DNA of 40,273 bases, taken from a virus. The translations under genes were made by a program, and so were the position numbers. The stretch lies in the IMG/VR virus record IMGVR_UViG_3300015158_000017, positions 1 to 40,273 of that record; one strand, written 5' to 3'. Of the stretch, positions 1 through 40,273 are shown piece after piece (position 1 is the stretch's first letter; every line of letters starts with the position of its first letter). The notes under the pieces were generated by a model, which was given only the letters and a program-made list of their open reading frames with translations, made no database searches and had not been told where the DNA came from.

Positions 1-870
1 ATGGATGGAATTCGGAGCGAGGTGTGGAGCGCATGGGTTCCCCGGTTCATTGCCCAACGCTACGGCGCGGGCGGGCTCGGTTCCACCCGGGAACGATACG
101 ACACGGCCTGGCGGAATCTTTCCGCCTACCTCCAGGCCGAGGAGATCGCTGTCCCCCGCCAGCTCGGCCGGCAACAGGTAAGAGATTACGTGGCCTGGAG
201 AAAAGTAGCGAGAGCCGAACTGGGCGTTCACAAAGCCGCAAAAAATACCGCACTGCTCGAAATAAAGCTCCTCGGTACGATCCTGGACGAGGCAGTCGAG
301 AGCGGCTTTTGCACCGCGAATCCGTGCCGCAAGCTCGGGATCAAGCGCGACAAGGCGAAGGCGAAGCCGAAAATCGAGATCGCGGAACACCGCCTGATTA
401 CGCGCTCCCTGAAGCGCGAACCCGAATGGATGCGCGTTTCTTACAAGATCGCCTGGGAGCAAGGCTGCCGGTTTAGCGAGACCTGCCTGCCGCTCGACGA
501 TGTAGATCTGGCCCGCAACGTCATCGGCTTTCGCACGAAAGGTGAGAAAGAAACGATAGCGGAATTTCCGCTGAGCCCGCGGTTGCGCCACCTGATCCGC
601 CGGCTGATGCGCGAGGGGAAAAAACGAACATTCGAGATGCCAGAGTGGCCGGCGAAGAAGTGGTTCTACTTCTTTCGCAAGATCGAGCTGCCGCACCTGT
701 GTTTTCATTCTACGCGCGTCTCCTTTGTAACTCGGTGCTATGAGGCCGGGATTCCACGGGAGCATGTGATGCGGCTAGCAGGGCACTCTTCGCCTTTGGC
801 GCATGAAATTTATCCGCGAGTGAGTTCGACCGGGGAACTTCTCCAGCAGCTTCGCCGCCTGGTTTCGTAA
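1..870 (+). CDS. Tyrosine recombinase / phage integrase
   Basis: Site-specific recombinase expected to integrate and excise the prophage. The 289-aa protein has an N-terminal SAM-like core-binding domain (about residues 5-110) and a C-terminal catalytic domain. The catalytic set is visible: R157 (GCRFSE), K180 (RTKGEKE), H236 and R239 (HSTR), H262 (AGHSS) and the nucleophile Y271 (EIYPRVS). The ORF begins at the first base of the window, so an upstream in-frame extension cannot be excluded, although the length is already sufficient for a compact integrase. It is the only plus-strand gene at this end and converges with the minus-strand operon. Its last 161 bp overlap the 3' part of the HTH gene at 710-1102. 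No attachment-site repeat was recognised. Confidence 0.93.
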   Translation: MDGIRSEVWSAWVPRFIAQRYGAGGLGSTRERYDTAWRNLSAYLQAEEIAVPRQLGRQQVRDYVAWRKVARAELGVHKAAKNTALLEIKLLGTILDEAVESGFCTANPCRKLGIKRDKAKAKPKIEIAEHRLITRSLKREPEWMRVSYKIAWEQGCRFSETCLPLDDVDLARNVIGFRTKGEKETIAEFPLSPRLRHLIRRLMREGKKRTFEMPEWPAKKWFYFFRKIELPHLCFHSTRVSFVTRCYEAGIPREHVMRLAGHSSPLAHEIYPRVSSTGELLQQLRRLVS

Positions 871-1102
871 TAGGGCCAATAGGACTGATAGGACGAATGG
901 AAGCGAGGCTGTGCTCGTGGCGGTCCTGACGGGCGGCGAGGATGCGGCGAAAATCGGTGTAGAAGATTTTACCGCGCTCCAGGGGGAGAAGCATGGCCTT
1001 GAGAGTGCCGCGATCGTAACTGGTGAGCAAGGCTAATTCGGTGAGGTTAAGAGCCTCGTCGTGTCTCATTTTTGCGCGCACTTTGGACAGGCGGCTGCTC
1101 AT
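710..1102 (-). CDS. Small putative helix-turn-helix protein (excisionase-like candidate)
   Basis: 130-aa ORF, last gene of the RHH/ACP operon; its ATG overlaps the TGA of the GNAT gene (ATGA). The N-terminal 45 residues (LNLTELALLTSYDRGTLKAM followed by RGKIFYTDFRRIL) have the spacing of a MerR/AlpA-type winged helix as in phage excisionases. Position beside the integrase supports a recombination directionality role, but this is inference. The C-terminal half is low-complexity: it is encoded by a degenerate repeat (IRPISPIGPI) and then by the antisense of the integrase 3' end, so the original stop may have been lost and only residues 1-70 may be functional. Confidence 0.55.
   Translation of the reverse strand: MSSRLSKVRAKMRHDEALNLTELALLTSYDRGTLKAMLLPLERGKIFYTDFRRILAARQDRHEHSLASIRPISPIGPITKPGGEAAGEVPRSNSLADKFHAPKAKSALLAASHAPVESRPHSTELQRRRA
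880..902. repeat. Degenerate short tandem repeat, family D
   Basis: A run built on CCAATAGGACTGATAGGACG lies just after the integrase stop and is read by the opposite-strand HTH gene as IRPISPIGPI. A related piece (CCAATGCGACCAATAGGACG) occurs at about 2277-2296 in the membrane-protein gene. It is one of several unrelated degenerate repeat families scattered through the window. Confidence 0.5.
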
Positions 1103-1515
1103 GATTTTTCGTCCGCAGATTTCGCCGATTCGCGCAGAGTTTTTGTGACGATAAACGAACCGTCGTCGTATTCGTAGGCGAAGGTGAACCCCAGCTTTTT
1201 GTAGAACTGCGCGCCCGAGTAATTATCGGCGGCCAGGGACAACCCGAGCGTTTCGCAACCGAGCGAACGCGAAAGCTCGATAGCTTCTTGAACTAGCTCG
1301 CGGCCAACGCCCTGCATCCTGAAGCCGCGGTGAACAAAAAGCATCCGAATGCACGCTGATCTTCGAGGCTCAATTTTACGCGCATGACCTGCCTGAAAGG
1401 TCAGCAGCTCTACGCTCCCGATAACAGCCCGACCACTGTCAAGGTCATCGCCAAAGGCACATAAGAGCGTTGTGCGCTGTCCGTCTACTTCTTGATCGAG
1501 ACGCGCGATCTTCAT
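1099..1515 (-). CDS. GNAT-family N-acetyltransferase
   Basis: 138-aa protein from ATG at 1515 (MKIARLDQEVDG). The GNAT fold is indicated by the acetyl-CoA pyrophosphate-binding motif R-x-x-G-x-G (FRMQGVGRELVQEAIELS), the preceding beta strand (CIRMLFVHRGFR) and motif B (NYSGAQFYKKLGF). The start is chosen because the upstream 43-aa gene ends in TGA overlapping this ATG (ATGA), and the downstream HTH gene starts the same way. Known family members acetylate small molecules, peptides or proteins; the substrate here is unknown. A phosphopantetheinyl ACP in the same operon raises the possibility that the acyl donor is acyl-ACP rather than acetyl-CoA, but nothing in the sequence proves it. A longer in-frame reading back to 1605 only repeats the antisense of the upstream small gene. 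Confidence 0.85.
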   Translation of the reverse strand: MKIARLDQEVDGQRTTLLCAFGDDLDSGRAVIGSVELLTFQAGHARKIEPRRSACIRMLFVHRGFRMQGVGRELVQEAIELSRSLGCETLGLSLAADNYSGAQFYKKLGFTFAYEYDDGSFIVTKTLRESAKSADEKS

Positions 1516-1643
1516 CTGAGTAACCAGCGGAGAAGCGTTTCGACCAGGACAACGACGGCGGGCGAGATAAGGGCCGGCCGCCAGCAATCGGTGCAGAGAA
1601 AGCAACGCGGCTTCGGAAAGCCGCAGTTGATGCAGTGCTTCAT
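1512..1643 (-). CDS. 43-aa CxxC / transmembrane microprotein
   Basis: Too short to be noticed by length alone, but placed exactly between neighbours: its ATG overlaps the TGA of the 147-aa gene and its TGA overlaps the ATG of the GNAT gene. It begins MKHCINCGFPKPRCFLCTDC, giving two cysteine pairs (C4/C7 and C14/C17, plus C20), and continues with a hydrophobic stretch (PALISPAVVVLVETLLRWLL) that could span the membrane. This gives a zinc-ribbon-like head on a membrane anchor. No family is recognised. The double overlap and the ordered cysteines are the evidence that it is translated. Confidence 0.65.
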   Translation of the reverse strand: MKHCINCGFPKPRCFLCTDCWRPALISPAVVVLVETLLRWLLR

Positions 1644-2083
1644 TTGCGGGCCCTCGACAGTTCGCTGCGCTTTATGCGGACGATCCTAGCGGGACCGGTG
1701 CGGAGTTTGCCGCACGGAGCTTTGGCGCCGTACTCTCCCGGTTCGATCACGATCCAGTCTGTGCCGGCGATCGAGAGGATGGTGAATTGCGCCGGCTTCC
1801 GAAGGCGAAGAAGGATGGCGCGGGGGACCGCGCGGGGCACGAAAGCTTTAACGGGACGGCCAGCTTCAACTTGATATATGGCCTTGGTAGCTTGCGGAAC
1901 GGGAACCAGCCGCCAGGGTCTTCGCCAAAGCTGCACGTTCAACGCGAGAACCACGAGTTTTTGCCGGCGGATGGAGCGGCGAAGCTGACGATGGCGGATC
2001 TCGCAGAAACGCGCGGCCATTCGCAGGCCCCCGTATTGCCGATGGACTTCGTAGAGATGGCCGGACTTCGCGAGGGTGCTCAC
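1640..2083 (-). CDS. Hypothetical basic protein, 147 aa
   Basis: Not recognised. Strongly basic, rich in Arg/Leu in the first half (RQLRRSIRRQKLVVLALNVQ) and ending in a more beta-rich part (AQFTILSIAGTDWIVIEPGE). No signal peptide or clear membrane span. The start ATG overlaps the TGA of the upstream membrane-protein gene and the stop overlaps the start of the 43-aa microprotein, so it is translated as part of the same coupled operon. Confidence 0.6.
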   Translation of the reverse strand: MSTLAKSGHLYEVHRQYGGLRMAARFCEIRHRQLRRSIRRQKLVVLALNVQLWRRPWRLVPVPQATKAIYQVEAGRPVKAFVPRAVPRAILLRLRKPAQFTILSIAGTDWIVIEPGEYGAKAPCGKLRTGPARIVRIKRSELSRARK

Positions 2084-2340
2084 AGTTTCTCCTTCGCGAT
2101 CGCTGCTTGGTCCGAGCCGGACTGGCGGTTTTCCTCGATGATTTCGCGCTCGAGCTGGGCGCGGAGGATCTGGCCGCGGGTGAAGAGTTCACCGTCGTGG
2201 AGGCCGATCTTATAGAGTTGCTGGCCGCGAGCGCTGGCGCGCTCTGCCTCGGCGATGGCAAGGCAAAGCGATACGGCCAATGCGACCAATAGGACGGATT
2301 GCAACGCGAACATGACGAGGAGAAGCGGGCGCGTTTTCAT
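2080..2340 (-). CDS. Small single-span membrane protein, 86 aa
   Basis: N-terminal transmembrane or signal-anchor segment (LLLVMFALQSVLLVALAVSL, about residues 6-26) followed by an amphipathic, charged helical tail (ILRAQLEREIIEENRQ). Topology suggests a type II membrane protein with a cytoplasmic N-terminus. No family recognised. It starts 3 nt after the stop of the preceding gene and its TGA overlaps the next ATG. Confidence 0.6.
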   Translation of the reverse strand: MKTRPLLLVMFALQSVLLVALAVSLCLAIAEAERASARGQQLYKIGLHDGELFTRGQILRAQLEREIIEENRQSGSDQAAIAKEKL

Positions 2341-2343
2341 TCG

Positions 2344-2619
2344 TTAGACTCCGCCTTCGCGGACTGCGGCGTGACCGAGACCGGTGAGACACATTTTCAA
2401 TTCGTCGATGCGCGATTGGAGGCGATCGATCTCAGCAAGGGCGAGGTCGTAATGGTGCTGAGAGAGGCGATCGGAAAAGGATGAAGGATAAGGGATAAAG
2501 GATGAAGGCGCGGGAACAGGGAACGGTAGTTCGATAGCCGGCCCGACGACGGCGCGCGGCGAGAACGGCGCGGTTTCGAATTCGTTGGTGGAGGGAACAT
2601 CGTGAGAAGAAATCCTCAT
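2344..2619 (-). CDS. Hypothetical protein with C-terminal coiled coil, 91 aa
   Basis: The start at 2619 (MRISSHDVPS) is chosen because this ATG overlaps the TGA of the ACP gene. The N-terminal half is proline-rich and includes a repeat-encoded stretch (SSFIPYPSSF, repeat family C at about 2479-2512). The C-terminal part (LALAEIDRLQSRIDELKM) is a short coiled coil. Function not recognised. Confidence 0.5.
   Translation of the reverse strand: MRISSHDVPSTNEFETAPFSPRAVVGPAIELPFPVPAPSSFIPYPSSFSDRLSQHHYDLALAEIDRLQSRIDELKMCLTGLGHAAVREGGV
2479..2512. repeat. Degenerate short tandem repeat, family C
   Basis: A run of imperfect 7-8-nt units (AAGGATGAAGGATAAGGGAT and continuation) inside the 91-aa gene; on the coding strand it encodes SSFIPYPSSF. 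It adds a low-complexity linker without breaking the frame. Confidence 0.5.
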
Positions 2620-2891
2620 TGGTCGCGCCCTTCGGTTCGATCTGCGACGTAGCGGATAACGTCGCCGACTGTGGCCCACTTCTCGTAGGTTTCCGCGGGG
2701 ATGTCGGGATCGAGAGTAAATTTTTCTTCGAGGGTCATGGAAAGCTCCACACGGTCGAGGGAATCGACGCCGAGAGAGGCGAGCGCAATATCATCGGCGT
2801 AAATCTGTTTCAGCATCTGATCGCCAGGGGGCATGGCGTCGCAGAGTTGCCAGGCGATCACGCGGCGGATTTCTTCGGGCGCGGCGTTCAC
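2616..2891 (-). CDS. Acyl carrier protein
   Basis: 91-aa ACP. The 4'-phosphopantetheine attachment motif is clear: LGVDSLDRVELSMTLEEKF, with the modified serine at S44 in the canonical D-S-L followed by helix II. Helix I (EEIRRVIAWQLCDAM) and the C-terminal helix (YEKWATVGDVIRYVADRT) match the four-helix ACP fold in length and order. It begins with GTG at 2891, overlapping the TGA of the RHH gene (GTGA), so the two are translationally coupled. ACPs carry acyl chains for fatty-acid, lipid A or polyketide synthesis or for acyl transfer to proteins. No ketosynthase or ligase lies nearby, so it probably works with host enzymes or with the GNAT three genes on. A holo-ACP synthase must come from the host. 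Confidence 0.9.
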   Translation of the reverse strand: MNAAPEEIRRVIAWQLCDAMPPGDQMLKQIYADDIALASLGVDSLDRVELSMTLEEKFTLDPDIPAETYEKWATVGDVIRYVADRTEGRDQ

Positions 2892-3142
2892 GCGGCGGCC
2901 TCCTGGAGCTTCGGGGCACTCCGGCGAGGGCCGGAGCCGTTCATTTTGAGGATGACGGACTCGGGAAGTTTCACGCCCTGGCGCCGGAGATAGCCGATCC
3001 AAAGATTCTCGGTGAGCTCGGAGACGTTGCGGCGACCTTTTCGCTTGTTGCCGGTGACGAAGGTCTTGACGGCGGTGGCGAGATCTCCATCCACGGAGAG
3101 GTTGCACGGCACTTTCGCGGCGTCCTTAGCTTCGCTCATCAT
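2888..3142 (-). CDS. Ribbon-helix-helix-like regulator A
   Basis: 84-aa protein with the arrangement of a CopG/MetJ-type DNA-binding protein: a beta strand (AKVPCNLSVDGDLATAVKTF) followed by two helices (NVSELTENLWIGYLRRQGV). It is clearly paralogous to the divergent plus-strand protein at 3249-3461: AKVP-NLSVD, VSE-TE-L and LR-RGV/LRRQGV are shared. First gene of the ATGA-coupled operon. Two Met codons (3142 and 3139) are possible starts. RHH proteins bind palindromic operators as dimers and usually regulate their own promoter, and the dyad at 3163-3237 is the obvious site. I infer it is one half of the lysogeny/early switch. Confidence 0.75.
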   Translation of the reverse strand: MMSEAKDAAKVPCNLSVDGDLATAVKTFVTGNKRKGRRNVSELTENLWIGYLRRQGVKLPESVILKMNGSGPRRSAPKLQEAAA

Positions 3143-3162
3143 TACCCGTGATTTTTATGCGC

Positions 3163-3237
3163 TTATGCGCATGCGCGCAAGACAGAATTTCGTGGAAAGC
3201 GATTTTTGTTTACTTTCCCTTGCGTATATGCGCATAA
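3163..3237. promoter_or_regulatory. Divergent operator: inverted-repeat pair between the two RHH genes
   Basis: Two 19-bp arms, TTATGCGCATGCGCGCAAG (3163-3181) and CTTGCGTATATGCGCATAA (3219-3237), are inverted copies matching at 16 of 19 positions and centred near 3200. Each contains the self-complementary core ATGCGCAT (3165-3172 and 3228-3235), and a third partial copy (TATGCGC) lies at 3156-3162. The arms cover the likely -10 regions on both sides, as expected for an RHH repressor dimer array controlling both genes. Confidence 0.75.
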
Positions 3238-3238
3238 T
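3209..3238 (+). promoter_or_regulatory. Predicted promoter for the plus-strand RHH gene
   Basis: TTTACT (3209-3214) and CATAAT (3233-3238) are separated by 18 bp. The -10 element lies in the right operator arm. Initiation about 7 nt further would leave a very short or no leader before the ATG at 3249, and no Shine-Dalgarno sequence is present. On the other strand a comparable CATAAA lies in the left arm, but its -35 is less clear. Confidence 0.5.
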
Positions 3239-3248
3239 GCCCCTCCAA

Positions 3249-3461
3249 ATGAGCGCGAAAGTGCCGTTCAATCTGAGCGTAGATGCCGAGCTGAAACGGC
3301 AAATGAAGGTTCACTGTGCTGGGACCGATAAGGACGTGTCCGAGGTGACAGAACAGCTCTACGCAGATTTTCTGCGCTCACGGGGTGTCCGGGTCGAGGA
3401 ATTGCCAGACGGCGGATACCGGATAACGAAGAAGGCCGCGCCCAAGAGCAGCGCGGCCTGA
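3249..3461 (+). CDS. Ribbon-helix-helix-like regulator B (divergent paralogue)
   Basis: 70-aa protein from ATG 3249 (MSAKVPFNLSVDAELKRQMK), with the RHH order of strand, helix (AELKRQMKVHCAG) and helix (DVSEVTEQLYADFLRSRGV) and a short basic tail. The start is chosen because the paralogy with regulator A begins here; the in-frame ATG at 3237 would add four residues that have no counterpart. Divergent from A across a shared operator and convergent with the late gene ending at 3485. A pair of related regulators facing away from one operator resembles the CI/Cro layout, but with an RHH fold. Confidence 0.75.
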   Translation: MSAKVPFNLSVDAELKRQMKVHCAGTDKDVSEVTEQLYADFLRSRGVRVEELPDGGYRITKKAAPKSSAA

Positions 3462-3484
3462 ATCAACGGTAAAATACGCTATCT

Positions 3485-4045
3485 CTACACGGGGCGAAGA
3501 TGAGGCTCCGTGCCGCCACGCAGACGGTTCACTTCGTTTTCGAGGTAATCGATCACGGTGACGAAGGCTTCGCCGACAGCGGCATTCGGCGCGTTTGCCG
3601 CGACCGCTTCCAGGTGTTTCTTTGCTCCCTCGGCACGGCGCAATTCTTCGCGCTGCGCTCGAGCACCCTCAATTAAGGCGAGCGGTTCGGCTGGCCACTG
3701 GAATTGCGGCGCCATGAGCTCGTAAACGCGCTGCAACAATGGCAGCGGAAAAACGCGAATCATGCCGAGCTGTGGCTGGATCGTGGTGAGATACGAGAGC
3801 TGCATAGCCTCGGCGACGCGACCCACCTTGTCGCCGAAACGCGTCAGGTCGTCGATATGCCAGGGATGCGGGATCCTGCGCAGGAACCCGGGCACGGTGA
3901 CGTGTTCCACGGTTTCGCCAGCGGCGGTAAGCTGGTCGAAGTCATTAATGTCGATGCCGGCCGAGGGATTCACCGCCCCACGGCCGCGCGTGATTGGTCT
4001 TGTATTTTTTCTCATGCCTCGATGCTGGCACAAGGGGTGGGACAT
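3485..4045 (-). CDS. Hypothetical late protein
   Basis: Not recognised. The start at 4045 (MSHPLCQHRGMRKN) is preferred because AGGA lies 6 nt upstream; the internal Met at 4015 (MRKNTRPITRGRG) is an alternative. The protein has an N-terminal basic stretch, a central region rich in hydrophobic and aromatic residues (LTTIQPQLGMIRVFPLPLLQ) and a charged helical C-terminus (GARAQREELRRAEGAKKHLE). It is the last gene of the minus-strand late region and converges with RHH gene B. Confidence 0.55.
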   Translation of the reverse strand: MSHPLCQHRGMRKNTRPITRGRGAVNPSAGIDINDFDQLTAAGETVEHVTVPGFLRRIPHPWHIDDLTRFGDKVGRVAEAMQLSYLTTIQPQLGMIRVFPLPLLQRVYELMAPQFQWPAEPLALIEGARAQREELRRAEGAKKHLEAVAANAPNAAVGEAFVTVIDYLENEVNRLRGGTEPHLRPV

Positions 4046-4067
4046 CCGTTGTCCTATGGACGAAGAA

Positions 4068-4097
4068 AGTGGCGAGTGACAAGTGAGGAGTGACGAG
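4068..4097. repeat. Degenerate repeat family A, copy 1
   Basis: Imperfect heptamer-based run (GGCGAGTGACAAGTGAGGAG and continuation) between the divergent genes at 4045 and 4113. Other copies lie at 6203-6236, 16672-16703 and 19804-19826. Confidence 0.6.
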
Positions 4098-4112
4098 TTT
4101 AAGATCGCGGCC

Positions 4113-4490
4113 ATGAAAAAAATCCTTCTCCTCATCGCCCTGTGCGGCTCCCTCAGCCTACCGGCTGTCGCCGGCGGGAATTTCTTTTCTTACGTGGTTA
4201 AGCCGGGCGACCCGGCACTCCGCATCGCGGTGCAAAATAAGCGCGCCATCAGGCTCCTCACGCTCGCAGCCGAGGGGCCACAAGATTGCGCGCAAATCCA
4301 AGGCCAGTTCTCGTGCACTACTCCGGTGATCAAAGCGCAGATCGCGGGGCAACCCGCAGCAGTCACTATCGTTCAAGGAACTTCGTTACCAGTCGGACAG
4401 GATTTTTACGTCGCCGGGCCCGCCTACTTGACGGTGACAACGAACGCGACGCAGACTTTATTTCTGACGGTATTTCAGGAGTCGAATTAA
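4113..4490 (+). CDS. Small secreted protein
   Basis: 125-aa protein with a textbook Sec signal peptide (MKKILLLIALCGSLSLPAVA, cleavage likely after AVA). The mature part is beta-rich with two cysteines (QDCAQIQGQFSC) that could form a disulfide. Start at 4113 is chosen because the signal peptide begins there. Together with the next gene it is a two-gene plus-strand island inside the minus-strand late region, the usual form of a moron or late-acquired cassette. The function is not recognised; its size and style resemble the exported protein at 20292-20684. Confidence 0.7.
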   Translation: MKKILLLIALCGSLSLPAVAGGNFFSYVVKPGDPALRIAVQNKRAIRLLTLAAEGPQDCAQIQGQFSCTTPVIKAQIAGQPAAVTIVQGTSLPVGQDFYVAGPAYLTVTTNATQTLFLTVFQESN

Positions 4491-4502
4491 GCGACAATCG
4501 AA

Positions 4503-4766
4503 ATGCTGCCGCTATGGATTCTGGTGGGGCTGGTGTTTTTTGCCGGGCTAAGCCTGGAGCAAAAGCTGGCGCGGGCGAACCGGATCGCGCGGGCGACGCA
4601 TGATCTGATTAAGGAAATGCTGGCTGAGCAACTGAAGGCGAATGATTGGCTGGAGAAGATCGCGGCGCGGACGGGAAGAATTGCACCCCCGCCGGTGCCG
4701 GCGGAAACAAAGAAGAATGCAGGCGACACGCCTGCCGCTACAGGGGCGGAAGTCTACAGGCTCTAG
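4503..4766 (+). CDS. Small membrane protein with coiled-coil tail
   Basis: 87 aa: an N-terminal membrane anchor (LPLWILVGLVFFAGLSL), then a charged amphipathic helix (ARATHDLIKEMLAEQLKAND) and a proline-rich end. It follows the secreted-protein gene by 12 nt on the same strand, and its stop overlaps the end of the chitosanase gene by 4 nt tail-to-tail. It could act with the secreted protein at the inner membrane, or be a lysis accessory such as a spanin or antiholin; no family is recognised. Confidence 0.6.
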   Translation: MLPLWILVGLVFFAGLSLEQKLARANRIARATHDLIKEMLAEQLKANDWLEKIAARTGRIAPPPVPAETKKNAGDTPAATGAEVYRL

Positions 4767-5428
4767 GCAGGCGTGGCGCGGATGAGCTCGAAGGTGACGC
4801 CATTCACTACGGCGGGCACATCGGGCCAGAGTTCATATTTCAGACTGGGGGCATCTACCCCGCCGGTGCGTGGGTTGCCGTTAAGGCCGAGAGCGACGGC
4901 CGCCGCGATGGAAAGTTCGCCGATCTTTGCCAGCGGCCCCATGTCGCCTACGACACAGTCGACGGCGCGGCCGTTGCGCAGGTTCGTTACGCGAGCCTTG
5001 CAGCCTAGCACGACGCCTTTAGCGCGGTTCCGGATGTAGTTCTCGACGACGATAAACGGGATGCTTTCGGAATCGAGATAACGCCGGGGATTATCGCGCG
5101 AAAAATCCGGCCACTGATAGGAGGTTGTGGAGACGAAGAAGCCAGGCGCAGGATCGCCTTGCTGCTGGATAAAGGGTTTGCCGTTACGATCGGTGGAGAT
5201 ACCCCACCAGTTACCGGGATGCCCTGCATTTGCGAGATCGTCGAGGCCTTTGCGGCTCTCCGGATTATAAGCGTGATAGGCGCCATCAGCGTCGATATCG
5301 CCATCAGCGGTGAACTCGACGCGTTTGGTGGGGAAGTATTGATACACTTCGCAATCCCAGCCCTCCGAATTCAGGAGACAGAGAAGGCGCTCGCTGGTTT
5401 CGCCGGGCTGGCGATGAGAGGGTTTCAT
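4763..5428 (-). CDS. GH75 chitosanase-like hydrolase, probable endolysin
   Basis: 221-aa protein matching glycoside hydrolase family 75 in motif order: DGDIDADGAYHAY (42-54), PGFFVSTTSYQWPD (95-108), RRYLDSESIPFIVV (115-128) and VVGDMGPLAKIGELSIAAA (159-177). In GH75 the Asp and Glu of the GD-GP-KIGE-S block are catalytic; here they are D162 and E171. GH75 enzymes cleave beta-1,4-linked chitosan. In a phage lysis region the natural role is attack on a de-N-acetylated glycan such as modified peptidoglycan. No signal peptide, so release would depend on a holin. The start at 5428 (MKPSHRQPGE) is the first Met after the upstream gene's stop. Confidence 0.85.
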   Translation of the reverse strand: MKPSHRQPGETSERLLCLLNSEGWDCEVYQYFPTKRVEFTADGDIDADGAYHAYNPESRKGLDDLANAGHPGNWWGISTDRNGKPFIQQQGDPAPGFFVSTTSYQWPDFSRDNPRRYLDSESIPFIVVENYIRNRAKGVVLGCKARVTNLRNGRAVDCVVGDMGPLAKIGELSIAAAVALGLNGNPRTGGVDAPSLKYELWPDVPAVVNGVTFELIRATPA

Positions 5429-5495
5429 GGCAGATGATTCTGAAAAAAGTCGAGCAGACGTTTTGCTCAGTCTGCCAGTGAGCGATTTACCGAAA

Positions 5496-5789
5496 TTATG
5501 CCTGAGCGGCGGGGGTGTTCGCAGCCACTGCTGCCGCCAACGCATCGGCGGAAGATTTCAGGCTGGAACGAAGGGCTTCAAGTTTCGCTGGATCGGTGCC
5601 GGCAGCGGCAAGCTGGTCGTGGAGGCCCTGGATAAGGGTCATGGCGGAGGCTTCGACCGCAGTCTGAGCCGCCACCTGTTCTTCGAGTTCTTTCATGCGA
5701 GTTATGATTTCTTTAGCTGTTCGTCTTATGAGGAAGTAGGTGAGCGCGAACAGACCCACCATGAAAACGGCAAGAACGACGTTGGACAC
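5496..5789 (-). CDS. Single-span membrane protein with coiled coil (possible inner-membrane spanin)
   Basis: 97 aa: N-terminal transmembrane helix (VVLAVFMVGLFALTYFLI) followed by a long helical region (AKEIITRMKELEEQVAAQ) and an Ala-rich tail. This N-in topology with a periplasmic coiled coil fits an i-spanin, and the upstream gene encodes a lipoprotein that could be its partner. Assignment rests on topology and position only. Confidence 0.65.
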   Translation of the reverse strand: MSNVVLAVFMVGLFALTYFLIRRTAKEIITRMKELEEQVAAQTAVEASAMTLIQGLHDQLAAAGTDPAKLEALRSSLKSSADALAAAVAANTPAAQA

Positions 5790-5811
5790 GAGCGAAAGGA
5801 GGCGAAGGGTT

Positions 5812-6252
5812 TCAGGGGCCTTTGTCTGCAGCTACGTGGTCGCTGAGAGTTGCGAGGGCGGCCATCTTGGTGGCGAGAGGGACGGCCGGCTTTCCCTTGA
5901 GGAGTAACATCAGGCGATCGAGGTAGGGCTGGCCTTTGCTATCGATGAAAGGTTTCAGCGCCGCCTTGGCGTCGGCTACGCTGGCGGTGACGGTGGAGTA
6001 GGCGTGCAGACCTTTCTCCAGGGTATAGAGCCAGCCAGTGTCGCCGTTCTTATAGTCCTTGTAATCGGTGAGGATCTCGACAGCGGTCTGGCGAAAATCT
6101 TCGCCCACCACGGCGACCGGAGCGGCGGTGGCAGCGGGGCTATTCGCCGGATCGTTGTTATTAGATTGGCGGATGCCTTCGAGGAAGGAGCAGCCAGCGA
6201 AGAGAGTGACGAGTGACAAGTGACAAGTGACGAGAAGGAGCTTTTTTTTCAT
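5812..6252 (-). CDS. Lipoprotein, repeat-derived signal peptide
   Basis: 146-aa protein with a lipoprotein signal peptide (MKKKLLLVTCHLSLVTLFAG followed by C, lipobox LFAGC). The hydrophobic core LLVTCHLSLVT is encoded by repeat family A (6203-6236), the same degenerate heptamer that is non-coding elsewhere. The mature chain is mostly helical (DSKGQPYLDRLMLLLKGK). It lies between a holin candidate and a coiled-coil membrane protein, so an outer-membrane spanin role is possible, though it is larger than most o-spanins. Start chosen at 6252, where the signal peptide begins. Confidence 0.7.
   Translation of the reverse strand: MKKKLLLVTCHLSLVTLFAGCSFLEGIRQSNNNDPANSPAATAAPVAVVGEDFRQTAVEILTDYKDYKNGDTGWLYTLEKGLHAYSTVTASVADAKAALKPFIDSKGQPYLDRLMLLLKGKPAVPLATKMAALATLSDHVAADKGP
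6203..6236. repeat. Degenerate repeat family A, copy 2 (coding)
   Basis: GAGTGACGAGTGACAAGTGA and continuation, read on the minus strand as the signal-peptide core of the lipoprotein gene. Confidence 0.65.
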
Positions 6253-6256
6253 TTGC

Positions 6257-6583
6257 TTATCGGTTGTCAGGCGGGGTCGCCTGTTTGGTGAGGTCCACAA
6301 GATTCTGGGCGCCCTCTTTGACTGGCGCGCCGCTCATGTCCTGCTGTTTCCAGCCGCCGGTAACGGCTTTGTCTTTCTGGCGAATGCCGTTGTAGGCGAA
6401 GAGAATGAGAGTCGCGATGCCGGCTAGCTTTGCCACCCACGGCTTGTATTCGGGCGGGATGACCATTGCGATGGCACCCTGATCGTAGGAGACAGAGGAG
6501 AGCCAGGTAAGCGCGGCCATGAGAGTGCCGCCGATCATGCTGGCGGTGGTTTTCCAGTTCGCGCCGAAGATTTTGGCCAGCAT
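6257..6583 (-). CDS. Holin-like protein with two membrane spans
   Basis: 108 aa with two predicted membrane helices (ASMIGGTLMAALTWLSSV, residues about 14-31, and VAKLAGIATLILFAYNGI, about 50-67) and a hydrophilic C-terminus. The central YDQGAIAMVIPPEYKPWVAK segment between helices is typical of small phage holins that carry a pore-forming hairpin. It is followed after 4 nt by the lipoprotein gene and shares the cassette with the chitosanase. A TGTCAAA motif (minus-strand TTTGACA) lies 16 nt before the start. Confidence 0.7.
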   Translation of the reverse strand: MLAKIFGANWKTTASMIGGTLMAALTWLSSVSYDQGAIAMVIPPEYKPWVAKLAGIATLILFAYNGIRQKDKAVTGGWKQQDMSGAPVKEGAQNLVDLTKQATPPDNR

Positions 6584-6677
6584 GGTAACTGGTGGGCGAT
6601 GTCAAATCGCGTAAAAGCGCAAAGGCGCTCACGCGACTTTCGGGGACCGCGTGATTGCGCCAGCAATTTTTACGCGG

Positions 6678-7049
6678 TTACTTTTCGGGCTGGCCGGGGG
6701 CGCCGCGGCCGTGCTCGCGGAAGAAGACTTCCTTATTGCTCTCGCCGCGAGCGCGCTGATCCCACATGGTCCTGTGCTGGTCCCACCATACTTTCCAATC
6801 GTAGGTGGCGATAATCTGCCGATTTTTTTCGACGGTGAGTTTCATTTCGGCTACGTCTTTCCTAGCATCGCTCAGGTCACGGAGGACGCCCGCGATGGTG
6901 TAGGTGCCGACGATGACAAACAAACCGACAGCGGAAAGCGCGGCCCAGATAAATTTAAGCCGTTCCATGCCGAGCGCATTTGGGAAGTAAATGGGCTGCT
7001 GATTGATTTCCGCGATGCGGCGAAACTGTTCTTCACGAGCCTTGTCCAT
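6678..7049 (-). CDS. Single-span membrane protein, 123 aa
   Basis: A central transmembrane helix (FIWAALSAVGLFVIVGTYTI, about residues 34-53) is followed by a coiled coil (LRDLSDARKDVAEMKLTVEK) and a tryptophan-rich region (DWKVWWDQHRTMW). The first 17 nt overlap the end of the response-regulator gene. Likely a lysis or envelope protein by position; no family recognised. Confidence 0.6.
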   Translation of the reverse strand: MDKAREEQFRRIAEINQQPIYFPNALGMERLKFIWAALSAVGLFVIVGTYTIAGVLRDLSDARKDVAEMKLTVEKNRQIIATYDWKVWWDQHRTMWDQRARGESNKEVFFREHGRGAPGQPEK

Positions 7050-7479
7050 TTTTAATCTCGGCCAGCCGGGCGGGGGCGGTGTTCCTGAGGTGAGAACCGG
7101 TCACGGCATCGATGAAGCGCGCTTTCTGGATGATGCCATGGATGGAATCGATCTTATCCAGCAAGCCGCGCTTCGAGAGCACCCCTTTAGCGCCGTGGAC
7201 CCAGCAGCGATCTGCCAGCTCGGGATTATTCTCGACCAGAGCAGAGACGATAACCACCGGGGGCTTCAGTTCTTCGATCGCTTCGAGCACTTCGTCTATG
7301 GTGGAACCCTCGAGCATGATATCGCAGACGGTAAGGTCCGCACAAAACTCCAAAGAGGCGCGTTTACCTTCCGCGAGGGTGGACGCGATTTTGCAATCTA
7401 CGAATTCCATCCGCTCGGAAAGCAGCCGGCAAAGCGCGGCCGCGACTTCCGGCTCGTCTTCGATGAGAAGAATTTTCAT
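7033..7479 (-). CDS. Stand-alone response regulator receiver domain
   Basis: 148-aa CheY-like protein. Conserved residues are in place: the acidic pair D8/E9 (LLIEDEPEV), phospho-acceptor D53 (LTVCDIMLEG), S79 (VVIVSALVE) and K103 (GVLSKRG). No DNA-binding or enzymatic output domain follows, only a 30-residue tail (VTGSHLRNTAPARLAEIKNG). Sits between the tail-fibre gene and the lysis genes in the late region. A phosphate source would have to be a host histidine kinase. It may tap host signalling, or act as a phosphate sink, to time lysis or lysogeny; that is inference. Confidence 0.85.
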   Translation of the reverse strand: MKILLIEDEPEVAAALCRLLSERMEFVDCKIASTLAEGKRASLEFCADLTVCDIMLEGSTIDEVLEAIEELKPPVVIVSALVENNPELADRCWVHGAKGVLSKRGLLDKIDSIHGIIQKARFIDAVTGSHLRNTAPARLAEIKNGQGS

Positions 7480-7510
7480 GCCTCGGGGCTATTAGGTGGC
7501 GCGGTCATGT

Positions 7511-9604
7511 TTATGGAATCCGTGTCATGGAGAACTCGGGCGTGTAATTGGCCGCGCCCTGGACATCGAGATTCCCGCCGCTGTCCTGCCTGGCTTGCAA
7601 GGTGACGTAATCGTTCACCGCCAGGGTATAATCGCGCGAGATATGAATAATGGTGCTATAGCCGGAGAGCGCCAGGCGATCGTCCATCGCGATGAAGCCA
7701 GAGCCGGCCGCGCTGTTGAGGCTGATGCCGATGTGGCGGACGCCGGTGGCTATGGCGAAAGCGACATTGCCTTCGATGTGATAGCGCCCGGCCACGGTGC
7801 AAGTGAGCCGGCCGGTATTAGACGAAGTGCTGTGGATGGCGTCGGTGTCGTCGCGCTCGCTATCGAACGTCAGGATAGCCCAGGTAGAATCGGTAAGCGT
7901 CTCGTTTGCGGAATTATAAACGCTCGCGGCAACGGCGGTGGAACCTTTGAGGCTGGTAATGTTCGGCTGCGCGGCGGAGGCGAGCGTGATGGCCTGCGAG
8001 CTCGCCCACGCTGGCGTGCCGGCGATCGTGCCGCTGAGAGTGGGCCCGCTATACGTGCCACCGGTGATTGTCTTGCCGGTAAATGTAAGAGACGGAGGCA
8101 GCGACGCGGTGGGGTTTCCCGAGACGCCATCACCGTTCGTGAGTGTGATCTCGTTCGCTGTGCCGGCAATGTTGCGCTGGGCCCAGGCCCCAGAGCCTGT
8201 GCGCGCAGCCAGGCCGGTGCTGGAAAAGGCGGCGACGGCGTCCAAGTCTGCATCCCACGCCTGAACGTCGGTGCCGATGGTGAGCGACAAGTCTGTTTTT
8301 AACTGCGCGGCGCTACGCGAGCTGACGGTGTTATCGGCGTTGTAACGGGGGAAGGTTATTGCGCCTGGGTTCGCCAACGTAAATAGATTCGCGCCGATCG
8401 TGGTAGCGCCGAGCGCCGTGCGCTGTGCCGAAGCTGATTGCGCGGTGACGGTGTTATCCGCGTTGAGCTGGAGAAACGTGATCGCTGCGGGATTAGCCAG
8501 GTTGAGCAGGTTGCGTCCCACGGTGGTAGAGTTCGTGATGTTCGCCGCAGTAAGAGCGGTGAGGGCGCTGCCGTTCACCGCGCCGAAGGTGCCTCCGTTG
8601 ACGCTCGAGCCGCTAAGAGTGCCGGAGATATCGGTGAAGGCAGGCTGCGATTTTGTGAACGCGCCGGTCGTGGAGTTGTAAGCGGTGAAAAAATTTGAAG
8701 CGGTCGCCGTGGTGTTCGCTGGCGTGACTATCGCGGCGATGTTGCCGGCGTTTTTCTGGATGCCGGCTAACACGCTGTCGCCGGAAGTGATCGTGCCCGC
8801 GCCGGCCACGTAACCAGTGAGCGGCGCCGAGATGGCGCGCGCGTTCGTGTAGTAAAGATTTCCGGATTCCGGAACTGCGGCTGTGTTCAGCGACTGGAAA
8901 GTTTTATCTCCCCGCCAATACTGCGAACTGGTCCCGGCGGCGATCGCTGGCTCCGCGTCGGTGATGCCGTAACCGCTCAGAGTGGTCGGCTTGCTGGTAA
9001 GGCTGGCAAAAGTATGGGTGTGCGCGAGCAGTGACCAGCGGGCGTCGCCCAGAGCATTAAAATCGGTGATACCGTAGCCCGCGATCGTGGTCGGCTTGCT
9101 GGTCAGCGATGCAAAGGTGTGGGTGTGCCCGAGCAGTGACCAGCGGTCGTCGCCTAACGAGTTGAAATCGGTGATACCGTAGCCCCCGATCGTGTTCGGC
9201 TTTCCGGAGAGCGAAGCGAAGGCGCCGTCGAAGCTGGAGGTGCCTGCGCTAATGTAAGTGCGAAAAGCGGGGGCGTCGATAACGGCAAGAGCGTTACGGC
9301 CGAACGCGGTAGTGGTAACGGCAGCGATGGCAGTAAGATCGGAATCGAGCGGCTGCTTGCCAGCCAGGGCGCTATCGACGGCGACACAGTTCGCGCCGTT
9401 AACGTCGCACACTTTGAGCTTGCCGGATTTGAAGTCAAAATCGGTGGTATTAACAATGGAACCATCGGCGTTGACGTAGACGGCCTGTGGCGCGGCAAGC
9501 GCCGTAAAAGCTCCAAATCCTAAGCTCCAAGCTCCAAGAAAAAATAGACAGAGAGATTTAATCTGGAAGCCAGGAAGGGAGCGGAAGCTGATTTTCTTTT
9601 TCAT
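7511..9604 (-). CDS. Tail fibre protein with signal peptide and C1q-like tip
   Basis: 697 aa. The shaft carries tail-fibre repeats: GYGITDFNSLGDDRWSLLGH, then HTFASLTSKPTTIAGYGITD, repeated in two full and one partial units (about residues 150-225), and further degenerate units (TVTAQSASAQRTAL, TVSSRSAAQLKT). The C-terminal 135 residues (SVYNSANETLTDSTWAILTF onward, with GRYHIEGNVAFAI) look like a trimeric C1q/TNF-type jelly roll, a common receptor-binding tip. The N-terminus is a typical Sec signal (MKKKISFRSLPGF, then LCLFFLGAWSLGFGAFTALA-A), partly encoded by repeat family B. A tail fibre would normally stay cytosolic, so this is odd. An in-frame Met further upstream (9634) overlaps the preceding gene's end. 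Confidence 0.8.
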   Translation of the reverse strand: MKKKISFRSLPGFQIKSLCLFFLGAWSLGFGAFTALAAPQAVYVNADGSIVNTTDFDFKSGKLKVCDVNGANCVAVDSALAGKQPLDSDLTAIAAVTTTAFGRNALAVIDAPAFRTYISAGTSSFDGAFASLSGKPNTIGGYGITDFNSLGDDRWSLLGHTHTFASLTSKPTTIAGYGITDFNALGDARWSLLAHTHTFASLTSKPTTLSGYGITDAEPAIAAGTSSQYWRGDKTFQSLNTAAVPESGNLYYTNARAISAPLTGYVAGAGTITSGDSVLAGIQKNAGNIAAIVTPANTTATASNFFTAYNSTTGAFTKSQPAFTDISGTLSGSSVNGGTFGAVNGSALTALTAANITNSTTVGRNLLNLANPAAITFLQLNADNTVTAQSASAQRTALGATTIGANLFTLANPGAITFPRYNADNTVSSRSAAQLKTDLSLTIGTDVQAWDADLDAVAAFSSTGLAARTGSGAWAQRNIAGTANEITLTNGDGVSGNPTASLPPSLTFTGKTITGGTYSGPTLSGTIAGTPAWASSQAITLASAAQPNITSLKGSTAVAASVYNSANETLTDSTWAILTFDSERDDTDAIHSTSSNTGRLTCTVAGRYHIEGNVAFAIATGVRHIGISLNSAAGSGFIAMDDRLALSGYSTIIHISRDYTLAVNDYVTLQARQDSGGNLDVQGAANYTPEFSMTRIP
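9508..9579. repeat. Degenerate repeat family B, copy 1 (coding)
   Basis: Two blocks: AAGCTCCAAGCTCCAAGAA and TTTAATCTGGAAGCCAGGAA. On the minus strand they encode the signal-peptide region of the tail fibre (LPGFQIKS and LGAWSLGFGAF). Non-coding copies lie at 12737-12796, 18641-18682 and 18882-18955. Confidence 0.7.
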
Positions 9605-9623
9605 GGATTCGTGTCGTTCTAAT

Positions 9624-10307
9624 TTAAATCCCACCTACGCGAACGAGGTTGACGGGGTTAGTCGCGGCGTCGTAATCGCCGGGGCGAAGGATGCCGTTAC
9701 CGAGATCGGTAGTGGCAGTGCCGGACTCAACGCGCCAACTGACGAGGATGCCGTTGATGACGGCTTCGAAGATAACGCCGAGACGGCCAGCGGTGTTCTT
9801 AGCCTGGAGAGCGTTCGGCCCGGAACCAAGGTAAGTGTTGACTTCGCGGAAGTAGAGGATAGTCCCTGCGGGAGATGGGACGGTGCTAGGATTGGCGCGG
9901 AGGATAACGGCGCGCCGGAAAGGATTAATCTTATTCCCGCCACCGTCTACGAGGTCGATGGAAAAGAGGGCTTCTCTCTCGAGCCGGCCATTTAGGAAAA
10001 CTCCTACTTCGGAGGTGTTAGTATGGAGTAATCCCTGGAAGCCGTCCTTGACTACATTTAAAGGAAAGGTGCTGGCGAGGACGGCCGCGGTGGATTCATC
10101 GCGCAAGGAGACGAGAGCGGTAATATCTCCAGCACCGCTCCAGCTATCGTAGGAGTAAGGCCATGGGCCGGAGTTACTGAGCGCGAGGAGTAGGTAGAGA
10201 CAGAAGGGAATGTCGTTATCCTGGGAGAAGGAATGGCGCGGCTCGCTCCGGTCACGGAAGCCGGCGGCAAACTGGCCATTCGTCAGGTCGCAGAAGAACT
10301 TAAGCAT
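9624..10307 (-). CDS. Hypothetical tail/appendage protein, 227 aa
   Basis: Not assigned to a family. Predominantly beta-rich (GAGDITALVSLRDESTAAVL, ALFSIDLVDGGGNKINPFRR, AGRLGVIFEAVINGILVSWR) with no signal peptide. Flanked by the tail fibre and a 78-aa coiled-coil protein, both in the same direction, so a distal-tail or fibre-attachment role is likely from position. The start overlaps the end of the 78-aa gene by 8 nt. Confidence 0.6.
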   Translation of the reverse strand: MLKFFCDLTNGQFAAGFRDRSEPRHSFSQDNDIPFCLYLLLALSNSGPWPYSYDSWSGAGDITALVSLRDESTAAVLASTFPLNVVKDGFQGLLHTNTSEVGVFLNGRLEREALFSIDLVDGGGNKINPFRRAVILRANPSTVPSPAGTILYFREVNTYLGSGPNALQAKNTAGRLGVIFEAVINGILVSWRVESGTATTDLGNGILRPGDYDAATNPVNLVRVGGI

Positions 10308-10536
10308 CGATTAAAGCTTTGAGGGCGGTGAGGGCCCCGTTGATTTCGGCGAACCGCTTCAGGTTCATCCCGATCGTTTGCTCGAAGCCGGCCGTCGCCT
10401 GGCGGAAATCGTCGATCATTTTTTTGTGGCCGGCGTCGAGCGCGGCGAGCTCCGATTCCCTGACAGCGATCAGGCCGCGGATTTGGGCGGGGTCCAGCTT
10501 CTTCGTAACGGGGCGCTTGGAGGAGTTTTTAGGCAT
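10300..10536 (-). CDS. Small coiled-coil protein, 78 aa
   Basis: Basic N-terminus (MPKNSSKRPVTKKLD) then almost entirely helical with heptads (IRGLIAVRESELAALDAGHK, FEQTIGMNLKRFAEINGALT). It lies between the two large appendage genes. A fibre chaperone or attachment role is possible, but no homology is recognised. Confidence 0.6.
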   Translation of the reverse strand: MPKNSSKRPVTKKLDPAQIRGLIAVRESELAALDAGHKKMIDDFRQATAGFEQTIGMNLKRFAEINGALTALKALIDA

Positions 10537-10545
10537 GAAATGTTC

Positions 10546-12705
10546 CTAGGCGTAAAGGGCGTGGACAGTCCCGGCGGCGTCCTTGTAAGAGGCTTTCCCG
10601 GAATCGGTGGAGTGATAAATGGTATAGGGAGGCACGAAGAAATCGGGCCACGGAGAGAGCTTTAGGCCGAGCACCCCGGAGACGCGGCCGGTGCTAGTGT
10701 TTGCATCGCCCACGACCAGGTCGCCATTGCCGTAAAGGCGCTGGACAACGACGCCATCGAAGGCGCGGACAATATCGTAAGTGGATGCCTGAGCAGCGGC
10801 GAGAGTGCCATTGGCGCCCATCGACAGAGAATTGTTTTGGGCTGCGCTACCGGGCCTGAAGTAGAGATGGTCCGCGCCCATCACGCTGCTTACGAAAGTA
10901 CCGAGGAGAGTGAGATTTCCGAGACCATCCAGGTCGAGCAGATCGATGTTATCGTGGTTGCGCGCGATCTTCCAATGGGAGTTGGTGGCATTACTTAACC
11001 CGCCGGTGCCCCCCACATAAAGACGATCGGTCTGCGCGGCGCCAAGCGCGGTGTAGCCGACGACTTGATCGAAATTAAAGCCGCGAGTATTGAACCGGGC
11101 TTTGCGGGTGAAGCCGCTGCTGCCATCTTCGGCCATAAAATCGAAGACAGCGCCGGGTTGGTTACCGGTGCAAACCTGGGCGGTGCCGCCGGGTCCGCGC
11201 CGGAGCCGAAGGAAATCGCCGCCTCCTTCGGGCAGTTCAAGCCACTTTTCGAGCGAGCCATCGGCCATGATTTTTGCGCACCACTCAAAGCCTTTTAGCT
11301 CACTGAGGCCGGTAGCCGGATTATACCATTGCCCCCGCATGAAAAAAGAGGCGGGCGAGTAAGGTTTCTCTGCCGTGGCCGGGTTAGCCTGGAGCAGGAT
11401 CGCTCGTGAATCGGCCGTGTCCCAAACTGGGTAGGGGCCGCGATCAAAGAAGGCCAGGAAGCCGGTGAAGGTATCGGCATCAGGACCCATGGAGATCCAG
11501 TTCTCGTTGAGATTACTCCCGCGGTTGATGCGGAGGAAGGTGCCGGCGGAAACGCGATCGACGTTTAGCCGGGTTAGATTAATAACCGGTGCGGTGATCT
11601 GGCCCGCGGTGGTAAGGCCGAGAGTGGCAAGGTCTGAGAGCTGCGCCCAGCGGGAGTCGCCATCGATATAGGTGCGGAGGGCGGCGGGATTTGCTTGAGT
11701 AAGAAGGCCGCGCCCATAGCTCGAGGTGGCAAGAGCAGAAATAGCGGTGAGCGCGCTATTAAGCGGCTGGACACTGGCGTAAGTGCGAAAAGCTCCGGCA
11801 TCGGCTTTAGTAAGGAGAAGGCGGCCCCAGGCGGTAGCAGAGAGAGCGGCAAGCGCGGTAAGTTCGCTACTGATGGGCTGTTTGGTCCCGATGAGGGTGG
11901 TGAGGGAAGCGACGTCGCTGGGCAGCAACGGGACGGGGACGAGGCTGGAGAGATCGAGGAGGGCGCGAGCCACTTCAATGCTGCCCTGGAAGATGATCTG
12001 GGGCGCGGCGTCGCCGGGAAATTGGACCTGAATTTCGCGGGTGAGCCGGAGAAATTTCGGGTTGCCCGCGGCGGTGAAAGCGGCGGCGAGCTCGTTCGTA
12101 TTGAGAACCAGCCTTCCGGTGACACCGATGGGGACGAGCAGGTTCGAAACGTCGAGAGCGATGGTGACGTCCTGGTCCGGCGCGGTGCCGGAGATTTCCC
12201 AGATGTTGCTCCCGCGTTTTTTAGCGACGTAGCTGGGACCGGCGAGCGCCTGGATCTGGGCGGCCTCGGCATCGAACGGGATCTCGAAGGGGGCGTTACT
12301 ATCGAGGGTGACGATAAGCGAGCCGCCACAAGGCGCGGGATCGAGGGTGATCCGCTTGGTGGCGGGAAGATCAACGGTAGCCGATTGGCGGGTAGTGACG
12401 TAAGCAGCAGCCGTGGGGAGCGGCGTAGCGATAGTAGCCAGGCAAAAGGGAGATTGGCCGGGGATACCGAGCGCCACGCGGACGGTGGCGGTGGAAAGGT
12501 CGACATCGTCGAAAGCGCGTTCGCCGGTCAGGTTCGGCGTACAAAGGCGGATGCGGCAGTTGCCTTGGTCTCCGTTGATGATCCGCGGTCCGGAGCCGGA
12601 CTGGCTGGAGGAGACTACGCGCGAGCCGAGAAGGGAGAGAAGAGCGGCGGCGGATTTATCGCCACGGTTGATGATGAGATCGAGCGCTGGCGAGTAAAGC
12701 GGCAT
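10546..12705 (-). CDS. Large tail appendage / receptor-binding protein, 719 aa
   Basis: The first 230 residues form a beta-rich baseplate-like domain (FDDVDLSTATVRVALGIPGQ, VQFPGDAAPQIIFQGSIEVA). A middle part has fibre repeats of the type ELTALAALSATAWGRLLLTK and ALTAISALATSSYGRGLLTQ (three units, about residues 285-360), like those in the smaller fibre (LTAIAAVTTTAFGRN). The C-terminal half is a variable fibre tip ending in YHSTDSGKASYKDAAGTVHA, a common end of phage tail fibres. TTTTGACA lies 19 nt before the ATG. The shared ALTAI/GR-LL repeats suggest the two fibre genes diverged from common modules. Confidence 0.75.
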   Translation of the reverse strand: MPLYSPALDLIINRGDKSAAALLSLLGSRVVSSSQSGSGPRIINGDQGNCRIRLCTPNLTGERAFDDVDLSTATVRVALGIPGQSPFCLATIATPLPTAAAYVTTRQSATVDLPATKRITLDPAPCGGSLIVTLDSNAPFEIPFDAEAAQIQALAGPSYVAKKRGSNIWEISGTAPDQDVTIALDVSNLLVPIGVTGRLVLNTNELAAAFTAAGNPKFLRLTREIQVQFPGDAAPQIIFQGSIEVARALLDLSSLVPVPLLPSDVASLTTLIGTKQPISSELTALAALSATAWGRLLLTKADAGAFRTYASVQPLNSALTAISALATSSYGRGLLTQANPAALRTYIDGDSRWAQLSDLATLGLTTAGQITAPVINLTRLNVDRVSAGTFLRINRGSNLNENWISMGPDADTFTGFLAFFDRGPYPVWDTADSRAILLQANPATAEKPYSPASFFMRGQWYNPATGLSELKGFEWCAKIMADGSLEKWLELPEGGGDFLRLRRGPGGTAQVCTGNQPGAVFDFMAEDGSSGFTRKARFNTRGFNFDQVVGYTALGAAQTDRLYVGGTGGLSNATNSHWKIARNHDNIDLLDLDGLGNLTLLGTFVSSVMGADHLYFRPGSAAQNNSLSMGANGTLAAAQASTYDIVRAFDGVVVQRLYGNGDLVVGDANTSTGRVSGVLGLKLSPWPDFFVPPYTIYHSTDSGKASYKDAAGTVHALYA

Positions 12706-12736
12706 GCACCTACGCCTTTGACCTTGTCAAAAGACG

Positions 12737-12796
12737 TAAGCTCCAAGCTCCAAGAAGAAGAAGAATTTAATCTGGAAAGCCAGGAAGCCAGGAAGG
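12737..12796. repeat. Degenerate repeat family B, copy 2
   Basis: AAGCTCCAAGCTCCAAGAAG then AATTTAATCTGGAAAGCCAG and a second CCAGGAAG, filling most of the 97-bp gap between the genes at 12705 and 12803. Confidence 0.65.
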
Positions 12797-12802
12797 GTTC
12801 GC

Positions 12803-13471
12803 TTAGTTCGGGGAAGTGCCGGCTGGGCTGGCTGGTGGCGAGGTGGTAATGGTGCCGCCGGAGGAGGAGGAAGGCGGAGTGGCGGCCTGGGCGGCATCGG
12901 CGTGATCGGCGGAACGGTAAAGCCATTGCCAATGGCGCTGGAGCCCATCATCGATGAGCCAGGCTTTGTGCTGGGGATTATCGAAGTAAGCGATCCAAGC
13001 GGCACGGGCGAGAATGGCATTGGGGAGGGAAACGTTGTCATCCAGATGATCGATGAGCCAGCGTGTGACCTGGGCTTGCTCATCAGTGGTGAGGTAACGC
13101 TGCAAGCTATGGGTGCCGGTGCCGGCAGTGGTGATATCCACTTCGGTGCCGCCTACGGTAGCGGAGACCTTAAAATCGTTCGCGGTAAGGCCAGAAGCGA
13201 TGACGTAATACGTAGTAGCGAGGGAAAGACCGCCTGGCAAGGTGCCTGTGGTAGTAAAACGGACGGGCGTATTCGCGAGCAAGCCGTGCCCTGCGGTAGT
13301 AAGAAGGTTAGTGGCGGCAACCGCTGTGACCGTGGGAGATTGATCCGGCGCGATGGCATCGCCGGGCGGCGGGGCGTGAACAAAGGATGGGTGAACGGGC
13401 GGATGGTTTACGCCCTCGACGGCGGCGTAACGCCGGAAGGTTTTATCGGCACCGGAAAGATTAAGAGCCAT
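12803..13471 (-). CDS. Tail-associated protein with phage beta domain, 222 aa
   Basis: Contains a region of the kind common in phage structural proteins: VTAVAATNLLTTAGHGLLAN, TPVRFTTTGTLPGGLSLATT, YYVIASGLTANDFKVSATVG and a closing GTGTHSLQRY (about residues 48-125). A helical region follows (EQAQVTRWLIDHLDDNVSLP) and the C-terminus is low-complexity Ser/Pro/Thr. Position between the PKD protein and the large fibre suggests a distal tail role. Not assigned to a named family. Confidence 0.65.
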   Translation of the reverse strand: MALNLSGADKTFRRYAAVEGVNHPPVHPSFVHAPPPGDAIAPDQSPTVTAVAATNLLTTAGHGLLANTPVRFTTTGTLPGGLSLATTYYVIASGLTANDFKVSATVGGTEVDITTAGTGTHSLQRYLTTDEQAQVTRWLIDHLDDNVSLPNAILARAAWIAYFDNPQHKAWLIDDGLQRHWQWLYRSADHADAAQAATPPSSSSGGTITTSPPASPAGTSPN

Positions 13472-13475
13472 AGGA

Positions 13476-13673
13476 TTAGCGTAGGATTATTTTGCCGGCG
13501 GCGAAATCAATGCCGCCCTGGGTGGGACCGGATTTGATAGGTATGCCGGTACTGGTTTGCGCGGAAACAAGCTGGTTAATAGGAGTGTCGCACTGGAGGG
13601 TGAGGTTTTTTAGGACAATGGCATCCTTTTCCAACTGAGCGATGCGCGCTTCGAGTTTCTTTAAGCGGCCCAT
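13476..13673 (-). CDS. Small coiled-coil protein, 65 aa
   Basis: Starts MGRLKKLEARIAQLEKDAIV, an N-terminal coiled coil, followed by a beta-like tail (GGIDFAAGKIILR). The start at 13673 lies 4 nt after the stop of the PKD protein gene. A longer in-frame reading upstream lies antisense to nothing useful and overlaps the PKD gene. Probably a minor tail component. Confidence 0.55.
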   Translation of the reverse strand: MGRLKKLEARIAQLEKDAIVLKNLTLQCDTPINQLVSAQTSTGIPIKSGPTQGGIDFAAGKIILR

Positions 13674-13677
13674 TTTT

Positions 13678-15414
13678 TTATCCGGTGATGATTTTGCGGC
13701 AGAAGAGATTGCCCATGATGTGCTCGATGGAGGAGCCGTCCATGACGGAGACGCCGTAGTTATTGTTCGGCAGGTTCTGGCCGTTAAAGTTCGCGTAAGG
13801 GAAGCCACTGCCGAGGTCTGTGATAAGCTGCCCGTGAAGGAACGGGACGATCTGTATAAAGGGAATAGCCGGGAGGCCGCCGGGATCGTTCAAGGCATAG
13901 TGGAAACTGCAGTTCGCTTTAATGGGACGCGAGAAAGAGATGATGGCGATATCGGTGAGCTGGCCATTCGTGAAGGTGTAATCGCCGGCCTGGTAGTTCT
14001 TAGAAACGCTGACGGGGCGGTTAGCATCGCCGGGGAGATTGTGAAGGAGGCGCTCGAATTCGATGATGCCGTCGCCGATATATTTCCAGGGCGTGTCGCG
14101 GACGAAGTAACCAAAGGGCGGCTGAAAACTGCCTACCGCCGGATAGCCCAGCGCGTTATAGGCATCGAGGTCCATGACGTAAGGGACATGCCAGAGGGTG
14201 AGCCCGGGCCATTCCTCGAAGACGTCGAAATAGGCGCCAGCGCTCTGATCGAGGACATTGAAGTTCCCATTGCGATAGGAAGCGAGGAGACCGGGGCCGC
14301 CGCCGCCAGGGCCGGGGGAGCCGACGATAAGAATGTAACCGGTTTTCGTGGCAAGATTCTGCCCGTAGCTATTTACGGCGGTAAGTTTAACGGTGTAGGT
14401 GCCGGCGGCTAAGTAAGCATGCGAAGGGTTCGCGCTGGAAGAAAAGTTGCCGTCGCCGAAATCCCAGATCCAACTGGTAGGAGCGTTCGTGGATAAATCG
14501 GTGAAAATAATAGCTGAGCCGATGGAAGCCTGAGTGGTGTTCGCGACGAAATCCGCGACCGGTGGTTGCCCGGGAGTGATAGAAGAAGTGAGGAGGTATT
14601 GCGCGCTGACGGCGCCATCCACTAAGACCTCGAGATAAGCCGGGCCATTGGTAGTGAGGAACAGATCCGTGTAGTCGCTGGCGGTGAGAGCTACGCTGAT
14701 GTTATGGCCGAAGGCGTATTGAACATCCAGGCCGGTGGTAAAGACGGGAATTGGCACGAGCCCCGAGCCAACATTCCCGCCATTGCCGCGTTGATACTCG
14801 ATAAGAACGCCCGGGCTGTTAAGAGTGCCGGAGGCGAAGATGCCATCCGCGTAACTGCTACCCACGGGGGTAGGCGGATTGTTAATCCAGGCTACGAGCT
14901 GCATCTGGCGGAGGGCGGCCTGGATACCAGCGGCGCCATCGGCGACATTGATCCTTTGGGAGTAGCCTTGCGGCCCCACGCCGCCGCCCGCTATTCCTCC
15001 TCCGCCGTAACCCATTATGAAGGTGCCAGTTTCAGGCAGGGAGGGGAATGTAAGCCGCTGCATCTCCTCTACCCGCGAGCCGGATTGAGTGCGGAAAACG
15101 GTGGGCGTGCCAGTGGCAGGCGCGATCTCCGATCCTACGTAGTTATTGTCGCCGTAGGCATAGACGTGATTATTGCCGGCCGCCCGCAGGCGGACAGCAA
15201 CGAGGTTGGGGCCGTAGCGATGATTCTTGAAGGTAGGCGTGCCGGTGAACTCGTCATAAAATGAAATAACGATGGCCAGGGTGTTCCCCGCATCGGAGGG
15301 CCGGACCTGGAAGGATGGGGAACCGCCCAGGATATTAGCGAGGAGCCGGTTATTCGTCGGGCCGAGAGAATCTCCAACGGCGTAACGATTATAGAGACGA
15401 AGGTTAATGCTCAT
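13678..15414 (-). CDS. Tail protein with PKD domain, 578 aa
   Basis: Central PKD/Ig-like domain (about residues 285-365) with its hallmark TSWIWDFGDGNFSSSANPSH followed by AYLAAGTYTVKLTAVNSYG. N-terminal 270 residues are beta-rich and begin MSINLRLYNRYAVGDSLGPT; the C-terminal 200 residues (GLTLWHVPYVMDLDAYNALG, GDGIIEFERLLHN) form an unassigned domain. The ATG overlaps the stop of the tape measure gene. PKD domains bind proteins or glycans at cell surfaces, so this may be a distal-tail or host-contact protein. Confidence 0.75.
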   Translation of the reverse strand: MSINLRLYNRYAVGDSLGPTNNRLLANILGGSPSFQVRPSDAGNTLAIVISFYDEFTGTPTFKNHRYGPNLVAVRLRAAGNNHVYAYGDNNYVGSEIAPATGTPTVFRTQSGSRVEEMQRLTFPSLPETGTFIMGYGGGGIAGGGVGPQGYSQRINVADGAAGIQAALRQMQLVAWINNPPTPVGSSYADGIFASGTLNSPGVLIEYQRGNGGNVGSGLVPIPVFTTGLDVQYAFGHNISVALTASDYTDLFLTTNGPAYLEVLVDGAVSAQYLLTSSITPGQPPVADFVANTTQASIGSAIIFTDLSTNAPTSWIWDFGDGNFSSSANPSHAYLAAGTYTVKLTAVNSYGQNLATKTGYILIVGSPGPGGGGPGLLASYRNGNFNVLDQSAGAYFDVFEEWPGLTLWHVPYVMDLDAYNALGYPAVGSFQPPFGYFVRDTPWKYIGDGIIEFERLLHNLPGDANRPVSVSKNYQAGDYTFTNGQLTDIAIISFSRPIKANCSFHYALNDPGGLPAIPFIQIVPFLHGQLITDLGSGFPYANFNGQNLPNNNYGVSVMDGSSIEHIMGNLFCRKIITG

Positions 15415-16667
15415 TCGAGTTCGTCGTGGATAAGGTCGAGTTTTTCTTCGACGCCGCTGAGGGCGCCTTTCAAGGCGTCGCGGTAAATGCCGACTTCTTT
15501 TTCGGTTTCTTTGATGGGCAAGGTCTGGCGGATGGCATCGGCGCGGCCGAGGAGGCCGGCACTGGTCTCGCCGGTAGCGCTGATGCCGGTGAGCCGGACC
15601 TGCTTGGCCTGGGCCTCGAGCTGCTCGACGAGGCGGGCTTGCTGGGCGGCGAACATCATCTGGGGCGTGGCGTTCGCGCGAAAGTTCGCCGGGCCTTCGG
15701 TCTGAAGTTCTTTGAGGCTGAGCTGGTCGCGCTCGCGATCTTTCTTTTCTTTTTCGAGCTCGGAATGCGATTTCGGAATATCTCCAACAAAAGGGGTCTT
15801 CGCCGGGTGAAACTTATCGGCAGCATCGTTTACTCCGGCGGCAGCGGTCCACGGAGGGGTGCTCAAAACGGAACCAAAGCCCTCCTTAATCGCTTTTGCA
15901 GCGATCTCTCCCTGGCGTTTCATCTCGGTGAAATCACCAGTAGCGGCCGCTTTGAGCGCCTTGAACTCAGCCGCGAGTTCGATGCGCATGTTCTTGAAGT
16001 ATCCTGTTATACTGCCAACGGCTTCGCTAGTGTTACCCTTGAGGTCGACGAGGAAGCCGGCGCTCCAGATCCGGATGGTTTCAAAATAATGTTTCCAGGC
16101 TTTGTCTGCTTCCTTCAGTTTCTTGATCTGGCCTTCGTCGATGGCGTCGCCAAGCTCAATGCTGCCATCGGCAATACCTTGAAGAACAGGGCGCAACTCG
16201 AGCGCGGACTTGCCGAGGACCTTTACCATGTCGGCAGCATTCAATGAGGAGCTCCCAAGTTTTTTCATGATCTCCTCTGGAGAGAGCTGCTTGAGATCGG
16301 CAACCGTGACACCGAGGGACGCGAAGGATTTCAGAATGCTCTCGTTCCCACCGAGGGCGCGGGAGATGGCGATATCGAGCTTGTTGAAACCCCGGGCCAC
16401 ACCTTCGAGAGAGGAACCGTTTTGTTCCGCGGCGTTCCCGAATTTTTGGATGTCATCGGTGCTGACTTCGTAGCGCTTCCCGAGATCGAAGACGCGTGCG
16501 CCGTATTCGGTAATCTCGCGACTGTATTGAGCGATGCCGGCGACGCTGAGGCCTACGCCGATCTTGCCGGCAAGCTGGGAGAAGGCGGAGTGGGCGTCTT
16601 TCAGGCCGGCCTTGAAGCCGGAGGTGTCGAGACCCAACCGAGCGAGTAACTGGTCTCCACCTAACAT
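15411..16667 (-). CDS. Tail tape measure protein
   Basis: 418 aa, largely helical with an N-terminal tape-measure signature: LLARLGLDTSGFKAGLKDAH, then a hydrophobic segment (AGKIGVGLSVAGIAQYSREI) and VSTDDIQKFGNAAEQNGSSL. The middle part has a second hydrophobic stretch and the C-terminus is coiled coil (HSELEKEKKDRERDQLSLKE). At about 1.5 angstrom per residue this implies a tail of about 60 nm. It follows the tail-chaperone candidate (16723-17421) and precedes the PKD protein, as in siphophages. Confidence 0.85.
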   Translation of the reverse strand: MLGGDQLLARLGLDTSGFKAGLKDAHSAFSQLAGKIGVGLSVAGIAQYSREITEYGARVFDLGKRYEVSTDDIQKFGNAAEQNGSSLEGVARGFNKLDIAISRALGGNESILKSFASLGVTVADLKQLSPEEIMKKLGSSSLNAADMVKVLGKSALELRPVLQGIADGSIELGDAIDEGQIKKLKEADKAWKHYFETIRIWSAGFLVDLKGNTSEAVGSITGYFKNMRIELAAEFKALKAAATGDFTEMKRQGEIAAKAIKEGFGSVLSTPPWTAAAGVNDAADKFHPAKTPFVGDIPKSHSELEKEKKDRERDQLSLKELQTEGPANFRANATPQMMFAAQQARLVEQLEAQAKQVRLTGISATGETSAGLLGRADAIRQTLPIKETEKEVGIYRDALKGALSGVEEKLDLIHDELE

Positions 16668-16671
16668 AAGG

Positions 16672-16703
16672 AAAGTGACCAGTGGCCAGTGGCCAGTGAC
16701 GAG
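16672..16703. repeat. Degenerate repeat family A, copy 3
   Basis: AAAGTGACCAGTGGCCAGTG and continuation in the gap between the tape measure start and the upstream gene's stop. Confidence 0.65.
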
Positions 16704-16722
16704 CGGGAGAGAAAGAGAAGAT

Positions 16723-17421
16723 TCATGCGGCCTTCCGGTTATGGAGAGCTATGCAGTCTGCGACGGAGATGCCGAGGGCGTGGGCGCGCCGGTGCCACTT
16801 CATGACGATACGACGGCGGACGCGGTCCTGGTAAGGAGTGAAGGCGGGAATGCCCATGCCTTCGTGGGCGTGGCTGTCGCGCCGGATGAGCTTGAGGGAC
16901 TGGTAAAGCAGGGCGCAGGGAGTATCGCGAATAGCATCGAACGGCGGTGGACAGTGGTAGGCGCGGGCGATGGGATGGATGATGGCCATCTCGTAAGCGA
17001 TGGGGAAAACCGTGGTGCTGGCTTCGCACAAGGCGGGCTGATCGATGAAGGCGCGATCGATGTAACGCTCGATGGCACGGCAGAAGGCGGCGAAAACGGG
17101 GTAGAGTTTGCCGTGCCGGGTGGCCTCGATGAAGGGGAGCTTCTTCATGAAGCGATCGGCGGCTTTCTGGTCGGGCTTATAGCCAGGAGAAACGATCCAG
17201 AGGAACTGGGCTACATCGCCCGCGCCGCGGGGAGCGCCTGGATACATGAAGGGAGACCGGACGAAGAGAAGCAGCCCACACATGCGCGGGGTGAGCTGGC
17301 GAACGGAGATGCCGCGGATTTTTTCGAGGGCGGAAAGGAAGGGCAGAGTGTGGAGGAAATCCTCGAGCTGCGCGGCGCGAGCTATGGCGCGGGAGTAACC
17401 GGGATAGTCGGAAAGGAGCAC
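16723..17421 (-). CDS. Hypothetical protein in the tail-assembly-chaperone position
   Basis: 232 aa. The start is set at GTG 17421 (VLLSDYPGYSRAIARAAQLE), which follows the stop of the tail-tube candidate and has AAAGGA about 9 nt upstream; upstream in-frame codons overlap that gene. Helical, with several Cys and aromatic residues (PRMCGLLLFVRSPFMYPG, PIARAYHCPPPFDAIRDTPC). The gene immediately before the tape measure is usually the tail assembly chaperone; sequence similarity to that family is not evident and no slippery sequence was found. Confidence 0.6.
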   Translation of the reverse strand: MLLSDYPGYSRAIARAAQLEDFLHTLPFLSALEKIRGISVRQLTPRMCGLLLFVRSPFMYPGAPRGAGDVAQFLWIVSPGYKPDQKAADRFMKKLPFIEATRHGKLYPVFAAFCRAIERYIDRAFIDQPALCEASTTVFPIAYEMAIIHPIARAYHCPPPFDAIRDTPCALLYQSLKLIRRDSHAHEGMGIPAFTPYQDRVRRRIVMKWHRRAHALGISVADCIALHNRKAA

Positions 17422-17434
17422 ATTTACAGGTCCT

Positions 17435-17917
17435 TTAGCCGAGCTTATAGCGGGCGCCGCAGTTAATCTTGGATTCGCCGTTCGCGGAGAAGACGGTACC
17501 GACTTTTTCGAGAATCCAGGTAGTGGTGACGCCGGCAACGGTAGTGGTGAACTCGGCGAACAAGAGTGGGGCTGCTATAGTGGCGCCGCCCATTCCGGTG
17601 CCATCGGTGCCTGTGCCGGTAGCGTTACCCACCCACTGGAGAGTGAGCGGGCAAAGGGGGATTTCCTCGGTGCCAAACTGGCGTTTGGGGCGGCCACGGG
17701 AATCGTTAATGACGACCCATTTGCTCATGCGCTCGATGCTCATGGCATCGACCGTCCAGACGACACCGCCGATGGTGACGTCCTGGGCGCCGAAGGCGGC
17801 GCCGTTATCGTTCGTCTGGCCGAGAGCTGGATTTACGCAGAGATAGGAGAGAGCTACCGGCGAAAAGAGAACGCCGGTGAAGAACGCGAGCAGGAGGAGA
17901 TCGGCGATGAGGCGCAT
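17435..17917 (-). CDS. Tail-tube candidate with N-terminal membrane/signal segment
   Basis: 160 aa. The body is beta-rich (GAQDVTIGGVVWTVDAMSIE, PLCPLTLQWVGNATGTGTDG, AAPLLFAEFTTTVAGVTTTW), of the size of a small tail-tube protein, and it lies two genes before the tape measure. The N-terminal 30 residues (RLIADLLLLAFFTGVLFSPV then ALSYLC) are strongly hydrophobic. Either the true start is internal or this virion protein is made with an export signal. Tail-tube identity is inferred from position and size. Confidence 0.6.
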   Translation of the reverse strand: MRLIADLLLLAFFTGVLFSPVALSYLCVNPALGQTNDNGAAFGAQDVTIGGVVWTVDAMSIERMSKWVVINDSRGRPKRQFGTEEIPLCPLTLQWVGNATGTGTDGTGMGGATIAAPLLFAEFTTTVAGVTTTWILEKVGTVFSANGESKINCGARYKLG

Positions 17918-17923
17918 GAGGGG

Positions 17924-18118
17924 TCAAGGATTGGCTGGCGTCGCGGCCTTAGCGGGAACTTTCGGGAGCTTGGAATCGACGTGGGCCTTGGCCTCTTTCA
18001 GCTCGGCGATCTCGGCCTCCCATGTCTTGATGTTTGTCTTAGCGTCGGTGACCTGCTGTTCGCGAGCGGCGATTGTGTTCTCGTATTGCTCGGAGGTTCG
18101 GCGCAAGGTGTCGCTCAC
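17924..18118 (-). CDS. Small coiled-coil protein, 64 aa
   Basis: GTG start at 18118. Heptad-rich helix (RRTSEQYENTIAAREQQVTD, AEIAELKEAKAHVDSK) followed by a Pro/Ala tail. A TTTTGACA motif lies 13 nt before the start. Role unknown; the gene is 6 nt upstream of the tail-tube candidate. Confidence 0.6.
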   Translation of the reverse strand: MSDTLRRTSEQYENTIAAREQQVTDAKTNIKTWEAEIAELKEAKAHVDSKLPKVPAKAATPANP

Positions 18119-18175
18119 ATGCTTTTCCGCGTGTCAAAAGAGGGGACGATCATGAGCACGAGCACGAGCAGGATT

Positions 18176-18637
18176 TTAAACAAAGGCCGAGGGCCTTATG
18201 TTTAAGGTGACGATGTGGCGAAGCTCGATCCAATCGAATTTTTGGTCGGCGAAATGGCCGCGGCTGGGAATGGATTCGATCATGTCGTTAACGAAATGGT
18301 TCGGGAGATGTGGCCCTTCGTTAAAGTTATCGTGGAACTGCTGGTAGATGAGGCGGACGCGACCGATCATCTGCGTGAGCTGGCCCCGGCTCTCACCGCG
18401 GGCGGCAACGAAGCGGGTGGTAAGGGTGCCGCGCCAGACGTGCCAGAGCTTCTGGTCGCGGTAGTTAATGCGGGTGCCAGTAGGCTCGGCGAGGTAGCTG
18501 ATGCTATCGATGAAAGGGGTTTTCTTTTTTGTGTTCGTGAAGTCGAGGTTAAGGGAAAGATCGCCCGCTTCGAGGACGGCGGCGACGGCAGCTTCGAGAT
18601 GAAACTCGTAGGCGAAGAGGGAGTCGATATCGGGCAT
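18176..18637 (-). CDS. Head-tail completion / tail terminator candidate, 153 aa
   Basis: Mixed alpha/beta protein: an acidic N-terminal helix (DSLFAYEFHLEAAVAAVLEA), strands (TRINYRDQKLWHVWRGTLTT) and a C-terminal strand (FDWIELRHIVTLNIRPS). Size and position (between the neck and tail-tube genes) fit a tail terminator. No specific family motif was recognised, so the call rests mainly on gene order. Confidence 0.55.
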   Translation of the reverse strand: MPDIDSLFAYEFHLEAAVAAVLEAGDLSLNLDFTNTKKKTPFIDSISYLAEPTGTRINYRDQKLWHVWRGTLTTRFVAARGESRGQLTQMIGRVRLIYQQFHDNFNEGPHLPNHFVNDMIESIPSRGHFADQKFDWIELRHIVTLNIRPSAFV

Positions 18638-18640
18638 GGG

Positions 18641-18682
18641 AGAAGAAGGGATTTAATCTGGAAGCCAGGAAAGCCAGGAAGT
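18641..18682. repeat. Degenerate repeat family B, copy 3
   Basis: GGGATTTAATCTGGAAGCCA followed by GGAAAGCCAGGAAG in the 53-bp gap between the genes at 18637 and 18691. Confidence 0.65.
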
Positions 18683-18690
18683 GGGAGGAG

Positions 18691-18876
18691 TTATTTGTAG
18701 GACCAGAGAGCGGTGGTGATGGCGTCGAGGGAGATGGCGCTCACTTTAAGAGGTGCGTCCGCAGGATGGTAAACGGCGACTAGCTGTTTGGCGTGCTTGC
18801 TGTCTCGAGCGTTCGGCACGACGAACACGTTCTCGATCCGATTACTCCGAAGGTAGATGACGAGATATTTTTTCAT
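18691..18876 (-). CDS. Small hypothetical protein, 61 aa
   Basis: Starts MKKYLVIYLRSNRIENVFVV at 18876; a longer reading is antisense to nothing real and overlaps the neck gene. Short alpha/beta protein ending ISLDAITTALWSYK. Flanked on both sides by repeat family B. Function not recognised. Confidence 0.55.
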   Translation of the reverse strand: MKKYLVIYLRSNRIENVFVVPNARDSKHAKQLVAVYHPADAPLKVSAISLDAITTALWSYK

Positions 18877-18881
18877 GGTTT

Positions 18882-18955
18882 TAGAATTTTTATCTGGAAG
18901 CCAGGAAGCCAAGGAGGTTTTCCCCTTTTCATGGTTTTCCTGGTTTCCAGATTCA
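18882..18955. repeat. Degenerate repeat family B, inverted pair
   Basis: TCTGGAAGCCAGGAAGCC and, after a short pyrimidine-rich loop, its approximate inverse TTTTCCTGGTTTCCAGA. Transcribed RNA could fold as a hairpin in the 88-bp gap between the genes at 18876 and 18965. Confidence 0.55.
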
Positions 18956-18964
18956 TCCGCTTCT

Positions 18965-19798
18965 TCATCCGAAGATGCCTTTGTATTTCTTCGCGATAGC
19001 CTGGAGATCGGAGAAGACGCCGTGCCGGAAGTTATTCCGGAAGTAACCCATCTCGCCTTGAATGGCCCATGAGAGGATGCTGGCGCCGTTGATCTTGAAG
19101 CGGGAGAAAGGATAGCTGTTGGCAAGCTCGTAGTAGAGCTTACCCGGACCTTCGTAACGGGCACTGCCGTTCGCGGGCTGGTAGCTAGCGCCACTGCTGG
19201 GCCGCGCGACGGCGACTTGCTGACCGCCGGTGACGTTGTTCAAGGTGATCCCAAGTTTCTGGGCGATCTGGAGCCAGGAGTTTCGGGCGAGGCCGCGGGC
19301 GCGGAGGGCGGCATCGAGGAGACCGCGGAGGCGGCCTTTTACATCGGCCTGGCGAAAGTTATCGAGGGCCTGGAACCGGCGGAGCATGCCGGCGCCGGGA
19401 TGGATGGCGTTCTCCATGATGACCCAGACTTTACCGCCTCTGCCAGAACGCGCGGCGCGGACGCGGAGGGCGGCGCGCTGAGACTCAGTAACACTGGTGG
19501 AGACGCTGGGATCTTCGCCATACCAGACGCGGCCTTCCACGCCGCCGCGCCGGCCGCTATTGATGCTCATGGCCATGCCGGGGAGGCGGGCGCTGTTCCC
19601 TTTCGCCTTGAACTTGGCCCGGATGAACTTGGCGAGCGCCATCCTGGTGCGGCGAATACAGCCTTCAATGATGCGCTGGCTAAGGGTGCGCAGGATGCGA
19701 TCGGTCTGCGGCATCTGGCCGAGGGAAGAGAGGGACGATTCGAAGCCGCGGACCATGGCTTCGAAGCCCCGAGTATCGATGGTGATGGTGGGAGTCAT
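18965..19798 (-). CDS. Neck / minor tail protein candidate, 277 aa
   Basis: Begins MTPTITIDTRGFEAMVRGFE, with a basic helical N-terminal half (RRTRMALAKFIRAKFKAKGN) and a C-terminal beta/aromatic part (KLYYELANSYPFSRFKINGA, WAIQGEMGYFRNNFRHGVF). The N-terminus and position resemble HK97 gp10-type head-tail proteins but it is longer than that family. Assigned by position with moderate confidence. Confidence 0.55.
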   Translation of the reverse strand: MTPTITIDTRGFEAMVRGFESSLSSLGQMPQTDRILRTLSQRIIEGCIRRTRMALAKFIRAKFKAKGNSARLPGMAMSINSGRRGGVEGRVWYGEDPSVSTSVTESQRAALRVRAARSGRGGKVWVIMENAIHPGAGMLRRFQALDNFRQADVKGRLRGLLDAALRARGLARNSWLQIAQKLGITLNNVTGGQQVAVARPSSGASYQPANGSARYEGPGKLYYELANSYPFSRFKINGASILSWAIQGEMGYFRNNFRHGVFSDLQAIAKKYKGIFG

Positions 19799-19803
19799 GC
19801 GGG

Positions 19804-19826
19804 GAAAGTGATCAGTGATCAGTTAA
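19804..19826. repeat. Degenerate repeat family A, copy 4
   Basis: GAAAGTGATCAGTGATCAGT in the 24-bp gap between the genes at 19798 and 19823. Confidence 0.5.
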
Positions 19827-20188
19827 TTTTGCGCTTTACAGCCTAACACCCACTCTGGGCTGAGAGGATGGGTGCCGGCGATTTCGTTGATACGGAGGGC
19901 GATCTCGGCCTCGCCTTCTTTGATAGTGATAGGTGCATCGATCGTGGGCGCGAATGCGGGATAGGAAGCCTTGATGACGCGGACAATCGCATCGTGCATA
20001 TCGAGGAAGCCTGCCTGCTCCGTTTGCTGCCGCGTCTTAATCGGACTGTAGTAGCCCGTGAGCAGCGGGAATTCTCCGCTGTTGTAATCGACGGTAACCG
20101 GAGTGCCATCGGTTTTTGTGCCGAAGGCCTCCTGGCGGAAAGCGGCCGCACTGCGCTGAAGTGCCCGCATCTGATTCCCGAGGCTCAT
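19823..20188 (-). CDS. Head-tail connector candidate, 121 aa
   Basis: N-terminal basic helix (NQMRALQRSAAAFRQEAFGT), strands (GTPVTVDYNSGEFPLLTGYY) and a C-terminal domain (TIKEGEAEIALRINEIAGTH). First gene after the terminator at 20207-20251 and first of the tail-side genes, which suits a connector or stopper. No family motif recognised. Confidence 0.55.
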   Translation of the reverse strand: MSLGNQMRALQRSAAAFRQEAFGTKTDGTPVTVDYNSGEFPLLTGYYSPIKTRQQTEQAGFLDMHDAIVRVIKASYPAFAPTIDAPITIKEGEAEIALRINEIAGTHPLSPEWVLGCKAQN

Positions 20189-20206
20189 CCCAGTCTAGTT
20201 TGCGTG

Positions 20207-20251
20207 TCGAAAACGAAAACGCCGGGCGGTGATACAAGGAACCGCCCGGCG
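20207..20251 (-). terminator. Rho-independent terminator after the head module
   Basis: Perfect 11-bp stem CGCCGGGCGGT / ACCGCCCGGCG (20220-20230 and 20241-20251) with a 10-nt loop. On the minus strand it is followed by GTTTTCGTTTTCGAC, a broken U-tract. It lies between the small exported protein gene and the connector gene, so head-module transcripts would end or be attenuated here. Confidence 0.8.
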
Positions 20252-20291
20252 TCCGTCGATAACAGGGCCTAACCAGGACCTCGCGGGAAAT

Positions 20292-20684
20292 TTATGGCTG
20301 GAGATTGAATCGAACCAACAGAGTGCCGTTCAACGCCTGGGTGGCGTGAAGATTGACGATCTTGACCGTCATGGTGCCGCTGGCGTAAGTCACGGTGCTA
20401 AGCACAGGAATGCCCTGGGTGTTCGTGCCATTCGCAATATTGACGGCGGCGATGCTGTCGGTGCGCACTTTCGAATTAGTCAGCGTGAGGGTGTAACTGG
20501 CGGCAGCGGCAGTGGTGAGCGCTTCGCTAGTGATCGTGCCACTCAGGTTATTGAGCGTAGCGGCCCCGCTCGTGGCAGTGGCGGCCTTGGCGTGGCGGTA
20601 ATCGCCACCATCGGCCAGCGTGACGCTGGACCCAATTACGCAAGCGAATGCGATGGCAAATAGTGACAAGAGGAATTTTTTCAT
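20292..20684 (-). CDS. Small exported beta-rich protein (decoration-like candidate)
   Basis: 130 aa with a clear Sec signal peptide (MKKFLLSLFAIAFACVIGSS then VTLADGG, cleavage likely after TLA). The mature part is Thr/Ala-rich beta sequence (AATLNNLSGTITSEALTTAA, GTMTVKIVNLHATQALNGTL). It is the second gene downstream of the major capsid and is followed by a terminator. Position suggests a decoration or cement protein, but the signal peptide argues for export. Start at 20684 chosen by the signal peptide. Confidence 0.65.
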   Translation of the reverse strand: MKKFLLSLFAIAFACVIGSSVTLADGGDYRHAKAATATSGAATLNNLSGTITSEALTTAAAASYTLTLTNSKVRTDSIAAVNIANGTNTQGIPVLSTVTYASGTMTVKIVNLHATQALNGTLLVRFNLQP

Positions 20685-20691
20685 AATGATT

Positions 20692-21354
20692 CTAACTGGC
20701 GGTGGACTTGTTTCGGCGGGAAGCTGCAATGGCGTTGACGATATCGTTCTTCCGAGTCAAACCTGCGAGATCGATGGTTTCGGCGGTAGCGATATCCTTG
20801 AGCTGGTCAACGGTGTTATCATCGCGGAGCTGCCGGAAGCTCCGGAGACGGGCTAGGATCTCGGGCTTGCGATCCTCTCCGGTGAGATCGATCCCCTCCT
20901 CTTCGGCAAGAGCTTTGAGGTCGGGAATGGTGAGGTAATCAAGCAGGCCAAGAGTTTCAAGTTCGGAAGGCGTGTTCTTGAGCGCCTCTTCAGCCAGGAC
21001 CTGCTTCTGCTCGTCGCTCAGCTCGCGCAGGCGGCTCTTGGTCTGATCGATCTGTTTGCCGACAAACTCGTTATCGCGCTGGATCTCGCGCGCTTCCTCA
21101 AGAAGCCGGGCCCGGCGAGTGCCTTCGTTCGCAGCGGCTTCCGCTTGTTTCTCTTCATCGCTCCGGGGCATGAGAAACTGGTGGCGGCGGCGGGCATCGT
21201 AGAGGTTCAACTCAACGAGAGCGATCTCGGAGTAATCGGCGTTTTCCTTCCCAGCGTTAACGATCTTCCTGAACGCATCGTTCGCGTCAGGGTCGCCCAT
21301 GGTAATGACGCCGATTTTGCCGTCGTGGTCGCGGCCGAAAAGGAGATGGATCAT
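20692..21354 (-). CDS. Protein with two SAP/Rho_N-like modules
   Basis: 220 aa from MIHLLFGRDHDGKIGVITMG. An N-terminal alpha/beta part is followed by a long coiled coil (RRARLLEEAREIQRDNEFVG) and two helix-extended-loop-helix modules: YLTIPDLKALAEEEGIDLTG with DRKPEILARLRS, and NTVDQLKDIATAETIDLAGL with TRKNDIVNAIAAS. Such SAP/Rho_N modules bind nucleic acids. Directly downstream of the major capsid, it could be a head completion or DNA-contacting virion protein. An in-frame ATG upstream (21429) lies before the hairpin at 21371-21421 and is less likely. Confidence 0.6.
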   Translation of the reverse strand: MIHLLFGRDHDGKIGVITMGDPDANDAFRKIVNAGKENADYSEIALVELNLYDARRRHQFLMPRSDEEKQAEAAANEGTRRARLLEEAREIQRDNEFVGKQIDQTKSRLRELSDEQKQVLAEEALKNTPSELETLGLLDYLTIPDLKALAEEEGIDLTGEDRKPEILARLRSFRQLRDDNTVDQLKDIATAETIDLAGLTRKNDIVNAIAASRRNKSTAS

Positions 21355-21370
21355 AGCGACGCCTGGGAGT

Positions 21371-21421
21371 GGACTGCGGGGCAGGCACGGATTTCTCCGA
21401 TCACACACATCCCCGCAGTCC
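21371..21421. promoter_or_regulatory. Long-loop hairpin between capsid and SAP-like genes
   Basis: Perfect 11-bp arms GGACTGCGGGG (21371-21381) and CCCCGCAGTCC (21411-21421) with a 29-nt loop. It lies 16 nt before the ATG of the SAP-like gene on the minus strand. No U-tract follows, so an mRNA processing, stability or translation-control element is more likely than a terminator. Confidence 0.6.
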
Positions 21422-21468
21422 GATTTCACATTATGGATTTAATTTGGTTGAGGACTCGTTAGTCTAAA

Positions 21469-22548
21469 TTAGGTGGCGTTCGAGCCGTGGATGAGGCGCG
21501 CGGCGGCGACCTCGCCCTTGTCGAAGCCGTAGTTGCACTCGATCACGCGCTTGTCGGTGTCGTGATCCGGATCGCCCCAGTGGCGATACTCGAGCGAGAT
21601 TTGGGTCTCGGCGTCGGTCGCGATCTGGTAATCCACCAGGACTCGCTTGATGGACTCGGCCGGCTCGATGGGCGAGAAGGCGACGAGGACGGCGCTCATG
21701 TAGGTAAGGAGCCCGATCAGATATTCATTGCCAAGCGCGGGCACTGCATTGCTCGTGGCGTATTCGAACCCGAAAATGTTCGGGAGCATGCCGGTGCGAA
21801 TCACCTGGTCGGTGCCGATCGAGTAAGCGGCCTTGAAGGCGTTATCCTTCAAGAGCGAACCGTCGAGGTTCGGGTTCGTGATCAGGCCGCGGCCGCTTGT
21901 CGGCCAGGGGACTTTATTGAGGGCGGTGCGCCAGTCGATAACAGCGTTCGAATCGTAGTTCGCGCTGGTAGGATTCGCCGGCGTGCCCTGGACGGTGTAG
22001 CCATTCGCGGCGGTAAAGATGGAAAGGATATCGGCCAGGACGTCATAAGCCAGCTTCTCGCCTTTCAGCGAGCCGATCTTCTGCGCGTTCAGCATAGGCA
22101 AACGGGCGAGGTCGCGGCTGGTGAAGTGGAGCGGCTGATATTTCCGCTTATTGATCGTTACTTCCCTGACCTGGGTCGCGGAGTCGTCATCGAAAACGTA
22201 ACCATCCGCCTGGTCGAAGTCGCGGCTGGCGGAATTCTCCAGCGGGTAGTAAGGCACCGCAACCTTGTCGCTGCCCTTAAGCTGGACGTTGCGGAAGACG
22301 CTGGCGAAAACCGTAATCGGGAAAACCGCGCGGCGGAAGGCATTAATCGCCGCATCCAGGATGACGTTGAGATTCAGCTCGGCATCGATCGTGTTATCAC
22401 GGAGAAGTGCGAAGGTCCGCAACGGCGTGAGGAGCGCGGCGAGGATGAACGCAACAATGAGTGCAAGGAAAGCGTTGTTGCTGACAAGGAACGCGGCGAG
22501 GGAAGTGATCGCGATCGCGATCCAGGCGGAGAGGCGGTTTTTATTCAT
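21469..22548 (-). CDS. Major capsid protein with N-terminal hydrophobic extension
   Basis: 359 aa from MNKNRLSAWIAIAITSLAAF. The body has a coat-protein character resembling the P22 gp5 group (VAVPYYPLENSASRDFDQAD, REVTINKRKYQPLHFTSRDL, LKGEKLAYDVLADILSIFTA) and a C-terminal part (ISLEYRHWGDPDHDTDKRVI). It follows the scaffold candidate and protease. The N-terminal 48 residues contain two hydrophobic segments (AWIAIAITSLAAFLV and FLALIVAFILAALLT), unexpected in a capsid. They may be removed by the S49 protease, or a TTG further in (before RTFALLRDN) may be the true start. TTTTGACA lies 38 nt upstream. Confidence 0.85.
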   Translation of the reverse strand: MNKNRLSAWIAIAITSLAAFLVSNNAFLALIVAFILAALLTPLRTFALLRDNTIDAELNLNVILDAAINAFRRAVFPITVFASVFRNVQLKGSDKVAVPYYPLENSASRDFDQADGYVFDDDSATQVREVTINKRKYQPLHFTSRDLARLPMLNAQKIGSLKGEKLAYDVLADILSIFTAANGYTVQGTPANPTSANYDSNAVIDWRTALNKVPWPTSGRGLITNPNLDGSLLKDNAFKAAYSIGTDQVIRTGMLPNIFGFEYATSNAVPALGNEYLIGLLTYMSAVLVAFSPIEPAESIKRVLVDYQIATDAETQISLEYRHWGDPDHDTDKRVIECNYGFDKGEVAAARLIHGSNAT

Positions 22549-22614
22549 GGGATTTTTGCAAAGCAAACGATTTCGAGAAAAACAAGTGTCAAAAAGAGCG
22601 AGGATGGCGGCGGG

Positions 22615-23235
22615 TTATTCGGCGGTTTTTCGCGCGTTGGCGTATTCCTTGAGGGCTTTCTCGTTCTTCTGGTAGAAGGCGAAGGCGCTACCGGGCTTGA
22701 CCGATCCTGCCTTCTCCTGTTCGCGGAGCTTCGAGTATTGCTCCCAGATGTTGCCGGCGGCGTTCTCCGGGGTCTGCGAGGACGGAACGGCAGTATTCGG
22801 ATCGATGCCGCGCAGGTTGCAGAGTTTTTCGAGACGCGAGACGTTGCCGTTCGCGTTGTCGCGCTCGGTGGTCAGACTGGTGGCAGTGGTCTTGGCAATC
22901 GCGAGATCGCCCTTGGTTTTCCCGTGCTCTTCCTTTTCTTTGGTCAGGTCGGCAGTGACGGCGTCGAACTGGCCCTGGATGCGCGTACGATCGTTGTTCG
23001 CTGTGGAGAGGCGGCTAGCCAGGTCTTTTCCCGCAGCCCATAGGCGGCTAATGATGCCGGCAGCGCTGGTGTTCTTCGCTTCGAGGGTTTCGCCTTCGAG
23101 AACAGGAGCTGTCTCTGTGTCGAAAGGACCGGAAGCGGGAGCTGGAGCGGGGTCGCCGCCACCGGAAGGCACGCCCGTGTCAGGAGCGAGAAGCGAAATG
23201 CAAACGAAAGGAAGAAGCGAAAGGAAGTTTCTCAT
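22615..23235 (-). CDS. Scaffold-like coiled-coil protein with signal-like N-terminus
   Basis: 206 aa between protease and capsid genes, the usual scaffold position. A long central coiled coil (DAVTADLTKEKEEHGKTKGD, TSLTTERDNANGNVSRLEKL) and a basic C-terminus (FYQKNEKALKEYANARKTAE) fit a scaffolding protein. The first 17 residues (MRNFLSLLPFVCISLLA) form a short hydrophobic signal-like segment followed by a Pro/Gly/Ala linker. TTTTGACA lies 16 nt before the ATG. Confidence 0.7.
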   Translation of the reverse strand: MRNFLSLLPFVCISLLAPDTGVPSGGGDPAPAPASGPFDTETAPVLEGETLEAKNTSAAGIISRLWAAGKDLASRLSTANNDRTRIQGQFDAVTADLTKEKEEHGKTKGDLAIAKTTATSLTTERDNANGNVSRLEKLCNLRGIDPNTAVPSSQTPENAAGNIWEQYSKLREQEKAGSVKPGSAFAFYQKNEKALKEYANARKTAE

Positions 23236-23251
23236 AACGCTTCGCCGGGAG

Positions 23252-23259
23252 TGTCAAAA
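23252..23259 (-). promoter_or_regulatory. TTTTGACA motif (one of seven upstream copies)
   Basis: Minus-strand TTTTGACA or TTTGACA occurs upstream of late and early genes at 6600-6606 (start 6583), 12725-12732 (12705), 18132-18139 (18118), 22587-22594 (22548), 23252-23259 (23235), 27028-27035 (26942) and 36789-36796 (36775). In five of the seven the distance to the start codon is 13-19 nt. It matches a -35 hexamer (TTGACA), but a matching -10 is not consistently visible, so the role is uncertain. Confidence 0.5.
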
Positions 23260-23316
23260 CCGCGTATAACCGCGTGGCGCGCTGCGCGCTTTACGCGGCA
23301 CGCGGTTGCGACAGAG

Positions 23317-23336
23317 ATGTCCTAACGTTAGGACAT
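23317..23336. repeat. 20-bp perfect palindrome, copy 1
   Basis: ATGTCCTAACGTTAGGACAT in the gap between the scaffold and protease genes. Its 18-bp core recurs at 36022-36039 inside the glycosyltransferase gene. A protein-binding site is plausible. Confidence 0.65.
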
Positions 23337-23339
23337 GAG

Positions 23340-23364
23340 ACGATCCCGCCGGTCGCGGGATCGT
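23340..23364. terminator. Hairpin at the protease stop codon
   Basis: Perfect 10-bp arms ACGATCCCGC / GCGGGATCGT with a 5-nt loop, starting at the protease stop on the minus strand. No U-tract follows, so it is only terminator-like; a 3'-end stabiliser or processing site separating protease and scaffold transcripts is possible. Confidence 0.45.
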
Positions 23365-24185
23365 TATGGCATTTTACGGAACTTGGCGATGGCAGCGGTG
23401 AGATCGTCTGCGTTGCCGGCGACGAACTTATGTATCGCGGCAGCCTTCCCGTCGAACCATTGGCCGCGCATGTCGGCGGGATCGATGGCGGTGCGATATT
23501 TCAGAACGTTCTTGCGAAAACTGTTGCCGGCGTCATCGACGAGCTTTTGGAGGTATTCTTTCTGCACCTGGCTGAGCGAATCTTCTCCGATTCCTTTCAG
23601 CTCACCGGAGCGGAAGATTTCCCATTTAATCCCGAGTTGCGCCCAGAACTCGGTGTCATCGAGCATGGCCAGATAGGAACCAATGCAGCCAACGCCTTCG
23701 GCGTACCATCCGGCGAGAAGCGCGGTGCAACTGGCAACGGCTTCGTAGGTGGTGCTCGCCATGTCGCATCCATCGGCGCAAAAGCCGAAACATTTTTTCT
23801 TCCTGTTCGCGGTTTCGGTGACATCGAAAAGTTTGTCGCCAGCCAGGGAACTGCCGCCAGGGCTGTCGCAATCGTAAACGATGATCTCGACGTTTGGATC
23901 TTCGAGCGCTTCCTCGACTTCTTCCTCGATGTCGTTCGCATCGGTGAGGTTGAATCCGTAGCTCTTGATCCAATCGGGCACGTTCATCATAACGACCCCG
24001 CGAATAGGGATGATGGCGACGGGGCCCGCGATCTGCATCTTCGGCAGTGGATCGCCACAAATGTCTTCGGCTGGACGTTCATTGCGCAGCAGTGAGAGCG
24101 CGAGGTGGGAAAGGATGTGGCGAGCACGAACCGGATCAAGATTGAACGGCGTGCTCAAAAGCTTACTAACGAATTCGGCTTTCAT
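23364..24185 (-). CDS. S49 (SppA/ClpP-class) head maturation protease
   Basis: 273 aa with the S49 fold. The beta strand and oxyanion loop are seen in IIVYDCDSPGGSSLAGDKLF (101-120), the nucleophile S144 in CDMASTTYEAVASC, and the general-base lysine K197 in FRSGELKGIGED, as in phage-type signal-peptide-peptidase-like prohead proteases. It lies between the portal and scaffold genes; its start overlaps the portal stop by 4 nt. It should cleave the scaffold, and possibly the capsid N-terminus, during prohead maturation. Confidence 0.88.
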   Translation of the reverse strand: MKAEFVSKLLSTPFNLDPVRARHILSHLALSLLRNERPAEDICGDPLPKMQIAGPVAIIPIRGVVMMNVPDWIKSYGFNLTDANDIEEEVEEALEDPNVEIIVYDCDSPGGSSLAGDKLFDVTETANRKKKCFGFCADGCDMASTTYEAVASCTALLAGWYAEGVGCIGSYLAMLDDTEFWAQLGIKWEIFRSGELKGIGEDSLSQVQKEYLQKLVDDAGNSFRKNVLKYRTAIDPADMRGQWFDGKAAAIHKFVAGNADDLTAAIAKFRKMP

Positions 24186-25810
24186 TTCTTCCCGGGTTCG
24201 GGCGGTGTCGAAGAAGCCTGATTCGCGTCCGCGCCGGATTCGACGGCGGCGGCGACGTTCGCGGTGCCAGGCGGCAGGAGCCAGACTTCGTTGTATTTAA
24301 TCGGGCCGATGGTTTTGTTCTCCGGCTTGGCGAGCTCTTCCTGGAGACGCTTGCGGCGGCGGATGGCGATCTCGAGAAGTTCGTCATCGACGTCTTCGTC
24401 GTCGCGGCCGTCGAGAGCGTGGTAATCGATCGGGCTCATGTTCCCGCGCATGACGCGGTCGTCGTAGAGCCGGCCTTCGCGGCCTTTATCGACGGAAAGG
24501 TTCCTGGGGAAAATCAGCCGGTGCAGAAACCAATCGTCGGGGACGCCGCCGGCGACCTTATCGAACGCGCCGGACTTAATGCGCTGCCAGAGCCAGTAAA
24601 TATACCACCGCTCGACGAACTGCGGCACCATCTGGTTATTCCGAAAAAAGGTGGCGATCTTCTGGACGCGATCCTGGACGATTCGCGCAACTGTCCCCTG
24701 CCCGAGCCCGGCAATAAAGAGGAGCCATTCGGGCGGATAAATCGTGGAGTGGCAAATTCCGCGCGCCAGAATCTGGTTGCGAAAATCGATGGCGCCGGAA
24801 CGGTTCGATTCCACGGTCTTGACGCGCATGTTCGAGGGAGGGGTGAAGACGTCCACTTCGCTGCCGTCGCGGCCGACAAATTTTTGGATCACGGTTTTCG
24901 ACCCATCAGGGTTCGTGATGATTTCGACGTCAGTCACTCCCGGGAGTTTCGGGATCTCCGCTTCATCGGGGCCGATGGTCTCGATGGCATAAGCGATGCG
25001 CGATCGGATGAGCTGGCCGCTGGTCTCGGCACGGTCGATATCGTCCATGGAGAACATCTGGCGCGTGACCGGGGCGAGGGTGGAAATGCCACGGCATTGA
25101 TCGGGGAGGAACGGATCGTGGAAATGGAGAACATCGGGCGCCTCGAGCTCCACGTAGCTCTGCCGTTCCGCGCCAGTCATGAAATCGCTCGGGGCATCGC
25201 TCGGAAGCGCGAAGCGATATTTAGTAGCCGCGCCGGTCTTGCGATCGAACCGGATGCCATCATGCAACGAAGGATCGTCTTTCTGGTCCTCGGAGGTGCA
25301 CTGGTAGCCGGGGAGAAACCCAAGGCGCGGAGCTACCCGCCCGTATAAGTCCGCGAACGGCCTAACGAGCTGGCCGAAAAGATCGCCGATGAGCCGGACG
25401 CTGCGCCGGATGCAGAATTGCGCGCTGTATGCATCCTCGACGGCGCGGAGATCGAAGGAACGGGCGTCGTGGTTTTCCTGGTGGAACGCGTTCGTCACGG
25501 CCTTATTAAAAGGCGCGCTGGAAGACATGGCTTTGGGCCAGATAGCGGTATCGACTTCGTCAATGGCGAGCCCGTCGATGATGGCGCGGATCTCGCCGAT
25601 ATTGTTGTAGCACCAGACATTTTTCCGCGCGATCTGGGTGCGGGTTTGCTCCGGCATCTGGCGCGAGGTGTCGAGCGAAGGAAGGAACCACCAGCCGCGA
25701 TAACCGCCCCAGCGCGCGCCCTCGAACGCCTCCCAGAGGCCGCGGGCTTTAGGGAGATTGCCGCCGCCAGCGCTGGACCGCGCGGGCTGTCCGTTCGGTG
25801 CGAGAATCAT
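24182..25810 (-). CDS. Portal protein (lambda-type)
   Basis: 542 aa. The diagnostic lambda-portal segment is VLHFHDPFLPDQCRGISTLA with PVTRQMFSMDD after it (residues about 227-258); the N-terminal part (QIARKNVWCYNNIGEIRAII, DLRAVEDAYSAQFCIRRSVR) and helical C-terminus (AIRRRKRLQEELAKPEN) fit the family. Forms the dodecameric DNA channel at the head vertex. The ATG overlaps the TGA of the upstream 26-aa ORF. Confidence 0.88.
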   Translation of the reverse strand: MILAPNGQPARSSAGGGNLPKARGLWEAFEGARWGGYRGWWFLPSLDTSRQMPEQTRTQIARKNVWCYNNIGEIRAIIDGLAIDEVDTAIWPKAMSSSAPFNKAVTNAFHQENHDARSFDLRAVEDAYSAQFCIRRSVRLIGDLFGQLVRPFADLYGRVAPRLGFLPGYQCTSEDQKDDPSLHDGIRFDRKTGAATKYRFALPSDAPSDFMTGAERQSYVELEAPDVLHFHDPFLPDQCRGISTLAPVTRQMFSMDDIDRAETSGQLIRSRIAYAIETIGPDEAEIPKLPGVTDVEIITNPDGSKTVIQKFVGRDGSEVDVFTPPSNMRVKTVESNRSGAIDFRNQILARGICHSTIYPPEWLLFIAGLGQGTVARIVQDRVQKIATFFRNNQMVPQFVERWYIYWLWQRIKSGAFDKVAGGVPDDWFLHRLIFPRNLSVDKGREGRLYDDRVMRGNMSPIDYHALDGRDDEDVDDELLEIAIRRRKRLQEELAKPENKTIGPIKYNEVWLLPPGTANVAAAVESGADANQASSTPPEPGKK

Positions 25811-25887
25811 GAAATTTCCCCCGAAATTTTACCGCTACCCTCGCGGCTTCTCCGTGCATCTCGCTCATCCCGGCTCGCTCGATTCAT
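25807..25887 (-). CDS. 26-aa mini-ORF, repeat copy 1
   Basis: Starts MNRASRDERDARRSREGSGK and ends KISGEIS. Its ATG overlaps the stop of the zinc-ribbon ORF and its TGA overlaps the portal ATG. It lies wholly within the 84-bp repeat and is nearly identical to the ORF at 26009-26089. Either a real Arg/Asp/Glu-rich microprotein or a translational-coupling segment created by the repeat. Confidence 0.4.
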   Translation of the reverse strand: MNRASRDERDARRSREGSGKISGEIS

Positions 25888-25890
25888 GCG
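25807..25890. repeat. 84-bp direct repeat, copy 1
   Basis: About 79 of 84 bp match the copy at 26009-26092. It contains two near-copies of the palindrome GAAATTTC separated by a short C-rich spacer, and fills the space between portal start and the zinc-ribbon gene. Confidence 0.85.
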
Positions 25891-26012
25891 GCCTCCTTGT
25901 CCAGTTCCGTAGCGAGATTAGAAAACACGGTGCCGCATTCAAGACACTCGGCTTGCTGGTCGCTGATCTGCACGGTATCGCGCCCCGCGCATTGAGGACA
26001 TTCCGGCTTCAT
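25884..26012 (-). CDS. Zinc-ribbon microprotein, 42 aa
   Basis: Starts MKPECPQCAGRDTVQISDQQ and continues AECLECGTVFSNLATELDKE. Two C-x-x-C pairs spaced by 14 residues give a compact treble-clef/TFIIB-like ribbon. The start and stop overlap the flanking mini-ORFs by 4 nt each. Small ribbon proteins like this and the one at 30086-30301 are common in phages and may bind nucleic acid. Confidence 0.7.
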   Translation of the reverse strand: MKPECPQCAGRDTVQISDQQAECLECGTVFSNLATELDKEAA

Positions 26013-26089
26013 GAAATTTCTCCCGAAATTTCACCGCTACCCTCGCGGCTTCTCCGTGCATCTCGCTCGTCCCAGTTCGCTCGATTCAT
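26009..26089 (-). CDS. 26-aa mini-ORF, repeat copy 2
   Basis: Starts MNRANWDERDARRSREGSGE; differs from copy 1 at three residues. Its ATG overlaps the stop of the 124-aa gene and its stop overlaps the zinc-ribbon ATG, so both copies keep the frame and the overlaps. Confidence 0.4.
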   Translation of the reverse strand: MNRANWDERDARRSREGSGEISGEIS

Positions 26090-26092
26090 GCG
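26009..26092. repeat. 84-bp direct repeat, copy 2
   Basis: Second copy of the element at 25807-25890, on the other side of the zinc-ribbon gene. The five differences are all substitutions, so the frame is preserved. Confidence 0.85.
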
Positions 26093-26460
26093 TGAGCTCC
26101 AGCAAATCCGTTCAAGTGAATGATATTGCCCCTGGCGAAACGGGCATCGTGCAAAATACGGAACCCGAGATGCGTGATCACCCAGATCATCGCCGTGCCC
26201 ATAGACCGGCGTGATTTTGGATCGACGGTTTTTCCGGCGTAGATGTGCGGCAGATCAGGGCGTGCGAGCTCGGCGACGAGGCGAGTCTTGCCGCCGTGTT
26301 CGAACATGAAAATCGTGGCGTCGAATTGCGTCTGGGGAATCGCGACGAGTTTCACGGATTTTTCGTCGAGCCGCGCCCCTGGATTCGTCTTTTCCAGACG
26401 GCGCTGGATCTCCAGGACGAATAGCAAAGGAGCTGGACGGAAGTGGACGGATTCGCTCAT
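26086..26460 (-). CDS. Hypothetical protein, 124 aa
   Basis: Not recognised. Alpha/beta protein (PAPLLFVLEIQRRLEKTNPG, VKLVAIPQTQFDATIFMFEH, RSMGTAMIWVITHLGFRILH). Overlaps its upstream neighbour (26457) and downstream mini-ORF by 4 nt each; an accessory head gene by position. Confidence 0.6.
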   Translation of the reverse strand: MSESVHFRPAPLLFVLEIQRRLEKTNPGARLDEKSVKLVAIPQTQFDATIFMFEHGGKTRLVAELARPDLPHIYAGKTVDPKSRRSMGTAMIWVITHLGFRILHDARFARGNIIHLNGFAGAHA

Positions 26461-26942
26461 GGGCCAAGCCTGACGGTGGTTCCGATCTCGCGGCGCGGGA
26501 TCGCGGCTGGCGCGGTGTAGTCGGGATCGAATTCAGCGATGAGTTCTTCCACGGCTATCCCGAGAAGGACTTTTTCGAAGGTAATGGAGCCGGACCCCTG
26601 GCCGCCCTCGAAACTCCCGCTAGTGATTGTGATCGTATCGGTAGCGGCCGCTAAGATCTGCGCCGCGTAGGTTTTCAGGCCGGGGACGTCGATCAGGATG
26701 AGGCGCGTCCCGTGCGTCCAGACAGTGGGAGTGGTGCCGGTGGCAATAAAGACTTTCCCGGGCAAATCGCCCGAGCCGAGCCGGGGCGCGCCGACGTTCA
26801 GGAAGCTATCCTGAGAACCCCACTGGAGAATCTGGTAATACTTGCCCGCAACAAGCGCGCCGCTGGTGAGAATGGGCGGCGTGGAGTATTGCCGGCGAAG
26901 GGCCGATTTCGCGTAGTTGATCTTGTTGCGGTCGCTCGCCAT
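26457..26942 (-). CDS. Hypothetical protein with beta-rich body, 161 aa
   Basis: N-terminal basic helix (ASDRNKINYAKSALRRQYS) then a beta-rich body (GALVAGKYYQILQWGSQDSF, DTITITSGSFEGGQGSGSIT). Position upstream of the portal and the beta content fit a small virion or fibre-like protein. TTTTGACA lies 85 nt upstream. No family recognised. Confidence 0.6.
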   Translation of the reverse strand: MASDRNKINYAKSALRRQYSTPPILTSGALVAGKYYQILQWGSQDSFLNVGAPRLGSGDLPGKVFIATGTTPTVWTHGTRLILIDVPGLKTYAAQILAAATDTITITSGSFEGGQGSGSITFEKVLLGIAVEELIAEFDPDYTAPAAIPRREIGTTVRLGP

Positions 26943-27108
26943 TGGGAAAGTTGGGAAGCTCCGCGAACCATAGCTATTCGACGGCTTAAAGGCGGCGCGG
27001 AGCGCTTCCCCGTTGAAGCGAAGGGAGTGTCAAAAAGTCCGGGCCTGAACCGCTGAAAGCTAAAAAGCGAAAAGTCTTAAAAGCGCGAAATGTAAAAATC
27101 GCAAAATC

Positions 27109-27120
27109 CCGAAATTTCGG
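27109..27120. repeat. 12-bp palindrome downstream of the tRNA
   Basis: CCGAAATTTCGG, followed on the minus strand by an A/T-rich series of GCGATTTT- and GCTTTT-like units (27060-27108). The stretch 26943-27163 holds only this, the TTTTGACA motif and the tRNA 3' flank; no gene was seen in it. Confidence 0.5.
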
Positions 27121-27163
27121 TATTGACGCTTTAGCATAGAAGCAGCTTATGTTTGCTTCGGGT

Positions 27164-27237
27164 TGCCGCCGGGGGGACTTGAACCCCCAACCTTCACATT
27201 AGCGGTGCGATGCTCTATCCGATTGAGCTACGACGGC
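27164..27237 (-). tRNA. tRNA with GCU anticodon and arginine-like body
   Basis: Complete cloverleaf on the minus strand: acceptor GCCGTCG/CGGCGGC (one G-U), D-stem GCTC/GAGC with loop AATCGGATA, anticodon stem TCGCA/TGTGA, five-base variable region AGGTT, T-stem GGGGG/CCCCC with loop TTCAAGT, discriminator A. The anticodon loop CCGCTAA gives anticodon GCU (Ser AGC/AGU). But the short variable arm is not a bacterial tRNA-Ser, and the body resembles tRNA-Arg (A20, C35, U36, A73). Position 33 is C, where U is nearly universal. Either a degenerate arginine tRNA or one with unusual decoding. CCA is not encoded. Confidence 0.85.
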
Positions 27238-27251
27238 CAACCCTTTCAGGG

Positions 27252-27284
27252 GCCGGGATATCCAACTATCCCGGCTTCTTTTTT
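27252..27284 (+). terminator. Plus-strand rho-independent terminator
   Basis: GCCGGGATA (27252-27260), loop TCCAAC, TATCCCGGC (27267-27275), then TTCTTTTTT. A strong terminator for plus-strand transcripts, yet no plus-strand gene lies immediately upstream. It lies just before the 5' end of the minus-strand tRNA and would stop antisense transcription running through it. Confidence 0.8.
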
Positions 27285-27397
27285 CCCCAACAACAATATC
27301 TGGGAGATACGTTGCTACGGAACCCCAACATGCAGCGCACGAGCTTGTTACGGCAAGACCAAAATTGTAACACTTTTACCGCCTGAGCGAGAACGCT

Positions 27398-27556
27398 TTA
27401 GGTATGCCGCGTGAATATTTTCTTATCCCACCTGACTTGCACCGCTTTTCGCGCCTGGGCGCTACTACGAGCCTTCGCTTTGCCCCTGCCGGCTTTCCCG
27501 CCTTTCGCTCCGATCTTCGCCAGATGCTGGCGGAGCGCTTTGGGAAGTTTCGGCAT
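27398..27556 (-). CDS. Small basic protein, 52 aa (KGG-type)
   Basis: Starts MPKLPKALRQHLAKIGAKGG and continues KAGRGKAKARSSAQARKAVQ VRWDKK. The pattern GGKAGRGKAKARS...ARKAVQVRW matches the small Lys/Ala-rich DNA- or RNA-associated proteins often found in phages and plasmids (GG-A...ARKAA-ARW). It overlaps the 3' part of the 27465-27653 ORF in another frame. Confidence 0.65.
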   Translation of the reverse strand: MPKLPKALRQHLAKIGAKGGKAGRGKAKARSSAQARKAVQVRWDKKIFTRHT

Positions 27557-27653
27557 CGCTCCGTTTTAGCACGGCAATGCCATCGCTGCAAAAGGCGAGG
27601 ACGCCGGCCGAACGGGCTTCGGCGATGAGTTCTTCCCACTTCATGGAATTCAT
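27465..27653 (-). CDS. Small hypothetical protein, 62 aa
   Basis: Starts MNSMKWEELIAEARSAGVLA (27653; a second Met at 27644) and continues with FCSDGIAVLKRSD. The first 33 residues read like a folded alpha/beta start; the last 29 (Ser/Arg/Glu-rich) run antisense-free but overlap the 52-aa gene. An inverted repeat sits directly upstream. Probably real, perhaps with the downstream gene started by coupling. Confidence 0.5.
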   Translation of the reverse strand: MNSMKWEELIAEARSAGVLAFCSDGIAVLKRSDAETSQSAPPASGEDRSERRESRQGQSEGS

Positions 27654-27656
27654 GAC

Positions 27657-27679
27657 AATACGCAAGCGGCTTGCGTATT
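27657..27679. promoter_or_regulatory. Operator-like inverted repeat
   Basis: Perfect 10-bp arms AATACGCAAG / CTTGCGTATT around a 3-nt centre, 4 nt before the start of the small gene at 27653. The arm shares the 9-mer CTTGCGTAT with the RHH operator at 3219-3227. It may be a second site for one of the RHH regulators. Confidence 0.6.
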
Positions 27680-27757
27680 CAAGAAAGAAAACACCCGATC
27701 ACCGCGCTCGACTTCGCCGCAGAATATGAACAGCGATATCGAACACGGCTTCCGTTG

Positions 27758-28024
27758 CTACGCAGCGGGGACCGGCGTCAGATCGACGTAGTAAACCTGT
27801 TCGGGCTTGAATGCGCCGAACAGCGCGGGGTTCGCGATCATCATGCGAAAGTCAGCCGATGGCGTCCATTTCGCATACGTGTTGTCCTCGTCCAGACCGT
27901 TCTCGGGATACGCTCCCGACTTTCCAACGGCTCTCATCTGCACTTCCTCATGGGTGTGACTGCCCTTGCCGTGACTCCCGATGAGTTTAACCGACTCCAC
28001 GCGTAGCTTTGCTCGTGTAGTCAT
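27758..28024 (-). CDS. Hypothetical protein, 88 aa
   Basis: Starts MTTRAKLRVESVKLIGSHGK (28024), 5 nt after the large-terminase stop, and continues with EEVQMRAVGKSGAYPENGLD and an end FKPEQVYYVDLTPVPAA. Compact, beta-rich. Small proteins of this type often follow terminase genes, but the function is unknown. Confidence 0.65.
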   Translation of the reverse strand: MTTRAKLRVESVKLIGSHGKGSHTHEEVQMRAVGKSGAYPENGLDEDNTYAKWTPSADFRMMIANPALFGAFKPEQVYYVDLTPVPAA

Positions 28025-28028
28025 ACGG

Positions 28029-30086
28029 CTAGTCGCCTGTCGAAATCGCGGCCTGGATCTCGGCGGCGGCGGCTTGCTCGGCGCTTGGGGTTTGAGTGTC
28101 GAGCTCGCCGGATTCGAGCAGGGTGAAGAAACGCCAGGTAACGCACGCGACTTTCGTAAGGTCGCCGCCTTCGTTCGCGCCCTTGCGTTTCCATTCGAAG
28201 CGGCCATTCGGCATCTCGATCAAGTGCTCGTGAGTATGCTCGGCGAGGAAGTCGTCTTTCTTGTCGCCGCCGTGCTTACCGCCATAAAAGCGGTTGTGCC
28301 CGACGTCCTCGGGAAGCCAGAGCCGGGCGGTGAGCGGTTTTTCCTCGGATGACTCTTCCGGTGGCTTGTTCGGGTTCAGGAACCGCGACCACGCGCCAAT
28401 GCGATCGGTGTAGAGCTCGCTCTTGGCGTCGTCATCGTTGTAAACAACCACGCCAAACCAGCGCGGCCGTTGCGGCGGGTGATTGAACGAAACGGAGCGG
28501 ATGGTGAGGCCGGCGCGCACGCCAGCGCTGGGGAAAAGCCGGCGCGGAACGCGGAGACAGGCCTTGTGCACTTCGAGCTTGCGATACTTCGCATCCATCA
28601 CGCCAAGGCTGGGCTTGTATTTTTTCCCGGTCTCAAGGCAGGGATATTCCAGGGACATCATCCGTCGCGCGACGTCGTCGGGATGAAGATCCTTGCCCCA
28701 GTCGATGACGGCGCACTCTCCTTCCCCGCCATCCGCCGAAATGCGAAAGGCGAACACGCCCCACTTGACGTAAACGAGCCCGACGTCCGCGCCGATGATG
28801 ATGGCGCGCGGGAGCCAGGGGATTGTGCCGCGCTTGTAACCGCCGCGAAGGAGAAGGAGATCGTTTATCTCGGTCTTCGTTTCACGCACTTCAACGGCGA
28901 GACCTTCGTGGTGGTTACGGTAGGTGGCGCGCTTTTCGGGATTTCCCTTGCTCTTGATGTATTCGATGGCGAGCCGGCCCCACCGAACGGAATCGTCGTA
29001 GCCGTAGAAATCGGAAATCTGGAAGCTGATATGGTTCGGCTCGGCTTCGGCAAAATTCGTGCGGCGCCAGCGGCGGCGGGACCGATCGTTCATCCAGCGT
29101 TTCCAGCTTTCCTCGATCGGCTGGTGACAATGGATGCACTCGAACCAGGTCTCGTTTAGAACACGGGTAAGGTCCCATTCTTCGAGCAGGTTTTTGCAGT
29201 GGCCGAACTTCATGTTCTCCTGGAGGAGCTGCTGATACCCGGCAAAGACGGGACGATCAGGAGCATGATCAGGATCAAGAGCATGAGCTGCCGCCTCTGC
29301 GGCAGCGGTGCAATGCGGACAGGGAACTTCAGGGACGTGCATCGAGCCTTTGCTGTGCTCGAGCGCGATCGGGCCGCCGGTAATCTTGCCGTCTGAATCG
29401 CGGGTGAGCTTCTGCGGTTTGCTCATGTTGATGAGTAGCCGGCGCGGCGAAGTTTTCATGCGCGACCTGAGATCGTCGACGCTGTTCGGGGTGCCGTGAT
29501 CTTCAAGCTCATCGTTCACGCCGAGCTCGCACATCTTCTGAGTGAACGCGCCAGCGCTGTAACTCCCTAGGAAGTAGATGAGCATCCGCCGCAGGTTGAT
29601 GAGGTATTTCCCGGCATCGTCGTTATTGCTGGTGAAGATTTCCTGGCCGAGCCGGCGCAAGGTCGGTTGAAGCCGGATCTCATTCACTTCCCCGGCCTGC
29701 TTCACGTTATCGATGGCGTAGATGACGTTCTGCGGATCGTGCTTCGCGATGTAGCGGACGCCGTGCAGTGTGCTCTCGGTGAACGCGGATTGCGTGCATT
29801 TCATCGCGTCCATCTGATGAACGCGCATCGGGACCGCGCCTTCGGTGCCGGCATCGACGATCACGACGGCGCCGTCATCGAGTGTCTTTTCCCAGACGTG
29901 CCGGGTGCGAATGATCTCCTGCCATTCCCACGTCCAGGGATATTCGTCCGGGTCGGGGTAGCCGGGGCGCGTGGTCATCTTCCGGTCGAGGAAAACATTC
30001 TGCGACGCCCATACGGGAAGCGGGATGTTCGGCTTTTCTTCGAACGCAGTCGCGGCGATCGGGGGGATGATGTTCCAGCGCCACAT
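28029..30086 (-). CDS. Terminase large subunit, GpA family
   Basis: 685 aa. Family marks: the N-terminal motor domain (DAMKCTQSAFTESTLHGVRY, DPQNVIYAIDNVKQAGEVNE), a zinc-finger part (CPHCTAAAEAA and WFECIHCHQPIEESW, roughly residues 260-330), the segment NHISFQISDFYGYDDSVRWG typical of GpA, and a C-terminal nuclease domain with IIIGADVGLVYVKWGVFAF and CAVIDWGKDL. The start is ATG 30086, sharing one base with the zinc-ribbon gene's TGA; a TTG at 30089 is possible. The usual P-loop is replaced by KCTQSAFTES, so the ATP site is degenerate in sequence. Cuts and packages DNA with the small subunit and portal. Confidence 0.88.
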   Translation of the reverse strand: MWRWNIIPPIAATAFEEKPNIPLPVWASQNVFLDRKMTTRPGYPDPDEYPWTWEWQEIIRTRHVWEKTLDDGAVVIVDAGTEGAVPMRVHQMDAMKCTQSAFTESTLHGVRYIAKHDPQNVIYAIDNVKQAGEVNEIRLQPTLRRLGQEIFTSNNDDAGKYLINLRRMLIYFLGSYSAGAFTQKMCELGVNDELEDHGTPNSVDDLRSRMKTSPRRLLINMSKPQKLTRDSDGKITGGPIALEHSKGSMHVPEVPCPHCTAAAEAAAHALDPDHAPDRPVFAGYQQLLQENMKFGHCKNLLEEWDLTRVLNETWFECIHCHQPIEESWKRWMNDRSRRRWRRTNFAEAEPNHISFQISDFYGYDDSVRWGRLAIEYIKSKGNPEKRATYRNHHEGLAVEVRETKTEINDLLLLRGGYKRGTIPWLPRAIIIGADVGLVYVKWGVFAFRISADGGEGECAVIDWGKDLHPDDVARRMMSLEYPCLETGKKYKPSLGVMDAKYRKLEVHKACLRVPRRLFPSAGVRAGLTIRSVSFNHPPQRPRWFGVVVYNDDDAKSELYTDRIGAWSRFLNPNKPPEESSEEKPLTARLWLPEDVGHNRFYGGKHGGDKKDDFLAEHTHEHLIEMPNGRFEWKRKGANEGGDLTKVACVTWRFFTLLESGELDTQTPSAEQAAAAEIQAAISTGD

Positions 30087-30301
30087 CAATTCGAGCTTGC
30101 TATGAGACGAATGATCTCGGCTTCAAATAGTTCAACGCCCTCGTCCGTAATTTCTTTCCCGTCACACTTGAAACGAAATGGCGGGGAGTCGTTGAGCCTG
30201 ATCTTCGAATCAGGGCAGGTCCAAAGACCTTTCCACCCCGTTTCTTCGCACATCGGCTTGCCACATTCCGGACAGGGACGAGTCTCTTTCAGGTCGATCA
30301 T
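30086..30301 (-). CDS. Zinc-ribbon protein, 71 aa
   Basis: MIDLKETRPCPECGKPMCEE then GLWTCPDSKIRLND and FRFKCDGKE: two Cys pairs in a ribbon arrangement (CPEC and CPDS, plus C further on), followed by an acidic helix (EGVELFEAEIIRLIASS). Between the terminase subunits and overlapping both (ATGA at each side), so likely co-translated with them. Confidence 0.65.
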   Translation of the reverse strand: MIDLKETRPCPECGKPMCEETGWKGLWTCPDSKIRLNDSPPFRFKCDGKEITDEGVELFEAEIIRLIASSN

Positions 30302-31254
30302 GCAGCGAGAAGTTTTTCGACGTCTTCCGGCCCGCGAACCGCGTCGAGATTTCGGAAGATGTTTTCTTCATCGGCGCGCGTCTTTTCGATGGCCGGGGTC
30401 AGATACTTCAAAAGCATCCGGAGAACTCGCTGGAAACGGCGAGGCAGGATCTTCTCCAGCTCGATGACGATCCGGCCGGGCATGGTCTCGCGCATCAGCC
30501 GCAGCGATTCGAGAAGCTGGGCGAGCTCGACGCGGACGGATTCCTTGTCGATCAAATTACCGCGCTGCTTCTGAAGCTCGATAAGGGTGGACTCGGCTTT
30601 CCGCAAGAGCTCGAAGGAGCGTTCGTAATTGCGCTGGCGAAGCGAAATGGTTTGCTCGACCGGTTCGCTCGCGTTCAGCGCTTCGGTCAGTAAGCGGTTG
30701 TTGATGGCGTGCGTCTGGCGTAAAGCTTCGACGTTCTCGGCAATGTCGAGGCTCTTGACGTTGGCGAAATCGCGCGGACCCGAAGCGTTGGAATTGCCGC
30801 TGCTCGATCGGGCATCGCCAGAACTGGCGCGAGGATCCGGAGCCGGTTCATTCTTGGCAGCAAATCCCATCAGCCAATCAGGCACTTCGTGATCCATGTT
30901 CTCGCGCCACCATGCGGCCATGCGCGGCGCGTCATCGAGCGGCGGGAGCTTGCCGGTCTCTTTCCCACGCCGGACCAGGCGCTTTATGGTGCGTTCATCT
31001 TTGCCGTAGAAGGTCGCGTATTCGGATAGCTTCTTCGGATATTTGACGTGTTTACGGGTATCCCTCAGCTTCGAAACGGTCTCCTTGGAGCCAGGGGCCG
31101 AGGGACCGGCGTTCAGGATTTCGAGCGGGATGATGTGGCCGATCTCGGCTTTCTCGCCATCGGGGAGTTTCTTGCCGGCCAGCCAGCGACGGATGAGGGA
31201 CGAGCACCGCGCGTCCCTCATCGTTTCCAGTTCGTCCCGGGATGGCTGCTTCAT
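30298..31254 (-). CDS. Small terminase subunit candidate, 318 aa
   Basis: Immediately upstream of the GpA gene, in the order expected for Nu1-type small subunits. N-terminal part (ELETMRDARCSSLIRRWLAG), then a candidate DNA-binding HTH (LSEYATFYGKDERTIKRLVR RG) and C-terminal helices (ISLRQRNYERSFELLRKAES, RRFQRVLRMLLKYLTPAIEK). The start at 31254 overlaps the methyltransferase stop (ATGA). Would recognise pac or cos DNA. Assignment rests on the HTH-like segment, size and position. Confidence 0.7.
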   Translation of the reverse strand: MKQPSRDELETMRDARCSSLIRRWLAGKKLPDGEKAEIGHIIPLEILNAGPSAPGSKETVSKLRDTRKHVKYPKKLSEYATFYGKDERTIKRLVRRGKETGKLPPLDDAPRMAAWWRENMDHEVPDWLMGFAAKNEPAPDPRASSGDARSSSGNSNASGPRDFANVKSLDIAENVEALRQTHAINNRLLTEALNASEPVEQTISLRQRNYERSFELLRKAESTLIELQKQRGNLIDKESVRVELAQLLESLRLMRETMPGRIVIELEKILPRRFQRVLRMLLKYLTPAIEKTRADEENIFRNLDAVRGPEDVEKLLAA

Positions 31255-33089
31255 TCGGCGGCGAGGAGATTGTCGCAATCTGAGTTTTGCGAGAGCGCGG
31301 CGTAAACGATGGCACGCGCGAGGCGGCGCGGAACGGCGTTGCCGATGAGCTTGACCTGGTCGGTCTTCGTCCCAGTGAATTTGTAATCGCGCGGGAAACC
31401 CTGAGCGCCGGCCAGTTCGTGTGGCTGGAGCATTCGGAAGCGGATATCGAGAAGATACCTCTGGCCTTCAATCACGACGACCGGACGAATGAGAGCATGG
31501 CGATCCTTGGTGGTAACGACCTGTAGTGGCTCATCAACGCTAAACGCCCCAGACTTCCCGTAGTATTCGATCAGGAATGGCTCGACCAACCCGATTGCAC
31601 CATCAGTGGCGACGGTGGGAGCGGGCGATTCGACTGAGCGGAGAGCACCGCCGCTATGTTGCGGAAGGAGCGACGGCGAACAGAGAGCCATATCTCCGCG
31701 CTGACCGCAGACAGCCGGGAGCGGCTGATCGACGGAGCGTGAGCGCCGCGCGTCACCGTTCTTATCCTTGCCGTTGCCGTGGGCAACTTGAATCAGGAAA
31801 GGCTCGGCGAGCGCGACATTCCGCCCGGTTGTCAGCGAAGGGATGGGTTCGTCGAGTGACTTAGCTGAACTGCTATCCAAGTGCGTTTGTTCGCCACCGC
31901 GCAGCTTCACGATGAACGGCTCGGCAAGGTGAAGATGGGGAGCATGCGCGGTTTGAGTCGGCGCCGGCTGGTTTATGTCCGCGCCGTTGCTCTTCCCTTT
32001 CATGTTCACGAGGAACGGTGAAACGAGCGCGACATTCTGCTTCGTTACTACGGTGCCAAGAGGTTTGCTGACCGGCGTTACATAACTTCCGTTTCCGCCG
32101 GTCTGATCGGTCTGGACGAGGAAAGGCGAAACGAGTGCGCGGTGATCGCGCGTAAGCACAGTGCCGAGTGGTTCGCTCACCGGCCGCGCTGGACATTCTG
32201 GACCGCCAGCGCTCAGGACAAATGGCTCGATTAATCGGACTCCGCGGCTTGTCGTGGTAACTGTGGGCGCGGGCGTTTCGACCGAGCGCGCGCCTTCGCC
32301 AGTTTGTGGAACGATGAAGGGACGCAGGCCGAATTTCTGGAGCCCGGTCATGATCCGCCGCATGGTCTTGTCGCTCAGCGGGCGCTTGCGCTCGTAGATG
32401 CTTTGCCCCTGCAAATCCCAATCGATGATCTCACGCGCGGCGACCCACGGCTTTTGCAGTGTGAACATGTCGCGGCTGGGCGTTCGCGTATGGGTAGGCT
32501 CCGGCCAGACGATTTTGCGGCGACCGCGCACCGCCTGAACGAACAGACGCTTACGGGTGGTCGGGTCGCCATAATCGGCGGCACAGAGCACTCGCCAGTC
32601 AACCCGGTAGCCGAGGCTTTCGAGTGAAGTAACCCAGGCGTGAAATGTCTTGCCGCGTTTGCCTTTCAACGGCCGGCCGTTCGAGCCAATGCCGCCCCAC
32701 GAAATAAACTCCGGAACGTTCTCGACCAGGATAACGGATGGCTGGACCGCATCGGCCCAGCGAATGACACACCATGCGGTGGCGCGGCTCTGTTCGTTAA
32801 TCGGCTTGCCGCCGCGCGCAACGGAATGGTGGGTGCATTCCGGCGACGCCCAAAGGAGATCAAGCTCCCCGGCACTGTAGAGATCGCGCGGGTTAACGTT
32901 GTCGATCGCGGTCAGGAGGTGCTTTGCCGTGGGATGGTTCGCCGTGTGGGTCGCGATAGCGGTATCCCAATGGTTAACTGCAGTGAGGCTCGGCTTGTAA
33001 CCAAGGAGCTCAGCGGCCTCCATCGCGCCGGTGGAAGTACCACCGGCGCCACAGAACAGATCGGCGATCTGGATTGCCTTGCGCTTCAT
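31251..33089 (-). CDS. C5-cytosine DNA methyltransferase with eight internal repeats
   Basis: 612 aa. Catalytic motifs: I IADLFCGAGGTSTG (8-21), IV SPECTHHS with nucleophile C85, VI VENVPEF (122-128), VIII DPTTRKRLF, and IX/X near the C-terminus (FRMLQPHELAGAQGFPRDYK, GNAVPRRLARAI). Between VIII and IX (about residues 255-535) is an array of about 30-40-residue repeats: a core like LGTVLTRDHRALVSPFLVQ recurs eight times (GTVVTKQNVALVSPFLVN, IPSLTTGRNVALAEPFLIQ, PTVATDGAIGLVEPFLIE and others). The array sits where the target-recognition domain lies. It probably methylates phage DNA against host restriction and may feed the modification pathway. Confidence 0.9.
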   Translation of the reverse strand: MKRKAIQIADLFCGAGGTSTGAMEAAELLGYKPSLTAVNHWDTAIATHTANHPTAKHLLTAIDNVNPRDLYSAGELDLLWASPECTHHSVARGGKPINEQSRATAWCVIRWADAVQPSVILVENVPEFISWGGIGSNGRPLKGKRGKTFHAWVTSLESLGYRVDWRVLCAADYGDPTTRKRLFVQAVRGRRKIVWPEPTHTRTPSRDMFTLQKPWVAAREIIDWDLQGQSIYERKRPLSDKTMRRIMTGLQKFGLRPFIVPQTGEGARSVETPAPTVTTTSRGVRLIEPFVLSAGGPECPARPVSEPLGTVLTRDHRALVSPFLVQTDQTGGNGSYVTPVSKPLGTVVTKQNVALVSPFLVNMKGKSNGADINQPAPTQTAHAPHLHLAEPFIVKLRGGEQTHLDSSSAKSLDEPIPSLTTGRNVALAEPFLIQVAHGNGKDKNGDARRSRSVDQPLPAVCGQRGDMALCSPSLLPQHSGGALRSVESPAPTVATDGAIGLVEPFLIEYYGKSGAFSVDEPLQVVTTKDRHALIRPVVVIEGQRYLLDIRFRMLQPHELAGAQGFPRDYKFTGTKTDQVKLIGNAVPRRLARAIVYAALSQNSDCDNLLAAE

Positions 33090-33643
33090 CGTTCGAGCTC
33101 CAGTCTATTGTCGCGTCGAATATCGCGGGCGCGTGCTTCATACACGGCATCTGGCTGGATGTTCGGCCCGGTGCCTTCCGTGAAGAAGTGATCCCACCCG
33201 CGTTTCTTCCTTCGCCCGCGAGCGGTGTGCCGGTCCAGGGCGAAGTCGGGTATCTCACGTTTCGCGCGCCGGCCTTCGTAGAAGACGATGAGCGCGTTAT
33301 CGACTACCCGTGACTTAAACGACCTGGATAAGGCCAGCACGGCGTGAACGAGGAACAGGCGCTCGGGCGCGTGTTTCGTATCGTCCTTCTTGCGCTGCTC
33401 TTTCCAGTTATCGTAGAGGGACCGAACGAGGACGGCGCGGATGCTCCCCTCCTCGAGGCCGATATCTTCGCTGGCGATAATCTTAAGCCGTTTCCAGACG
33501 TATTCCCCGAAGCCCGAGAGATCGAGCTCGGTGGCCCAGAAGAGCGCATCCTCTTCCATCCCGCGCCGGATGCATTTCTGCATGGCGCTGGTAACTTCTT
33601 CGCAGACGTAGCCGCCGGCGGTGGAACGTTGTCCGAAGGTCAT
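33086..33643 (-). CDS. RarA/MgsA C-terminal-like protein
   Basis: 185 aa. The helical pattern EVTSAMQKCIRRGMEEDALF, WATELDLSGFGEYVWKRLKI, IASEDIGLEEGS and LFLVHAVLALSRSFKSRVVD NALIVFYEGRR matches the C-terminal tetramerisation/lid domain of RarA (MgsA) replication-associated ATPases, seen alone in many phages and plasmids. The ATPase core is missing here but the overlapping upstream gene (33640-34281) is an AAA+ protein. Likely role: a DNA-processing factor used during replication. Confidence 0.7.
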   Translation of the reverse strand: MTFGQRSTAGGYVCEEVTSAMQKCIRRGMEEDALFWATELDLSGFGEYVWKRLKIIASEDIGLEEGSIRAVLVRSLYDNWKEQRKKDDTKHAPERLFLVHAVLALSRSFKSRVVDNALIVFYEGRRAKREIPDFALDRHTARGRRKKRGWDHFFTEGTGPNIQPDAVYEARARDIRRDNRLELER

Positions 33644-34281
33644 GCTGCCACCGCCTTTCCCGTTGTGGCTCGAGCGGCGAAGTAGCCGTCAGCGTCGCGG
33701 AGACAGGCGCGCATGTTCACGCCTTCCGTAGGCAAGCAGCCTTCAGGAACGGAACCAAGCGCGACGGCCTTGGCGATGGCGGCCGGAAGATGCTTGTGCT
33801 TCCGGAGAAACGCTATCGCTTCCTCGACCAATGGCGGACCGACATGGAACCGAACGAAACGAGTTTCCAGACGGCCTTTGCTATTAGCGCGGAGCTTGGC
33901 GTAATCGTTCGTGGTAGCCAGGACGGCATGACGCGGAGTGAGGTAGTCCAGGTAAGTCAGCAGCTCGGCCGTAGCAGAGCCACTGGCCAGGTCTAACTCG
34001 TCGATCCGCTTGACGGTCCAGTCGCTGAACAGGTTGCCGTAAGCGGCGCGCTCGCGCCAATCGCGGACAACTTCGATGCCGAGCGATTGGCCGTTGATAC
34101 GTTCAATCGCGAACGGTGAGCGGGTGAGCTCCAGCGCGAGCAAATCCAGTAGGTGGGATTTGCCGACACCTGGATTCCCCTCCGTCAGAATAGCGAAGCG
34201 GTCTCGCTGCTTTGCCAGTTCCCGCGCCGCCCCCAGAACGGAGGCGGCGGGACCGATTAACGGAAGTTCGAGCGCGATCAC
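33640..34281 (-). CDS. AAA+ ATPase, possible replication loader
   Basis: 213 aa from GTG 34281 (VIALELPLIGPAASVLGAAR), overlapping the SymE-like stop (GTGA). Walker A GNPGVGKS (35-42), Walker B RIDELD (92-97), sensor 1 TTND (123-126) and an arginine at the end of GRLETR (about 137-141). AAA+ core of DnaC/RarA size without other domains. Could load helicase, or be the ATPase half of a split RarA with the next gene. A much longer in-frame reading to 35076 passes through three other genes on the same strand and is not real. Confidence 0.8.
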   Translation of the reverse strand: MIALELPLIGPAASVLGAARELAKQRDRFAILTEGNPGVGKSHLLDLLALELTRSPFAIERINGQSLGIEVVRDWRERAAYGNLFSDWTVKRIDELDLASGSATAELLTYLDYLTPRHAVLATTNDYAKLRANSKGRLETRFVRFHVGPPLVEEAIAFLRKHKHLPAAIAKAVALGSVPEGCLPTEGVNMRACLRDADGYFAARATTGKAVAA

Positions 34282-34475
34282 TTGGCTGCTCCTTCCAGTT
34301 GGATAGTGAGGCCGGATTCGCCGACTGTGACGGCGACCTTTTGCCCGGGCGTGAAGCCAGCTTGTTCCAGCCAGTTCCCCGACAACCGAAGGTAAGGCAC
34401 CGGCGCGCCGTAAGACGTCCGATGCATGTTGCTCCATTGCCGGCGCAGCGTTGAGACGGTGAGGTTCCTTCTCAT
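34278..34475 (-). CDS. SymE-like protein (AbrB-type fold)
   Basis: 65 aa: MRRNLTVSTLRRQWSNMHRT then PYLRLSGNWLEQAGFTPGQK and VAVTVGESGLTIQLEG. The P-LRLSG-WLEQAGF--G--V-V-V--SGL-I pattern is the SymE/swapped-hairpin signature. The start follows the upstream gene's TAA by overlap (TAATG). SymE-type toxins act on RNA in E. coli; here, among early genes, a regulatory or nucleic-acid-binding role is equally possible. No antitoxin or antisense RNA is evident. Confidence 0.75.
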   Translation of the reverse strand: MRRNLTVSTLRRQWSNMHRTSYGAPVPYLRLSGNWLEQAGFTPGQKVAVTVGESGLTIQLEGAAK

Positions 34476-34852
34476 TACGCGGCCTCCGCGAGTTGGATAA
34501 CGTTGACCCTGGACGTTTCCGGCTTGGCTGTAGCCGCGAGCTGTTCGCGCTCGATCTGCTCGGCGCGAGTGATGCAGGACTTGAGACTCCCACCGAGCAC
34601 AACCGCCGCGAAGGCGAAGCCGGCCGGTGAACTGAATACGCGCTGAGCGGTCTCGCTCCAAGGCGCGATGGATTTACTCCGCTCGCCGAACCGATAACGG
34701 TAAGTCCCGGTTTTTTTGCAAACGTAGATGTCGCCGGCAACCCATTCTGCGAAGCCTGGGCGAAGTTCCTTAAGATGGCGCGCGGCGCGCACCAGTTGAT
34801 TGATCTTGGAAAGTCCGACGCTGCGGATTCTCCTTGTTGATTTATTCTGCAC
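34475..34852 (-). CDS. Hypothetical early protein, 125 aa
   Basis: GTG start at 34852 (MQNKSTRRIRSVGLSKINQL). The first 60 residues are helical and basic (LVRAARHLKELRPGFAEWVA), and a GDIYVCKKTGTYRYRFGERS segment may form strands. No family recognised. It begins right after the 220-bp intergenic region, so it may be the first gene of the next transcription unit. Confidence 0.55.
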   Translation of the reverse strand: MQNKSTRRIRSVGLSKINQLVRAARHLKELRPGFAEWVAGDIYVCKKTGTYRYRFGERSKSIAPWSETAQRVFSSPAGFAFAAVVLGGSLKSCITRAEQIEREQLAATAKPETSRVNVIQLAEAA

Positions 34853-35072
34853 TTGTTACCTTGTTTTTCTCCGGAGAGGCGTGTTAGAAGCACGTTGCTC
34901 GTTGTTGTAGTTACCTTCAGCAGCGGGCGCTCTCCGGTCTCTCTGCTGAAAGTTTTTGTTTTATGCAGAGAGTTTCTTAGGCGGCAATCCTGTCGTCGCG
35001 GGCAAAATTGCGTCAGAAAAATAAAGTCGCGCGTGGCAAGCAGAATCATAAGCTTGCGGTCTGCCGCGAGGA
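34853..35072. other. 220-bp intergenic region with a hairpin and possible promoter
   Basis: No gene seen. Contains an 8-bp inverted repeat CTCTCTGC (34939-34946) / GCAGAGAG (34965-34972) and, on the minus strand, TTGCCG then 16 bp then CATAAA, a weak promoter candidate for the downstream early genes. It also holds two GTTACCTT copies. Confidence 0.4.
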
Positions 35073-35396
35073 TCATAATTCAACCTTGCTGCCAACGCGG
35101 GTCGAAACCTCGTTGAATTTGTCGCGAACAATTTGGCCTAGATCGAAACCGAGCTTTTCAGCGAGAATGTCGGCGTAAATAATTGCATCAGCGATTTCCT
35201 TCGCGATCTCAGCGCGGTCAATCGGCTTACCGAGCTTCAGCTTCTTCAGCAGGTTGCAAAGCTCGCCAACTTCTCCGGCGAGACAGCAACCCCAGTCGGT
35301 CAGCGTCCAATCGTCGCATGGATAGTCCTTGTATCGCGCGACGTTCGCTTTCCGCAGTTGGTCGAAGTTGATCTTCTGGCCACCGAAGGGACGCAT
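35073..35396 (-). CDS. MazG-like nucleotide pyrophosphohydrolase
   Basis: 107 aa from MRPFGGQKINFDQLRKANVA. The all-helical NTP-PPase motif is complete: GEVGELCNLLKKLK with E-x-x-E, then EIAKEIADAIIYADILAEKL with E-x-x-D. It hydrolyses NTP or dNTP to monophosphate. Phage MazG may raise monophosphate precursors, lower alarmones, or clear non-standard dNTPs in phages with modified bases. Its start is 2 nt after the glycosyltransferase stop. Confidence 0.85.
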   Translation of the reverse strand: MRPFGGQKINFDQLRKANVARYKDYPCDDWTLTDWGCCLAGEVGELCNLLKKLKLGKPIDRAEIAKEIADAIIYADILAEKLGFDLGQIVRDKFNEVSTRVGSKVEL

Positions 35397-35397
35397 A

Positions 35398-36156
35398 TCA
35401 GTACGGGAGCTTGAGCGTGACTTTTTGCACGCCGGCGTAATCGCGCTTCCGCGTCCCGCCTTGTTTCCCAACGACGATTACTTCGTCCCCGTATTTGCGG
35501 CGGAGGATGGCGATGTCGCGCGCTTCCGTTTGTGAGTTCCGAAAAAAACTCTGACCTCCGCTACCTGTAAAGGTCTCACGCTGACAAAAGGCATAGCGTG
35601 TGTCCTTGAAGCAGATGCGATGGCGGAAGGCGTTGAGCGCGCAGATATCGTAATCATTCTTTGCAACGATTGCTTCATCGAAACGCAGCTCGTGACCGGC
35701 GATGAATCCCATCGCGCAGCCGTTGACGAACCAGGTGAAGGCGAACGGGTCGAGCCCGCTGTAGTAACGGATCGTGCTCTCGCTCGACTCCCAGCCGAAG
35801 AACTTTGCGCCCAACTCGGCAGCTAGCGCCGCCGTTTCTGTAATTATTTCATGAATTAACCCTGCCTCTATCACCTTGCGCGAAATTTTGTCGCCCCGGG
35901 AAGTAAAGCACCGACAGAGGTATTCGAGATCGTCGTCGAGGAAAATGATGCCATCGCTGTCGGCGAGGTGATCCAGCATCCAGTTGAGTTTGGGGGTCAG
36001 CCCGCGGATTTCGTCGGGGTGTGTCCTAACGTTAGGACATCCCGCGGCCTGGTATTCGGTCGCCTGGGATTCTGGAACGCAGACGATGGCGCTAGGCGCG
36101 AGCCGGTGCGTCGTGATCGTCGCGGCGCGCCGGTGAGATGGAATGCAGATTTTCAC
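35398..36156 (-). CDS. Glycosyltransferase-like protein, possible TAGT-type DNA glycosylase partner
   Basis: 252 aa from GTG 36156 (read MKICIPSHRRAATITTHRLA). GT-A-like: N-terminal strand-loop IPSHRR, then CVPESQATEYQAAGC, and the metal-binding DDD at 74-76 (GIIFLDDDLEYL), with later FGWESSESTIRYYSG and FVNGCAMGFIAG. The opening ICIPSHRR and the DDD arrangement resemble the TET-associated glycosyltransferases that glycosylate modified bases in phage DNA. No TET/JBP dioxygenase was found in the window. Its 5' end overlaps the ParB-like gene by 65 nt. Confidence 0.7.
   Translation of the reverse strand: MKICIPSHRRAATITTHRLAPSAIVCVPESQATEYQAAGCPNVRTHPDEIRGLTPKLNWMLDHLADSDGIIFLDDDLEYLCRCFTSRGDKISRKVIEAGLIHEIITETAALAAELGAKFFGWESSESTIRYYSGLDPFAFTWFVNGCAMGFIAGHELRFDEAIVAKNDYDICALNAFRHRICFKDTRYAFCQRETFTGSGGQSFFRNSQTEARDIAILRRKYGDEVIVVGKQGGTRKRDYAGVQKVTLKLPY
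36022..36039. repeat. 18-bp perfect palindrome, copy 2
   Basis: TGTCCTAACGTTAGGACA, identical to the core at 23317-23336, inside the glycosyltransferase gene where it encodes CPNVRT. A non-coding and a coding copy of the same palindrome argue for a constraint on the DNA sequence. Confidence 0.65.
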
Positions 36157-36775
36157 GGAGGCTTTCTAGGAAGCGCTGGAATGGAACGACGCGGCCTTCG
36201 CCGATGGTGGCGTTCTTGAAGCTGCGCTCAGTGCGGACGCCAGCCAGGTTTTTGAGAAACTGCCAGTCAGTCTCGTTGTCGACGACGATCAGGACGTAGT
36301 CGTGGCGCTCGTTGAGCTGCGCGGTGATGGGATACTCGGGGGGCGGCGCGAGCTCTTTCAGGAGGTCGGCTATCTCGGTCGCGCTGTAGCCGGTGATCGC
36401 GAACTGGGGAAGCTTTTGCAACGCCTCCTTCAGCAGATCGGGATCGGTCGTGGAGAGGTCGCCCAGGCGGTTGTCAGCCAGGAGGTCGGCGAGCTCCTCC
36501 TCGGCGGAGGCGTAATCCTGGAATTCGACGGGAATGGCGGCAGCGCCGATTAACCGCGCGGCCAGGATTGCACCGTGCCCGCGAACAACAAGGCCGCTGA
36601 GTTTCGAGACGGTAACGCTGTCACGCCAGCCGTGGGCGCGGATCGCGGCGGCGTAGAGCTCCAGCTGGCGGCCTGGGTGCTTGTTTGGGTTCGCTGGATT
36701 CAGCCTCAGATCCCCGATCGGGACCATCTCGTGGAAGGCGCAGTGAACCGGAATCGTCGACGAAGTGCTCTCCAC
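36092..36775 (-). CDS. ParB-like nuclease/CTPase-fold protein
   Basis: 227 aa from GTG 36775. ParB/Srx N-terminal domain: VPIGDLRLNPANPNKHPGRQ, ELYAAAIRAHGWRDSVTVSK, VVRGHGAILAARLIGAAAIP and VEFQDYASAEEELADLLADN. A helical middle (DPDLLKEALQKLPQFAITGY) and a C-terminal strand region (HDYVLIVVDNETDWQFLKNL) follow. Phage ParB-domain proteins act in DNA modification, nuclease activity or segregation. It overlaps the glycosyltransferase and follows the 414-bp gap, with TTTTGACA 13 nt upstream. Confidence 0.85.
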   Translation of the reverse strand: MESTSSTIPVHCAFHEMVPIGDLRLNPANPNKHPGRQLELYAAAIRAHGWRDSVTVSKLSGLVVRGHGAILAARLIGAAAIPVEFQDYASAEEELADLLADNRLGDLSTTDPDLLKEALQKLPQFAITGYSATEIADLLKELAPPPEYPITAQLNERHDYVLIVVDNETDWQFLKNLAGVRTERSFKNATIGEGRVVPFQRFLESLRENLHSISPARRDDHDAPARA

Positions 36776-37190
36776 CTATAAGAAACAATGTCAAAAGGGA
36801 CAGAAACATTTTCAATGGGCCGCATGAAAGTGACTAAAGATACATTTAAACTGTTAGGTGAGGGTGGATTGTGAAAGAGATTCCTTGCCGGGGGTGGGTA
36901 AGGGACACGTAAAGGGCGTGGCGTCCTAATTCGGAGCGTGTTGGAGGAAGGTGTTGGTATTTCTGAGACAACCTCTGCCTACGTCTGCTTACCTATTTAA
37001 AGCGAGGCATCTCTGCAGTCTGCTTAATCCGTTTTATATGCATAGGTGAGCATAGGTCATGAACATTCGTCTTGAAAAATAACAGCCGAACGCACGCCGG
37101 GCGGGCGGGTCTCGAAGTCCGACAACGGCGAACGGAGGGGGGAAGAATAGCGGCGCGCTGATGCGCGCAATAAATAAGGGAAGTCGCGGC
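36776..37190. other. 415-bp non-coding region, possible origin or control region
   Basis: No convincing gene on either strand. It holds two direct copies of GCATAGGT at 37040-37047 and 37050-37057 (10-bp spacing, one helical turn), a GCGCGC-TGAT-GCGCGC hairpin at 37153-37168 just after the helicase stop on the minus strand, and the TTTTGACA motif near 36789. Composition is less GC-rich than the flanks. A replication origin or promoter-terminator zone between replication and later genes is possible. Confidence 0.45.
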
Positions 37191-38894
37191 TTAGGCCGCT
37201 GGAAGCTGATCGTCAGCGTCGAGAATCTGAATCTCGTAACGCTTCTGCCTGTTCTCGCCATGCGCGCCGAACTGCACCCGCCGCCCATCCGCCAGCGTGA
37301 ACCTGGTCCCGCCGTATTGATTCGTGAACAGCTTGCCAAAGAAGCTCTTCTTTCCCTGCGTTAGCTCGAACTGCTCCTCCTCGACTTCGATCTGTCCCTC
37401 TTTGCCATCTATTTCAGGCATGCCATCAGGGCGTTTTACCTTTCGCTTGACCATCTTGCCTTCGAGATGCCACTCGAAAGCATTGAGCGAGCGACAAACC
37501 TCGATGATATCACGGAACTCATACTCGGCCCGCTTTGTCACACCCTCTGCCAGGCGAGCGACAATGGCACTCATGTCGGCGAAATCTGGATCCACTTCTG
37601 CTGCCGCCGACTGCATCGGATTGCCAAAACCGGCGTATTCCACGATACCACCGAAAATTCCCGAGAACGTCTCGAACCCACGATACACCGATGACGGCGC
37701 GGGCCGCCCGGCTTTGTCCCAAGCCTGGAGAAGCGCCCAGCTCGCGGCCAACAGATCTGCCCTCACTTCATTCCGCGAGAGATAGACCGCATCGATCGGC
37801 CGTTTAATCGCGCGGCTTTGCGCATCCGCTTCCGCCACGTACAGGTCACACAGTAAAAAACGACCCGTCAAATCCGTCGAAAGATCGATGTTGTTGCCCG
37901 CTATGAAGACAATCGACGACTGCGGCACCGCGAACTTCTTCTGCGAATTCATCAGCCGCCCGCTCCAGATCGACGCAGTAATGAATGCGTTCAACGTCGG
38001 ATTCCGAAGCCTGTTGCCGACCTCATCGAGCACGATGTAAGGCGAACCATTCAGCGCCTCAGTATCGAGAATTTTCCGGAATTCTTCCTTCGAATCCGAG
38101 ATCGCCTGGATATGGACGAACGGCCCACACGGCCCCACGATCGCCGTCTGCAAAAGCAAGCCTTTCCCGGCGCGCGATTGATTCGCGCGATATGCAAAGT
38201 TCAGCGGCTTCCCTCCCACCGGCAGCAGCGCCGCGCCGTAGATCGACTGCATCGCGCAGATATGCACCGCCTTCGATCGCTCGTTGAGGAACGGCCATTC
38301 ATTTAGAAAATCGTTCAGGAACAACTTCGCGCGCTCGAGGTCCCAGTCAGTGGGATATTCGAGGCAATCCTTCATCGTCAGGATGCCCGACTCCGTATCG
38401 TAACCTTTTGCCAACAATTCGATCCGACCATCGGCCCGCATCACCGGCAATTGAACGAAATTCACCCGCTGCAGTTTGCGTAGCGGGTAGCGAAACGAAT
38501 CCGATGCGAGACACCCCCGCGCCTCATCCACGCTCATCGTTTCCGGAATGATCGAGACACCGGTTTTTCTCGTGTATTGCTCTTCAAAACAGACCGCCTG
38601 GCGATCCACGTAGGTTCGGAGCCTCTGCGCATCCATGTCCTCGATCCGCCCAGACTCCGGATCGATCGTCACCGGCGTTGTTTCCCTGCGATAAAGACCG
38701 TTCGCGCCAATCACATGACCCACTTCACGGGCGAACGCTTCCAGCAATCGCCCGCCGCCTCGCGGCAATTTTATTTGCGGCAAATCGGGCCGGGAAGCCT
38801 CATTCTCCAGCCCTGGTAATGCCGGTGCGCCGCCGTCCACTGCGATGCCTTTTTCGCGCGCGATTCTGTTCAGGGCGTCGCTTTGTTCGCTCAT
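37191..38894 (-). CDS. Phage helicase (P-loop, SF3-like)
   Basis: 567 aa from MSEQSDALNRIAREKGIAVD. The ATPase core has Walker A ANQSRAGKG (237-245), Walker B YIVLDEVGN (286-294), sensor 1 GNN at 333-335 (IVFIAGNNIDL) and an arginine finger candidate R345 in TGRFLLCD. The N-terminal 200 residues include a beta-rich part (DPESGRIEDMDAQRLRTYVD); the C-terminus is highly charged (KMVKRKVKRPDGMPEIDGKE). Next to the primase and overlapping it by 4 nt, it is the presumed replicative helicase. A start 48 nt upstream is possible but overlaps the primase more. Confidence 0.82.
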   Translation of the reverse strand: MSEQSDALNRIAREKGIAVDGGAPALPGLENEASRPDLPQIKLPRGGGRLLEAFAREVGHVIGANGLYRRETTPVTIDPESGRIEDMDAQRLRTYVDRQAVCFEEQYTRKTGVSIIPETMSVDEARGCLASDSFRYPLRKLQRVNFVQLPVMRADGRIELLAKGYDTESGILTMKDCLEYPTDWDLERAKLFLNDFLNEWPFLNERSKAVHICAMQSIYGAALLPVGGKPLNFAYRANQSRAGKGLLLQTAIVGPCGPFVHIQAISDSKEEFRKILDTEALNGSPYIVLDEVGNRLRNPTLNAFITASIWSGRLMNSQKKFAVPQSSIVFIAGNNIDLSTDLTGRFLLCDLYVAEADAQSRAIKRPIDAVYLSRNEVRADLLAASWALLQAWDKAGRPAPSSVYRGFETFSGIFGGIVEYAGFGNPMQSAAAEVDPDFADMSAIVARLAEGVTKRAEYEFRDIIEVCRSLNAFEWHLEGKMVKRKVKRPDGMPEIDGKEGQIEVEEEQFELTQGKKSFFGKLFTNQYGGTRFTLADGRRVQFGAHGENRQKRYEIQILDADDQLPAA

Positions 38895-40087
38895 GCTTTT
38901 ACTGTCTGCGCGCGCGATAGACGCTGGAGTGCCTGCCGGCATTCGTCGCTCACCGGCGCGTAGTAATGCAAAGCGCGTGTCAATGCCGCGCCATTCGTCT
39001 CATCCGAGTCCGAGATACCTAACGAGGCCCATTTCAGCCACGGCGCGAGTACTTCCCGTCGCGGTGCGAGCTCAGTGATCGGTCGCATAGGTGGGTCCGG
39101 ATTTACATACAGAAGCTTCTGGAGCGATCGATGGCGCCAGCAACCTGGCAACCTGGTGAGCCTCACCGCCGTCATAGCGCCCGGATCGGCCCCGAGCACT
39201 ACCAGCGCTCGTTTCATCGATTCCCGTTCAGTGTCCCACTCGCCCTTCGTGCGCGCGTCGATCCTAACCAATGCATGCACGCTACGGCCACCGCTCGAAT
39301 AAATCGCCGCGATCCGGAGCGGAAACTGGACGATTGCCCCCAGCCACGTCTTCAGATTCGCCTTGTCACTCTCGATCACGAAATAACGCCACGACGTCAC
39401 CGCTTCCTCGCTGCGCCGGCTCATCGTGCCCTGGCGCGGGTTTGGGTGGTACTCACCATCTACAGGCTGCGCGAGAAACCAGACGCCATGCGGTCCGCGT
39501 TGCGGAATGGGATCATCCGGCCACACAGCGTCGCCTTGCGATTTGTTGTCCGTAAAAATCAGAACCTTTTCGGACTTATGCGCAGCGCCGTCGAAAGTGA
39601 AAAGGCTCGCCTTCGGCCGTCGATATAGCAGCTCAAGGAACCGGCCGGGAGCCACCGTGCACGGATCCTCTACTGATCGCGCAGCAAGCCAGATCAAATC
39701 CACCTTGCCCGCCCAGTCACCCGCGAATCGCGTCAACGCTTCGTTCTCGAACTGCGGTTTTGCTGGTGCAGTGATGCCGTGCATCTCGCGATAATCCGGC
39801 CCTGGAACGAACTCCATCCCTTTCGCCAGATAACCGCGGCCCCGATCATTGCTGAAAGCCTTCTCCGCGCCGGCAAGTTTGTGCTCCAGCTCTTTCGTGC
39901 TCCAGGGCGGTTCGCAACGCGTGTTGTATTCCTCGAGTATCGGCATCGCCTGCGATGGGCTCAGGCCAAATCCTTGCACGAGGACGCACGCAACGTGGAA
40001 CGTCGCGCCATGGCCATTTGATCCCGAAACAGCCGCCGGCATCTTCGACACGTAGAGCCGCGCCCGCTCGAAGAGTGATAGCGCCAT
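38891..40087 (-). CDS. Primase-like replication protein (AEP-type)
   Basis: 398 aa. N-terminal helical domain (RARLYVSKMPAAVSGSNGHG, GFGLSPSQAMPILEEYNTRC, WSTKELEHKLAGAE) is the segment common in phage and plasmid primases. The middle/C-terminal domain has an AEP-like pattern: FVIESD with E239 and D241, then SGGRSVHALVRIDA (265-278) with the conserved His, and a later VRLTRLPGCWRHRSLQKLL. Probably makes primers for phage replication with the helicase encoded next. Start 40087 follows the adenine methylase fragment. Confidence 0.75.
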   Translation of the reverse strand: MALSLFERARLYVSKMPAAVSGSNGHGATFHVACVLVQGFGLSPSQAMPILEEYNTRCEPPWSTKELEHKLAGAEKAFSNDRGRGYLAKGMEFVPGPDYREMHGITAPAKPQFENEALTRFAGDWAGKVDLIWLAARSVEDPCTVAPGRFLELLYRRPKASLFTFDGAAHKSEKVLIFTDNKSQGDAVWPDDPIPQRGPHGVWFLAQPVDGEYHPNPRQGTMSRRSEEAVTSWRYFVIESDKANLKTWLGAIVQFPLRIAAIYSSGGRSVHALVRIDARTKGEWDTERESMKRALVVLGADPGAMTAVRLTRLPGCWRHRSLQKLLYVNPDPPMRPITELAPRREVLAPWLKWASLGISDSDETNGAALTRALHYYAPVSDECRQALQRLSRAQTVKA

Positions 40088-40102
40088 AGAGACTAGACCT
40101 CG

Positions 40103-40273
40103 CTATGGCTGGCGATAACTGCCGGCGTTTCTCGCCGTTTCCGGCGCTGGCGCCTTTAATCGAAGGACCGCACCGCCGCCGAGGAACGGCTCAATGTAAA
40201 CCCGGTGCGGCGGGATCTGGTTGATGATCCACTGGGCGCAGCCCATCGCGCCCTTCCCTCCATCGTAACGCAT
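40103..40273 (-). pseudogene. Truncated DNA adenine methylase (Dam-type) fragment
   Basis: 56 residues from ATG 40273: MRYDGGKGAMGCAQWIINQI then PPHRVYIEPFLGGGAVLRLK APAPETARN. MRYxGGK and IEPFLGGGAVLRLK are the N-terminal motifs of phage N6-adenine methyltransferases (SAM-binding FxGxG), but the TAG comes before the DPPY catalytic motif. It is a remnant or a sequence that lost its 3' part. The window ends at its start codon, so no upstream context is seen. Confidence 0.75.

Follow-up and report, generated by a model that had tools for sequence, protein, structure and literature searches.

The window analyzed here is a whole IMG/VR virus record of 40273 bp, the late genes of which lie on the minus strand (Table 1). 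Family searches gave the head-module order terminase, portal, protease, scaffold, and major capsid protein (MCP), which supports the identification of the MCP. Relatives were gathered by scanning IMG/VR with alignments of the MCP, portal, terminase, protease, and a second-family MCP, and hydrophobic segments and signal peptides were called by hydropathy (KD) and simple rules. A direct search of genome contigs with the window MCP gave no match; in INPHARED, the MCP and portal found distant matches only, and the small signal-peptide proteins found short and distant matches at most. Verrucomicrobiota appear to be the hosts of this phage group, judging from related prophages in Spartobacteria and Chthoniobacter MAGs and from L121, a phage-like contig of a verrucomicrobial genome that shares its class with a Spartobacteria MAG; for the window itself, this assignment is indirect.

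Table 1. Features of the window that are relevant to this analysis.
Feature	Coordinates	Strand	Evidence
Major capsid protein (MCP), leader and HK97-fold core, 359 aa	21469..22548	-	phrog_283, AlphaFold, Foldseek
MCP leader, residues 1-52: hydrophobic two-helix hairpin and flexible linker	22393..22548	-	hydropathy, AlphaFold, alignment
Leader hydrophobic segment 1, residues 7-22	22483..22530	-	SAWIAIAITSLAAFLV, mean KD 2.12
Leader hydrophobic segment 2, residues 26-41	22426..22473	-	AFLALIVAFILAALLT, mean KD 2.88
Alternative internal TTG start of the initial annotation, judged unlikely	22420..22422	-	gap of ~190 nt to the scaffold stop; spacing of genes in kin
Scaffold candidate: N-terminal motif L-APD-G-GGG, followed by a coiled-coil-like region	22615..23235	-	alignment, 10 homologues
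S49-type head maturation protease	23364..24185	-	Pfam PF01343 E=7e-7; phrog_53 E=3e-22
Portal protein, lambda family	24182..25810	-	Pfam PF05136 E=4e-22
Terminase large subunit (GpA)	28029..30089	-	Pfam PF05876/PF20454
Small structural-module protein, signal peptide MKKFLLSLFAIAFACVIGSSVTLA|DG; head-fibre-like by position (MCP+2)	20292..20684	-	
Tail-tube candidate, hydrophobic N-terminus	17435..17917	-	gene order; sequence gives no support
Tail-fibre-like protein, signal-peptide-like N-terminus	7511..9604	-	phrog_697 structural protein E=1.6e-13 (longer ORF); rule-based call
Lipoprotein of the lysis region, lipobox LFAGC, ordinary	5812..6252	-	sequence
Exported protein, signal peptide MKKILLLIALCGSLSLPAVAGG, outside the late operon, ordinary	4113..4490	+	sequence

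The window MCP is an HK97-fold, P22-coat-like protein. It matched the phrog_283 major head protein with E=4e-19 (residues 68-278 of the longer ORF) and also phrog_267 (E=6e-8), and a match to Pfam P22_CoatProtein stayed below the cut-off. Its AlphaFold model (pTM 0.72) found 260 PDB matches at E<=0.001 with Foldseek, including T7, P22, and encapsulins, the best being 8zdh (4.6e-12). As the phrog_283 match begins at profile position 11, which corresponds to residue 68 of the longest ORF, about 52 residues of the protein starting at ATG 22548 precede the start of the family. In the related phage L024, position 4 of the PHROG major-head profile corresponds to MCP residue 50. The PHROG 283/P22-coat-like core family is thus common to the window and its kin, but the family profile begins at the core and contains no leader, whereas the window MCP has one.

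This leader (MNKNRLSAWIAIAITSLAAFLVSNNAFLALIVAFILAALLTPLRTFALLRDN) places two hydrophobic helices with a short turn between them in the ~52 residues before the core. The initial annotation had noted a strong hydrophobic N-terminus on the MCP, which we can confirm: the two segments reach KD values of 2.12 and 2.88 over 16 residues, and the maximum hydrophobicity was equalled in only 4/5000 composition shuffles. All leaders follow a common plan: after a positive N-terminus come two hydrophobic helices separated by a short turn, then a linker and the core. The turn is often GPLAA or NPLAA, and the loop is near-neutral. Neither 16-residue segment contains a charged residue in 6/10 leaders, and the remaining 4/10 contain one. 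AlphaFold predicted a helical hairpin for two divergent MCPs from two lineages, with helices at residues 3-24 and 26-47 in the window MCP (linker 43-53 with pLDDT<50), and at 2-20 and 24-38 in the L024 MCP, each pair followed by a low-confidence linker and the capsid core. A cysteine frequently follows the second helix; its lipidation was rejected, as there is no lipobox.

As the leader could in principle have been a misread start, we examined whether the MCP begins internally, with the hydrophobic stretch being untranslated or a chance upstream frame. The initial annotation had named a TTG before RTFALLRDN as an alternative start; this TTG (22422) is available, and no Shine-Dalgarno sequence is visible in the window at either it or ATG 22548. 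However, the leader shares its reading frame with the MCP in each of the 11 genomes in which it was found and has the same helix-turn-helix plan everywhere. In the window, 66 nt separate the scaffold stop from ATG 22548, and the gap between the upstream stop and the MCP start is unchanged across the group, with 45-66 nt in leader phages versus 32-69 nt in leaderless kin. An internal start at the TTG is unlikely because it would leave ~190 nt between the scaffold stop and the MCP. When 18 MCPs are aligned, those without a leader start exactly at the core. The best pair for codon analysis, L047/L048, gave dN 0.12 and dS 0.79 over 57 leader codons, a ratio well below 1 that indicates purifying selection at the sequence level. 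In the L004/L024 pair, the leader is saturated (dN 0.87, dS 0.78), so selection would act there on character and not on sequence. From the frame, the gap, the selection in L047/L048, the alignment, and the AlphaFold hairpins, we argue that the leader is translated, and we consider a wrong start very improbable, since the internal TTG is contradicted by gene spacing, codon evolution, and the recurrence of the leader. A second MCP product from an internal start is possible.

Beyond the window, leaders of 46-58 residues were found in ten genomes, nine of them IMG/VR phages (L002, L004, L020, L021, L024, L047, L048, L049, and L051; L050 is near-identical to L049) and one the contig L121. The initial annotation would have been refuted by internal starts together with leaderless related capsids. 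This is borne out by half: many relatives do not have the leader, but these ten genomes share it, and gene spacing and codon evolution speak against an internal start. Among the verrucomicrobial genome loci with a scorable MCP core start, 47/48 are without a leader, with L121 as the sole exception, and gp11, the MCP of the cultured Verrucomicrobia phage P8625, also begins exactly at the core. The leader label requires 3 changes on a tree built from 69 MCP cores, versus a mean of 10.4 for shuffled labels, and all three are forced by well-supported branches. The leader-bearing groups are the window with L002, an eight-member clade, and L121, which has a long branch in this tree and for which the nearest MCP relatives detected in IMG/VR have no leader. 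The sequences thus place the leader in at least three MCP lineages with leaderless close kin. Three gains are possible, as are fewer gains plus losses, and the common plan suggests homology of the leaders across lineages, although the compared stretches are short and hydrophobic. As the leader occurs together with the S49 protease and, in L021 and L121, with ClpP-like proteases, it has no single protease partner, and the S49 protease was dropped as a dedicated one. In L021 and L121, the MCP is not preceded by a separate scaffold gene.

The leader is predicted to have two hydrophobic helices, a short turn, and positive-inside ends, as in a two-helix membrane hairpin. A Sec signal peptide, by comparison, would have a single h-region and a signal peptidase site and would leave a soluble mature protein, whereas in every member a second helix follows directly. 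Sec export of the MCP was therefore rejected, because of this second hydrophobic helix. The predicted topology is N-in/C-in, with a core that is cytoplasmic but anchored; we infer membrane insertion of the leader from its hydropathy.

Our best reading is that head assembly is tethered to the membrane, and that the MCP hairpin would serve as the tether during head building and be removed or released at maturation; we give this reading as a whole a probability of about 0.55, and its removal step is speculative. In such a pathway, the hairpin would insert into the inner membrane of the host, leaving both of its ends on the cytoplasmic side, and would tether capsid subunits where a membrane-bound portal and the scaffold initiate the prohead, and shell growth would take place on the membrane surface. 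As the hairpin predicts two cytoplasmic ends, the MCP core would stay at the site of packaging and yet be tied to the membrane. At head maturation, the hairpin might be cut off or released by the neighboring S49 or ClpP-like protease, by analogy with the HK97-type delta domain. We count against tethering that most sampled verrucomicrobial prophage MCPs are leaderless. Several hundred anchored shell subunits would also need to be freed from the membrane ahead of packaging.

A membrane site of head assembly has parallels. T4 prohead formation begins at the inner membrane with the portal gp20 and the chaperone gp40, and maturation cleavage precedes the release of the heads (PMC9958956). In T4, membrane attachment is ascribed to the portal and not to the shell protein, whereas here the anchor is predicted on the shell protein. 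SPP1 procapsid precursors are reported to be membrane-associated, with the portal at the inner membrane as the starting point of the heads; the anchoring is ascribed to the portal gp6, the main text does not use the word 'transmembrane', and no description of an MCP hairpin was found (PMC13212656). By analogy, our reading would extend to the shell subunit an anchoring that is portal-based in T4 and SPP1.

The main rival to the membrane tether is a hydrophobic assembly piece acting inside the prohead without membranes, which would resemble an internal delta domain, pack on itself or on the scaffold, never be membrane-bound, and be removed at maturation. HK97-type phages remove their delta domain, which is an N-terminal addition to the HK97-fold MCP that forms a charged coiled coil and is presumably lost at maturation. 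The leader occupies the equivalent position, a protease gene adjoins, and the scaffold N-termini bear a short hydrophobic patch before APD-G-GGG with which such a piece could pack. However, the leader is a hydrophobic hairpin of 46-58 residues, usually beside a separate scaffold gene, and its segments carry at most the single charge described above, unlike the charged delta coiled coil. Furthermore, the scaffold patch is also found in the leaderless phages L014 and L031, and L021 and L121 encode no separate scaffold ahead of the MCP with which the leader could pair. Taken together, we regard this assembly piece as rather unlikely. It is improbable that the leader, instead of placing the head, shields the MCP from host sensing, such as a capsid-triggered defence, or from premature assembly: its patchy and repeated gain on the tree would suit an arms race, but the MCP core would still be cytoplasmic with this hairpin. 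Still a little less probable is a variant of tethering in which inward-facing MCP hairpins pull lipid into the prohead, which would make this a tailed phage with an at least transiently membrane-lined head.

The initial annotation had described a wider pattern, with export-type N-termini recurring throughout the head, tail, and lysis modules, and took it to suggest membrane-associated or periplasmic assembly or a systematic gain of membrane tethers. In its widest form, virion proteins would be exported by Sec and particles would be assembled in the periplasm. Signal peptides are indeed present on structural-module proteins. The small capsid-side protein at 20684, the longer ORF of which matched phrog_18251 (E=8.5e-6), has a clear one, as had been claimed, and by our rules both it and the fibre at 9604 have a positive n-region, an h-region, and an AXA-like site. 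Signal-peptide proteins occur at the equivalent MCP-adjacent position in G003, G004, G005, L008-L013, and L051. One family of MCP neighbors with common FHGA and GLIKG motifs (G003, G004, G005, and L047) has the signal peptide in 3/4 members; the L047 member, which starts 24 nt past the MCP stop, is without it. The signal-peptide-like start of the fibre at 9604 also recurs, on fibre- or spike-like proteins of G004, L005 (pectate-lyase-like, E=1.5e-10), L009 (GDSL-like, below the curated cut-off), L051, and L121, but a sequence homologue of the window fibre itself was not found in the loci compared. We regard the signal peptides of the head- and tail-fibre proteins as a second trait of this phage group, distinct from the leader.

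The remaining candidates fared less well. The scaffold has the hydrophobic stretch that had been described, but its reading as an exported protein was rejected, since the alignment of ten homologues shows a conserved motif and no conserved h-region or cleavage site. The h-region is lost in L020 and L048, the surroundings of APD-G-GGG are kept, and as L-APD-G-GGG is retained also in kin with a non-hydrophobic stretch, this N-terminus is generally not a signal peptide. The hydrophobic N-terminus of the protein at 17917 stood, but not its tail-tube identity, which rests on gene order, as a profile comparison with the tail tubes of related phages gave no match (hhalign probability 0.1%). The lipoprotein and the plus-strand protein at 4113 do have export signals, both of an ordinary kind. 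Hydrophobic N-terminal segments are absent from the portal, protease, terminase, and tape measure and from most of the remaining structural genes, and in five phages N-termini with KD16>=2.0 were found on 10/97 structural versus 2/53 early or packaging proteins (Fisher p=0.14). The general enrichment among structural genes is thus weak and the claimed consistency overstated; the signal is concentrated in the MCP (5/5 phages) and its neighbors. Accordingly, the initial observation holds for the MCP and in part for appendage proteins, but not for virion proteins at large, and a gain of a membrane tether is well supported by sequence for the MCP in at least three lineages. Periplasmic assembly, for which the signal peptides listed above for the window and its relatives would speak, is extremely improbable: terminase, portal, protease, tape measure, and the other tail genes carry none, ATP-driven packaging requires the cytoplasm, and the second MCP helix together with the positive N-terminus predicts a cytoplasmic core.

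P8625 has the same kind of gene order as the window, with a GpA terminase, portal, ClpP-like protease, and P22-coat-like MCP, but in contrast to the window neither a leader on its MCP nor signal peptides on its structural proteins. What is new is the hairpin leader, whereas the MCP core and the order of the genes are ordinary. A search of one literature collection for a tailed-phage MCP with a transmembrane or signal segment found no precedent, an absence that is in itself no proof of novelty.

The cellular site at which tailed-phage heads are built is becoming directly testable, with T4 and SPP1 heads starting at the inner membrane via the portal. A conserved anchor on the shell protein that is present or absent among kin would be a natural, swappable switch for probing membrane attachment in assembly, and the leader shows that HK97-fold capsid proteins can repeatedly acquire a new N-terminal module. 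The signal peptides of the fibres and spikes pose a separate question, namely by which route an exported appendage reaches a particle made in the cytoplasm.

A cysteine lies immediately N-terminal to the major capsid protein (MCP) core, after the hydrophobic leader, in seven genomes (the related phage loci L004, L020, L021, L048, L049 and L051, and the verrucomicrobial contig L121), and in none of these seven does a lipobox accompany it. Some of the leaderless relatives encode the head protease and, following it, the MCP as a single fused ORF of ~700 aa, and in L054, L056, L057 and L059-L061 the MCP is fused C-terminal to a ~400-aa region of no assigned class. Directly downstream of the MCP region, L005 and L009 carry spike- or fibre-like proteins with signal peptides.

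Coordinates of the features in the window and in related phage loci
Feature	Location	Strand	Remark
Cys after MCP leader	L004:12560-12690		
Protease-MCP fusion ORF	L005:6050-8158		
Protease-MCP fusion ORF	L007:5674-7950		
Protease-MCP fusion ORF	L008:8768-10948		
Spike-/fibre-like protein, 972 aa, signal peptide	L005:8795-11713		pectate-lyase-like match
Spike-/fibre-like protein, 1039 aa, signal peptide	L009:4512-7631		weak GDSL-like match
7-nt tandem repeat in signal-peptide coding	window 6170-6275	(-)	example: lipoprotein MKKKLLLVTCHLSLVTLFAGC
7-nt tandem repeat in signal-peptide coding	L051:10000-10060		
7-nt tandem repeat in signal-peptide coding	L051:14922-15010		
tRNA-Ser (gct) gene	window 27164-27237	(-)	between terminase and portal regions

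The tRNA gene of the window is possibly an attachment-site relic or cargo. In some signal peptides, the hydrophobic stretch is encoded by 7-nt tandem repeats of the CTTGTCA or CCTCTGT type, and signal peptides may have originated by the capture of such repeats. Residues 271-352 of the L024 MCP, an insertion, share a domain (55% identity) with the window protein at 12803-13471 (-), which lies close to the tail genes, and MCP insertions with this domain were found in L024, L047, L048 and L021. MCP insertions and other structural proteins probably exchange domains by shuffling.
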